This document shows positions 1 through 60,000 of a stretch of DNA of 60,000 nt, piece by piece; position 1 is the stretch's first letter; each line of letters begins with the position of its first letter. Both the position numbers and the translations under genes were made by a program. A model generated the notes under the pieces. It did no database searches. It worked only from the letters and a program-made list of their open reading frames with translations, and had not been told where the DNA came from. Origin of the DNA: Strigamia acuminata (lineage: Eukaryota; Arthropoda; Chilopoda; Geophilomorpha; Linotaeniidae); NCBI GenBank assembly GCA_949358305.1, contig OX442314.1, positions 20,021,060-20,081,059 on the forward strand, given 5' to 3'.

Positions 1-1
1 T

Positions 2-157
2 CCAACCCAGAACCAGTCAGATGCTAGAACCATTCGAACCCATTTTAGACGACATCTTTTACGTCACAGTAATAAGAACTCTAATATTCTTATTACTAGA
101 CTGAAGCCATCAAGTGATATTATTTTAGGGCTTTTGCCAACCAATTGTATATTTTAA
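2..157 (+). CDS. Open reading frame entering from the left edge (possible last exon)
   Basis: A 51-residue frame is open from the window edge to a TAA at 155-157. It is basic (Arg/His/Lys-rich) and ends LLPTNCIF. It could be the tail of a gene lying left of the window on the plus strand, but no splice site, homology or poly(A) signal confirms this. It may equally be chance or transposon-derived. Confidence 0.15.
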   Translation, partial: PTQNQSDARTIRTHFRRHLLRHSNKNSNILITRLKPSSDIILGLLPTNCIF

Positions 158-283
158 CGTGAAGTTATTTTACCCATTTGTAGGCCTAGTATTTATATAA
201 GTTCCAATTCGTAATAAATTGTTATATGTTTTGAGAAAACATTAAATCTGCATATTTTACACTTTTCACACTAGTTCACACTT

Positions 284-360
284 TAATTATTTGGCAATTG
301 TATCTCGAGAAGTCTAATCGTCTAATTATTTGGCAATTGTATCTCGAGAAGTCTAATCGT
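284..360. repeat. Direct tandem duplication, two copies of about 39 bp
   Basis: The unit starting TAATTATTTGGCAATTGTAT is repeated head to tail with a period of 39 bp and practically no differences, so the duplication is recent. The surrounding 160-707 stretch shows no convincing gene and forms the region downstream of the receptor cyclase gene. Confidence 0.7.
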
Positions 361-707
361 CACAAGTTTGAACGATCGATCAAGAATGAGTCTGATCCCA
401 AAGTCGGAGTGTTGGCTAATGCTGGCACTGGAGGCCAGGGTGTAAGAATCAAATTTTGCAAATGGTTCCATTTTACAACTACTTCGCATGATTGTAAACA
501 CTTTCAGACCTCTTGTAATGAATGAGCAGATGGAGTAATTGTGTCATTTTGTATCAATTAGATACTGAATTCGGAATCAAATTTGTATTCTCCAACATAT
601 TCGAATTTAAAACCTTTAAACCACATGAAAATAATTTTTTGTGTCTCCAACCAACAATAAATAAAAAACACTGTAAACCAAACTAACACAATTTCATAAC
701 AACAAAC

Positions 708-2699
708 TTATTTAACATCACTCTCTCTCTCTGTAGGTTCTAAATCTTCTACAGGAGATTGATCAGAGCGCTCTAAACTTAAATTGTCCATATCTTCTAC
801 AGGAGATCCATCGGAAGGTCTGGGACTCAAATTTTCGATATCCTCCACAGGGGATCCATCGGAACGCCCTGAACTTAAATTGTCAATATCTTCTTCCAGT
901 AGCTCAGCTTCATCAGATGAAGCATAGGATATCTTTCTCTCGTCATCTGTTCTTGTCGCTGAAACTCTTGGTTCAGTTGAATTCTCTTCACCTTTTGTAA
1001 ATAAATTACGTCCTTGATCTTGTAATGTCAATTCACTCATTAACGAGCCAATGGTTTTCGTTTGCGAAGATTGTGAACCAACTTCTGGCATCTCAATGGT
1101 TAAATCTTGTTTTCCAATCAACAAATAAACATTTACATCACCTATGAACTGGAACGAGTAAAAACTAAATTTTAACAAAAGGTCACTTCGGTTTCTATAC
1201 TCTGAACCAACCTTGACAGTCACTTCTTCCTTAAAAATCATAAAATAAGTTCCAACTTTGTCTAACAACCTAGCTGTCGATTCTGAAATTTGTATGGCAT
1301 TGGCTAAACCAATATACAATTAATCACGGTTTAAATTAAATTCCAATAACTAATTTACCCGTTCCATGCGATTCCATAAATTGAGCAATTATAACATCTT
1401 CCCCAAAAATGCAATAACGTGGCATTTTTATGCCAACAACCGCAGCAACACAAGATCCTGAATTGAAGTCACATATAATTCAATAAAACTTGCTCACGGT
1501 ACGTATGTACGGTAACTTTGTGTATTTACCAGTATGAATTCCAATTCTAATCTTTAATCTTTCTTCTGGCAAGTGCCTAACTGGGAAATTACTAAGTGTT
1601 GCTACAAAATGCAATGACATAGTAGCAATTTGCTCATAATGGTCCTTCACGGGAGTCGGAACGCCACTTGCAACACAGTCTTAAAATTTTAAAACAGATT
1701 TTAAGAGTAGTAAATTTTATAAAATAGAATTTTTCTAAGCGTACAAATAAATGCTGAAAACTTACACGCATCTCCAATTGTCTCCAGTTTGTAGACGTCA
1801 AACGATTCAATAATAGTGTCAAAAGCAGTGTATAAATCATTCAGCAGTTCAACAACTTCAATTGGTTGACTTCTATTAGCAATATTAGTGAATCCCACTA
1901 TGTCGCTGAAAACAAATCAAATAATGACTGATTAAGTTGCTCATTCAAAATTACCGGTATGGTTTAAAAATATATTTTTCAATATATTGCTTTTCACTTA
2001 TTGCATTCCAAAATGCATAGCATTTAGCGGAATTATGTATACTATTTGCACAATATTGCTCACATTGGCTTTGGCTATCATAGCAAGAACATTTTATGTT
2101 AGCAAGATAGTAAATTAAATAACGCATTTTATAATACAATTGAAAAAATGCATTTGTAAATGCATTTCTATGACAAATAATAATACTGCGAATGCATTTC
2201 GTAATGCATGCAAGAATGTAGTTCATAATGCATGCAAAAATGTATAACAATATGCATTCTCGTAAAACTCAATGCTTTTAAAAATAGCGTTCATTGCAAT
2301 ACATCGCAATACAATTTTCAATAGGTGCATTCAATAAGTCTAAAACGTATGCAAAACTCGTTTCGTGTTTGCACGTGACGTCATTCCCATTGAATAACAT
2401 GTTATTCAATGGGAATGGGAATGAAGTCACGTGCAAACACGAAACGAGTTTTGCATACGTTTTAGACTTATTGAATGCACCTAATGTATTTTTTAACCAT
2501 ATGGGAACTTTCAGCACCTGAATAAAATAGTAACATTGTGAAAATATTCAGGATGCACCTCAAGGTGACGTGTCATTTGCGTAGCAATAAAGGGAGGTAG
2601 TAAACGTTTAATTAAATTCTCAGTTTTGTTTTTTTCTATTTGCACTTCTTCAACTTTTTCATTAAAAATGTCTTGCAAATGATTAGTATACTTTTCCAA
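708..2699 (-). CDS. Receptor cyclase: dimerisation helix, class III cyclase domain and repetitive tail
   Basis: Exons: 2518-2699 (coupling helix, [15 protein letters not shown]), 1766-1905, 1530-1679, 1359-1457, 1212-1303 and 708-1148. The spliced metal-binding motif FSDIVGFT forms across the 2518/1905 junction. [10 protein letters not shown] supplies the second metal Asp and the guanine-selecting Glu; MPRYC supplies the base-selecting Cys. The family's FGDTVNTASRMES is here [13 protein letters not shown], so the Asn and Arg that normally contact ribose and phosphates are Ile and Phe. A 63-nt GT-AG intron (1149-1211) lies in frame without stops and could be retained. The tail has about four imperfect copies of [13 protein letters not shown] and ends ERESDVK. 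Confidence 0.8.
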
Positions 2700-5600
2700 C
2701 TATAAATAAAATAAAAACATATTGTGAGTAACTGCGAGTAACTTGAAAAAAAATCAACAGTAGTACACGTTGAACAAAGTTCTTATTTTAAAATTCACCA
2801 TAAAAATCAAATTTTGAACTAGTTCTCCCTTCAGTGGATGAATTTTACCAATCGTGGAGATAATCTCTTTGAAGTGTGGCCGATTCAATGGATCTTCTGC
2901 AGTTGTGCTCAAAACAAGCTAATCATTATGCACAAATTAAGATAATTTGTCTCGAATACTATTTTTAATTATTGTTACATCTTCAATTCCCCTTTTCTCA
3001 GAGAAGATTTCAGGCATATTAGATTGCGTCAATGCCGGTCGAATGGGCTTAGACGTATCATAATCATGCATTTCAAGAAGCTAAATGAAAATATCACTTC
3101 TGTAAATTACAATTAATTTAATCGAGAACAAAATATCTAATGATCACCTTTTTAATGCCCATAGTTCCAGGGTCAGTAAAATTTTTAAGAACCCTGATCA
3201 ACTCTTCAATGGACAAAATTTGCAATTCATAATCAAACGGGTTTTCACAATTGCAAACTTCCGTTAGAATAATGCCAAAAGAATAAACGTCTCCTGCCTT
3301 TGTTCCAATTCCTAGTTCGTTAGCAGTCATGGATACACGAAGTAATTCAGGCGCAGTCCACAACATGGATCTTTCAATAGAAAAAAAATGCCAGGTAACT
3401 CAATCCTTTTAACCAATCCAAGCATAATAAGTAATTGTTTCATATAATTATTAATTTTGGTGCGACGTCGCTAAATACGGACGGGCGATGAACCACTTTG
3501 AAGTCATCCTTGAAATAACTCACCGATATATCAATTCCAATTGTTCCACAGAGTACATTTTTCGTCTGAGCGTAGGCACACCAAAACCTAACCATTTACT
3601 ATTTTTAATTTTTAATTTATGAATATTATGTTATGTTATAACAACAGGCAATACCAGACACTTTACATGTCCATCGATTATCAATCAGACAATTTTTAGC
3701 CTTCAAATTGCCGTGTGATCCAATGTTCGAATTGTGTAAAAATTCCATACCGCATGCAATATCTCTCAAAATTGAAAATTTGAAACTCCATGAGATATTA
3801 TATCGAGACATCTGCAAGATGTCAGCTAAACTCCCCTGAAAAAAGTAAATAAATCAACACAAACCAGATCTCAGGTGCAGTCAATAATAAAAGTCAACAA
3901 AGAATAAAGTTTCTTCGCAATTACATACACAGTATACTCTGTGTGGTCCAAACAAAGTGTCGACCAGACAGCTCTAAAATCTTTCTTTATCAACTGTGCA
4001 CGGCCATCATCAAACTTACACAAAGTTGGTGTTTTGGTGACATCACTGGTTCCTTAAACCCACACAACCAAATTCATCAAAGTTCGACTCCAATTTAAAA
4101 TGACAACTGGGAAGAAACAATTCGATACCACAGTTGGCATTGTGTAAATTCTTTATTACTCTGAAAACTAGACATAAGATGTGTCCAGAGTAGAGAGCAC
4201 ATACAACTAATCTCACTGGACATTCTCCGAGTAAAATTCATTACTGACAAAATAATGGAAAGCCCATCTGGATCCCTATGTGATGGGATGGGACACTTAA
4301 GCATGTGCCTAATGTGGCCAACGGATAATCCACCAGTCACCACTGACCACACAAAGTACACAGTATTATATCTGTATAATTATAAGGTCAAGGTGTACTA
4401 AAAATACTTACTTTCGGCACAACTTCCAAAAGAAGGCAAACATTAGGAGATGTAAGACACACCCCAAACAATCTTACTAAGTTAGGATGTCTTATTTTAT
4501 ATAAGTAATTTATTTCTGCTCGAAGCGATAAATCATTGATATTGAAAGAATCTACACCAAATTCCTGCAAATGCAACAAACAAGCACAGTTGTAAAATAC
4601 AATTCCGTACCGTCCCGTTTAATTTTTTTGAGCCCCTTCCCCGCCCCAATTTGAAGCCCGGCGTTTAAACGAACCCGGCGCTTACCAAAAAAGTATAAAA
4701 TTAATGTTTTTTAAAAGAAATTTTTATTTTGTACACTCATCTTACAACACGAATGATATTTTTTATCTTACCAGAGGAAATGAAGCAAATGAAAAATGAA
4801 GGCGTCTTATATACCGACCGAACGTGTGCGACCGTTATCTGGACGTTAGGTTTACTCGGCGTCAATTTTAAACCCGGCGTTTATACAAGCCGGGCGCATA
4901 TTGAATTTTGGGTCGCTAACTACCCAGCGCTAAAACGAAGCCGGCGCCTTAATGAATCCCTGTAATTAAACGGGGCGGTACGGTATTCAAACAAAGATAC
5001 AGATTGTGGAAATTAAACAATAAGGTCTTTATATCTACATTGTTTGTGTAGTTTAAATGCATTATTGAATAATATCCTAGCAATATCGATTAATATCACC
5101 TCATTTTCCATGTTTACACATGTACTCGCTTAAAAGTGAAAATGCGAATATTACTTTTGTGGAAAACTGCATGCGTTTACAAAGACTCAGTTTTCTAATT
5201 AAATGTGACGTCATATGACGTATTAAACTCTGTTAAACTTGCGCATTAATCATCCACAATGCACTGCGCAGAAACAACATGTCACAGCATGTCAGCTTTT
5301 CTAGATACAAGTAAGTAATGAGTGGATGTTTACATTGCAAATGGCAATGCTCAAAACACCAAAAATCTATCTCAAACAAGTGGATTTTAGTTTTCCAGAT
5401 ATGTTTGACTTTTCTGGAAATCTGATTTGTTTACATGATCAGTTTGCCAGAGAAGTAAATTTAACATTTTCACTTATCTGGATAAGTGAGTACATGTAAA
5501 CATGGTAATTGTTATAATATCAAATAACGAATCCTTCTACTTTGCACTTGTACTATTCCTTAAAATTATTCAGCCTGAAATAAACTCTTAGTTGCTTCAT

Positions 5601-8600
5601 CTTCACAAGTCTCTCAAAAAATGGATACTAAGGGAAAAATTAAGAAGGAACTGATTGACTTGTTGATTGTTGAAAATTTGGCAAAAATTTCAAACCCACC
5701 ACCACCCACAACATTCTGATAATGTTTGGCCAACTTGACCAAACAACTAGTTGCTGCCCAGCTGAACAGTTCAAATCCTATTCAAATCCATTCCATGATG
5801 GATACAGCAAAAGCAATTCAAAGAGATTGGCAAAGAGACTGGCAAACTGGACGCCACCTCTCACAATGTGGAATGCTGCAACTCAAATTAGAGGTCAGGC
5901 ACAAAACATGTGGAAAAACAATTGCAACATGGAACCTATGGAAAAATGAAATTTGCGACCGTTTTAATTTTAAACATCGAATGCAACTGCAATACTTTTT
6001 CATTTCTCAAGCTGCACGCCGGCATTCACCGTCCACAACAATTACATCGCACATTTATGACAAAAATGCAATGATAGAAAAGGCGCCGTACAAACTCTCG
6101 ACCGATGAGCGCATTTCTCTCATTCTTGCAGTCATTATATCAGATGTTTGGGCAAACCCTCTCACTGCTCACTCCTATTTGTCAATCAGTGAGTTGACAG
6201 ATAAGGCACAAACTTTAGACTATGGTCAAAAGCTAAGCACTACAGATGGAAAAGATGCACATACCGGTGTGAGAATGAATATGACAACCTTGTTATATGG
6301 CTGTCCAAACTATACTGAGAAGGTGCCGTCCATCATGAAGGATGTCGCATTTACCGCAGCGTTCAATAATTTCTGGCCGGCAAAAACCATAATCTCAACT
6401 TCATCCACGGCAACAATCCTCTCACAGAAAAAGACATCCCTTTCAATGGTTCTCCTGTATGGCATCGTTGCCAACAGATGCGCCAATTCGGCTGCACTAT
6501 CTGGTAATGTGGAAAACGCTAGTCTACGCCGCTTACTCATTCCGGGCTCTAGACCACGGTAAGTGACGGTTGCATCAACTTCTTCTGCCAGAGCAACATC
6601 AACGATATTCTTTAGCCCTCCGTTTGACTGCAACAGCCACCCGATTCTCGTTGTTGATCCTTTTGGTACAGTAATCCATCAATCAAAAATAGTCTGGAAC
6701 CCTTACGGAATCCCTCAACTTGTATCGTTGATTGAATGATCGAATGAATACACTTTCGTCCTTACCGTAGTACCTCACATAAATACGGATGACTAAGATA
6801 AGTTGGAAAGTACCAATTTGAGGATGCTCTACAACTTTGTAATTGGAAATTTTGCTATAACCTGATTGGTTTAGAAGCTAGCAAGTAAATGACCTTGAAA
6901 ATGGCCTTCAAGGTCAAATTTGAAGCCATCATTGGATTTGTTATGTTCAATTGTTATGGTTAAGAATGTATAATCACTAGTTGCTAAGTTTTACATTGCA
7001 TTGTTACAGTTAAGTTACCATGACAACTCTGTGTTTGCTTCGCGCACTTGTTCTGTATCTGTTAACGAGTAAAGTCGTGTTTTTGTTTCCTGTTCAAAAC
7101 TACTCTTTTTCATTTCGTGGAATGCTCCAGCATAACAGATTGGTTATGGGGCCAGGGCGTTAAACTGCGCGGGCGTGTTCTACGGGTACCGGAGAGGAAG
7201 CTGAACGTTTCGACTACACGACGAGACGATACGAACGTCTGACGGACGTTTCGAACGAGCGGAATCGAACGTGTGGCAAGACGGGCCTAAAAACGAGCGA
7301 GGACGCGAACAAGACGAAATCGGGAACTGTGAGTTGTTTTTCGACTGAATATTAGTTTCATGAGCCCGAAAATAAGGGACGAAAGGCATTAGTTTTTGTT
7401 TTCAACGTGTGTGCGAAACGATTTGGAATCCAACGACGCCATTTTCGAACTGCACGTGCAAACGAGGAAAAACGACGCCATCTTAAAACAAGACGAACAT
7501 TTGTGCAATTGTTATAAAAGTGTATTGTTGGAGCTACGCAACGAAGCCTTGTTGTAGTTTTAAGATACAATTAAGTTTGCCAATTGTCTAGAAAGTCAAT
7601 TGTTTGTGCTGTTAGCTTTTGAGAGTTTTTCAAAACGAGATGACAGATACGACGTCATCATCAGGCATTACGTCCTACGGGATTGAAAAAATGGACGGAT
7701 CTAACTATCTGTCATGGGCATTCAGTGTGAAATTGTTGCTTACTGAGAAGAAACTTTGGGCTGTAGTTGATGGGACTGAAAAAGAAGCTGACGCGACGAA
7801 ATTGGCAGAACTGACCAATAAAGCTTTTTCAATAATCGGTTTGACTATCAAAACACAACAGCAGTCTCATATACGGGGGTTGAAAAGTCCAAAAGAAGCT
7901 TGGGATCGACTGAAAGAAGTCTACGAACCGACGAACTCGTTACGCATCGTCCAACTCCGCCGAGAACTTTATTCAACAATGAAGCAGACCGGTGAAAATA
8001 TGGACAAGTATCTCATGAGAGTGTCCGAATGCTCCGAGAGATTAACGAATGCGGGCCAAACGGTCGGGGACACAGATTTGGCTTGGGCCATGTTATGTGG
8101 TTTGACCAAAGAATACGAAGGACTGATTACGTCAGTACACACAATTGCAAAAGCGGATTTCACGTCGAACAAAATAAAAGACATGATATTGGCGGAGTCT
8201 TCAAGAAGAGAGACTTCAGACAATATCAAACGGGATTCGGCAGTGTTAATAGCGAACAAGGTTCCACTGCAACGTGATCTTAAAAAGATCAAATGTTACA
8301 ATTGTAACAAATTCGGTCACTATGCGAGAGACTGTCATAAGCCCAGAAAAGAAAGAAGCAACGCATCAAAGGATTCCGGCGATCAAAAGAAGGTCAACGT
8401 CATGTCAGCGTTAGCGGCACAAGCGGACTCCAATGATGTTTGGGTGATCGATTCGGGAGCGAGTCATCACATGACAGCGCAGAAAAGCAAATTCGTGACG
8501 ACCGAAGATCCCAAGGTGGCGGAAATTAACATCGCCAATGGGAAAAAGGTCAAGGTGGAAGCCCAAGGGGATGTCAACGTGAATTTTGTCTACCAGGGGC

Positions 8601-11600
8601 AAGCAGTACCAACGCTCCTGAAAGGGGTACTGCTTGTACCCGAAGTAACGATGAACTTGTTGTCCGTCGCGCAACTTGAAGCAAAAGGCTACTGGTTGAC
8701 GTTTAAAGACGGTTTTTGTCACGTTATGAATTCGAGAGACATTGAAGTTCTTCGTGCGAAGAAAGAAAACGGGATGTATTTAGTCAGCGAGTCCACTCAA
8801 CATGTTTTGGCAGCAACGACGGAAGCGACTAAAAACGAGATTTGGCATCAACGTTTTATGCACGTTGCACTGGACAGTCTGCATAAGATGTCTAAAAAGG
8901 ACAAAGTCAGGGGTTTGGAGATCAATAAAAACGCTATCACCAAATGTGACAGTTGTCTCCAAGGCAAATCCAAGAGGCAGCCATTCAATAAAGAAGAACG
9001 GAAATTGGCACCCGGAATTTTGGATTTGGTCCACTCAGATATTGCTGGTCCGTTCCAGACAAGAAGCAAGAGCGGTCATCGTTATTACATTACTTTTGTT
9101 GACGATAAATCAAGAAAAATTGACGTTTATTTTCTAACACATAAATCCCAAGCGCTTGAAAAATTTCAAGATTATCTGACCAGAGTGGAAAGAAAGACGG
9201 GGAAGAAAATAAAAGCGTTACGAACGGACAATGGGCTTGAGTACTGTAATGAAGAATTTGACAAGTTTTTAACGGAAAGAGGAATCACACACCAACGAAC
9301 AGCGGTGTACACACCAGAGCAGAACGGAATTTCCGAAAGACTGAACAGAACTTTGTTAGATTTAGTGCGGTCAAGTTTGATCCAGTCGCGTTTGAGCGCA
9401 GATTTTTGGGCTGAAGCGGTCAATACCGCGGTGTACGTGAGAAACCGAACTGTAACTCACATTACTGGCAAGACACCATATGAGGCGTGGTATCAAAGGA
9501 CGCCGTCTGTAAAACACCTAAGAGTGTTTGGCTGCAATGCGGTGATGCACGTTCCGGCGCCCAAAAGAAGAAAACTGGACGAACGCGGAGAAAAATGCAT
9601 ATTTCTTGGGTATTCAGCCGGGGAAAAGACATATAGACTCTGGAATACCAAGAAAAGAAAGGTGATGACTTCACGCGACGTCGTATTTAAAGAAAGCGAT
9701 TTTGGTTTCAACGAAACCAACAAACAAGATGCGAAAGAAGTCATGACTCTCGTTTTTGGTGGTGATGAGGACGAACCAAAACAAGTTCCGCCAGTGCCCA
9801 AACCGAAACGTGGGCGACCGACAAAAGCCGATGCTGTTCCGAAACAATATGAGCCAACGCAAATGAAACTCCGAAGTCAGGTGCAACAGCAAGCGGAACC
9901 GGAAGTTGCAGAAACGGGAGAAGAAGAGGAAGAAGGTGAAGATGGAGAGAATCTCGAAGGGACAGCGATGTTTTGTCAATTTGGAGAACCGTCCACATAC
10001 CAAGAGGCTTTGAACTCCACGGACGCAACAGAATGGAAAACCGCGATTGACGACGAGTTGAACAGTTTACACAAGAACAAAACTTGGGAGATTACGGATT
10101 TGCCGAAGGACAGTAAAGCTATTGGCTGCAAGTGGGTGTTTAGAATCAAACAAAACCCAGATGGTTCGGTGGAGCGGTACAAAGCGCGTCTGGTGGCGAA
10201 AGGATTTACGCAGCGTTACGGACACGATTATACAGAAACATATTCACCAGTGGCAGGAATTGCGACGATGCGACTCATAATTGCAATAGCGGTAGTTTTG
10301 GGTTGGGTGATGGAACAAATCGATGTGACGACTGCTTATCTCAACGGAGTCCTCGAAGAAGAGGTCTACATGGAAATTCCAGAGGGATTAGTGATGAAAA
10401 ACTTGAAAAACCTGAAAAACAAAGTTTGTCGACTAATTAAGTCGTTATACGGATTAAAGCAATCAGGTCGCGCATGGAACGACAAATTGGACGAGGAACT
10501 GGAGAAACAGAGTTTCAAACGTTGTCTATCGGATGCATGTGTCTATTGGATTCAAATAGGAAATGAACGTGGGATCATCGGGGTTTACGTCGATGACATG
10601 ATCATAGCCGGACAATCGGAAAACATGTGCCGAGAGATTAAAAAGAAACTTCGCAAATGTTTTGACATCAAAGAACTTGGACGTTTGAAGTATATGTTGG
10701 GAATCGAATTCGGACAAGACAAAAGTGGAAATATGTTTTTAACGCAAGAAAAATATACTGAAAAGGTCTTGAAAAGATTCAACATGGCAGACTCCAAACC
10801 GATGGCAACACCGATGGTGACCTGTTCCGACAACGAGAAGACGGAACCAAAAGAATTTGAAGATTTAACGATCGAGCCTTACAGAGAAGTGATCGGTTGT
10901 TTGTCTTATCTGGCCAACAGTACGAGACCAGATATCTCACATGCCGTGAACGTGTTGGCTCAATTCAACAGCAAGCCAAAGGCAAACCATTGGCAAATGG
11001 CCAAACGAATTTTGAGATATCTGGCAGGCACCAAAACTCTTGGACTGGTGTTCAGCAACAAGAAAGGATTGTTGACAGCATTCGCAGACGCGGACTGGGC
11101 GAACTGCAAAATGGATCGAAGATCTTACAGTGGAAATTCATTGAAACTGGCCGATAATTTAGTAATATGGCAAAGTCGAAAACAAAAAGTTGTGGCCACG
11201 AGCAGCATGGAGTCCGAGTATATCTCGATGTGTGATTGCTCCAAAGACATTATCTGGATGCGGCGCTTGATCGAAGAATTGGGTTTGCCAGCACTGATTG
11301 GAGGGCCAACAGTGTTGAAATGCGATAATCAGCCCGCGAAGGCATTCGCACAGAGCAATGTAGAGAACCGGCGATCAAAGCATATTGACGTCAGGTATCA
11401 CTACATCAGAGAGCAAATTAAATCCAAACGAATTAAATTGGAATTTGTTCCAACTGAAAACAACGAGGCCGATGTGTTCACGAAACCTTTGGCTAAAGTG
11501 AAATTTGAAATGTTTAGAAACTCATTAGGAGTGAAACCAATTATACGATAAACAATAGGTTTCAGGGGAAGCATTGTTATGTTCAATTGTTATGGTTAAG

Positions 11601-14600
11601 AATGTATAATCACTAGTTGCTAAGTTTTACATTGCATTGTTACAGTTAAGTTACCATGACAACTCTGTATTTGCTTCGCGCACTTGTTCTGTATCTGTTA
11701 ACGAGTAAAGTCGTGTTTTTGTTTCCTGTTCAAAACTACTCTTTTTCATTTCGTGGAATGCTCCAGCATAACAGGATTGCTCTCACCCAACTTCCTATAC
11801 GATCGCTTCATCAAAGTTGGCCTAGATGCAATTGCTCAGGAAATATTTGAGGGGAACAGACTTTTCTTCCACCCTGTATACGACGTGTAGCGTCACGTTA
11901 TTCGGACGTGTCGCGCTACATTAGCCCGTGTCGCGTCACGTTATTCAAACGTGTCGCGCCACGCTATTCCACCGTGTCGCGCCACGCTATTCCACCGTGT
12001 CGCGCCACGCTATTCCACCGTGTCGCGCCACGCTATTCTGGACCACTGTAAACACAGCATGTCGCGTTTAGCAATTACAAAGAATGTAACACCGATTGCT
12101 TCGTGCGAAAGCGAATGTTGCTCCTAGATATGTCGCGCCCTGTACGCATCATCTTAATATCACCCCATTGTTATAATATCGAATCACGAATTCTTGTACT
12201 TTGCAGTTGTACTTTGCCCAACCATTCCTTAAAATTATTCAGCCTCTGATTAGTTGCTTCCTCGGTTCTCAAACAGATACACCACCTGCACAACAAATAC
12301 GTGCCTTAACATAGTAAATATTTCCTTTCCAATTAGCTGTATGTTTTATAATTGTTTGCGACATGCCGGTGAGATTTGACGACTCAGGAACAGATTCTTT
12401 TCCTATTGATAGAGATTTTGCAGCATCGGATGTGTGCGACACAATCATTCTTGGCACACCAAGAAGTGTAGATGTAGGAGTAGTTACAGTACTCAGACCG
12501 ATATTGGTCGCTTCAACATCTTCCCAATTGACAAGCCAATCCAAATTCTTAATTGCTTCCCGTCGTTCCACACTAGATAAAAATAAACGAATTAACATTC
12601 CTAATCGCAAAACTTGTCTAAATCTATAACTGGATTACCGCTTTTTTAGCCAAACGAAAACAAATATCAGCACTGCTAGGACAACGGCACATGCAAGCAG
12701 TATCGATACAATAAACACGCCGATTAAAGTACTGCATTCCCTACCGAAATACCCAACGTTACACTCGCAGTAATTTGGGGCAATGCATTTACCATGCAGA
12801 CACTCAAACCTAAAAATAATAAAAAGTTAATTTAGAATACCGTATGTTCGAATATTTTAGATAATACAGCATACTCGCATATCGGTACGTCGCACGCTTT
12901 TCCAGACCAAAGAGGATCGCAGGAACACTTGAAGGGACCCACACAAGTACCTTGAAAACACTTGTCACATACCACGTTTTTGCAATTTTTACCCGAATAA
13001 CCAAATTTGTAATAATCATTTTTCGACACGTTTGGGTATATTTCCCCTAAAAAACGACATCTAACAATAAATAAGCTTATGTAGTAACAAAAATTAGAAA
13101 ATGTAATATAATTTCATCGTACGAGTACGTATCGTATTTTCTCTAATTATATTCGCTACTTCTTATAATTCTAATGTGTCAATTACTGTTATTTCTTCGG
13201 TCTTCTTGTACGGTATGGTATTGATGTATTTTTTTGACATTTCTGAAGCTTCTAAATTATTTCTTCTGAATTTTAATTAAGCAACATCAAATTTATAAAC
13301 AATAAATAATTGTCAGACAACCTTTCGTAATGTATTTCTCCAGCTGAACACACATTACAATAATTGCAGAATTGTGGAATTAGAAAAAATACGATACAAC
13401 TAAATAATAAAAACAAAGAACCTGCATTCATTAGGTAAAACACAAACGCCATTTTTGTATTCAATTTGAGTATGTGAATTTAATCTTCCTCCACCACAAG
13501 CACCATCGCATGTATATGGAACCACTGCCAACTCTGTTCTTAAGCAAATTGCATCCACACTTTTAAACTTTTTACTCGATATAAGCTTTCCTGTGTTTGA
13601 AACATACCCACATGTTGAGACATAGCTAGAAAATTAAATTAAACAAATGGCCAAATAAACAACTGTTATTTTTATATTGCAGAATCCGAATAATTCCAAG
13701 AACAAAACTCCTCTACAACAACAAATCTTTACAGAATCAATAACTTTAACTTTAACTTTGATGTAAATATTGATCATCCAGTTATAATATTTAACGTACG
13801 AAAGTATAGGACTTACTACATTGCCGTCACTGCAGTTGTATTAGGCCGTACAGGTACAATATATGGCGTTGAACAATCTATAAACTGCGTTGGCACACAT
13901 TCGACGGGAATGTCAATTAAATGTTTGAAACTTTCTTGATTATCAATCGTGAGTTCATGTTTTCCGCCCGAACTTCTTTTTTTACGATACCAAAACGTAT
14001 CATAATACTCTAGATAAGTATCTGTCATTAGAGACCACCGCACAACATTTCTCAGCTGACGAAAAAAATCACAATAAGTATAATTGACTCTGTTAGAACT
14101 GTTTGATTATTGAGTTACGTATAATCCATCAGCAACAGTGTTTGTTCGGCCAGAAACTACATTAGCAATCGCTATTGTTGGTTCTAGTCGAAATCCCCCA
14201 GTCGCTGAATATCTAATAACACCAGTTAAGCCTTCAAATGCTAACTAATTATCAAAACACAAATAATTACAACGGTAAACAAACTACGGTTACAATCAGT
14301 CGATACTTACTTCAGCAAATCCTTGGACTACAGTGGGTTTAGAGAAAATTTCATTGTTGCTTAGCAATTTTTCAAACGAGTAAGCAAATGTTAGTACAGC
14401 ATCGTAACCTAATGCAAATTTATCAGCAACCTGATCAGAAATATATCATGTTTTCATTACGTAAATCAATAATTGCAATAATTCAATTATTTACATTTGA
14501 ACTGTCAGTAGTTGGTATGCCATAAGAATCCACGTGATTGATTCCAAAATATTTACGATTTACATGATACCACAGATCAGTGGAAAACCCAGATAAATTA

Positions 14601-14755
14601 TAAGCTTTATAAACCATGTGCATTCCGTGAAAGGCTTCTAAGCATGTTGGTTTCTGTTTAACCGAAATAACATACTTCTCAAATTTACATTTCTGTAATC
14701 TACAGTCTACACTATGCTCGAAATAGAATATTCCATGAACTGGAACACCACTTCA

Positions 14756-14786
<31 letters not shown>

Positions 14787-17700
14787 GAAAACAATAATTC
14801 GTTCAATTACAAAATCCCGAGAAAAAAAATCAAAGGACCACGTCACCAACAGTGCTGCAACCTACAACTTAGAACTACCGGTTATGTAAATTCTGTGGAA
14901 AAATAACTACAGTACGTCGAAAAATGATCACGAACTGAAACAATATTTTCTATAATTCCACTCTCGTGCATTTTGAGCCTTAAATCTAACATGTACCATA
15001 GCACAAAGTGGATGCTGACTGTCCCAATCAAATTGCCTCGCTGCAACTTGCATTGTAATCCATTTATAGCCGTGCATTGGTGCAACCCCATATCTAAAAC
15101 ATAAGAAATGTATTCTAAATTTCAGTTTTAGTTTACATCGTAGTAAGTAATTTTTACTTTATAGCTTGTCTGTACACAAAATATTGTTTAGGAGCAAGTA
15201 TAGAACAAAGAATAATTTTGGCTCCATATGTTTTTGCCTCTTCTATGTCTTCCAATAAATCTGTTTGATTTCCAACATATATCTACAAAGCAAGAATTTC
15301 AATACTTGAATAACAATACAGTCGAAACTCTTTATAACGAATCGAAAGGAACAGGGAAAATTGATTCGTTATAACGAGTGTTTGTTAAAACGAATTATCT
15401 AATAAAAATTAAATTTTATCATAAATAATACGGAGTAATATTTATTCATAAACATGCAAGTTTCATGTTGATTTTATCCAAATAGTTTAACATTGCTTAA
15501 AATTGCATAAGAATAAATTAAACTTATATGCTTCTTGCCATTGTCAATGGCATTAATAATGTTCAACTGTCCTGAATCAAAATTGCCTTTTGTTTGGCAG
15601 CCATTTTAGAACAGTACATTTTTCATTTTCCTTTGGTTTCTAAATATGGGCATCGGATTTTGTGAGTCTCAATTTTTAAAATTCGTTATAACAAGTTGTA
15701 CTTGTAGGTATTACAGTGTACATAAAAACTTGTTTGTTATTATAACGAATAATTCGTTATATTGAAATTCGTTATATCGAAAATATTTAACATGGTGTTC
15801 TATGGCTGGCCAACCAAATCATTTTTAACAATTCGTCATAAAGAGTTTCGACTGTATTTGAAAATAACATTTTCCTAGGGTGGGACCAAATTTAAAAAAA
15901 GGCAATTGTGCGCGTCCTAAATGCGCGCCCACAAATAAAATAAAATAAAATAAAATTGACGGCCGTCAAACCCTCCAAATTCGCTTTTTCGTGCTGCATC
16001 TCGAAGAAAACTTGACTGACCACGAACCGGTTTGGCTCAAGGCAATTGTCGCTCAAGACCACGCCGCCGTTGCAGCCGAACACCATGGAGCCTTTGTGGA
16101 AGTCTGGGTGGTCGTCCGGGAGCGCGGGGACCTCTAAGAGCACTTGACATGAACGTTTGGTTGTGTGGAGGTTCAACGACCGGTCACGTGACCTGTAATG
16201 TAATTTTTCAAAACCGCAGCGCCACCTGGCGGAACCCGTGTCCTTTAATGGATGTCAAAATGTTCGCCCGATACGGATTTTGATGTTTTCAATACCAAAA
16301 AACGTTCTAAAAATTCTGAAACCAGGCTAAATCTGGTTAAAATGAAAATTCCTATCTGCCCATATATTTTTTTTTTTAATATTGTCTAGAAAAAGTACTT
16401 TGTTGAAGGTTTTTTGAACACCAATATAAGCTAAAAGCCTTTTTCAAAAACTTGGTTTTTTATATTTACTTGTTTGTCACCTGTTTTGGGCTATTTCCCT
16501 TTGGAAAATAAGACTGGCCTGAAACATGTGACCTAATTTTCCAAAATCTTAAAATTAATTAGAATCACTTTCGCCGTCAACATAGAAACAGTTCTCATCT
16601 CAATTGAAGGTTTTGGAGCGCAACTTCATGGTGCGTCGCAACGCACGAGGCACAAATACAGCCCGAATTCTCATGGTTTTCAATGCAACCAGCGCTATTT
16701 TTATAGCACTATATTTTGTGTTAGCCAAGCTGAAGAGAAAAGCCTGTTAGTGGCCTCAATTCACTGAATTTCCGACTTGAAGACGCGGTTTGCTGTCTGG
16801 CACCTGCAAGCGCGAGTACCCAACGTCTATGCAAGCGTGGGAGAAGAGAATTCTCTTCATTGCGAGTTTTGTGAGTGACGAAGTTATCCCCCAGCGAGAC
16901 ACGGTATTTTGATCTCAATTCGGATACTACAGTTCGCCATTTTGCAAGCACCCGGGCCGGGCTGATATCCTGCACCCAACAAAATATTTGATTTCACAAA
17001 CAGACGCTGTCTTTACAAAGCTACCCCCACTGTGTGTGGCTGTGAGAGAGAACTTCGCAACGACGTGCCTTTCTTACAACATTACGTCGCAGCAACATGC
17101 TGTTGCTAATACGACACGTCGCTAAGACGTCCCCGCTAGATGCGCAAATCATTTTTAGGTCGCTAAAAAGTACCATCTTAGCACAAAGTCGCTAAGATTG
17201 GCGACGCTAAAATCACCTAATCCGTCTTAGAATCCCCTTTCCCCCATTTTATTATTTAGTTGTAAGACCAAGTGCCATTAAATTCCTATATTCTCATGCG
17301 TGCAGGCCCACCTTTACCATTGGGCTAACTGGGCTGCAGCCCAGGGACGCCGGGCACAAGGGCTCGATAGGCACAGAAGGGCGCCGGGCACAGAGAAGTG
17401 CTCGGCAAGGGGCGCCTGAGTTTTATTAGCCCAGGGCGCTAAAAAGTGTAAAGACGGCCCTGCATGCGTGTCTTTATTGGGTATTTTACATACCATAAAA
17501 GAGATGATTATAAGTGTACGAATCCACCCACTCGATAATTTATAGAACGAGGTGAGGGGCAACAACGTACTTACTCTGTAAACTACTGAATATTTAAATA
17601 CACGAACTGTCCTCAAAAAGTCAGCTAAGAATGGCATTTCGACATCTTCGAATGTAAACTGAAATCGCAATATGTACTCACATGTAATAAATTTAAGAAC

Positions 17701-20700
17701 ACCTTCACTCACTAGATAAGATCCTTGGTTCTGAAAAAATGTTCCCACTCGTGGTGAAACGTCAGCAATATTCCATTCAAGATTAAACGTACTGTCGTAA
17801 GTCTCCTAGAACATATTTTAGATCAGTTTATCGTGCAAAAAATGCAATTTCAAACCTTTGATATAAACTGAAGCAAGTCTTCACGATAGGTCACAGTTGG
17901 CAATTGATAGCTCAAGAAAAGAATATTCATTTTAAGTGATATATCATTATCTCCAAATCCTATAATTCCACTTATGAGTTCGTCTCTAGAATCCTATTTT
18001 GGTATAAGTGTATGCTTAGTTATATAACGAGTTAATATTTATCGACTACCAGAAATTTGAACTATAGTTTATTGCCCTGTTCCAGTACTTTGCTGCATAG
18101 CCGTATTATTTACTCAGTACAATTGATTAACTTTTAAAATAGTTACTATAGTTAATCTCAATTTTTTGGTAATGATTAAATGCTTAAGACTGAATATGAC
18201 CTGCAGTTCCTCGTCCAACATAGTCATAAACTGATCCAGGGCTTTAGTGGCATTTTGCTCGGTATCATACACTTTTAAATTAATTTTTAAATCTAATGAA
18301 AAACATGTGTATAACAAAAATGTGTGTCACCAATAAGAAAAATGCTTTAAAACGTACTTGAGTCCTTCAGATGTTTAAGACTATCCTTAAATTGAGGAAT
18401 ATTATTGTTGATATCTTCAACTGCTAAGATCGCAAATGCGGCCGTCACTGGATCAGGATCAGTATCACCACCTGCTGTGTTAAATCTTCCAAATAAACCA
18501 ATGTGGAGCAAATCTGTACCAACAAGCATCAGTTACTAATTGATTAAAACAGAAAAAGACTACAAAAAAAACTTTGCGGATTTTTTTTTCCGTGACCGAT
18601 TACAAGACGACAGAAAGACATACTGTACATAATAGGTAGTGATTGGTGCATAGCAATATCACACACAGGATGAAAACTAAACTTGCCTACTTGAGCTAAA
18701 TATTGTGTGTGGATAAAAAAAAGTAAAATCTTGCAAGAGAATGTAAATAATGGGACTACGGGAATTGGAAATTGGGGAATTATCAGTCAAAGTACAGAGT
18801 TCTCTGTACAGACCGGAGTACCGGACAGGTCAGTAAGAACAAGGACCCAAACCACACTGCAATGGGAAATTTGCTTCCCTGTCCGGACAGCTCACTCCTC
18901 GGGATACCGGACAGAGTGATGCGTCCCGTATACATATCGTATAGAGAAGCATTTCTCACACTGTGAGGGCGCCCCACTGGTGGGTTGCGAAATGCAGACC
19001 GACTTTTCTAGGGGCGCAACACATGTCAGTTTTCAAATTAATAAAAGGTAAAAGAAATCAAAAGGGAAAAAAATTAATCAAGCCAAATGAATTACATTTT
19101 TCATTGCATTAACTAAACACATGTAATCAATAATAATTGCACGCTACAAACAGATACAGCTTACAAACTACCGGTAAATAAACAAAAAAAAAGCTATCAC
19201 TGTAAAATTTCAAGGCACTTGGCATAAAGTGTGTCGTGGTGGATTGACTTCCTAAAAAGTTTGAAAAGGCCACAAATTATTTGACCCCCATTTTGACTAG
19301 ATTTTACCCCCTAAAGGGGTTTCTTCCCCCCCATCCAAACTCCCCCAAGTAAACTAAAGGACCCCCCCCTAACTGTAACATCCCCTAATATTGTATTTCA
19401 CCCCCAACCAATTGACCCCCATTTATTTCTGAAAGAACTCCCAACATTAATTCTTCCACCTCCACCCCCTACGTTTCGCAGGTGAAATGTTGGTCTTTGG
19501 AAAAGCACATGGAATCCGTAAATGTCAAGAAATTTGCTCTTACTCCAACGGTTACCTTACAGCACTACACAGACGGTTACAACTGGAAACAAACGAAACC
19601 TAGCATGATTGTCCGTGTACAAGGGAATGTTAAGTCGTACTATGTCACTCCTGGTGCACAACCAAACTTAACCGACACCAGTGTTAACACATACCTGCGG
19701 CAAGAGGAGCGGAAAAGTTGGCACTGATTCGAAACATACCTGCACTGGAGAAGTAGTGTGTGGCAGGTTAATATTACGAATGATGCATGGAGTACGGGGA
19801 CGTGCACATGCCCGTGTTTGCAAAAATTTACATTTGTAAACACATTGTTGGCATAGCTGTTATCGGGAACTTGCTTGTTGTGCCACCGGAGGCCAAAACC
19901 ATTCCCATTGGCCAAAAACGGAAGCCCGGGCGGCCAGCTAAAGCGAAGAGGGCCTTGTGTACACAGTGAGAAGACAATGTTATACCATTGAGATTACGTG
20001 GGGGTACCTTAGAAAATATTGGGGGGAAAATTGGTTGGGGGCAAAATACATTACTAGAGGGAAGTAAAGTTTGGGGTGGTTATTTAGTTTACAGGGGGGG
20101 TTTTGGTTGGGGGAAAATTATATTCCACTTAGGGGGCAAAATTTAGTCAAAATGGGGGGGGGGGGGTTTAAATCACTGCTTCATTTCTTCGCAAAATATA
20201 AAATTTTCTTTAAAGGTAAAGTGCACTGAGTGGGATTTTTACATTTTCTGAAAGCCCGTAATAAAAAACCAATAAAAGTCGAGAAAAAAATGTAGTTAAC
20301 AAAAAGCAGTGCATGATGGTCGTTGGTCCCTGCGTCATGAGTTTGCATAAGACAGTCAACTGACTGCCAATTGAAAATTTTATTCGCATTTTTTAAAATG
20401 ATTTATGATGGTCCAAAAATGATTTTTTTATGCGACATTGCCACCAACTAACAAGGGGAGAGCACCAATAAGCTATCACAGATTGTTGTAATATTAAACA
20501 AGAAGGATTGTTATATCATGCTGAATGAGACCCTAAAATAATTTCATTCCATGAACAGCCAACAATGCAAACAATGAGCTGAAAGTTGGCACTATTTTGT
20601 CTGTGTATACATCAAATCTGAGCAATCAGGCCTAGTGTATGAATACTGTAAACAACAGTTGCTAGGTAAAAAATAGTTCCAAGATCCAAGTTCAATTTTA

Positions 20701-23700
20701 TCATTTGAGATTCAATGATGTCATTTCCTCTTTTGATATCACATGACATATGACATCAGAACTTTGTTCAACAACATGACTGTCTTCATGAAGACAATAA
20801 TAGTTTGTAGTGGTGGTTCAGTGGTTAAGGCAATGGACCAGGAATCTTTCCACACAGGTTCAAATCCTGTTGGGTGTGAATATATTTACATTTATTTTTT
20901 GTTAAATTTTAGCAGTTATTTTAATGTTTGTAATTTTATATTTGTTTCCAGAAAATTTTAATTTGGTTAATTTTAATTTTTTAACAAATATAAAATTACA
21001 AACATTAAAATAACTGCTAAAATTTAACAAAAAATAAATGTAAATATATTCACACCACTACAAACTATTATTGTCTTCATGAAGACAGTCATGTTGTTGA
21101 ACAAAGTTCTGATGTCATATGTCATGTGATATCAAAAGAGGAAATGACATCATTGAATCTCAAATGGTAAAATTGAACTTGGATCTTGGAACTATTTTTT
21201 ACCTAGCAACTGTTGTTTACAGTATTCATACACTAGGCCTGATTGCTCAGATTTGATGTATACACAGACAAAATAGTGCCAACTTTCAGCTCATTGTTTG
21301 CATTGTTGGCTGTTCATGGAATGAAATTATTTTAGGGTCTCATTCAGCATGATATAACAATCCTTCTTGTTTAATATTACAACAATCTGTGATAGCTTAT
21401 TGGTGCTCTCCCCTTGTAAGATGAAGTCATTTCTTAAAGGATTTCCAATCAATCCAGAAATTCGAAAACAATGCATTAATTGAGGTCGGACATCTTGGAT
21501 CCAGCCAGATCGAAGAAGTGGATCCTGGTCAAATAAACTTCAGAACTGACTTCGTCATGCTACCACGCATTGCTTTTTTTTTATTACGGGCTTTCAGAAA
21601 ATGTAAAAATCCTACTCAGTGCACTTGAACTTTAACACACTCTAGTCCGGACATGTGGCCTTTGTACAGACCAGAGAATGTACGCTCCACGGATTGGACA
21701 TTCCCTGGACCGGACAAGTTTCTGAGACGGTCTCAGAAACTTGTCCGGTCTCAGTGAGACCCATCTTATGTCCGGACCGCACAGAGTACACTGTATATAT
21801 TTTAAAAAAATTACTTGTAATTGAATATAAATTGGAAAGTGGGGATTCCAAAACTTTTCCTGCTGCATCAAATGCCCTAAATCCAAATTGGACTCCATCT
21901 ACAATATCAACAACGGCACCCAAGAAACTTCCAATTCCTCTGAAAGTTTTGAAAGTGCTGCCATTCAGAGACAAATTAACACTAGGTTCCGTAAAGACTT
22001 GAATATTCTAAACAAACAAAAAAAAACTTAAAATAAAACCAAAACGAGTACACTATCCGAACCGGCAGAAAATCATGCTTACCAAAGCTGAATCCGGACC
22101 TGAAAATACTCGACGTTTGTCAGCATCGAGAACCATTACCCAAAGTCCAGGTACTTGAACGTGGGCAGGAACACGAAATGATCCAGGCGATGTTATTTCG
22201 CTGTCAAAAACATTTAAATCAACGATCTGCAGTTCAGTGGCAGTCTGCGCTGCAATTGTTAAAAGAAAATTTAAAAAAAAGATTTCTGATTGAAACTTCC
22301 ATTCATTTATCTTGCACAACCTGTCGTCTTTAAGCGAGTAAAAATTGCTGACTCCGATTTGTCTCGTGCTTCACACACAGGAGTCTGGTTATACAATTTG
22401 TATGTAGATGATGGTACAAATGCCCCTTGATCTTGTTTACAATCTTTTAAATACTCACAAAATGCAGATTGAGAATATACATTTTGCATTTCATAAAATG
22501 TAACACATGAATGACTCAAATCGGAATATTCCAACGGCTGTCTGTCTCCAGTTCGAGGAACAAGCAAAGTCGCATTTAGAAATAAAAACTGATAGCGATA
22601 CACGTCCCGAATAGCCACATCCTTAAATTCGACAAATCCATCTGTCGCTCTTTTATGCAGAACTTGATCGTAATTGCGGAACGACGTTATGACTTCATCA
22701 CCTGCTAATTCAGCATCCGTATTGTACAAAAAGTCGTGGACAAGCCCTCCTTGCATAAACGTTTTAGCTTGGTAACCAACAGTCACCTCGACTATCAAAC
22801 TCGAGTCAAGTCCCGTCGTTATTCGGTTCTTGTTTTGATCGACTATTTCCAAAGAAAACGTAAACAGTTGATTTGCAAACATTTCATCTTGAGGCTTCTG
22901 ATGCCAATTTAATTTTGCAATTCCTTTAAATCAAATTTAAGCCATTAGTTGAATTGTATTTCTAGACATAAAAATCTATAATTTACGATTATAAATTTTA
23001 ATTGGATTAGTAAGAACCGACAATGTTTTTCCATTCACGAAAACAGAAAATCCAATTTGACGAAGTAAACAATATTGAGTTCCAGATGCTCCATCCGTAA
23101 TACTGTGAACTAGCCCTTGTGCGATGAGGTAGTTTCCATGAATTGGCACAAACGGGATTACGAGCTTATTTTCCTGATAAACTTCAAAACTACACTTGCT
23201 TCTACAAAATAAAAAGCATTGCTTCTAAGTGAATTAAACTATTATGGAATGATTTTCCAATTTACTGTACCGAAAATGCTCCTCAGAGAATCGTCTGGGG
23301 TCACCTAATTCATAATCACTCGCGGCTAATTGGCAGACTTTAATTAAGCTATCAGGTATTGATGAATTGCAACCACTAGACTCCGAAACGTTAACTGTAA
23401 GAATAAAGCCATTCTTTTTTAAGAAACACGACTACATCGTGACATCGTTCATTAAGTACTGGCTGGTTGGGATGATATGTTAAAATATTTTGGTCGTAAT
23501 TGATACGGAATATCCTGTGGTCGTAATAGATTTCCATTTGTTGTTGTGCATAAATATGCCACAATTGGTCGACTTATTCTTTGATTATTTGACACAGAAT
23601 AAATATCATCATCGGCATTCGGTTTTATTTCTGCTGGAAAGTAGTTTTTAAAAGGGCCATTTTTCGGAAAACAAATCCCAATATCATCTAAATTTTTGTA

Positions 23701-23821
23701 AATTATGATGTAGAATTTTATTCGACCAATTAATTTATTACTTACCTGGTAATGAATAAACACAATCCAATAAACTCAAGCGCAGCAAGCAAATTAATAA
23801 ACCTAGCTCTTTGGTGTTCAT
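708..23821 (-). CDS. Receptor (membrane) guanylate cyclase-like gene, about 25 or more exons
   Basis: This single-pass receptor would bind an extracellular ligand and make cGMP inside the cell, if active. The start is the ATG at 23821-23819: it opens a signal peptide ([18 protein letters not shown]...) closed by a GTAAGT donor. Domains in order: signal peptide, unrecognised extracellular region (21.8-23.8 kb), ANF-receptor fold (13.8-18.5 kb), Cys-rich/EGF-like segment and transmembrane helix (12.6-13.6 kb), kinase-homology domain (2.8-12.6 kb), dimerisation helix and cyclase (1.2-2.7 kb), repeat tail ending at the TAA at 708-710. Most junctions can be placed with matching phases. Two are unresolved: near 12296 to 4564, and 13432 to 13046, where a small exon may be missing. 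The linkage of the 21.8-23.8 kb exons to the rest is inferred from strand, order and the lack of another signal peptide. Introns are swollen by transposons. Confidence 0.8.
2324..2481. mobile_element. Fold-back MITE, 158 bp, TA target duplication
   Basis: An almost perfect palindrome running from GGTGCATTCAATAAG to its reverse complement, flanked by TA on both sides (2322-2323, 2482-2483), as in Tc1/mariner-type non-autonomous elements. It lies in the intron just before the first metal-binding motif of the cyclase. A second, slightly diverged copy is at 30533-30690. Confidence 0.75.
2799..12572 (-). CDS. Receptor cyclase: kinase-homology domain exons
   Basis: Exons: about 12296-12572 (juxtamembrane, ending WKGNIYYVK), 4412-4564 ([13 protein letters not shown]), 3655-3835 (GSLADILQM and [15 protein letters not shown]), 3534-3587 ([10 protein letters not shown]), 3148-3370 ([22 protein letters not shown]), 2979-3080 and 2799-2918 ([12 protein letters not shown]). 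The order and motifs are those of the regulatory pseudokinase of receptor cyclases, with HGNLK in place of the catalytic HRD loop. This domain normally represses the cyclase until ligand binds and ATP is sensed. The donor of the 12.3-kb exon does not phase with the 4564 acceptor, so a small exon may be hidden in the 7.7-kb intron that carries Copia element 1. Confidence 0.8.
3836..4411. other. Intron with an ORF of unknown, probably repetitive origin
   Basis: The exons on either side join in frame (VVPK to GSLADILQM), so this stretch is intronic. It holds an 88-codon minus-strand frame (4095-4361) with a composition unlike the receptor, most likely a fragment of an inserted element. I cannot assign a family. 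Confidence 0.3.
4601..4987. mobile_element. Inverted-repeat element of about 387 bp with GC-rich internal motifs
   Basis: The ends are AATTCCGTACCGTCCCGTTT and its near reverse complement (about 23 bp, two mismatches). The interior has repeated CCCGGCG-type words (about 4655-4690 and 4870-4950) in an otherwise AT-rich intron. A 78-codon frame inside has no recognisable domain. It is a non-autonomous DNA transposon of unassigned superfamily; no clear target duplication is seen. Confidence 0.55.
5103..5508. mobile_element. MITE of about 400 bp
   Basis: Inverted ends: CCATGTTTACACATGTACTC on the left and GAGTACATGTAAACATGG on the right. The sequence TTAATATCACC(T/C)CATT...GTTATAATATC flanking it reappears uninterrupted near 12155-12185, which therefore looks like an empty site. 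Confidence 0.6.
5726..6562 (+). pseudogene. Possible retroelement gag-like fragment
   Basis: A 278-codon frame. Its middle (about residues 85-170, with ...[20 protein letters not shown]...) resembles the helical capsid-like region of LTR-element Gag proteins in spacing of hydrophobic and charged residues. No zinc knuckle, protease or LTR accompanies it. The first in-frame start is not supported by context, and the 3' half overlaps a better-recognised transposase fragment on the other strand. Treat it as a degraded mobile-element fragment in a receptor intron. Confidence 0.25.
6310..6633 (-). pseudogene. Mutator-like (MULE/FLYWCH-type) transposase fragment
   Basis: A 107-codon minus-strand frame ends ...[13 protein letters not shown]. 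The FMxDGTF sequence is typical of the region starting the DDE domain of MULE transposases associated with FLYWCH zinc fingers, and the preceding segment ([22 protein letters not shown]) matches the usual lead-in. It stops right after the motif, so it is a truncated relic. A SWIM finger from a related element lies at 19787-19969. Confidence 0.4.
6939..7137 (+). repeat. 5' LTR of Copia element 1
   Basis: 199 bp, TG...CA ends; matches 11575-11773 except one G/A difference (CTCTGTGTTTGC against CTCTGTATTTGC). Confidence 0.95.
7142..7155 (+). other. Primer binding site of Copia element 1, internal tRNA-iMet type
   Basis: GGTTATGGGGCCAG follows the 5' LTR by four bases. It is nearly complementary to the anticodon stem-loop of initiator tRNA-Met (GGTTATGGGCCCAG expected), the half-tRNA priming mode known from Drosophila copia, and not to a tRNA 3' end. 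Confidence 0.7.
7640..11551 (+). CDS. Copia element 1 Gag-Pol polyprotein
   Basis: 1303 codons from the ATG at 7640 (MTDTTSSS). Order: Gag, CCHC knuckle ([14 protein letters not shown]), aspartic protease (DSGASHHM), GAG-pre-integrase (CDSCLQGK), integrase with DDE positions around FVDD, RTDNG and PEQNGISER, reverse transcriptase with YVDDM, RNase H with ADADWAN and SSMESEY, ending [10 protein letters not shown]. Protease-integrase-RT-RNase H order defines the Copia type. No stop or frameshift is present, so it could encode a working element. It makes virus-like particles that copy RNA into DNA and integrate it. Confidence 0.95.
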   Translation: MTDTTSSSGITSYGIEKMDGSNYLSWAFSVKLLLTEKKLWAVVDGTEKEADATKLAELTNKAFSIIGLTIKTQQQSHIRGLKSPKEAWDRLKEVYEPTNSLRIVQLRRELYSTMKQTGENMDKYLMRVSECSERLTNAGQTVGDTDLAWAMLCGLTKEYEGLITSVHTIAKADFTSNKIKDMILAESSRRETSDNIKRDSAVLIANKVPLQRDLKKIKCYNCNKFGHYARDCHKPRKERSNASKDSGDQKKVNVMSALAAQADSNDVWVIDSGASHHMTAQKSKFVTTEDPKVAEINIANGKKVKVEAQGDVNVNFVYQGQAVPTLLKGVLLVPEVTMNLLSVAQLEAKGYWLTFKDGFCHVMNSRDIEVLRAKKENGMYLVSESTQHVLAATTEATKNEIWHQRFMHVALDSLHKMSKKDKVRGLEINKNAITKCDSCLQGKSKRQPFNKEERKLAPGILDLVHSDIAGPFQTRSKSGHRYYITFVDDKSRKIDVYFLTHKSQALEKFQDYLTRVERKTGKKIKALRTDNGLEYCNEEFDKFLTERGITHQRTAVYTPEQNGISERLNRTLLDLVRSSLIQSRLSADFWAEAVNTAVYVRNRTVTHITGKTPYEAWYQRTPSVKHLRVFGCNAVMHVPAPKRRKLDERGEKCIFLGYSAGEKTYRLWNTKKRKVMTSRDVVFKESDFGFNETNKQDAKEVMTLVFGGDEDEPKQVPPVPKPKRGRPTKADAVPKQYEPTQMKLRSQVQQQAEPEVAETGEEEEEGEDGENLEGTAMFCQFGEPSTYQEALNSTDATEWKTAIDDELNSLHKNKTWEITDLPKDSKAIGCKWVFRIKQNPDGSVERYKARLVAKGFTQRYGHDYTETYSPVAGIATMRLIIAIAVVLGWVMEQIDVTTAYLNGVLEEEVYMEIPEGLVMKNLKNLKNKVCRLIKSLYGLKQSGRAWNDKLDEELEKQSFKRCLSDACVYWIQIGNERGIIGVYVDDMIIAGQSENMCREIKKKLRKCFDIKELGRLKYMLGIEFGQDKSGNMFLTQEKYTEKVLKRFNMADSKPMATPMVTCSDNEKTEPKEFEDLTIEPYREVIGCLSYLANSTRPDISHAVNVLAQFNSKPKANHWQMAKRILRYLAGTKTLGLVFSNKKGLLTAFADADWANCKMDRRSYSGNSLKLADNLVIWQSRKQKVVATSSMESEYISMCDCSKDIIWMRRLIEELGLPALIGGPTVLKCDNQPAKAFAQSNVENRRSKHIDVRYHYIREQIKSKRIKLEFVPTENNEADVFTKPLAKVKFEMFRNSLGVKPIIR
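11575..11773 (+). repeat. 3' LTR of Copia element 1
   Basis: 199 bp copy of the 5' LTR, followed by the GGATT target duplication. Confidence 0.95.
11880..12148. mobile_element. Non-autonomous element with GTGTCGCGCCACGCTATTC subrepeats (copy 1)
   Basis: About seven head-to-tail units of 20-23 bp (GTGTCGCGCCACGCTATTC plus spacer; the last four almost identical) lie between about 11895 and 12035. The right end, ATGTCGCGCCCTGTACGCATCA, matches that of the element at 37787-38204, which has an 8-bp target duplication. The left end is not clear here. Confidence 0.6.
12152..12275. repeat. Intronic segment duplicated from 5088-5620
   Basis: TTAATATCACCCCATTGTTA and the following 100 bp (TATAATATCGAAT...ATTCCTTAAAATTATTCAGCC) match 5092-5107 joined to 5506-5615. 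Here the MITE of 5103-5508 is absent. The copy ends just before the juxtamembrane exon. Confidence 0.65.
12639..13625 (-). CDS. Receptor cyclase: Cys-rich/EGF-like segment and transmembrane helix
   Basis: Exons: 13432-13625 (Cys-rich, [15 protein letters not shown]), 12875-13046 ([32 protein letters not shown]) and 12639-12809 ([20 protein letters not shown], then [20 protein letters not shown] and [11 protein letters not shown]). The two CxxGxC...CxCxxxxxG blocks are EGF-like repeats standing directly outside the membrane helix. The join 12875/12809 keeps the frame (ICEFECLHG). Such EGF repeats are not part of the usual receptor guanylate cyclase layout. The join between 13432 and 13046 is not resolved. 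Confidence 0.75.
13817..18520 (-). CDS. Receptor cyclase: ANF-receptor-type ligand-binding domain
   Basis: Exons, approximate: 18355-18512 ([28 protein letters not shown]), 18193-18300, 17870-17996, 17575-17812 ([12 protein letters not shown]), 15165-15290 ([15 protein letters not shown]), 14985-15092 ([20 protein letters not shown]), 14490-14755 ([15 protein letters not shown]), 14315-14432 ([18 protein letters not shown]), 14128-14247 ([19 protein letters not shown]) and 13817-14050. These are the landmarks of the periplasmic-binding-protein-like type I fold used by natriuretic peptide and GABA-B-type receptors. Ligand unknown. The 13817 donor (GTAAGT) splits the last Tyr codon and avoids an apparent stop. 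Confidence 0.75.
14761..14786. repeat. Poly(A) run of 26 bases
   Basis: Uninterrupted A tract on the plus strand; on the gene strand it is a long pyrimidine tract in the intron just upstream of the acceptor of the 14.5-14.75 kb exon. Confidence 0.8.
15319..15854. mobile_element. pogo/Tigger-type non-autonomous element
   Basis: Ends CAGTCGAAACTCTTTATAAC and its reverse complement, flanked by TA (15317-15318, 15855-15856). The interior repeats TTCGTTATAACGA words, as in pogo-family elements. No transposase frame remains. 536 bp, within a receptor intron. Confidence 0.8.
15855..17294. other. Large intron stretch without a recognisable gene
   Basis: Contains a short TAAAA microsatellite (about 15933-15957) and GC-richer patches with short frames (15892-16176 minus, 16721-16975 minus) that show no domain I recognise and look like inserted repeat debris. 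Around 17115-17240 the words GTCGCTAAGA and GCTAAAA recur on both strands. Confidence 0.4.
17303..17462. mobile_element. hAT-type MITE, 160 bp, with 8-bp target duplication
   Basis: The left end CAGGCCCACCTTTAC and right end GTAAAGACGGCCCTG are imperfect inverted repeats. The 8-bp duplication CATGCGTG is perfect (17295-17302, 17463-17470). The interior is GC-rich with repeated GGCGCC/GGGC words. No coding capacity. Confidence 0.85.
18540..19283. other. Intron stretch with a CCGGACAG-rich patch
   Basis: No exon is recognisable. At about 18800-18915 several CCGGACAG words occur on both strands, like those at 21640-21780, suggesting a shared degenerate repeat. Confidence 0.3.
19284..20166. mobile_element. 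Mutator-like element with runs of C and G as inverted repeats
   Basis: The outer 180-200 bp on each side are imperfect inverted repeats built from C runs (left, ACCCCCATTTTGACTAGATT) or G runs (right, AAAATTTAGTCAAAATGGGG). Between them is the C-terminal part of a MULE-type transposase. A boundary duplication was not found. Confidence 0.6.
19482..19969 (+). pseudogene. MULE-type transposase C-terminal relic with SWIM zinc finger
   Basis: Two adjoining frames. The first (19482-19727) reads [20 protein letters not shown]. The second carries a SWIM finger, [20 protein letters not shown] (CxCx-n-CxH; Cys around 19805-19811, Cys-Lys-His around 19832-19840), followed by [20 protein letters not shown], a basic AT-hook-like tail. 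A stop after ERKSWH and a frame change separate them, so it is inactive. SWIM fingers are typical of MULE transposases. Only the C-terminal part survives. Confidence 0.65.
20451..21417. repeat. Near-perfect palindrome of 494 and 433 bp arms
   Basis: The left arm 20451-20944 and right arm 20985-21417 are reverse complements around a 40-base centre. The 61-base length difference is one tRNA-like block present only in the left arm. Such arms would fold into a long hairpin. Confidence 0.85.
20812..20882 (+). ncRNA. tRNA-like sequence with pol III A and B boxes (in left palindrome arm)
   Basis: An A-box-like TGGTTCAGTGG (20813-20823) and B-box-like GGTTCAAATCC (20858-20868) are correctly spaced, and the D-loop-like part GTGGTTAAGGCAATGGAC recalls tRNA-Ser. 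The acceptor ends do not pair well, so it is more likely a tRNA-derived (SINE-like) promoter than a functional tRNA. Confidence 0.4.
21710..21748. repeat. 39-bp perfect palindrome
   Basis: CCGGACAAGTTTCTGAGAC and its reverse complement around a single base, in a patch with other CCGGAC words (21645-21785). Confidence 0.7.
21800..23821 (-). CDS. Receptor cyclase: signal peptide and unrecognised extracellular region
   Basis: Exons, approximate: 23746-23821 (signal peptide), 23460-23685, 23272-23395, 22925-23203, 22320-22926, 22083-22260 and 21805-22010. The encoded protein includes [57 protein letters not shown] and [20 protein letters not shown]. Several segments look like beta-sandwich modules with sparse Cys, and there are N-glycosylation sequons. 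I recognise no named domain. It could instead be a separate secreted protein gene, but no terminal stop with poly(A) signal or new signal peptide was found before the ANF-receptor exons. Confidence 0.6.
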
Positions 23822-24447
23822 TTTTGCTAAGAATGTGTAAACAGCACGTTTTCAGCACTGGGTATTGTTATTGTCACACTCCACCAACTTTGTTACAAAA
23901 GTTGATGATTGCCAAATAAGGGAGTGCTCATCTGCTTACATGAGTTGATTTATTTTGATATTAACGTTTGTCGCACACAAATATTTCCCACCTATTTAAT
24001 AGCCCCACCACTTCAACTAAATTGCAACAAAGCATTCTTAGTTGTGCCTGTTAGCAAAGGCAAGGGGGAGGAACAAATACGATTCCCAACAAGTCACCCA
24101 TCTATTAATTACTGCTGAATAGTGACCATTTTTTTATGTAAAATAAAAATTGTTTTAATTTTAAATTTTCTGCGCTCAAGAGGAAATCCACTCCCTGGAT
24201 CTGCCATCTACCCACGTAGTAATTTTATAATATTTGCTAACAATCTGTTGTTACCATGAAAGTAAATTGATATCTGGTGTGGCATTACGGATTCTAAGAC
24301 TACACTTGAATTTAAATAACCTAAACAATAACCTATTAGAATTGATACCAATATTTATAATTAGCAAATTAGTGTACGTTGCATTTATTATCTGTTTACA
24401 CAAGAAGTGTTTTTATTTAAAAAGATATCAACTGGTAGACGTTGATC
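23822..24447. promoter_or_regulatory. Shared intergenic region between divergent genes
   Basis: About 626 bp separate the start of the minus-strand receptor gene from the plus-strand family gene A. CATTACGGATTCTAAG at about 24282-24298 resembles the conserved upstream block of the family genes. No other gene is visible. Confidence 0.4.
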
Positions 24448-26529
24448 ATGGTTCAACCGTTATTTAAGTTCGTTGTAATTGTGTTTATCGCAAATTATTT
24501 CGTAAGGAATAATCATTCACAAAATATAATTGCGTAATTTCATTTATAATCTATTTATATTTCAATGCAGTGCACATCTGAAACTCAAGCTGATCTCCGG
24601 AATCAAGGAGGTAAAATTCTCATCAATTATTTCTTACAAAACTAAAGCTCGTCTGTTAACACAAACACCTAAAGTTCGCGCCTGGTATTTTGATGCCAAA
24701 CTCAAACTGCGCATCACATTCTGTGTATGTATTTTACGTGGCAATTGCTGCACACAAACACTGGCGCAACCAGGGGGGGGGGAGGGTGGCTATGGGGCCA
24801 TGGTCACCCCAAAGAGATCATAAAAATTTATTAAAAACGTTTAATGTTTATGGTACAAAATTCAAAAATTTTCCTGGGTTAGGGGGCGTGCTGAAACCAA
24901 TGCCCCCCTCTGAAATCTGAACATTTTCTAGATCCGCCTCTGCACACAAAGGAAATAAAACAACAAAGTTTTATGTTAATGAGTTTATTGTTATTTATTT
25001 ACTTTATATTAGCATTAGTAGACCTAATATTACGCTTAATACTGCTAAATAACAACAGGAAATCATCTGCGCTGAATGGAATGCGCAGTATGAATTTGGC
25101 ATCAAGATATCCAGCACGAACTGTAGGCTTCAAACACTCATTTACAGGATCGGAATAAAAAAAAACTTTTTACTCTGTTTTCCTAATATTTTTATACTAA
25201 CAAGCAAAAAAATAAAAAAGTTGTTTACGAGCATTTTACACCTATCTAACATACTTGCAATGCAAAAAAGTTGCACTTCACCTAACATTTTGGGGGATTT
25301 TTAAAAGACAAAACTAACAAAATATGTACATTAATTAAAAGGCAGTAAACAAGAAATAGTTGCGGCACAGAATGTACAGACTGGAGGCAAAGATTCAGCA
25401 CAAGCAGAACAAACCGGATCAAAGAAGGTGAAACGTGAAACCAAAAAAGAAATGAAACAGAAAGAAGAAAAAAAGAAAATTCAAAGTATGGGAGGCGGTT
25501 TTAATGATTATCCACCTATGTTTGCTGTCCCTGACGCTGCTGCAGCAACTACAGTTGACCCCTTAGCTGCCCGAGAACTAAGTGCTCCTCGCAAAGTTAA
25601 CGCTGATTCACATAAGGTTCGTAAACATGTCTCTGAAGAAAGTTCATCAGTTAGTGACTCTTCCAGTGAACAACTGTCTTCTGAGGAGAGCTACTTTCGA
25701 GAAGACCTTGCCAGATATCTCTATAAAATTCAACTCCTAAATAAATATCGCGCAGCATACCAAGCACAAAATCCAAAAATTGAATATTTTTTTGATTTTC
25801 ATCAAGTAATTGTACCAGAACAACCAGACTATTATTCGAGGTAAATAATAATAAACAGAGAATAAACAAATAAAAAAAATCACTCATCTTTTGGAGTGGT
25901 TGATAAATAACTAATTTCTCGTCAGTGACTTGTATAATCATTTGCCCATGAATCTTCCAAATTTGAGACTCGACAGGAATTTAATTCCTGTCCAGTCTCA
26001 AATAGTCACGTGGTTGCACACATTTTCTTTTGATTTCGCACGTTTTAATTTAAATTACATTTTATATCTGTAAAATTGAAATGCTTAGGTGACTTCAATA
26101 TTATTTTATTTTACCGTTCTGTTTTTCTTGCTTCATCGCTTTTTCGTTTTTCAAAAAATGAAATGACGTCATTGAAAAAAAATTGCATCGCTTTGAAAAG
26201 TAGAAGAGGAAGGAAAGCAGCAAAGAGAAAAATAATATTAAACTCACCTACTGCCAGCTCTTGACTTACTAATCATCAGATGCGTTCAATGCCTGGTATT
26301 ATAAAAATCCTGGGTCGTAATTGGAAAATTTACAGTTTTTGCTTATCAACTAAATAAAAAATTGTAACAAAAGATTAGGCTATCAAATTAAGTCAATTTA
26401 TGACAGGTAGAATTTTTTAATTTTTTTTACCCTAGCTTTTCTTCTGAAATGTCTGAATCTGATTCCAGAGAAGAGCCCCGACCTCCTTCCGGCCGCCCCG
26501 AGCCTCTGTTAGGTCGTGTAATGTGGTAA
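24448..26529 (+). CDS. Family gene A: divergent secreted His/Ser protein
   Basis: Exons 24448-24501 (MVQPLFKFVVIVFIANYF, signal peptide), 24571-24610 (CTSETQADLRNQG), 25360-25840 and 26436-26529. Intron phases 0, 1, 2 match the other members. The long exon is Lys/Glu-rich (KKEMKQKEEKKK), holds one degenerate repeat core (MGGGFNDYPPMF), a Ser/Glu stretch and the family C-terminal module ending YFFDFHQVIVP. The last exon gives FSSEMSESDSREE and a basic/proline end (PEPLLGRVMW). The first two exons are called by structure and phase only. Function unknown; secretion inferred. The hAT MITE at 24759-24942 lies in intron 2. Confidence 0.55.
24759..24942. mobile_element. hAT-type MITE, 184 bp, with 8-bp target duplication
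   Basis: CACACAAA is duplicated on both sides (24751-24758, 24943-24950). Ends CACTGGCG... and ...CGCCTCTG are imperfect inverted repeats; the right end GATCCGCCTCTG resembles the element at 52342. Interior has G and C runs. Confidence 0.75.
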
Positions 26530-26686
26530 ACAAATCGTATCATTTTACAATTTTGTACACCGTTGAAATAAAACTGCGATATTCCTAGAAAAAAAAATTA
26601 TAAATTGGCATACTAATTGTCAACTAACTGCCTTGCTCTCACGAATTTCTTCCAATTTCTTCAAATGTCAACAAATTTCCATTTCA

Positions 26687-26820
26687 GGCGAAAACGTGCT
26701 GGCCCGGAAGCGCTCTAAACCTGCGCAGAACAAATGCGCAATCGACCTGCGCAGAAAGATGCGCATAAGACCGTTGTGGTCAGGTTTAGAGCGCGGCGGC
26801 GGTCCGAGTCCGTTTTCGCC
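26687..26820. repeat. Inverted repeat of about 134 bp
   Basis: Outer arms GGCGAAAACG/CGTTTTCGCC and inner arms GCGCTCTAAACCTG/CAGGTTTAGAGCGC, with repeated TGCGCA words between. Probably a small MITE. The rest of 26530-27870 shows no gene. Confidence 0.55.
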
Positions 26821-27199
26821 CCAAATTGAATTTTTCAAAAGATTTTAGAATTTCCTCCAATTTAGAAAATATCAAAAATTACAAATAAACTTTGTCTCTT
26901 CTCAATCATTCTACTTTCCAAAAGAACCGTACATAATGGAGAAGAGGAAATTTTATTACTGGTTTTTAAGAAAATCGGGTCCGTGTGTCATCATTCTGCA
27001 AGACAGATTTGTCGTGATGAAAGCATTCGAGCACGTGGTTAAGTCTGCATTATGTTCCCAAAAAATAAACACTCAAATTTCGACAAATTTAATAAAAAAT
27101 TATTTTAAAAACATTTAATTCGCAAAATATTTAATCGCAACTACGGTAGTTAGTTTTTATAATTGATTCATGTACAATCGTGGACAAAAAAATTGTACT

Positions 27200-27760
27200 A
27201 CAGTTGATATTGTATTATGATTATGATTTTACTTTTTGCTAAATTTTTGTGACACGGAAATGTTACATACAGGCTAGTTTGCTCTCTCTAAGACAACGCG
27301 TTGCTTCACTCTTGATGGCTCCTGTACTCCATCACTGAATTACCCGATGTCCCAATGCGCGTCCATCATGATGTGCTGTAGTTGCGCACAAAAAATGTAT
27401 TAATGTCTAGCACTCTTTCTCTCGACTTTAGGAGAAACAGCGATCTCGAGAGGGAAATTAAAGCACGTTTTGAATACGTTTTTAGTAAAAATAAATTAGG
27501 AAATGGTATTAAAACAGGTTAAAAGCACGTTTCGAGTGTGTTTTGATTGAAACAAATGTATAAAATGGGATTAAACCGGTATAAATACAACGCAGACTCC
27601 CAAATTCTAGGAAAACGACGGCAAGCTCAGCGGATGCCAAGGATCGCCACTGAAGATCGAAAAGAATATTGGTCCCAAAAATGGCCCCTTACAGATTGTC
27701 CTCCCATCACTACACACTCCTTATTTCTTAATACGGAATTAAATTTTTAGTACATGCTTT
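27200..27760. repeat. Segmental duplicate of 33960-34350
   Basis: Stretches such as CATCATGATGTGCTGTAGTT, GATTAAACCGGTATAAAT and GCGGATGCCAAGG, in the same order, recur upstream of gene D. This supports duplication of whole gene units with flanks. Confidence 0.55.
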
Positions 27761-27970
27761 AATTTTTTAAATTGATTGTAAACGATAGAATCATGTTACC
27801 TAAAAAACAAGTCAATTTAAAAAAAATCAATTATTAAATACTATCACATGTAAATTGATGTATATCGTAATGCTATATTCAGGATATGGTATGATACTAA
27901 TTACTAACGAACACACTATAAACCTCGTACGACTATTATTGTCCAATAAATGTTGCTAAAAATACTGTGT

Positions 27971-28005
27971 GTATTCAAGTTTACTATTACGTATTACGGA
28001 TCTAA
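27971..28005 (+). promoter_or_regulatory. Conserved upstream block of gene B
   Basis: GTATTCAAGTTTACTATTAC followed by ATTACGGATCTAA, about 120 bp before the ATG; same block as before C, D, F and G. A TATA-like GATATAGAA follows at about 28059. Confidence 0.5.
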
Positions 28006-28127
28006 AAAGATTTTTTATGTTAATTGAAATTAATATTCAACTTCAAATTACCAAATGATATAGAACAACAGCCCAGTAAATTCTAATTGTTTTACAGCGG
28101 TGTTATCAGATGTGGTATTCAGTTGCC

Positions 28128-29251
28128 ATGTTGAAAAACATCCCAATTTCAATTTTCTTGGTCGTTTGGATGGTTACACTGACAAAAGTAATTATTGTTA
28201 CCAAATTTTTTCAATATCTTTTTCAAATTCTTTTTCTTTACATACATTTAATTTTTTTTTACAGAGTCAAGACGAAGTTGACGGAAACGGATTGGGAAAA
28301 GGTGAGAAAAACTAAAAAAAATTATTTACATATGATAATTTATATTATTCCTTTAAGCCTACGGTGGAACGGCTAGTGATGAAATACAAGCACCCCATCA
28401 TCGCAAACCCCGTCATGGTAGCCGTCATAGGTCGAAAAATAGGAGACACCAAGACGAGGGATATGTTATGGCAAACGCAAATGATCAACGCCAACAAGGC
28501 GACAGACGAGCCGCACAAGACCAACAAGGCAACAGACGAACAGCACAATACGAACGGGCCAACAGACGACGGCAACGCCAGCAAGGGAACAAACAACTGG
28601 AAACTTCAGGAGGAGGATTCAATGCAAATATAAACCAAAATAATGAATTTTCACCGACTATTGGAAATATGGGAGAGATTGGAAGTATTGGCGGAAGGGC
28701 AGCTAGTCAACTGGAGAGTTCGGGAGGAGGCTTCAATGCAAATATAAATCAAAATAATAATTTTTCACCTACTTTTGGAAATATTGGGGATATTGGAAGT
28801 ATTGGCGGAAGAGCTGCTAATCAACTGGAGAGTTCGGGAGGAGGCTTCAATGCAAATATAAATCAAGATAATAATTTTTCACCTAATTTTGGAAATATGG
28901 GAGCAATTGGAAGTATTGGCGGAAGAGCTGCACCAAGAGATAGCACGACTTCGAAAATAGAAAGTTATTTAGATAATCTTTCCGAGGATGACATTGCTAA
29001 GTTCTTGTATTATGGCATTACAACATTGATAAGACATGCTGACCAAAAACACAAAGGTTCAACACAACCACACAAACCTGATTATTTCTTTGATTTCCGT
29101 CAAATTTATCTGCCTACCGACCGCAGGTATCACCGTCATATTTTCACTGTATAAATGCTGTGATTGAATACAATTTTTTTTCTTCTTTTTACTTTTAAAA
29201 CTTTTCAGTGATAGTTCTTCATCAGAATCAGATTCCGGCAGTGATGAGTGA
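28128..29251 (+). CDS. Family gene B: secreted Gly/Asn repeat protein (3 repeats)
   Basis: Exons 28128-28187 (MLKNIPISIFLVVWMVTLTK), 28265-28301 (SQDEVDGNGLGKG), 28358-29126 and 29209-29251; phases 0, 1, 2. The start at 28128 is preferred over 28110 because it matches the paralogues. The long exon is His/Arg-rich (HHRKPRHGSRHRSK), then Gln/Arg-rich, then has three copies of a 35-residue unit (SSGGGFNANINQNNNFSPTF, GNIGDIGSIGGRAA), then the C-terminal module (YLDNLSEDDIAKFLYYGI, PDYFFDFRQIYLPTD). The last exon adds SDSSSSESDSGSDE, a strong casein-kinase-type acidic Ser tail. If the last intron is retained the protein ends RYHRHIFTV. Function unknown; secretion inferred. Confidence 0.8.
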
Positions 29252-29607
29252 GTGATGAGTCGTGACACAGTGTATGGCACAGGGTTTGGCTAATTAAATA
29301 TAAATTTAATTTTATATGTAATAAAATCTCATAATTCAAAATTAAACAAAACAAAAAAAATTTACGTACATTACAATAGCTCAGAGAATAAAAAGCTTAA
29401 GTAATTAGATTAAATAATAACAAATCTACAAGTACTTTATTTCAATTATTTTATTGTACTCCGTATTAAATATTCAAAGATTTACTTTGTATAAAAACTT
29501 GTGATAGAAAAACACGTGATTTAATTTTTGTTAATTGTGTACAACCCGTGAACAAACAAAACTTCCCCTAAAGTGTAGCTGTTTTAAGTTTATCTACTAA
29601 AATAAAT

Positions 29608-29700
29608 CCATTGAGATTAAATGATATTAGTCTTTACCCGGTCTCTTGTCTTGCCCTGATAACAGTATTAAAAGTTCATGATGTTATTTAATCTCAGTGG
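29608..29700. mobile_element. Small inverted-repeat element
   Basis: CCATTGAGATTAAATGATAT and ATGTTATTTAATCTCAGTGG form imperfect inverted ends. A related sequence is at about 33575-33650. The 29700-30530 stretch has no gene; around 30195-30300 it holds a repeat also seen inverted at 24967-25055. Confidence 0.4.
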
Positions 29701-30532
29701 TTCTTTATGCCTCCTTGTGGACAAACTTAAAACAGCTGTACTCCACGTACAGAAGGTTTTTTTGTCGAAGGAAAGATCCATTAGGAAGAAGACCAAATGT
29801 TTTGACGTAGAACTATGTTCTAAGAGTATCAGTGTGTTTTTGCAGAAATGCAAACCAGCATCAGCAACGGAAATAGCAACCGATGCCAACTGAAAACCTC
29901 ATAACCTTAACCTAACCACAAGCTCACAAGCAAACCTCACAATGCTATAATGTCATTTCCCATCAAGAGATGGCACTTTAATAACAATGTATCGACAACA
30001 ACAGAACCCAATGCACCCAGGCACACTTAACTTATTACTTCTCTCAATAGTCAATACAAACCCAATACTAACAGCAAACACACCAACAAACGACTACAAC
30101 AACTCCTAGCGCCACTCCAGCCGGGATATTGTTCTACGTAAAACTGGTTCAGCGAATGGCTACAGTTCGCGCCCGGAATCTTGTTGCTAAATTCGTACTC
30201 GCATTCCATTCTAGTTCGTATTTAGCAGTATTAAGCCTAATATTAGGTGTAATAATGCTAAAATTTTGTAAATAAACAACAATAAACTCATTTTTAAAAG
30301 TGATTTACAATGTAGTATAGTACCGAAATATTGATGCTTCATTTTCTCTGATGCGCAACAAGCTTGACAATCGCCATGTTAAACGCATGCGCAGAATGTG
30401 ATGCGCAGTTTAAATTTAGCATCAAGAGGCGGGTCGCCACTGATGGTCCAAAAGAATACTCATTGTGGTCGAAAGTATTTCTGGGTGAAAAAAATCCAGT
30501 CAAAAATAATTGTCGACTAACATAAAATACTA

Positions 30533-30690
30533 GGTGTATTCAAAAACTCTAAAACGTATGCAAAACTCGTTTCGTGTTTGTACGTGACGTCATTCCCATT
30601 GAATAACATGGGAATGTTATTCAATGGAAATGACGTCACGTTCAAACACGAAACGAGTTTTGCATACGTTTTAGAGTTTTTGAATGCACC
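30533..30690. mobile_element. Second copy of the 158-bp fold-back MITE
   Basis: Same family as 2324-2481: GGTGTATTC...GAATGCACC with TA on both sides (30531-30532, 30691-30692). The paralogous flank at about 34380-34430 lacks it. Confidence 0.75.
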
Positions 30691-30777
30691 TACTGTATTT
30701 GAACTACTTTTACTGACCCCATAAAAAACAACATAATTTTTCACATACGTTAAATTTAAAAATTCATTAAGCTATTA

Positions 30778-31136
30778 GGGGCCGTCCATAAATTACGTAA
30801 CGCCTTAGTGGGGGGGGAAGGGGGTTTCAAACTTTGTTATGGGTTGTTACGACGGAAAGGGAGGGTTTTCAATAATGTTACGTGACATTATTAAAAGATT
30901 GAAAATTGTACTTTAAATGCTTCAATTTATTAAAATTTTGTTTTGTAAATTGTAAATTTGAAAATTGAAATTGAAAATTACTGAATTTGTATTAGATATC
31001 AAAATTTAGGGGGGTGGTCAGTTTTGTTACGTAATTTCCTAGAGGGGGTTTGCGGATTTGTTACGACCTTGTTACAGGGAGAGGAGGGGGGTCTAAAAAT
31101 CCAAAAGTTTGCGTTACGTAATTTATGGACGGCCCC
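30778..31136. mobile_element. DNA element with GGGGCCGTCCATAAATTACG ends
   Basis: Inverted ends of about 28 bp (GGGGCCGTCCATAAATTACG, then TAACGC). Symmetry continues weakly outwards (TTAAGCTAT). The interior has G-runs and TTACGTAA words. 359 bp, no coding capacity; superfamily not assigned. Confidence 0.7.
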
Positions 31137-31475
31137 TTATATAGCTTAATAAATTGTCTCCTAGTAGCACCAGCAATTTAAGTAACGAAAATTAAATTGA
31201 AAGCTTCGAAAAAGTCCCTCAAACAGAAAGGCTACAAAACAAGACGAGAAATACATTCTTAGTTATTTTATAAATTGATTATAAATAATAGCTTCATATT
31301 ACTTTTAAAAAAAATTATAAAAGAAAAATTAATCAAATACTAAGTAATTAATAAATATTGGGTATGAAACGATTCCATTTCAATTTTTATTCAGGATATG
31401 GTATGGTACTAATGAACACACTATAAACCTCAGACAATAGTTATTGTCCAATTAATGTTGCTGAAAATGCCCTGT

Positions 31476-31560
31476 GTATTCAAGTTTAGTTTACTATTAC
31501 GGATTTAAAAAATAATTTAATCTTAATTCAAATTACGAAATGATATAAAACAATAGCACA
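31476..31560 (+). promoter_or_regulatory. Conserved upstream block and TATA-like site of gene C
   Basis: GTATTCAAGTTTAG plus TTTACTATTACGGATTTAA (31476-31508), then GATATAAAA (31552-31560). The ATG is at 31615. Confidence 0.5.
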
Positions 31561-31614
31561 GTAAATTCTAATTGCTTCACAGTGGTATTATCAGCTGTGT
31601 TATTAGTTGTCAAC

Positions 31615-33041
31615 ATGTGTAAAAAAATACCAATTTCAATTTTCTTGATCGTTTGGATGGTCTCATTGACACTGGTAATGATAATGATTGACAACAGCAT
31701 TGTTCAAATTTTTTTTTAAAATTCTTTTCTGTGCTTAAATTTAATTCCTTTTACAGGTGGGGCAAGCCCACGGTGATGATGGTGAGATAGAGCCACCCCA
31801 AGCTCATCAACACCATCATGTGGGGCAAGAAAGCAGTTCCTCAAGCAGTTCCTCAAGCGAGGAACACCATAATCCAAACGCACAACCACAACACCAACAA
31901 GGCAACAGACAACCTCAACACCAACAAGGTAACAGACAACCTCAACACCAACAAGGCAACAGACAACCTCAACACCAACAAGGCAACAGACAACCTCAAC
32001 ACCAACAAGGCAACAGACACCCGCATGGCCAACGAGGCGGCAACAAACAATTGGATAGTTCAGGAGGAGGATTCAATGCAAATATAAATCAAAATAATGA
32101 ATTTTCACCTAATTTTGGAAATATGGGAGCAATTGGAAGTATTGGGGGGAGAGCAGCAACGCAAGGTTCTGGATTCAATACAGAAGGCGGTGGTAATATG
32201 AAAGGAAGAGCAGCTAGTCAACTGGACAGTTCAGGAGGAGGCTTCAATGCAAATATAAATCAAGATAATAATTTTTCACCTACTTTTGGAAATATGGGAG
32301 CAATTGGAAGTATTGGGGGGAGAGCAGCAACGCAAGGTTCTGGATTCAATACAGAAGGCGGTGGTAATATGAAAGGAAGAGCAGCTAGTCAACTGGACAG
32401 TTCAGGAGGAGGCTTCAATGCAAATATAAATCAAAATAATGAATTTTCACCTAATTTTGGAAATATGGGAGCAATTGGAAGTATTGGCGGAAGGGCAGCT
32501 ACTCAACTGGAGAGTTCGGGAGGAGGCTTCAATGCAAATATAAATCAAAATAATAATTTTTCACCTACTTTTGGAAATATAGGAGACATTGGAAGTATTG
32601 GCGGAAGGGCAGCTAGTCAACTGGAGAGTTCGGGAGGAGGCTTCAATGCAAATATAAATCAAAATAATAATTTTTCACCTAATTTTGGAAATATGGGAGA
32701 AATTGGAAGTATTGGCGGAAGAGCTTTTGATGGGAAAGCTTCGAAAATAGGAAGTTATTTAGAAAACCTTTCCGAAGATGACATCGCTAAGTTCTTGTAT
32801 TATGGCATAACATCTTTGGTAAATCATGCTAACTCAAAACACAAAGTTTCGAAGCACCCACAAAAACCTGAATACTTTTTTGACTTTCGAAAAATTTATT
32901 TGCCTACCGACCGCAGGTATCACTATCATATTTTCACTGTATAAATGCTGTGATTGAATTTAATTTTTTTTCTTCTTTTTACTTTTAAAACTTTTCAGTG
33001 ATAGTTCTTCATCGGAATCAGGTTCCAGCAGTGATGAGTAA
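31615..33041 (+). CDS. Family gene C: secreted Gly/Asn repeat protein (5 long repeats)
   Basis: Exons 31615-31674 (MCKKIPISIFLIVWMVSLTL), 31757-32916 and 32999-33041. The small Ser-Gln exon of the other members is absent; exon 2 continues in phase 0 (VGQAHGDDG). Order: His/Ser stretch (HQHHHVGQESSSSSSSSSEE), five tandem 9-residue QPQHQQGNR-type units, five 35-residue GGGFNANINQ units, two of them followed by the short unit GSGFNTEGGGNMKGRAASQ, then the C-terminal module (YLENLSEDDIAKFLYYGI, PEYFFDFRKIYLPTD). Splicing at CGCAG/GTATCA adds SDSSSSESGSSSDE; retention would end RYHYHIFTV. Very low aromatic content apart from the Phe of each repeat. Probably secreted structural or matrix protein; not a family I recognise. 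Confidence 0.85.
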
Positions 33042-34830
33042 ATGAAGAGTCGTGACACAATCTATGGCATGTAATAAAATGTATGTAATAAAATCTGATA
33101 ATTCAAAATTAAACAAAAAAAAATATTTATGTACATTACAATAACTCAGAGAATAAAAAAATTAAGAAATTTGATTAAAGAATATCAAATCTTTGAATTG
33201 AATTTTTTCTTCTTTTTTTATTTATAATTTTTCAGTGTCCTGGATAGATCTTCAGAGCAAAGGTTAAGCAGATCTGGGCAGTAATTATGTAATTCTCTTC
33301 CCCAGGGTGGGTTCAGACCCCCCCCCCCCATTTCCCCAAAAGAATTGTTGTGCGCAATTTCAATTTTCAATATACCGGTAGATTCGTTTTATTTTAATTT
33401 GGGACAGGAGGCATTTTCTTTGTACTTTATTTGAATTATTTTAATGTATTAAATATTCCAGGATTTACTTTGTATAAAAATTGTGACAGAAAAATACAGT
33501 TTTTAATTTTGTTAATTGTATACACCCCTTCAGTGGTTCAGCTGCTTTAAATCTATCTACCAGGGAGCATAAAAATCGATTGAGATTAAATGACATCAAT
33601 CTTTACCCGGTCACTTGTCGTAGTGTTGCATTGTGATGTCATTCACATTCATAATAAAGTATTGTTTTACGAGACAACATGCACCATTTCAATACCGTCG
33701 ACGAACATTCCAGTCGTGACCGATACCGTTCACATTGACGAGAAACTTCAGACCAAAAACTAAACGTGGATAGACTACAATACAGCCAAAGAAATGACCA
33801 ATTAGTTGGCTCAACGTGATCCCCTACATGTACATACCTTTTTGAGTCTTACATCTGTTTATCTAAAAAAATTATAAACTTTGAAACTTGGACTCCGACC
33901 TTCAAAGCTACGGAGAGGCCCTCTCTCCCGTACTCCAATATCCATACCCCGCAGACACTTCGAAAACTTGGTAAACACACCGCGCGTAGGAAGGCGAAGC
34001 GACCCAACGATGCTTCACTGCATCACGCGCTGCGCGACCATCATGATGTAGTTACGCACAAAAAAAGAATCGTTTTCGACCTGAATTTCTTTCGACTTGA
34101 GGAGAAGCAGAAAACCCGAAAACGTAATTAAAACGCGTTTTGAATTAAAACAAATTAAAAAATTAAATTAAATCAAGTGAAAACACGATTCGGATGTTGA
34201 TTGAAACGAATGTACCGTAGCTTATAAAATGTGATTAATCCGGTATAAATGTAAGAACACCAAAATTTAAAAACAGCCATACTGCAAGCTTTGCGGATGC
34301 CAAAGGTCACTGAATATCGAAAAGAATACTGGTTGGAGTCGAAAGAATTTTAAGTGAAAAATATCCAGTCGAAAATAATTACCAAAAACTTAAAATAGGT
34401 GCTTTGTTTTGAAAAATTTTACTGACCCTATAAAACACCATAATTTTTCACATACACGACACAATACTGGCCAAAAAAATTGTACATCTTTAGTATAATC
34501 AAAGTAAAATTTAAAATTTATTAGGAGTATACGCTACTAGCACCAGCAATTAAAATAAACCAGCGGCAGAATTTGAAACTACGGTAAATTAAAAGTTTTG
34601 AAAGAACTTCACCCCTACCCCCCTCCCACTAAAGACTACGAACACACGCTTTATTATTTTTTTCATTATATGTATAACTAATAAAAATTGATATACCGTA
34701 ATACCATTTTATGAAACTATTTCATTTCAAATTTTATTCAGGATATGGTATGATACTTAATGAACACACTATAACCTTGTACAATACAGCAGTTATTGGC
34801 CATAGTTAAATGTTGCTGGAAATACCTTAT
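33042..34830. other. Intergenic region between genes C and D (segmental duplicates)
   Basis: 33060-33640 matches 29310-29640 downstream of gene B, and 33960-34430 matches 27200-27760 and 30440-30530. At about 33225-33285 a TTTTTCAG followed by a Ser-containing stub resembles a decayed last exon. No intact gene. Confidence 0.45.
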
Positions 34831-34900
34831 GTATTCAAGTTTACTATTACGGATTTAAGAACAATAAAATCTTAATTCAAATTACTAAATGATATAAAAT
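34831..34900 (+). promoter_or_regulatory. Conserved upstream block and TATA-like site of gene D
   Basis: GTATTCAAGTTTACTATTAC then GGATTTAAG (34831-34859) and GATATAAAAT (34891-34900), 107 and about 70 bp before the ATG. Confidence 0.5.
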
Positions 34901-34965
34901 AATAGCACACTAAATTCGAATTATTTTACATTAACAGTAGCATTATCAGTTATTAAGTCACTAAC

Positions 34966-35872
34966 ATGCTTAAAACGATGCAAATTTCAATTTTCTTGTT
35001 TGTTTTTATGATCACATTGACAAAAGTAATGAGTAATGATTGCTACCAAATTTTTTCAATATCTTTCTCAACATTCTTTTTCTTTGCACATTTCTTTTTT
35101 ACAGAGTCAACAAAACACACCTGATGAACAACAACCTGGTGTGATAAAAAAACCTCACTTAGATGAGAAAAACTAAAAAAATTGTTTGTCCATTCTAATT
35201 TTTAATATTATTTTTAGGCAACGATCAAACGGGTGGTCGCGAGAGACAACCATTTGGTGTTGGAACCAACAGAAAACCATTTGGTGTTGGAACCAGACAA
35301 GAAGGCGACGGACAAGAAGGCGACGGACAAGAAGGCAACGGACAAGAAGGCGACAGTCAACCGCAATATCAACAAAACAGCCGACAACCGCAACAAGGAC
35401 AAAGGCAAAAAGACAACAGAAAACCACGAGGCCAACGAGGCGGCAACAAACAACTGGATACTACAGGAGGAGGATTTAATGCAAATATAAATCAAGATAA
35501 TAATTTTTCACCTAATTTTGGAAATATGGGATCTATTGGAAGTATTGGCGGAAGAGCTCTTGGAGCAAGTGGGAAAGCTTCGAAAATAGGAACTTATTTA
35601 GATAACCTTTCCGAAGATGACATTGCGAAGTTCTTGTACTACGGCATTAAATATTTAATAAATAATGCTAATCAAAAACACAAAGGTTCGACACAGGCAC
35701 ATAAACCAGAATACTTTTTCGATTTTCGTCAAATTTATATGCCTACTGACAGCAGGTACGACTATCATGTTTTCACTGTACAAAAATGTTGTAATTGAAT
35801 TGAAATTTTTAAAAAAACTTTTCGCTTTAATAATTTTTCAATAGCTCTTCAAGCGAAAGTTCAGCTGAATAA
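34966..35872 (+). CDS. Family gene D: short member with one Gly/Asn repeat
   Basis: Exons 34966-35025 (MLKTMQISIFLFVFMITLTK), 35105-35138 (SQQNTPDEQQPG), 35218-35755 and 35845-35872, phases 0, 1, 2. The donor after exon 2 is taken as G/GTGTGA; the position homologous to gene B's donor (GGTGAGAAAAAC) reads GATGAGAAAAAC and cannot work. The long exon starts GNDQTGGRERQ, has two copies of QPFGVGT-like and four of QEGDG units, a Gln-rich part, one GGGFNANINQDNNFSPNF repeat and the C-terminal module (YLDNLSEDDIAKFLYYGI, PEYFFDFRQIYMPTD). The last exon gives SSSSSESSAE. Function unknown. Confidence 0.7.
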
Positions 35873-36394
35873 GGGCAGTAACGAGAAAGTTTCTTCCGCC
35901 AGATGGCTTTGAGCAGACGCGTGACGAGGGCGAGGAAACAGTGATTCAAACTTTATGGATTTTGTTGATAGATGGCTGTTTTTTGTTTATTCAATTTTAT
36001 GTATTCTAATTGGTTTTGTCAAATGTGTCGTCAAAGTGCATACTTATTTTCTCTATTACTTTATTAAACGACTCTGAAACATAAACATTAAGTTTATTAT
36101 ACTGTTACACAAACAAAAAAAATTGTTTTACATCCGTGAAGTAAATGCTTTTATTCAGGGATTTATTGTTGGAACTTATACAACTGGGATGGTTGTAATT
36201 CCGACTGCTGAAATGCAGTCATCATAAGAATACTCATTTTGAGGGCCCGGGGAGAAAATGAGGAATCCAAACAATTGATTTTGTAAGTCGACTGGTTTTA
36301 ATATAAGAAATGAGTGAGCGACGTTGCTAGGCAGTTGTAGCCTAGCAACAGTGTTATGAATTACTATTGTTACACCGTAGTGATGTCAAACAGA

Positions 36395-36540
36395 CAAGAC
36401 AGTGGCGGCGAGCGGCGATCCGAGTCCAGTGGCGGCGATCCGAGTCCAGTGGCGGCAAGCTGGGTCTGGTGGCGGCGATCCAAGTCCGGCAGCGACGAGC
36501 GGTGACAAACGGCGACTTGAGTCCTGCGGTGGCGAGCGGC
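36395..36540. repeat. GC-rich minisatellite (GTGGCGGCGATCCGAGTCCA)
   Basis: Four to six degenerate units of about 20-40 bp immediately left of the decayed Copia element; similar GGCGGCGAGCGG words resume at 39196-39235 on its right, so the element probably inserted into this repeat. Confidence 0.6.
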
Positions 36541-36848
36541 AAAGTTAGATTATATTTGATATACAATGAGTATGTGTAATGAATGGTTACAATTGTAGTT
36601 CCCATGAATAAGACAAATTGTAACAGAGAACAATAAAATACAAAGAGGTGTAGATTCACCTTTGTTATGTTTCGATGAATGAAAGTGATGTGTGTGTGAA
36701 TTTCTCTCAATTCTAAATTGCCCCAACATGGGTTATGGGCCCCAGTCACGGTGGGAAGTCAAGATAATGACAGAAAAATTTACGAATTAATTCGTGTGCT
36801 GATTCAAGTTTTTTTTTTCGACTTTAAAACGAATGTTGACGTTCGGAA

Positions 36849-38971
36849 ATGGCGGCCAAGTTGGAACAGTCGGCCACATACGTGGAAAAATTGAATGGCA
36901 AGAACTATCCATCATGGGAATACCGCGTGCGTATTTTGCTTCGAGCGAAAGATGTCTGGACGTCTGTAAAGACGATTTCCCGGTCAAAGCGTTGGGCGAG
37001 AGCGACGTGGATTTCAAGGCAAGACAAGACGTATGGAATACTAAGGATATTGAGGCACTGAATTTGATCCTCCAGACCATCGACTCGGCACAACTTATGT
37101 TGGAAATGAATGAGAGGAGATGGCATTGATTGTTGCTGATATACTCGTTTATTCAGCGCGCACGTTATTGCAACGATCTGCACGTTCCCGCAACGTCACC
37201 GGAAGTCACGTGATGGGTCAGTGGTACAGTCATAATACACATAACTCCCCCTGGCGGTGGGAGACCCTTACACGGGATTTGGAATACACTGGGCCAGGTG
37301 ACACAAAATATCAACAACTTAGACATGTATTAAATAAGGATACGGCCAAGGAGGCCTGGATGGCTTTGAAAATCTAAAATCAAAGCAATTTAGCAGAACT
37401 AAAAGTGCAGAAGAGAGTCGAATTGGGGCACACGATGATGAAGCAAGGCTGGCCGTGCCTGGCATAAAACATTGGAGGCAGAACTGTTGAAAGTTGGTTT
37501 TTTCAAGCATCCGAGTGAACAATGTGTTTATGTTTACATGAGTGGAAAATCAACCATAATTATGGCAACATATGTTGATGATTTGTTGACTTTGGACAAC
37601 AATAGTGAATTATTAGACCAATTAATGGCAAGGATACGACTCCGGATAAAGGTGATAGATTTGGGCGAGATAAAGAGCTTATTGGGCATACAAATAAAGC
37701 AGGATCAGAAGAAAAATCAAATCACCTTAGATCAATCCAAATATATTTTTCAGTTAGCGTCCAAATTTGTTTTGGACCAAGCAAGGGGCCGCTGTACTGG
37801 GCGCGACATAGCCAGGCGCGACTGTCGCGCTTCGAAATGTGAAAGGATTTCGAAGCGCGACAAGAAAGTACACGTTATTTCAAAACGCAACAAAAATTTT
37901 TTTTTGAATGCAGCTAACGTGTATTCATAAGGGAAAATGCTTTGGATCAGAATGCTGTGACCAACTGGCAGCCGCCAGTTGACTTCCCGTCTTCGATGTG
38001 ACAATTCGTGTCACGTTGTCCGAACGTGACGCAACACATTCGCTGGTGTCGCGCCACGCTATTCTAACGTGTCGCGCCACGCTATTCCTAGGTGTCGCAA
38101 ACTGCAGCTTGTCGCGCCAAGCTATTGACAACAATGTTGCGCCCATTGCTAAGCGCGAATCGCAATGTCGCGCCTAGCTATGTCGCGCTCTGTACGCATC
38201 ACCCAAGCAAGGACGGTAAAAGTTCCGATGGAAGTTTCACAAAAATTGGACGCCCCGAATTATCCATTGGGACCATCAGCGACAGACAAGCCTTACAGAG
38301 AACTCATAGGCGCGTTACTCTACCTTGCACAGGGTACGCACCCTGATATTGCATTCCCAGTCTCATTCCTCTCCCAGTGTTTAAACGATCCAAAACAGGC
38401 CCACTGGATTGCTGCGAAGAGAATTTTGAGATATTTAATTGCGACTGTAAATTATCGCTTGAGGTACGTGGGTACCAGTGGAGACTTAACAGGATATACG
38501 GATTCATCTTGGAATTCCTGTAATGCAGGTGCAAAATCATTTGCGGAATTTATCACGACATTTAACAGGACGGCCATTACGTGGCAGGCAAAGAAACAAA
38601 GCCTAATCAGCTTATCATCATGTGAAGCTGAATTTTCAGGCCTGGTTGAAGTAGCAAAAAAAATAAAATGGGTCAAGAATGTATTCGAAGACTTAAAGTT
38701 GACTGAAGGAAAGCAACCCATAATTATTTATTGCGATAATCAACCGGCAATTGACTTGACGAAAAATCCTTGTTACCACGCCAGAACCAAACACTTTAAC
38801 AGAAGAGTATCTTTTATTAGACAAGATGTTAATGAAGGAGTTTACAAAGTAAATTATTTACCAACGAATGCGATGCTCGCGGATATGATGACAAAAGCCG
38901 TCTCTGAAACGAAATTGAAGCAAGCATGCGAAGGAATAGGATTAGTGGATTTTTCAAATGAAAACAAATTG
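36849..38971 (+). pseudogene. Copia element 3 gag-pol remnant
   Basis: Gag begins MAAKLEQSATYVEKLNGKNY, shifts frame near 36970, is interrupted by about 230 bp of foreign sequence (about 37090-37315), resumes (LNKDTAKEAWMALK) and at about 37448 is fused to GRAWHKTLEAELLKVG of reverse transcriptase, so protease, integrase and half of RT are deleted. RT continues with TYVDDLLTL, is split by the insertion at 37787-38204, and resumes ARTVKVPMEVSQKLD through RNase H (SSCEAEF, YCDNQPAIDLT). Inactive. Confidence 0.8.
37787..38204. mobile_element. Non-autonomous element with GTGTCGCGCCACGCTATTC subrepeats (copy 2)
   Basis: 418 bp flanked by the perfect 8-bp duplication AAGCAAGG (37779-37786, 38205-38212). 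Its removal restores the RT reading of Copia element 3. Inverted ends GGGCGCGACATAGCCAGGCG and reverse complement of CGCCTAGCTATGTCGCGCT. Interior subrepeats (about 38046-38120) are shared with 11880-12148. The 8-bp duplication suggests hAT. Confidence 0.8.
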
Positions 38972-39195
38972 TAAATCTCATATACATATATTAAGTATTT
39001 AATATGGGCAGTGTTAGATTATATTTGATATACAATGAGTATGTGTAATGAATGGTTACAATTGTAGTAACCATGAATAAGACAAATTGTAACAGAACAA
39101 TAAAAGACAAAGAGGTATAGATTCACCTTTGTTATGTTTCGATGAATGAAAGTGATGTGTGGGTGAATTTCTCTCAATTCTAAATTGCCCAAACA

Positions 39196-39802
39196 GGCGA
39201 CCGACTGAAGGAGCACCGGCGGCGAGCGGCGAGCTGACCTCTTGGACGTGGCCGATGCGGAGACAAATCTCCATGCCTTATAAGATAAAACACAAGGAGG
39301 AAAGCAACATGGTGCCCAAGATGGGGAATCTAGAGCACACTCTAGTGGCAGAAAAAATTAAACAAAAAAAAACTTAATCCTGCACAACACCCTGTCATAA
39401 AACAAGAGATGAGCAACAAATAACTGCTTTGTGCAGAGAAGGTAAATACAGCAAGGAGCCAACTAGTTACTTAAAAATTAAACATTAAAACAAAAACAAT
39501 TCATTAACAACTTAAATTTCTACAACTACAAATACATTTCTCAAGTCAGTTTTCCTCGCTGATCTGCAACAAGACACTGAATAAAGGCCATAAACCATTA
39601 AATACAGTCTCTTGTGCTAATTCAATCAATGTGTCATGCATCCAGCACTATTTAGGCATTCCCGTGCCCTAATGGCGTCCTTCCATTCTCACATTTTCAT
39701 AAAAATTGATGTATTGCAATGCTATTTTATGAAATATCAAAAATTGTTTCTAATTTCTTTTTCTCGTATAGATTTCTCAGGAATTTTCTCTAATCACAAA
39801 AG
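39196..39802. other. Intergenic stretch, no gene seen
   Basis: AT-rich sequence between the decayed Copia element and the fold-back element; short frames only. Confidence 0.4.
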
Positions 39803-40285
39803 TACTAGTCAAATCCATATATCCTCATACTCCTGTGAAAGTGATAGAAGTAAAATATTTGGATCGACCTCAAATTAAATCTAGTTTTAATCAAATCTTG
39901 AAATTTTAAGCAGTTAAATAGATACATCTGAAGAAAGTATAAACAAAATTTCATGCCAATCGAGCTTGAATTAATAAAAATAGAAGCATATTTCAAAGTA
40001 ACATTTGATTCATATATCCTCATACCAGCTTGCACATGGTACAAATATTTTCATACTCTGTATTTTAATGTAAAAATATTTACATTCACAAAATAGTTTT
40101 ATGTAAATATGATCTTGCTAGTAAGAATAGCATAAAACCTTTCAATTATAGATATTTTGTCAGTAAAATGTCTCCAAAAAAGGCTGTTGTGAGCGCTGAA
40201 ACATGACTGTATTGGACAAGTTGCACATTGACCTGGGTATTTTCCTTTTAAAACTTATAGTATTCCCTTTAAGAACAGCAGTATG

Positions 40286-40435
40286 TGTTGGGGTAATTGC
40301 GCATGCTCAATCCAATAATATAGTGCACGTCGCGTGCCGTTGTTTCTTTTCACACTTTGTATTATTCTTGCCGAGTAAAAGGTTGTTTCTGTTTTCTCCT
40401 CTTCAAACTGACTTTTTATTCTACGAAATATAACA
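40286..40435 (+). repeat. 5' LTR of Copia element 2
   Basis: 150 bp, same as 44845-44994. Confidence 0.95.
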
Positions 40436-40438
40436 AAT

Positions 40439-40455
40439 TGGTAGCAGAGGATTGG
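40439..40455 (+). other. Primer binding site of Copia element 2, tRNA-iMet 3'-end type
   Basis: TGGTAGCAGAGGATTGG lies three bases after the LTR and is complementary to the 3' end of an animal initiator tRNA-Met (TGGTAGCAGAGGATGG expected, one extra T). This is the conventional priming mode, unlike Copia elements 1 and 3. Confidence 0.75.
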
Positions 40456-40599
40456 TTTTGCCGAAAAAGCATCTACCCTCGCTTGATAAACGGTTTTTTC
40501 GAGAGAATTAAGAACGTTGCTGAGACGAAACGGATTGGGAGGCAAGGCTTATTTTTGGGACTCGTAATTCGAACGTCGTCGCAATTCGAACATATTCTG

Positions 40600-43500
40600 A
40601 TGGCGGACACAATTGCTGGTGGGTCGCTAAATAGAATCGACCAGTTAAACGTGGACAACTATTTTGTTTGGCAATATAAGCTCGAAGCACTTTTGTCCGC
40701 GAAAGGGCTAAGTGGCGCACTTACTGAACAAGAACCGGAAAAACCGGGAGATCCAGCAGATGCGGATTACGACGCCAAAGAGAAGGCGTACGAGAAATGG
40801 GCCAAACAAAATAGCGAGGCACTTGGAATTATTGTGCTTACTATTTCTGAGCAACAAGCGGTTTGCTGCCTCGGCGAAAAGCACGCAAAAGCTGTTTGGG
40901 AAATCTTGAAGAAACGGCACGCGGGTACGACAGTACGAAAGCGCATCGATGCAGGTATCGAGTTGGGAAAGCTGCGGATGCGCGCGGAGGAAAGTCTTGA
41001 CGGCTATCTAAATCGGGCCTTAGCAACACAGGCCAAAGCCAAGGCTGTAGGACGAGACACTCCGGATCAGGAAGTCGTTCTGTACGCGTCGTTGGGGCTA
41101 AACGCCAAATTCATCCATATAGCGCGGGATTTTCGTTCGAGACCGGATGCGACGTTTGACGAATTCCGTAGTTCTTTGCTCCTCGAAGAGCAGTTGAGCT
41201 CATCAACCCAGGGGACTTCGGCGGTGACGACAGCAGCTTTCAAAGCAGTCGTCGGGAAGAACTCTGGCGGGAGAAAGTCACGGACTGAAGGTAAAGCGGC
41301 TTGTTATGAATGCGGAAAGGCAGGCCACATTGCAAAAAATTGCTGGGCGCGTTATCCGGAAAAACGACCAAAAACCCAAGCCAAGGAGACGGCAAAAGTC
41401 GCGCAGACGCAAGCTCCGCATCATGCTTACGTCGCAGATTCGTCGCCAGGAGGCGCTGACAAAAAGCCCAAACATCACGCTTTTGTTGTCGTTTTTGGCG
41501 ACAATGCGAGCCGTTCGGGATGGGTGCTCGACTCGGGTGCATCAACGCACATGACCTGTCGACGCGACTGGTTCGTAACGTTCGAAGAGGACGAAACGAT
41601 TGTCACGACGGCAAAACAGGGCGTGGAGCTCGTAGCCAAGGGAAGAGGCACCGTCGTTGTCAAATGTCGGAAATCACAATCTGAATGGACGGAAATATCA
41701 TTGCTCGATGCTCTGTACGTCCCCGACCTGAAAGGCAATCTTTTATCGGTTTTCAAAATGACTGCGCGACAGTACAAGGTATTTTTTGAGAAGGATGTCG
41801 CCAACGTCGTTGACCCAACTGGCGAGACCATTGCGCAAGGTACCAAAAGTGGGAACTTGTTCTTGATGGAGACGCAGCACGAAAATGCGTGCCTGGCGGA
41901 CGACGTGAGCGGCGCAGATCAGCCAGTCGCTGAAGCTGGACACGTGAGCGAGAAAGAGTTGTGGCACGGACGTTTGTGCCATGTCGGCCAAAGAACTCTT
42001 GTCAAGATGCGCGACCAAGAAGTGGTACATGGGCTGAAGTTTAAAGATGAACAACTGCCAACGTGCTCTTCGTGCGTGCAGGGCAAGATGACCAAGACCC
42101 CCTTCAAACGCATAAAAGGAAAGCAGTCCCAGAAAACTCTGGAACTCGTCCACGCTGATCTTGTGGGGCCTTTCCAAGTTCCTTCTCTGTCGGGCAGCAG
42201 ATTCGCAATGATTCTTACGGACGATTTTTCGAGAATGAAATTTTCGTATTTTTTGAAAGAGAAATCTCAGAGCTTCACCTTCTTTAAGGCTTTCAAAGCC
42301 CTCAATGAGCGACAGACTGGACACGAGTTACGTCGCCTACGGACGGATAACGGCGGAGAGTTTGTCAACAACGAATTCCGTGGTTTTTGCGAAGAGCAGG
42401 GCATCAAACACGAGTTGACGGTCCCGTACAACGCCTCTAGCAATGGAATCGCGGAACGCAGCAACCGGACACTCATCGAGTCTACGAGATCACTACTGCT
42501 GGAATCCAAACTGCCATTACGTTTTTGGGCCGAGGCGCTTGCGACAGTCGTACACGTCAAAAATCGAGTAATGACCAAACCGAATGGAAACGTGGTCCCA
42601 GCGGAAATATGGTCGCAGCGCAAGCCAACGGTGGCATACCTTCGTATTTTTGGATGCAAGGCATGGGCACACGTTCCTGCGCAACAAAGGCGCAAACTTG
42701 ACAGCAAAGCAAGACAAGGAATTTTCGTTGGATACGCCACTGACCGCAAGGCTTATCGAGTTTTTGATCCAGAGACTGACGACATAGTCGAAGCAAGATC
42801 CGTAGTATTTGATGAATTCACGCGCGGAGCCGATTTTTTCCGCCTCAAACGAAGTGATTTTGACGATCAACGTTTTTGCGCAAGACACGAGGCAGAGATA
42901 TTCATGGACGAACCAACTTTTGAAAAGCAAGTTGATCCTGCAAATGCAAATGCGCGCGACGTTGCAAATGCGCGCGACGTTGCAAATGCGCGCGACGCAG
43001 ATGTCCCTGCGCACGACGAAGAACCAGAGCCAAACCGTCCTGTTGGTCGACCAAGGGGCGCGACGGCTGAAGCGACAAACTTGCGCCACGAGTTGGAGAT
43101 GCGGGAACGGGAACAGCACCTGGTTGAGACGGGCGTACGACGCTCACAGCGCCTAATGGACCAGCGTGAAGCTGCGAATCTTGCCACGGAGGAGCTGTTC
43201 ACACCAGAGACCTACGCTGAAGCGATGGGGTGTCCAGACAGGGAGAAATGGGTTGAAGCAATGAAGAGTGAGATGGATTCTCTTCACGTCAACAAAGTCT
43301 GGAAACTCGTCAAGCGGCAACCCCACATGAAAACCATACGCAGCAAATGGATTTTCAGAATAAAATTGAATTCTGACAACAGCATCAACAAGTATAAAGC
43401 TCGTTTGGTCGCCGTGGGGTGCTCGCAAAGGCCTGGGATCGATTACACGGAAACATTTTCACCTGTCGTCCGAATGGAATCTCTGCGCATTTTTCTCAAC

Positions 43501-44748
43501 ATGGTTGCAACACTCAAACTCAAAACCAGGCAGTTTGATGTAAAAACTGCCTATCTTCACGGAAGACTCAGTGAAGAAATTTTTATGATTCAACCGGAAG
43601 GTTTTGAAGAAGGCGACGATGAAGTTTGTCAACTCGAAAGAAGCTTGTACGGCTTGCGCCAATCTGGGCGCTGCTGGAACGAGCGCCTGGACGAGGAACT
43701 GCAGGAAATTGGCCTGTTGCCACTCATTAATGATAATTGTGTATATATTTACAGAAGAGGCACCGAATTTGTCATCCTTAGCATTTACGTCGACGACATG
43801 GCCGCGGGATACAGGGGAAAAACCATTATGAAGTGGCTAATGAGAGGTCTTGAAAAGGTCTTCGAACTTGTGGATCTCGGTGAAATTCGCTATTTGCTGG
43901 GCATGGAAATCGAAATTACCAATGATGGGATTTGGATTGGGCAGCAAAAATACATCAAAGAAGTACTCCAGCGTTTTTCTCCGGATGACCGAGCCAAAGC
44001 GCTTACCCCTCTTGTCGTGGGGCAGGATTTGGACGTTTACGGAGAATCGCCGGAGGTGGAGTGCACCATTTTTCAACAAATTTTGGGCTCCATTATGCAT
44101 CTCATGATTGTGTCACGCCCTGACATTTCCTTCGCCGTCAGCAAGCTGTCTACTTATTCGAGGAGTCCGAGGCAAATTCATTTCAACGCCATAAAACGAG
44201 TGTTGAGTTACCTCAAGCGTACGCAGGATATGCGCCTATTTTTTCCATCACAAGGGGGAAAACTACACGGGTTCTGCGATGCAAGTTGGAACACGGCAAA
44301 GGACGCCAAATCTTACTCGGGTTTCCTTGTCAAGATCGGGGAAGCCACCGTCTGCTGGAAAACAAGAAAGCAGAGTTTGATCGCGCTTTCAACGTGTGAA
44401 AGCGAGACGCTCGCCATGTGCGACCTGCTGAAAACCCTGAAGTGGGCACGTGGTCTCTTGTGCGAGCTCGGACAAACAGAATCCGTACCCCGAAGCATAC
44501 CGATCAGTACGGACTGTTTGCCAGCGATCCAGACCATCTGTGGATCGAACCAACATGGTAGGACCAAACACTTGAACAAGTATTTGATGTACGTCCGCCA
44601 AGAGGTCAAGTTGGGGAATGTACACCTGGTCCACGTCCCGTCAGAAGACCTGATTGTGGATTTTCTAACCAAGGCCGTCCCGATAGCAAAGATGAACATG
44701 AGTCGCCACGCGCTTGGAGTCAAATCGATTGAAAGGATTGAAGATTGA
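40600..44748 (+). CDS. Copia element 2 Gag-Pol polyprotein
   Basis: 1382 codons from the ATG at 40600 (MADTIAGGSLNRIDQLNVDN); the frame is open upstream into the LTR but this start fits Gag. Domains: Gag, CCHC knuckle (CYECGKAGHIAKNC), protease (DSGASTHM), pre-integrase (ELWHGRLCHV), integrase (LTDDFSR, RTDNGGEF, NASSNGIAERSN), a linker with three copies of NARDVA (18-bp DNA repeats, about 42943-42995), RT with YVDDM, RNase H (CDASWN, STCESET), end VDFLTKAVP. No stops. Distantly related to Copia element 1 by the whole-protein pattern, not a copy of it. Confidence 0.95.
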   Translation: MADTIAGGSLNRIDQLNVDNYFVWQYKLEALLSAKGLSGALTEQEPEKPGDPADADYDAKEKAYEKWAKQNSEALGIIVLTISEQQAVCCLGEKHAKAVWEILKKRHAGTTVRKRIDAGIELGKLRMRAEESLDGYLNRALATQAKAKAVGRDTPDQEVVLYASLGLNAKFIHIARDFRSRPDATFDEFRSSLLLEEQLSSSTQGTSAVTTAAFKAVVGKNSGGRKSRTEGKAACYECGKAGHIAKNCWARYPEKRPKTQAKETAKVAQTQAPHHAYVADSSPGGADKKPKHHAFVVVFGDNASRSGWVLDSGASTHMTCRRDWFVTFEEDETIVTTAKQGVELVAKGRGTVVVKCRKSQSEWTEISLLDALYVPDLKGNLLSVFKMTARQYKVFFEKDVANVVDPTGETIAQGTKSGNLFLMETQHENACLADDVSGADQPVAEAGHVSEKELWHGRLCHVGQRTLVKMRDQEVVHGLKFKDEQLPTCSSCVQGKMTKTPFKRIKGKQSQKTLELVHADLVGPFQVPSLSGSRFAMILTDDFSRMKFSYFLKEKSQSFTFFKAFKALNERQTGHELRRLRTDNGGEFVNNEFRGFCEEQGIKHELTVPYNASSNGIAERSNRTLIESTRSLLLESKLPLRFWAEALATVVHVKNRVMTKPNGNVVPAEIWSQRKPTVAYLRIFGCKAWAHVPAQQRRKLDSKARQGIFVGYATDRKAYRVFDPETDDIVEARSVVFDEFTRGADFFRLKRSDFDDQRFCARHEAEIFMDEPTFEKQVDPANANARDVANARDVANARDADVPAHDEEPEPNRPVGRPRGATAEATNLRHELEMREREQHLVETGVRRSQRLMDQREAANLATEELFTPETYAEAMGCPDREKWVEAMKSEMDSLHVNKVWKLVKRQPHMKTIRSKWIFRIKLNSDNSINKYKARLVAVGCSQRPGIDYTETFSPVVRMESLRIFLNMVATLKLKTRQFDVKTAYLHGRLSEEIFMIQPEGFEEGDDEVCQLERSLYGLRQSGRCWNERLDEELQEIGLLPLINDNCVYIYRRGTEFVILSIYVDDMAAGYRGKTIMKWLMRGLEKVFELVDLGEIRYLLGMEIEITNDGIWIGQQKYIKEVLQRFSPDDRAKALTPLVVGQDLDVYGESPEVECTIFQQILGSIMHLMIVSRPDISFAVSKLSTYSRSPRQIHFNAIKRVLSYLKRTQDMRLFFPSQGGKLHGFCDASWNTAKDAKSYSGFLVKIGEATVCWKTRKQSLIALSTCESETLAMCDLLKTLKWARGLLCELGQTESVPRSIPISTDCLPAIQTICGSNQHGRTKHLNKYLMYVRQEVKLGNVHLVHVPSEDLIVDFLTKAVPIAKMNMSRHALGVKSIERIED

Positions 44749-44844
44749 AGATTTATTTTTAAGCATAGTTTTAAAATACGAATACAGTTGTTTCTTGATT
44801 TTTTCGTTGAACTTTGTGCGAGCATTCACAATTAACGGGGGATT

Positions 44845-44994
44845 TGTTGGGGTAATTGCGCATGCTCAATCCAATAATATAGTGCACGTCGCGTGCCGTT
44901 GTTTCTTTTCACACTTTGTATTATTCTTGCCGAGTAAAAGGTTGTTTCTGTTTTCTCCTCTTCAAACTGACTTTTTATTCTACGAAATATAACA
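44845..44994 (+). repeat. 3' LTR of Copia element 2
   Basis: 150 bp copy of the 5' LTR followed by GTATG. Confidence 0.95.
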
Positions 44995-45851
44995 GTATGT
45001 TCTTGATTTCATCTTTTATCATACTGCTACTGGTTAGCGAGTTCATATGACCACTGAAAAAACCTGATATCTGGTTTATCAAGGCCTGAAAATTTCACCC
45101 ATATGTGCCACAGAACCGCCACTCAATTTTTCACCTGTTTGCACATCATCATCAACTTCCAGTCATGCCAATTGCTTCTCCTACATCTAAATTAAGTTAT
45201 TTTAATGCAAAAATGTGACAAAGTACATTAACACATCTAGAACATTGTTTTTCATATGATGATCAAATGCTCAATTTTTATTTTTCTCTGCCACTGGTGC
45301 TTTGTAATTGTAAGACACATAAAAATAGTACAAGACGTGCCCAAAAGCTGTATTATATCTGACATTTTACCTGCTACTAGCCTAGCACATGTTACCAGGG
45401 CACAAATGTCATTTAGTTCTGATCAATGTGCAACTTGTCCAAAACAGTCATGTTTCAGCGCTCACAACAGCCTTTTTTGGAGACATTTTACTGACAAAAT
45501 ATCTATAATTGAAAGATTTTATGCTATTCTTACTAGCAAGATCATATTTACATAAAACTATTTTGTGAATGTAAATATTTTTACATTAAAATACAGAGTA
45601 TGAAGATATTTGTACCATGTGCAAGCTGGTATGAGAATATATGAATCAAATGTTACTTTGAAATATGCTTCTATTTTTATTAATTCAAGCCCGATTGCCA
45701 TGAAATTTTGTTTATACTTTCTTCAGATGTATCTATTTAACTGCTTAAAATTTCAAGATTTGATTAAAACTAGATTTAATTTGAGGTTGATCCGAATATT
45801 TTACTTTTATCAGTTTCACAGGAGTATGAGGATATATGGATTTGACTAGTA

Positions 45852-46462
45852 GATGGGGTTGAAAAACTAAATTCCAAAATTCCTGATATTTTTAAAAAAA
45901 ATTATCTAATGATATTAATGATCATGAAAGTGGTAAATAATAAAATTCTAATCATTTAATAATTGATTTATATTTTTATTATTTTTTTATTTAGATGATG
46001 TCATATTACAAACATTATTCTTGGTAGTCAATGCCTTAAATGAAAAAACAAATTTTTTTATTCAGAAACTAGAAGAAAATGTAAGTTTATTTTATAATTC
46101 TTCTTTAAATAAATATACTAAATGTTTCATTTTTGTTTAGATTCCTACAGATATTATACGTATTGCATATGATGGTGACTCTCCATTTTGTAACAATTAT
46201 TATACATGTATAATATGTGAGGGAAAAAAAATTTTAGAAACAGAGTTCTAAAAATGCAGTTTTTTGTTTTTTTGCTCTGCATTATATTTTCAATATGCAT
46301 TACAACAAAAAAATAAAAAAAAAACCTGTATTTTTTTCCAACACCACATTTTTGAAATCCTGAAAAAAAAATTACCATTAGAGCTCGTTCAGTTCATTGA
46401 GCAGATTGAATAAAAGTAAACAAGTGACTTTAATGGCATTAATGACACTCTAAACCAGAAAC
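45852..46462. other. Intergenic stretch, no gene seen
   Basis: Very AT-rich, with runs of A or T; nothing recognisable. Confidence 0.35.
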
Positions 46463-46680
46463 TATACTCTGGTTCGACTCAAGAGTATGCCCTTCTAAAA
46501 GCCGCATCACTGGTGTAGTGATCCAAAAATGTAGTAATAATCATAATAAAAATAAGAACTACTTCCAGAACTACTTCTCCTAGTGGAGATTCTTTACCTA
46601 TGGTAATACAGACTGGAGTTAGGAGTAATGCGGCTCGGCCAATGGGAGAAGGGTATACTCTTGAGTCGAACAAGAGTATA
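46463..46680. mobile_element. MITE of 218 bp
   Basis: Ends TATACTCTGGTTCGACTCAA (left) and TTGAGTCGAACAAGAGTATA (right) are inverted over about 34 bp with one or two mismatches. No coding capacity. Confidence 0.7.
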
Positions 46681-46759
46681 TTAATCAAAACTATAAGCTT
46701 TTCTGTTTGGTGATCAAAGATGATGGTTTGGATTTATTGTTTATAGCACTATTAATTTT

Positions 46760-46930
46760 ACACCCTTAAAGTGCTCTTTAGAAACCCTTTTTATTTTCCA
46801 AAGGAGTATTATTTATACCCCTAAAGTATCATAATTATTCAGGTGGTGTTATTAAAACACCCTAAAGCAGGGTGTTAAAAAACACCCTCAGAAAAAAGTG
46901 TTTTTAAAACACCCCTAGAGAGTGCAATTC
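46760..46930. repeat. Cluster of ACACCC/GGGTGT words
   Basis: AAAACACCCT-type words occur on both strands several times, able to form small hairpins (for example AAAACACCCTAAAG with CAGGGTGTTAAAA). Origin unknown. Confidence 0.4.
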
Positions 46931-47232
46931 TGTGACAAGGTAAAAACGCCCTTAAATGAAGTTATTTACACCTAAATTTTTAAAAGTGAGTTAATTCTTG
47001 AAATTAATTCAGTAGAAATCCAGGAACGCAGCAACTTAAAAAAAAATTAGTAAAGAATTGTAAGAAATTATCAAGTTTAAAGAATGCTTAATTAGCTCCA
47101 CTATTCCCATTAATACATATCCTATTATTTCTTCAAATTTATAGCCAATTAAAATTAGATGAGGTATAGAACAAAAGAACATTAAGTTAAAGTTAGTTTA
47201 GTATGATAGTATCATATGTGTGAACTACCAGG

Positions 47233-48333
47233 ATGTTCACATACCTCCAAATAGCAATTTTTTCAGTTATTTTGATGGTCACATTGACAAAGGTAATGCG
47301 TGTTACCAATTGCTTTTAATATCTGTTTCTATACTGTATATATTTCTTTGCATAAATTTAATTTTTTTTACAGAGTCAATACATACCAGAAAGAAATAAA
47401 AAACATCAGCATGACACAACAAAAGCTGTCTTAGATGTTAATTTGGATTTAATTGATGAAAAAGGATCGAAAATAGGTTAAAAAAACTAAAAAATTGTTT
47501 ACCATTCAAAATTATAATATTATTTTAGGCTATGATGGAACGGCTGGTGCCGACATAGAACCACCCCAACGTCGTAAACACCATCATAATCACCGTCAAA
47601 AGTCCAAAAAAAGTAAGTACTCAGATGAGGAAGATAAGGTTGCAAAGGGTCAAAATCAATACCAACAAGGCAACAGACAACCGCAAAGCCAACAAGGCAA
47701 CAGCCAACAAGGCAACAGCCAACAAGGCAACAGCCAACAAGGCAACAGCCAACCGCAAAGCCAACAAGGCAACAGACAACCACAAAGCCAACAAGGCAAC
47801 AATCAACCGCAAAGCCAACAAGGCAACAGACAACCTCAAAGCCAACAAGGCAAAAGACAACCACAAAACCAAAGTGGTAAGAAACAACTGGGAAGTTCAG
47901 GAGGAGGATTCAATGCAAATATAAACCAAAATAATAAATTTTCACCTACATTTGGAAATATGGGAGATATTGGAAGTATTGGCGGAAGAGCTGCAGGAAG
48001 AGATGGAACGAGTTCAAAAATAGAAAGATATTTAGCTAACCTTTCCGAAGATGACATTGCTAAGTTCTTGTATAATGGCATTTCAACATTGATAAGACAT
48101 GCTGACCAAAAACACAAAGGTTCAACACAACCACACAAACCTGATTATTTCTTTGATTTCCGTCAAATTTATATCCCTACCGACAGCAGGTATCATACGA
48201 TGTTTTCATTGTATTAATGTTGTGACTAAATTGAATTTTTTACTTCGTTTAACTTTTTTAACTTTTCAGTGATAGTTCTTCATCAGAATCAGATTCCAAC
48301 AGTGATGAATCTGTGAATGGCGGAATATGGTAA
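47233..48333 (+). CDS. Family gene E: Gln-rich member with one Gly/Asn repeat
   Basis: Exons 47233-47292 (MFTYLQIAIFSVILMVTLTK), 47374-47476 (SQYIPERNKKHQHDTTKA...), 47529-48189 and 48270-48333; phases 0, 1, 2. The long exon starts GYDGTAGADIEPPQRRKHHH, close to gene B's start, then has about ten tandem QPQSQQGN or SQQGN units, one GGGFNANINQNNKFSPTF repeat, and the C-terminal module (YLANLSEDDIAKFLYNGI, PDYFFDFRQIYIPTD). The last exon gives SDSSSSESDSNSDESVNGGI followed by W, longer than in B and C and ending in Trp as gene A does. Its upstream region lacks the conserved block of the other members. Function unknown. Confidence 0.8.
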
Positions 48334-48499
48334 ACGGGACGTAAAGAAGTAGTGCCATAAATTATCATAAAATTCCATTTGTTCCCTTGATTTTGCATAT
48401 GTAACCCCTTAAAAATTAAAATAAACTTGTTCTCAACCTAAAAAGACATGGTTTATTTCCATCAAACCTAAAAACCTACAAAATAGTAATTATAAGGTT

Positions 48500-49189
48500 T
48501 TCCAATATAAATAGTATAAATGTGATCGCTTGGCCACCCACGGTGACCTGCGACACACCATACCGCCTGGTGGCCCTTAGACTGTCCCCCTTCGCAGGGT
48601 GGACTGGCCCAGCTAGGGAAGAAAGGAGCTTAGTGGTGTGGTGGGAGAGAGACGGAGCCGAGAGAGCAAAGGAAGGATGTGCGGTAGAGAGAGAGAAGTG
48701 TGTGCTGTTACGATCCGGACGTTGGCAAAGGCAATTGTGCCTGTTGTTACTCTGCTCCTCTCACCATTCACCACTGTGGCGCTCAGTGACATGGCTAGGA
48801 GCCTGTTGCATCCTCCACAAGTGGCCACATGGATCGTACGGGTAAGTATGATAAAATGTCCGTTGGTAACCGACCATGTCACCCATGGGTTCGTGCCGTG
48901 TATGTGACGGGACGGTTGCATGCGCTACAGCACTGCCACACATGGGTAGATGGGAGATTCCAACCCCTAGACAACGATTAAGGGCCAAAACCCAACAATC
49001 TGAAGTCCCTGTCTCGTTCTTATGTGAGTATGCATTCCTCCGGCGATAGTCAAATCCCCAGACTGTCGTGGTTGAGATCATACCAGTCACATAAATTGGC
49101 CTTGTAAACTTTCAAATGGTGCCAAAACTTGAGATTGTGTATATTGATTCCGGATAGAACAGCAAAAAATAGAGATTTGAAAGGTTAAA
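48500..49189. other. GC-richer stretch, possible LTR or leader of a BEL/Pao element
   Basis: It precedes a BEL/Pao-type gag relic, and TGGTGCCAAAACTTGAG at about 49116-49132 could be its primer site. No matching second LTR is in the window, so this is only suggestive. Confidence 0.3.
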
Positions 49190-50030
49190 AATGCAAGATG
49201 GACGCCCTCGACCAATTGCGCACCCAGCAAGAGACGTTTCGAGCAGAAGCCAAATGACTGGTAAATACAATTATTGTGAAATTGGCGCCTTAAATCTTGA
49301 AGCCCATGCATTACGACAATTGAAAAACCAGTTGCTTACAAAGAGTGAGCAACTGGCAGCGCTCGACGATAACATATCACCATTGATTGTTAAACGCGTG
49401 GATTTGGAGAAAGAAGGCGGCGACACAATGAAGAATATCCGGAAAAGCTAATTGATTGCAAATTGGACAAATTGTTAAATCCACCAGCAGCAATCATCTA
49501 CCCAGTAATTCCAAATGGTGGCAGTTCTACGACTAGTTCCGGCGAATGGACGATCAAACTACCAAAGCTCGTAATGGCAAAATTCAGTGGGCTGAGTGCT
49601 CATGGCAACACTTCACTCACCACAAAAGCCAAATTCGTGTATTTGAACTCGTACAGCAGCAAGTCGTGCGTGGTCTCAAAATCAGCGATGAGAACTATGT
49701 AGAAGCAGTGAACCGCCTCCAAAACCGTTTTAGAAGAAAGGAAATCATCATAAATGCTCATATCCAGACGCTCAAGTAGTTGAAACTGGTGAAATGAGTG
49801 AGTGACCTCATCGATCTGCACAAACTTTAGAACATGTGCGAATTGCACTACCGTAGTCCCGAAAATGAGAAGATAGAAGCTGCAACGTTTGGAGTATTCC
49901 TGTGCCATTATTGAGAGCTGCCATGCCAGACGTCATTGCTCAAGGTTTTTCTAGAAAAAATGTTGATAATATCCATGACATTAAAGCATTTCTAGAATTT
50001 CTTAGGGCGAGCTAGAAGTGCGAGAACGAT
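49190..50030 (+). pseudogene. BEL/Pao retrotransposon gag relic
   Basis: Fragments in changing frames: LTKSEQLAALDDNIS (coiled N-terminal part), TIKLPKLVMAKFSG, then ISDENYVEAVNRLQNRFRRK with EIIINAHIQTL. KLPKLxLxKFSG and DENYxxAxxxLxxRF are hallmarks of BEL/Pao Gag. Stops and frame changes are frequent and pol is missing, so this is a truncated fossil. Confidence 0.65.
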
Positions 50031-50063
50031 ACACGACCATAGGTAATATACCAAGCGCAACGT

Positions 50064-50167
50064 GTAATTGTCGGGATAATTAGGTCAGCACGAATCTTCT
50101 TGCCTGATAAGATCACGGGTGATCTTATCTGACAAGAAGATGAGTGCTAACCTAATCCTGACAATTA
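50064..50167. repeat. Hairpin element of about 104 bp
   Basis: TAATTGTCGGGATAATTAGG and CCTAATCCTGACAATTA pair at the ends; an inner hairpin GATAAGATCAC/GTGATCTTATC sits at the centre. Confidence 0.65.
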
Positions 50168-50227
50168 CTCAAGGTGTAATTACCGAGGTGTATTTGATAC
50201 GAGAATTTACCGATAGAAAATAATGTA

Positions 50228-50325
50228 GATAGTGAAAATGAGATAGTGAAAATGAGACAGTGAAAGTGAGATAGTGAAAATGAGATAGTGAAAATGAGAT
50301 AGTGAAAATAAGATAGTGAAATTGA
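50228..50325. repeat. Tandem repeat, about seven copies of GATAGTGAAAATGA
   Basis: 14-bp period with few changes. Confidence 0.85.
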
Positions 50326-50336
50326 GAATTAACCTT

Positions 50337-50573
50337 GAGATTAGGCCTAACAAAACAACAATCGTTCTCTCGACCAATCCCACGGCATTTGACATTTGAT
50401 GCTTGGTTCGTAAAGGCCCCACCGTGGGGCGCCAGCACCAGAAAAATTACCGGGAAGAATGCATGGCGCCAGGAATTTCTTCCCAGTAAGAACCAATCAG
50501 ACGTCAAAAGCGGTTTGTTATGCGCCTCGGGATTGGGCGGGAGAACGATTGTTGTTTTGTTAGACCTAATCTC
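50337..50573. mobile_element. MITE of 237 bp
   Basis: The first 33 bp, starting GAGATTAGGCCTAACAAAAC, and the last 33 bp, ending GTTTTGTTAGACCTAATCTC, are inverted copies with one mismatch. Confidence 0.7.
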
Positions 50574-51126
50574 ATTCATAGTTATTTATAGCCCAAGCTA
50601 GTGGTAAATTCTCAAAATAATACAGCAATATTCAAAATATTACTGCAGGATTTGGCCAGAAAATCAGCCAAGTGCGCATGTGTGGTGCATGCCTGGCACA
50701 CTTTGTGCCTAGCAACGGTGCTCATTAGGAGCTAGCCATAGCAACCCCCTAATTTTGGCAGTATGGTTGATATGCAGCAGCAATGACTTTTTGTTAACAG
50801 CTAACATTTAGCAATATTACGTAAAATGAGTATTTTATTTACTCAGACAAGATAAATCATGTAATTATTTCAACAAACAATTCATTAAATACTTTAGTGT
50901 ATAAATTGATTCCTCAAATTATTAATTTCTAACATTTCCAAATAATTAATAGGGACAGTAAAACAATTTATTTAATATATTAAATAACTTATACCATTAA
51001 TTCGTTTTACTCCAAATCTCCCAAATAAATAGGGACATTTGGAATGAAAACAAACTATAAAGAAACAATTTTCTTATCATTTCATCCTGTGCAATATAAA
51101 CCTTACATAACATTTATTGTTAACAT

Positions 51127-51155
51127 GTATTCAGGTTTACTATTACGGATTTAAG
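51127..51155 (+). promoter_or_regulatory. Conserved upstream block of pseudogene F
   Basis: GTATTCAGGTTTACTATTAC then GGATTTAAG, 97 bp before the ATG; the preceding TTCATCCTGTGCAATATAAA is shared with gene G. Confidence 0.5.
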
Positions 51156-51251
51156 CAAATTCTAATTTTAATTATCAGCTGATAAAAAAGTGATGTACAC
51201 TAAAAAAAGTAAGTTTAATGTGGTGGCCATCAGATGTTAGTCGCCCCCAGA

Positions 51252-52720
51252 ATGTTTAAAAAGATTCCTACTGCAATTTTCTTGGTCGTTTTTATTGTCA
51301 CATTGACAAAAGTAATGAGTAATAATACTGCACAATTGTATTGAATTTTTTTTAAATTATTTATCTTCGTATAAATTTAATTTACAGAGTCAAAACATAG
51401 GTGGTAAAAGTCCTGATGACGACAAAAACGTAAAACCTCGAAGAGGAGGGGAAGGCTTTGACTCCACCATACAAGCGCGTGGGCAAAGTAAGTAAAACTT
51501 AAAAATTGTTAACCAATTTCTGCCAATTCTAAAATATTTCAAACCGCTTTGACATCACTGTATTTGGACGAAGTAAATAAAACTTATTTTTTTGCCAATT
51601 CTAATTTAAAATAATATTTTAGGCCAAGAAAAACGTCAACATCGACATCACCCACACCATCATGATAATCATCATCACTCCAAAAAAAGAAATTATCCTG
51701 ACAGAGTGGACGTTCAAAATCAACAAGAAAAAGACAGTAAACAACTTGAAAGTACAGCGGGGGGTTTCAGTGCAAACATAAATCAAACCAATAATTTCTC
51801 ACCCACTTTTGGGAATATAGGAGATATTGGAAGTATTGGTGGAAGAGAAATGTCGTCACAACTGATAATTTCAAGAAATGGATCGAGTATAGATTTAACT
51901 CAACGTAATACATTCTCACGCACGTTTGGAAATATTGCAGCGGTTGGAAATATTGGTCTCGGTGCGAAAGAAGTCAACAACACACAACTGCAAAGTTCAA
52001 ATGGAGGGTCCAATACAAATATAAATCAAAACAATGTATTTTCACCCACGTTTGGGAATATCGGAAACATTGGAAACATTGGAAGTATTGGTCCTGTGGA
52101 GAAAGAAGTCAAGAAGAAATTGTAAAGTTCAGGAGGAGGATTCAATACAAATATAAATCAAAATAATTTTTTTTACACAAGTTTGGAAATATTTGAGATA
52201 TTGAAAGTATTGGTATCGGTGCGCGAGAAGTCAACAGACAATTGGAAAGTTCAGGGGATGATTCAATACAATTTTAAATCAAAATATTGAATTTTCACCT
52301 AGCTTTGGAAATGTTGGCGATATTGGGAGTATGGGTGGGAGCAGGGGCGGATCTAGCTTTTCGGGGCCCCTTTATCACAATTTTTAATACCTTGCCTTGT
52401 TTCTTGGGCCCCCCCTAAAATTTGGGGGCCTTGGGCTCAAGCCCCATTAGCCCTATGCTAAATCCGCCGCTGGGTGGGAGACAGATGAACGGACGCCTGC
52501 AAAGTTCAGGATTCAATACTGATGAGTGATGACGTTGATGTGAGAGAACGTATAATAGGAAAAACGCTGGATTGAAAAACTACGCGATTTATACAAATTA
52601 TTTCCTGAAATCTGAATTGAAATTTTTCTTCCCGGAAAATTCGGCACAGGCACACAAAACTGAATACGGTACTTTTTGATTTTCATAAAATTCACATCCC
52701 TAAAGGCCACAGGTTGCACT
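51252..52720 (+). pseudogene. Family pseudogene F (closest to gene G)
   Basis: Exons 51252-51311 (MFKKIPTAIFLVVFIVTLTK), 51388-51487 (SQNIGGKSPDDDKNV...) and a long exon from 51623 that starts His-rich (HRHHPHHHDNHHHSKK) and has three degenerate repeats before a stop at 52123-52125 (KEVKKKL*). Repeat sequence continues beyond it with frameshifts, is split by the hAT MITE at 52342-52472, and ends in a damaged copy of gene G's C-terminal module (about 52555-52712, with LPENSAQAHKTEY-like and DFHKIHIPKGHR-like parts in shifted frames). No last exon is found; an inverted-repeat element starts where the donor should be. Transcription may persist since the upstream block is intact. Confidence 0.75.
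52342..52472. mobile_element. hAT-type MITE, 131 bp, in the repeats of pseudogene F
   Basis: Ends CAGGGGCGGATCTAGC and GCTAAATCCGCCGCTG are inverted; the 8-bp duplication GGTGGGAG is perfect (52334-52341, 52473-52480). It interrupts a GDIGSMGGR unit. Confidence 0.9.
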
Positions 52721-52734
52721 TGTTTATACATATC

Positions 52735-53611
52735 ACTAGCTGCATTCAAAAATTAAAATACTTGTGTTTTAACAATTTTAGTTTAAGTGTATTTTAAGTT
52801 TAAATTTTGAGTGTGAGAATTTTAACTCTATTTTATAAAATTGACAACATGTGAAAGCTTTAACATACATCTTTGATCACCTGATATGTAATAAATTCCA
52901 AAATGTAGCATATAATACTCTCCAAGTGATTAGAAAGTAGTATGCATTGTTGGAATGCTATTATTTTTAGTAAGATTTAAAATTTTTATGCCTTGCTACC
53001 GGTAGTAGAAGGGAGGAAGAAATTTTAAAAGAGTATGACCAACTGCCACCAGAGGTCATTGACAGCATCAATTCAAAGATGGAGTGATTGGACAAGAAAG
53101 AAGAAAGAATTAATAAAGCATCTAAGTAATATTTATTATCAATCTTAGTTAGAAAAATACCAAAATTTATGGTTTGAATAAGAATGGTAAAAAATTAAAA
53201 AAACAATTTAAAAACAATGTTCACATGTGAGTTACCTATTTTCATGAAAATTCTTCAGAAATTAAAATTCAAAATTTTTGTATTTATGTTTTAAGAGTGT
53301 GTAGCACAAAAATTTAAAATATAACAGGAAGTGATGTGATAAGTTGTGAAGTGATGTCATATAACTACAGATAAAATTTTAATTTGTGAGTGCTTGAATT
53401 TTAACTGAATTTTGCTTCAATTTTCATAAAACTTTGTATACAAATGTAATGCATAACTACACTTCAAATTGAAGTAAAATAGAGTTTAGTGAAATTGTAT
53501 TTTAGTTTGTATTTTAACCAATTTTAGTTTTATAGACAGGAAATGATGTCATTTTTGTTTTAAAATGGAACTAAAACACAAAATATTTTAATTTTTGAAT
53601 GCAGCTAGTGT
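52735..53611. mobile_element. Inverted-repeat element of about 877 bp
   Basis: Ends CACTAGCTGCATTCAAAAAT and its reverse complement (about 40 bp), AT-rich interior without a coding frame; palindromic words recur inside. It abuts the truncated end of pseudogene F. Confidence 0.6.
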
Positions 53612-54980
53612 GTCGTTTTTAGCCTGTTATAAAGTTTACATACCTTGGTTTTCGTCCGCTATTCCTGTTTCGTCGTCGTTTACCTGCTTCTTGCACATTA
53701 GCAGTTTTCGGGACGCCATTTTGTTGAGGCGCGGCTCTGCTGCTTTCGAGGCTGACGAGGTTCTGAGAAGTTTTCAGGCCTTATCGCAAGTGGTTGTTAT
53801 TTATTACTAAGTTATGTTTTTAGCAATCGATTAATTTCTATAGTTTGTATCTTTTACTTCTGTTTGTTTTCGTTAGCAATTCCGAAGTGACGGCGGTGCT
53901 ACCCGCCCATTGGCTGAATGTGTTCGCGTTTATTAGTTTATGTTCTTTTGAATATTTGTGACTCGAAATTAATTAAACTCGGTATGATTTAACTGTATTT
54001 GCCACTTTGATGATATTTACGACAGTAGTCGTCCTGCTGCTTACTTTTAAGTTGGTTTTTGACGCTGTTCTGTTAGACTTAAGCTATTGCTTGTTATTTG
54101 GAGTTACGGTATTTCTGCTGGACCGTTTTTATTTGCGCTCCGCATTTGTGCCTTCACACGGCTTTCTTAGTATTTAACACCTGCCTTTTTACAATGGAGT
54201 TGTTACCTGTTTAATTCACCTGCTATTCTTCTGCAAGTGGCAGTTTCACTGTGTGTTTTGTTGAGTTAGTTGTTGTATTTTTTTCGTTGGAATTAAACTA
54301 TGTTTTTATTGCTCTTAAATTACATGCCAGATTATTTACAAACCAACATGTGTGAGTAGAGCAAGCAAGCTCCTCCCTTTGGATCACGGATTACAGGCAC
54401 ATGTGATATTCTGTATTGTGTAGATACGCCACTAGATGGCGGAATATGTACGGCGACACCTGGTGCACGGTGTTGCCTATTATAACACCTGATTAAAGCG
54501 GCACTTTATGTTAGTGCATCACACGACACACTTCGTCCTTCTTTATTGGAACTCGCTACACGACAGCACACAGAAGGTTTTCCCTCACAATTCAGTAGCG
54601 AATCCAAGATATTTAACGTCCTCAGATTTCAAGGCTTTCTTCGATCAGTCTGCTCTCATTTTCTTTCGCGTCAGTGTCCTTGGTGCTGTAAAGAAACACC
54701 GCTGTCATATTATGATTGTTTGAGTTGTCAAAAACTTTGCATTTTAGTTCAACTTTAACCCAACAACAAAATTCTATCATAAATTAATTTTTACAGTCTG
54801 CAGTCTCATTAAAAGCGATAGAAACCGTAATTCCACAAGATCGCTTTAGACAATATGTAACTGTAGGGATAGATTGGATATACGAGCGCTTGAACAAATG
54901 GAACGCAATATAAATAGACACAACGCAAGATTAACCACCTAGGCGGATTCTAACAATAAATATTTGTGACGGAATAAAAC
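53612..54980. other. Intergenic stretch, no gene seen
   Basis: Pyrimidine-rich on the plus strand. About 54350-54530 (ending in TATTATAACACC, then CACACGACACAC) has the look of a solo LTR, but no partner or target duplication was found. Confidence 0.3.
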
Positions 54981-54988
54981 CGTAACTG

Positions 54989-55353
54989 TCAAAGCGCAAT
55001 TTTGCGCCAATTCCTGCAGAGCCAAGGAATATTCGGTAACAGTCTCATCCTGTCAATGGAAACGTCTAATCTTCCCCAAGACGAGCGGCTTCGGGCGGAC
55101 ATTCTTTTGGTAAGTGCCACCAGGTCCGTGTACTTGATTTCAGCCGGTTTCTTCGGCGCCGTTAAGGGAACCAGTTGTTTGAAGGTGGGCATGCAGACAT
55201 ATGCCAGCAGCGTATGCACCTTTTCTTGATCGTCCTCGATTTTATTACATGCGAAGATACTAGTCATTCGCATACAATATAGCTCCCAATCGTCTGCTGG
55301 ATTGTACAAGTATTCCTCACGGCGCTCCCTTCAAGGCGGACATTTTTATAACA
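54989..55353 (-). pseudogene. Ty3/Gypsy gag relic
   Basis: Minus-strand frame starting MSALKGAP, then after a frameshift EYLYNPADDWELYCMRMTSI and TAPKKPAEIKYTDLVALTKR. The DWELY...F...N.I.D...K...LL and PxKPAExxYxxLV pattern is that of Gypsy-type Gag in animals. It loses the frame after about 75 residues; pol is missing. Truncated fossil. Confidence 0.55.
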
Positions 55354-56520
55354 AAAGTCGTGAAAATTAAGCACAAACGCGAGAAAATTCGACAAAAATG
55401 AGACGATAGGCCTATTTACGGAACAGCGTGGTCAGCAACTGTCCGGAAGTGGTCAAAAGTTCAATGAAAGTTCGAAAATGGCCCATAAAAACTCAATACA
55501 GTACTGCATATGAATGTTAGATGTGGATCTCGATCTTCCTCGTCGCCAACTTAGTATGTATCAACTAAAGGTGTAACTCGTGTTCTAACAGTGGTCAAGA
55601 ACAGGTCAGCCATTACGGCCATCGGAATTACAAGTGAGTTTTATTCTGGTACTTTTACATAGGTGGCGCTGGGGGTACAGCTCTCGTGAAAAGCAGTCAA
55701 TCAAAACATAGTAATGCAGTGAAGCTAAAACACAGCAATAGTTACGTACATGGCGGCCAAGGCCAAGTCACTATGCTAGTATGCTCCAGCAGTCATGAGC
55801 GACATAATCAATGTGCGTGCGTGGGCTTTATCTCGCTGGCATGTTCAAATGAACATTTACCAAATTAAAAATCAAAATAACTAACAAGAAAAAAAATATA
55901 AAACGAAAAAATACAAATTCCTACCAGACGTCATTTCTAAAAAATAAAAAGTGGCAGAGAGTAGGAGTAGTAGGTGAGTGGTTTTTCTTGTCGTTTGTTG
56001 ATGTGTTTGTATTAGTCTGTGATGAGAGAAGTAAGAAATATGTCTGTGTGAACATGCATTTGTCGATTACCGTGAAGAGACGGCGCTGGTTTGTTGGCAC
56101 TGGCACTGGCAACGGCATAGTGGTTTGTTTTGTGTTTTTATTAATTCCTACCACTATTTCCGTCCGTGGCGCTAATCTCCATTTCCGTTTTCAGGATTGT
56201 CATCTTAGACGTAGTTCTACGTAAAAAATCCTTGAGTGAACTTTGCAATAATTTTTATTTTGAAAAAATGTTTTAAACGTACAGTCCATTTGGGGGCCAT
56301 TATACTGTAAATTATCCGCAGTAAACTGCTGGTTTTAATAAATAAACTAAATATATAAACTAAATAAGAATGTTGAGTGTAATTTGACCCAACGAATTTA
56401 TGTGACAACAAATCTTAATTAAAAAACCAAATCAATAGAGTAGAATGTTTAAATATTTTTCTTTTAAAAAATATATTCAGAATACTTTTAAATAATAGTA
56501 CTAATATTATTTATTTTCAT
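55354..56520. other. Intergenic stretch, no gene seen
   Basis: Short frames only; 55360-55680 may be the leader or LTR side of the Gypsy relic. Confidence 0.3.
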
Positions 56521-56567
56521 ATTCATCCTGTGCAATATAAATCTTGCATAACATCTATTGTTAAAAT

Positions 56568-56596
56568 GTATTCAAGTTTACTATTACGGATTTAAG
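56568..56596 (+). promoter_or_regulatory. Conserved upstream block of gene G
   Basis: GTATTCAAGTTTACTATTAC then GGATTTAAG, 94 bp before the ATG, preceded by ATTCATCCTGTGCAATATAA as in F. Confidence 0.5.
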
Positions 56597-56689
56597 CAAA
56601 GTGCTATTTTAATTACCACCTGATAAAAAAGTATAGTGTACTAAATATACGTTAGTTTACTGTGGTAGAATCAGATGTTAGTTGCCAAA

Positions 56690-58586
56690 ATGTTAACAAA
56701 TATCCCTATTTCAATTTTCTCGGTCATTTTTATTGTCACATTGACAAATGTAATGAATGATTATACTACAAAATTTCAATAGATTTTTCAAATTCTGTAC
56801 CTTTGCATGAATTAATTTTTTTTACAGAGTCAATTCGTACCAGCCATCCCTTATGTACCGGGTAACAGCCTTGGTGTTGCGAACATGGTTAACCCTGCGC
56901 AAAGTAAGTAAAACTTGAATATTGTTTACAATTCTAACTTGCAATATTATTTTAGTGGGACAAGTGGGACAACTCATACCAGGTAGCAGCCTTGGTGTTG
57001 CGAACATGGTTAACCCTGCGCAAAGTAAGTAAAACTTGAATATTGTTTACAATTCTAACTTGCAATATTATTTTAGTGGGACAAGTGGGACAACTCGTAC
57101 CAGGTAGCAGCCTTGGTGTTGCGAACATGGTTAACCCTGCGCAAAGTAAGTAAAACTTGAATATTGTTTACAATTCTAACTTGCAATATTATTTTAGTGG
57201 GACAAATGGGACAAATGGGACAAATGGGACAACTCGGAAAACTCGGAAAACTCGTACCACGTCGTCATCATCATCATCATCACCACTCCTCCGAAGAAGA
57301 CAATAATCCTGACAATGGTCCGGACGCCCAAAAATCTAACCAAAGAGGCAACAAACAACTGGAAAGTTCAGGGGGAGGTTTCAATGCAAACATAAATCAA
57401 AACAATGCTTTTTCACCTACTTTTGGAAATATGGGAGCAATTGGAAGTATTGGGGGGAGAGCAGCGACTGGTTCTGGATTCAATACAGACGGCGGTGGTA
57501 CTATTAAAGGAAGAGCAGCCAACCAACTGGAAAGTTCAGGTGGAGGATTCAATACGAATATAAATCAAAATAATCAATTTTCACCTAATTTTGGAAATGT
57601 TGGGGATATTGGCGCCATTGGTGGAAGAGCAGCCACGAAACAACTGGAAAGTTCAGGTGGAGGATTCAATACAAACATAAATCAAAATAATCAATTTTCA
57701 CCTAATTTTGGAAATGTTGGGGATATTGGAGCCATTGGTGGAAGAGCAGCAACGCAAGGTTCTGGATTCAATACAGAAGGCGGTGGTAATATGAAAGGAA
57801 GAGCAGCCAAACAACTGGAAAGTACAGGAGGAGGATTCAATGCAAATATAAATCAAAATAATGATTTTTCACCCACTTTCGGAAACATTGGAAACATTGG
57901 AGCCATTGGTGCAAGATCAGCCACCAAACAACTGGAGAGTACAGGAGGAGGATTCAATACAAATATAAATCAAAATAATGAATTTTCACCCAATTTCGGA
58001 AACGTTGGAAACATTGGAGCCATTGGTGCAAGAGCAGCAACGCAAGGTTCTGGATTCAATACAGAAGGCGCTGGTAAAATTAAAGGAAGAGCAGCCAACC
58101 AACTGGAAAGTTCAGGCGGAGGATTCAATACAAATATAAATCAAAATAACGAATTTTCGCCAAATTTCGGAAATGTTGGCAATATTGGAGCCATTGGTGG
58201 GAGAGCAGCCTCGCGTGGTTCTGGATTCAATACAGACGGTATTAAACCGAAAGAACTTGCAGCAGAAAGGGCAGAAACATACTGGGGTGCAAAACTGCGC
58301 AATTTATTAGACGGCTTCACTGAACAAGAGATTACCTATTATGCAAATTATTTTCTGAAATCTGTCTTGAAGTTTTTCTTCCCTGGAAATTCAGCACAGG
58401 CACCGGCACACAACGCTGAATACTTTTTTGATTTCCGTAAAATTCATATACCTAAAGGTCACAGGTAATTACTATCATATCCCTCTGATGTCAATATATT
58501 GTGATTGAGTTTGAATTGTTGTTTTTTTACTCTACAATTTCGCTAGGCATTCACAAGAATCAGCTGACAGTAGTGCTAGCGTGTAA
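56690..58586 (+). CDS. Family gene G: largest member (6 long and 4 short repeats)
   Basis: Exons 56690-56749 (MLTNIPISIFSVIFIVTLTN), 56828-56903 (SQFVPAIPYVPGNSLG...), 56956-57024, 57077-57145, 57198-58464 and 58547-58586. The third and fourth exons are 69-nt copies of each other (VGQLxPGSSLGVANMVNPAQ). The long exon has MGQ/LGK repeats, a His run (RRHHHHHHHSS), acid Ser/Glu, six units of the type SSGGGFNTNINQNNEFSPNF with GNVGNIGAIGGRAA, four short GSGFNT(D/E)G units, and a diverged C-terminal module (YWGAKLRNLLDGFTEQEITY, YFFDFRKIHIPKGHR). The last exon adds HSQESADSSASV. Probably secreted; role unknown. Confidence 0.85.
56835..57197 (+). repeat. Tandem 121-bp exon-intron duplication in gene G
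   Basis: The donors at 56904, 57025 and 57146 are 121 bp apart; the 52-bp introns (GTAAGTAAAACTTGAATATT...) and 69-nt exons are almost identical copies. Exons are phase 1-1, so copy number can change without a frameshift. Confidence 0.9.
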
Positions 58587-58992
58587 ACATGAATCGCCGA
58601 AAGTGTTGGTACGAATAAAATACGAAGTTTCGTAATTTCATAATTAAACTATTAGACACCAAAATAAAATTGTAACTTTTTACTGATATATAGACTAACA
58701 TTATTAATTACAGGAATATAAAAAATAAAACCTTGTTGAATTAAAATCTCCAACACACGGTAGTTGAAACTATCGATTCGTTACATTGACTCAGCCTTAA
58801 AATTGCCCCGAATTTCCTTCCATCAAAATCTTTGCAATAATCTCAATAGAATGGTACGAATGTTGACGCTTGCAATAAACTGTCTAATGCCTAGTTCACA
58901 CTTAAACCACTTATGTAGAAGTTCTGACTTTTAGAAAGTCTAATTTCTACAAGTGTGAATGATCTATTTTTAGACTGTTCACACTTGTTCAC

Positions 58993-59170
58993 TAAACTCT
59001 ATTCCAAAAAGTATTACAAATACTCCCATTGGTTGGTTGGTTGAGACACTTTAAAAAATCTTCGCACAAGTCTACTGGAATCTGAAAACAGCATCATATT
59101 CAAGACACAACTGAACTGTGAATCTCCCAACCAATGGGAGTATTTGTAATACTTTTTGGAATAGAGTTTA
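58993..59170. mobile_element. Inverted-repeat element of 178 bp
   Basis: The first and last 44 bp (TAAACTCTATTCCAAAAAGT at the left end) are reverse complements. No coding capacity. The 58587-58992 stretch holds no gene. Confidence 0.65.
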
Positions 59171-59630
59171 GTTATGTCATAATAGTAGAAGGGAAGTAGC
59201 GAAACTCTCAAGCTCCGCCCCTTTCCAAGTTCATGACATGGAACTGAAAAAAGTCTTAATGTAAACACACATGATGGAATTAAATTGAAATAAATAAAGA
59301 TTGACATAAAAAAGAATTCAATTGTTCATAAAAAATAAAAAGTTAGGCTAAAAGTTGTGTATTTAATTTCTTGTGTGTGTTTGAACTCGAACACCTTGCT
59401 GGTTACCAACATCCTGTTGATGTTGGAGTGGTGAAAAGTTGCGTTTTGGCGCTGCTGTCAAGTTGGGGCTGAATTTTAAAGCCACGCGTGTAAAAAATTA
59501 GTTTTTTACCGGTCTTGTGCTTAAAGTTTCCTAATTCGTTTAGATAATAATTTTATTTTGATTTTATAACACTGTTTGTTGACTATATTTGATCAATTTT
59601 GAAATCTTTTAAATATTTAAATAGATTTTT

Positions 59631-59668
59631 CAGTTTTTTCAGATTTTTCAGATTTTTCAGATTTTACA
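59631..59668. repeat. Short tandem repeat (CAGATTTTT)n
   Basis: Four to five units. Confidence 0.8.
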
Positions 59669-59799
59669 CCTACTTTTTTAAAGTTTGCCTATATAATTTG
59701 ATTTGAAGTTGTAATCTTAAGCTGTAAGTAATAAAATAATAAAAAAAATGTATGAACTAATTTGTGTCATTGTGATTTCTTTACTCTGAGAATTAAATT

Positions 59800-59925
59800 C
59801 AAGAATAAATAAATAAATTAATTTATTAATTAAATAAATAAAATAAATAAATAAATAAATAAAAATAAATAATAATAATAATAATAATAATAGTAAATAA
59901 ATAAATAAATAAATTATACCAAATT
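59800..59925. repeat. Microsatellite (AAAT)n and (AAT)n
   Basis: Mixed AAAT and AAT repeats over about 125 bp. The rest of 59171-60000 shows no gene. Confidence 0.85.
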
Positions 59926-60000
59926 AAAAAACAGTAGTTTAAATTAAATTAAGCTTGAATTAGGCCTGAGTAAAAACAAAAACAATAACAATACCGTACA

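Follow-up and report, generated by a model that had tools for sequence, protein, structure and literature searches.

A cluster of repeat genes on chromosome 1

Seven plus-strand loci, here named A to G, lie in the window, the 60,000-nucleotide stretch of DNA that we analysed. The source is Strigamia acuminata, a geophilomorph centipede, and the stretch lies on its chromosome 1. All seven (7/7) are found where the initial annotation placed them, and five of them (B, C, D, E and G) give complete GT-AG gene models, whose products have masses of 21.7-52.2 kDa without the signal and contain, besides the repeats and a C-terminal module, a low-complexity region and a tail of Ser, Asp and Glu. Gene B (28128..29251, + strand) consists of a 60-nt signal exon (28128-28187), two exons at 28265-28301 and 28358-29126, and an exon for an acidic Ser tail (29209-29251). 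Gene C (31615..33041, +; exons 31615-31674, 31757-32916 and 32999-33041) has no separate exon 2 and carries His, Ser9 and QPQHQQGNR repeats. For gene D (34966..35872, +) we model exons 34966-35025, 35105-35138, 35218-35755 and 35845-35872, the second with a putative alternative donor, and for gene E (47233..48333, +), which contains QPQSQQGN repeats, exons 47233-47292, 47374-47476, 47529-48189 and 48270-48333. Gene G (56690..58586, +) has exons 56690-56749, 56828-56903, 56956-57024, 57077-57145, 57198-58464 and 58547-58586. A 121-bp unit of mini-exon plus intron stands here in tandem, giving two additional mini-exon copies. The gene carries His7, and seven His precede its first full repeat.

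The two remaining loci are degraded or diverged. Locus F (51252..52710, +) is a pseudogene with a signal exon (51252-51311), a second exon (51388-51487) and an open exon (51623-52125) up to a stop; past the stop at 52125, its repeats and a module remnant are frame-broken and split by foreign DNA. Gene A (24448..25844, +; exons 24448-24501, 24571-24610 and 25342-25844) holds a dispersed repeat inside intron 2, and encodes a GGGFN remnant, a Ser/Glu stretch and a diverged IEYFFDFHQVIVP module. The repeat numbers given earlier are confirmed, with three copies in B, five GNF repeats in C, one repeat in D, one GNF repeat in E and six in G; F has at least three when decayed ones are included, and A keeps its single remnant.

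The architecture that the initial annotation ascribed to the whole cluster applies to most loci, but not to all. The 60-nt signal exon is present in six of the seven (B, C, D, E, F and G), whereas that of A has 54 nt and encodes a dissimilar peptide. Phases 0-1-2 are found in B, E and G, but not in C, where exon 2 is absent, nor in A (0-1, then a stop); in D the site corresponding to the donor of B reads AT, so that these phases are obtained there only with a GT further upstream. Judged by eye, His-rich stretches occur in B, C, E, F and G, but D and A have none. The C-terminal module is intact in B, C, D, E and G, diverged in A and decayed in F, and the same five genes have the acidic Ser tail exon, while in A the Ser/Glu stretch precedes the module. 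The module of A can still be matched to the family (hhalign probability 57.5%, E 1e-4; BLASTP to P0001, E 4e-7).

The family across the genome

In the whole genome the family counts no fewer than 27 loci, shared between chromosomes 1 and 7 and several of them broken, so that speaking of seven genes undercounts it. Genome matches reach E 8e-66 for gene E, which is query-like by construction, 3e-58 for B and 5e-48 for members on the other chromosome, so that the family likeness is not due to chance. Six gene models on chromosome 7 share the 60-nt signal exon and the tail exon and are without exon 2; five of the six products have masses of 13-21 kDa. Blocks of (DSSSES)n, or of densely packed His, are found in some members outside the window. 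Ser runs of 17-31 are found at C1:17.46, 17.48, 18.91 and 20.17 Mb, and very His-rich members at C1:18.91 and C1:20.10 Mb. One exon of 815 codons, with a family-type signal exon upstream, encodes a single polypeptide in which 13 GRLANGPLV units are combined with (DSSSES)n and with His-rich blocks. Whatever the use of its products, the family clearly illustrates rapid gene birth and loss, as well as duplication of exons, among genes for putatively secreted proteins.

A 22-nt element (AAGTTTACTATTRCGGATNTAA) occurs eight times in the 237.5 Mb genome with at most one mismatch, in all eight cases 65-107 nt upstream of a family ATG. In the window it precedes gene C (31487..31508, +, 1 mismatch), gene D (AAGTTTACTATTACGGATTTAA, 34837..34858, +), locus F (51133..51154, +, 1 mismatch) and gene G (56574..56595, +), and an altered element with a short internal duplication (TTTACTATTACGTATTACGGAT) stands before gene B (27980..28001, +). 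The element is family-specific and not universal: eight of the 16 family starts examined are without it at the same tolerance (A, B, E, L014, L015, L016, L025 and L056).

Conservation of the repeat and the module

The repeat QLxSSGGGFNANINQNNxFSPxFGN is found in B, C, D, E, G and the six chromosome 7 genes. Twenty of its positions are invariant across all 10 aligned sequences from two species; invariance was taken from this alignment and not from our spacer survey, as 12 of the 13 positions constant in the survey are already prescribed by its search pattern. The C-terminal module ends in YFFDFRxIxxP, and 25 of its residues are deleted in two of the six genes on chromosome 7. Purifying selection acts on the module among B, C, D and E, whose six pairs have dN/dS of 0.11-0.37; the comparison leaves aside A and G (module pattern unmatched), the pseudogene F, and L023 and L025 (deletion). 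Four of the six pairs of chromosome 7 duplicates have a dN/dS exceeding 1, a value that is based on few changes.

None of 12 modelled S. acuminata proteins has a Cys after residue 20, and A and C have a single Cys before it; the centipede SLPTX-type Cys scaffold is therefore absent. This argues against a venom component or a short bioactive peptide precursor from which each repeat would be released. For such a role it can be said that S. maritima venom contains two peptide families (GEOTX1 and 2) for which the study that named them recognised no relatives (PMC6878950), and that three of the five S. maritima spacers collected have dibasic sites. However, such sites are found in none of the 11 spacers of B, C and G, the repeats are linked by GGRAAS-type stretches, and GEOTX2, according to an extract of another study, nests within fungal sequences with weaker support (PMC7864903), unlike the Strigamia repeat family. 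We consider a venom or peptide role very unlikely. For S. acuminata the peptide-precursor idea was set aside on the linker sequence, with a search pattern that overlooked a number of repeats, P0001 being one protein affected.

Relatives and predicted structure

The initial annotation proposed an undescribed and rapidly evolving secreted family, and our searches agree with this. Pfam scans of six window members and two outlying members gave nothing over the cut-off; the best sub-threshold scores were those of G to DUF7501 (24.5 of 27 bits) and PKD_3 (19.9 of 26.3) and of C to DUF7501 (19.6 of 27). A PDB profile search returned 21 distinct sequences at E <= 10 and no convincing relative; the best match (E 0.062), to an acidic part of amyloid precursor protein, we judged compositional. 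Among 5.77 billion sequences, the only matches at E <= 1 are three uncharacterized S. maritima proteins, T1IS47, T1IS48 and T1IL22, and we found no paper on them. A protein search with residues 480-575 of the C1:18.91 Mb member yielded 129 candidates, none at E <= 1, S. maritima members included. In the collections searched, the family thus appears, so far, to have no relatives outside the genus Strigamia.

The three S. maritima proteins have the same repeat and are true members. T1IS47 and T1IS48 also have the module and the acidic tail, and His6-7 runs are present in T1IS47 and T1IL22. They differ from the S. acuminata proteins in their long, charged inter-repeat linkers. In T1IL22 as listed the module is missing; of its four Cys, two stand at the N-terminus and two beyond the N-terminal region.

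AlphaFold2 models have a mean pLDDT of 58.4 (103 aa) and 50.6 (290 aa; other four models 36-38). Low pLDDT nearly throughout is expected of disorder, but it might also come from the small depth of the alignments, which have 10 and 7 rows. The repeats show a weak beta pattern, which at this low confidence can be taken as a hint only. Foldseek found nothing at E <= 0.001. Functional amyloids of the curli and FapC type were not matched: no curli family appeared in the Pfam results, and the best Foldseek hit, FapC (E 0.67, probability 0.04), came from a low-confidence model.

Silks and coats are typically Gly/Asn/Ser-rich, secreted and variable in repeat number, raising the question whether the family encodes silk, spermatophore or egg-coat proteins of genital or leg epidermal glands. 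Silky threads have been reported from males of a geophilomorph, in the passage of the source consulted (PMC8056527). However, the scans of eight members detected no silk-type domain and no arthropod silk or spidroin family in Pfam. Long acidic Ser tails are, to our knowledge, not a general feature of silks, and we regard this origin as improbable.

Serine tails and histidine content

The suggestion of phosphorylated Ser in the tails has been strengthened. In 11 tails S-x-E occurs 19 times, compared to 9.98 (sd 2.31) in shuffles, of which 0 of 2000 reach the observed number; the test is without A (no tail exon) and F, and it overstates independence because the tails are related. Ser makes up 64-81% of some tails, longer poly-Ser and (DSSSES)n members exist elsewhere in the genome, and Fam20C-family kinase genes are found at two places in it. 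Together with the shared signal exon and the tandem cluster, these features would also suit Ca- or mineral-binding extracellular phosphoproteins of cuticle, gut or haemolymph, similar to the vertebrate SIBLING/SCPP proteins. But we know of no heavily mineralised cuticle in Strigamia, and there is no vertebrate protein among the matches at E <= 1. Ca occurs in the forcipule and leg of S. maritima, with no specific localisation there (PMC11342574). We think such a mineral-binding role quite unlikely.

The argument from His is strong for the members at C1:18.91 and C1:20.10 Mb and weaker for the window genes, of which B, C, D, E and G contain 1.0-4.2% His overall. The N-region has no His in D and 0-1 in each of the six chromosome 7 members. 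These numbers bear on whether the proteins form a zinc-binding matrix in the venom-claw cuticle, where His blocks would coordinate Zn in the tarsungulum tip, like His-rich proteins in Nereis jaws. In S. maritima the distal tarsungulum does contain Zn (PMC11342574), and the available text on Nereis ties Zn in the jaw tips to a His-rich protein (PMC13120676); the very His-rich members would fit. On the other hand, Zn is absent from tarsungulum cross-sections and leg 10 (PMC11342574), some 27 loci are many for so small a site as the tip, and P is uncorrelated with Ca in the parts of the forcipule study drawn upon, so that nothing points to a phospho-rich matrix in it. A role in the claw seems unlikely.

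A possible role in sternal-gland glue

Lineage-restricted repeat genes have repeatedly given rise to protein glues, silks and cuticle matrices. The metal- or mineral-binding matrix or adhesive of the initial annotation is plausible. Our leading, tentative reading, to which we give somewhat less than even confidence, is that these are material proteins, secreted and for the most part disordered, with hardly any Cys, which Fam20C could phosphorylate, most likely used in the glue of geophilomorph sternal glands. The gene models, their conservation, the selection within the chromosome 1 group, the upstream element at half of the starts examined and the kinase genes are directly observed, and we infer secretion, phosphorylation, self-association and this tissue of use along the following lines. 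The shared signal exon would direct each protein into the secretory pathway. After it come one to six strongly conserved Gly/Asn/Phe repeats, probably self-associating, then a C-terminal module, short, helical and with YFFDFRQIYLP at its end, and an acidic S-x-E or poly-Ser tail as a possible Fam20C substrate. Through a basic or His/Gln-rich end and a phosphorylatable Ser end, the proteins could attach to one another and to divalent ions, and so set. The likeliest place of use would be the proteinaceous, hardening glue which these glands discharge.

Geophilomorphs discharge a sticky secretion that hardens; Strigamia belongs to Linotaeniidae, which the section consulted counts among the groups with cyanogenic secretions (PMC6023451). 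In the extracts on secretion that we used, no Strigamia species is named as a glue producer, and the main text of the S. maritima genome paper does not mention glue, sternal, silk, histidine or cyanogen. Points against the glue are the poorer agreement of the Henia glue bands at 12 and 130 kDa, and of the chromosome 7 products, with the bands of 30-67 kDa, and the two Cys of T1IL22 beyond its N-terminal region. No geophilomorph glue protein sequences were found in the literature searched. The family might supply the first molecular candidates, spread over more than one chromosome and in part sharing an upstream element, in which a single chain has a repeat of Asn, Gly and Phe that stacks, blocks of His or Gln, and a Ser tail phosphorylated by an enzyme, doing what sandcastle-worm cement does with separate proteins; this larger claim we hold to be possible but doubtful. 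If it is glue, there would be sequences for a centipede defence so far studied chemically and by gel, and a test case of Fam20C chemistry in a terrestrial animal.

Vertebrate SIBLING/SCPP genes are likewise tandem genes with a shared signal exon, S-x-E sites, disorder and rapid divergence, but their exon phases and repeats are unlike those of the Strigamia family. The S-x-E motifs of Fam20C are common to both, being enriched in the Strigamia tails, with genes of the kinase family present. The telopodal Glue1-18 families of Lithobius, which serve a sticky defence in another centipede, are mostly secreted unknown proteins in the portion of the source used (PMC11170834); by their description there, several are Cys-rich and they come from another gland and order, which sets them apart. 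The Zn-binding protein of Nereis jaws, from the text available (PMC13120676), is His-rich and structural, a likeness of composition and not of compared sequence, whereas His in Strigamia is local and missing in several members. Sabellariid cement, in the excerpts consulted (PMC12621633), is secreted and combines phospho-Ser with His chemistry (Pc-3/Sa-3 poly-pSer; Pc-4 and Pc-5 His-rich), with Fam20C as the proposed kinase. A database search, which is not a pairwise comparison, points to no homology with it, as all matches at E <= 1 in 5.77 billion proteins are from Strigamia. The Strigamia family resembles this cement in its poly-Ser and S-x-E, with phosphorylation putative here, and differs from it in that the sabellariid poly-Ser and His-rich proteins are separate, whereas some Strigamia chains hold both.

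Family size and gene models

A search of the whole genome (237,517,015 bases) with a query made of the Gly/Asn/Phe (GNF) repeat plus the C-terminal module gave 50 rows, which we grouped into 26 separate loci at E <= 1e-3. Thirteen lie at 20.049-20.174 Mb of chromosome 1, including the six window loci B-G, six lie at 5.593-5.626 Mb of chromosome 7, and seven further loci are found on chromosome 1 at 17.463, 17.476, 18.911, 38.702, 45.816, 45.829 and 45.840 Mb. Gene A was missed by this search and is the 27th locus; a His-rich stretch at about 20.096 Mb of chromosome 1, outside this count, may be another member. Full models were made for 12 family loci.

The initial annotation described seven like genes with a shared exon architecture. 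When the window DNA was read by eye and then spliced by script, five sound genes with complete GT-AG models were obtained (B, C, D, E and G), whereas A is a diverged, remote family member and F is a pseudogene. The typical layout, as in gene B, is MLKNIPISIFLVVWMVTLTK, SQDEVDGNGLGK, a low-complexity region followed by three repeats and the module, and SDSSSSESDSGSDE, the signal exons (putative signal peptides) being assigned by eye. The architecture is not uniform: gene C lacks exon 2 as a separate exon, gene A has a first exon of 54 nt, and in gene D the donor equivalent to that of B reads AT, which forces the use of an upstream GT and makes this junction a predicted one. In gene G a 121-bp tandem unit consists of a mini-exon and an intron (window 56856-57214), and since its copies show 98% matches with splice sites intact, this is recent exon birth. 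Intron 2 of gene A contains a MITE- or SINE-like dispersed repeat (window 24977-25137); scoring covered 40 of 1045 first-look candidates, many of which lie as facing pairs.

Besides F, the chromosome 1 locus at 38.70 Mb is broken by an early stop read in the DNA, those at 17.46 and 17.48 Mb have a frame break at a like position in the repeat, and a TAA falls inside the search matches at 20.159, 45.840 and 45.816 Mb.

Several outlying chromosome 1 members illustrate the chemistry of the family. At 18.91 Mb, HPFGPHHPGG-type repeats come first, then a region rich in Gln, a single GNF repeat and a module that has diverged, and the tail contains 25 consecutive Ser; the 17.46 Mb tail has 88 residues, 81% of them Ser. 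The putative single gene at 20.10 Mb, whose exon joins, including that from the signal exon, are only partly modelled, has a signal exon of family type (MLKSLPISFFVIVIIVTLAK) and an 815-codon exon free of Cys. This exon holds 13 GRLANGPLV units, 12 occurrences of DSSSES, GGFNTxVNPN repeats and a unit beginning HHYHKHHALGKKYTGG in four exact copies and a varied fifth; further on, open frames encode a GNF repeat, HIHHHH and 17 consecutive Ser. At 20.172-20.176 Mb (locus L052), VPVTQDGKTTYIEVPARNPL-type and NTGNTFNNRPNMQ repeats precede the GNF repeat in a 624-aa open frame with no Pfam match at E <= 0.1, and a run of 31 Ser lies downstream. On the reverse strand of locus L023, a short-unit array (AAATCCCGTGG-like, about 2180-2620) adjoins a chromosome 7 member.

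The neighbouring window sequence includes copia-like retrotransposon ORFs, named by eye from translation, at 7616-11551 (+; 1311 aa) and 40324-44748 (+; 1474 aa), the latter separating genes D and E, and shorter fragments at 37442-38974, named likewise. A near-identical 23-bp satellite-like unit with a GTGTCGCGCCACGCTATTCCA core forms two arrays close to copia-like sequence, at 11884-12038 and 38046-38098. Open frames within about 12.3-23.8 kb (-) may belong to a minus-strand gene adjoining the cluster, and one of them, at 12832-13113 (-), encodes an EGF-like stretch (best Pfam EGF_TEN, E 3.8e-6, under cut-off). A kinase-like open frame at 3118-3399 (-; PK_Tyr_Ser-Thr, E 5.7e-5, just under cut-off) resembles, by eye, the kinase-homology domain of receptor guanylate cyclases.

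Conservation of the module, repeat and upstream element

By the Nei-Gojobori method on the 57-codon module, dN/dS ranges from 0.11 to 0.37 in the six pairwise comparisons of genes B, C, D and E, and from 0.11 to 0.67 when chromosome 1 genes are paired with chromosome 7 genes. Among four chromosome 7 genes it is 0.34 in one pair, and in four pairs the amino-acid rate exceeds the silent rate (1.32-1.85, with few changes). The remaining pair, at 5.621 and 5.602 Mb (L015 and L016), has modules identical at the DNA level, so that, judged on sequence, this is recent duplication or conversion. For 22 repeat units pN/pS is about 0.25 both within and between genes, and 20 repeat positions are identical in all of ten aligned sequences from S. 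acuminata and S. maritima.

Fifteen aligned 5' flanks have a block in common. Its core, AAGTTTACTATTRCGGATNTAA, occurs 8 times in the genome with at most one mismatch, compared with once for the reversed pattern. All eight copies precede family members (C, D, F, G, chromosome 1 at 20.087 and 38.70 Mb, and two on chromosome 7), with the ATG 65-107 nt downstream. At the same tolerance it is missing from 8 of 16 examined starts (A, B, E, four on chromosome 7 and chromosome 1 at 20.0998 Mb), the gene B start having an altered form. A shorter form was observed 5 times in the window against 0.01 expected. Shared ancestry of the flanks is the default explanation; a regulatory role is putative.

Probable role

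The class of product can be named with good confidence. Genes B, C, D, E and G encode no Cys beyond residue 20, have 10.9-17.4% Gly and 8.7-13.0% Asn, and carry S-x-E in their tails, and two loci in the S. acuminata genome score above the Fam20C family cut-off, one of which may be another FAM20-type kinase. For these reasons the best supported class, and probably the right one, is an extracellular material that self-associates and binds ions. Fam20C is described as a secretory-pathway kinase of S-x-E and poly-Ser stretches and is the proposed kinase for tubeworm cement (PMC12621633). The S-x-E and poly-Ser stretches of the family tails are candidate Fam20C sites, and the proteins, if phosphorylated in the secretory pathway, would self-associate and bind ions to give such a material. 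In low-confidence AF2 models the module has a helix over residues 57-80, where block means are 68-79. These models also give a weak strand pair recurring per repeat, clear in 1 of 5 models, the others scoring 36-38.

Which material this might be is a more tentative matter. Several papers describe a proteinaceous, sticky and hardening secretion of geophilomorph sternal glands (PMC6023451, PMC7766067, PMC11170834), and Linotaeniidae, the family of Strigamia, are named among the groups with cyanogenic secretions (PMC6023451). Since the glue is order-specific and gives several protein bands on gels, we lean, with some reserve, towards the family being components of sternal-gland glue. A zinc-binding matrix of the venom claw has anatomical evidence of its own, but fits poorly with the low His content of most modelled members.

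Relatives and novelty

Searches of 5.77 billion proteins by phmmer and by profile, the latter scoring the best 7,994 candidates, gave no matches outside the uncharacterized S. maritima proteins T1IS48, T1IS47 and T1IL22. The accessions T1IS47 and T1IS48 are consecutive, which hints that they are genomic neighbours in that species too. To our knowledge centipede proteomes are few in such collections, and 'Strigamia only' is therefore a statement on their content.

The initial annotation held the family to be undescribed, and this stands: Pfam gave nothing above cut-off for the members scanned, the PDB offered no convincing relative, and no report was found in the open-licence PMC papers searched (main texts without supplements). 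By these comparisons this is a new sequence family as far as the searched databases go, with the sequences of GEOTX1, an S. maritima venom peptide family, and Glue1-18, Lithobius secretion proteins, lying outside the comparison. Taxon-restricted clusters of repetitive secreted material proteins are themselves a known kind.
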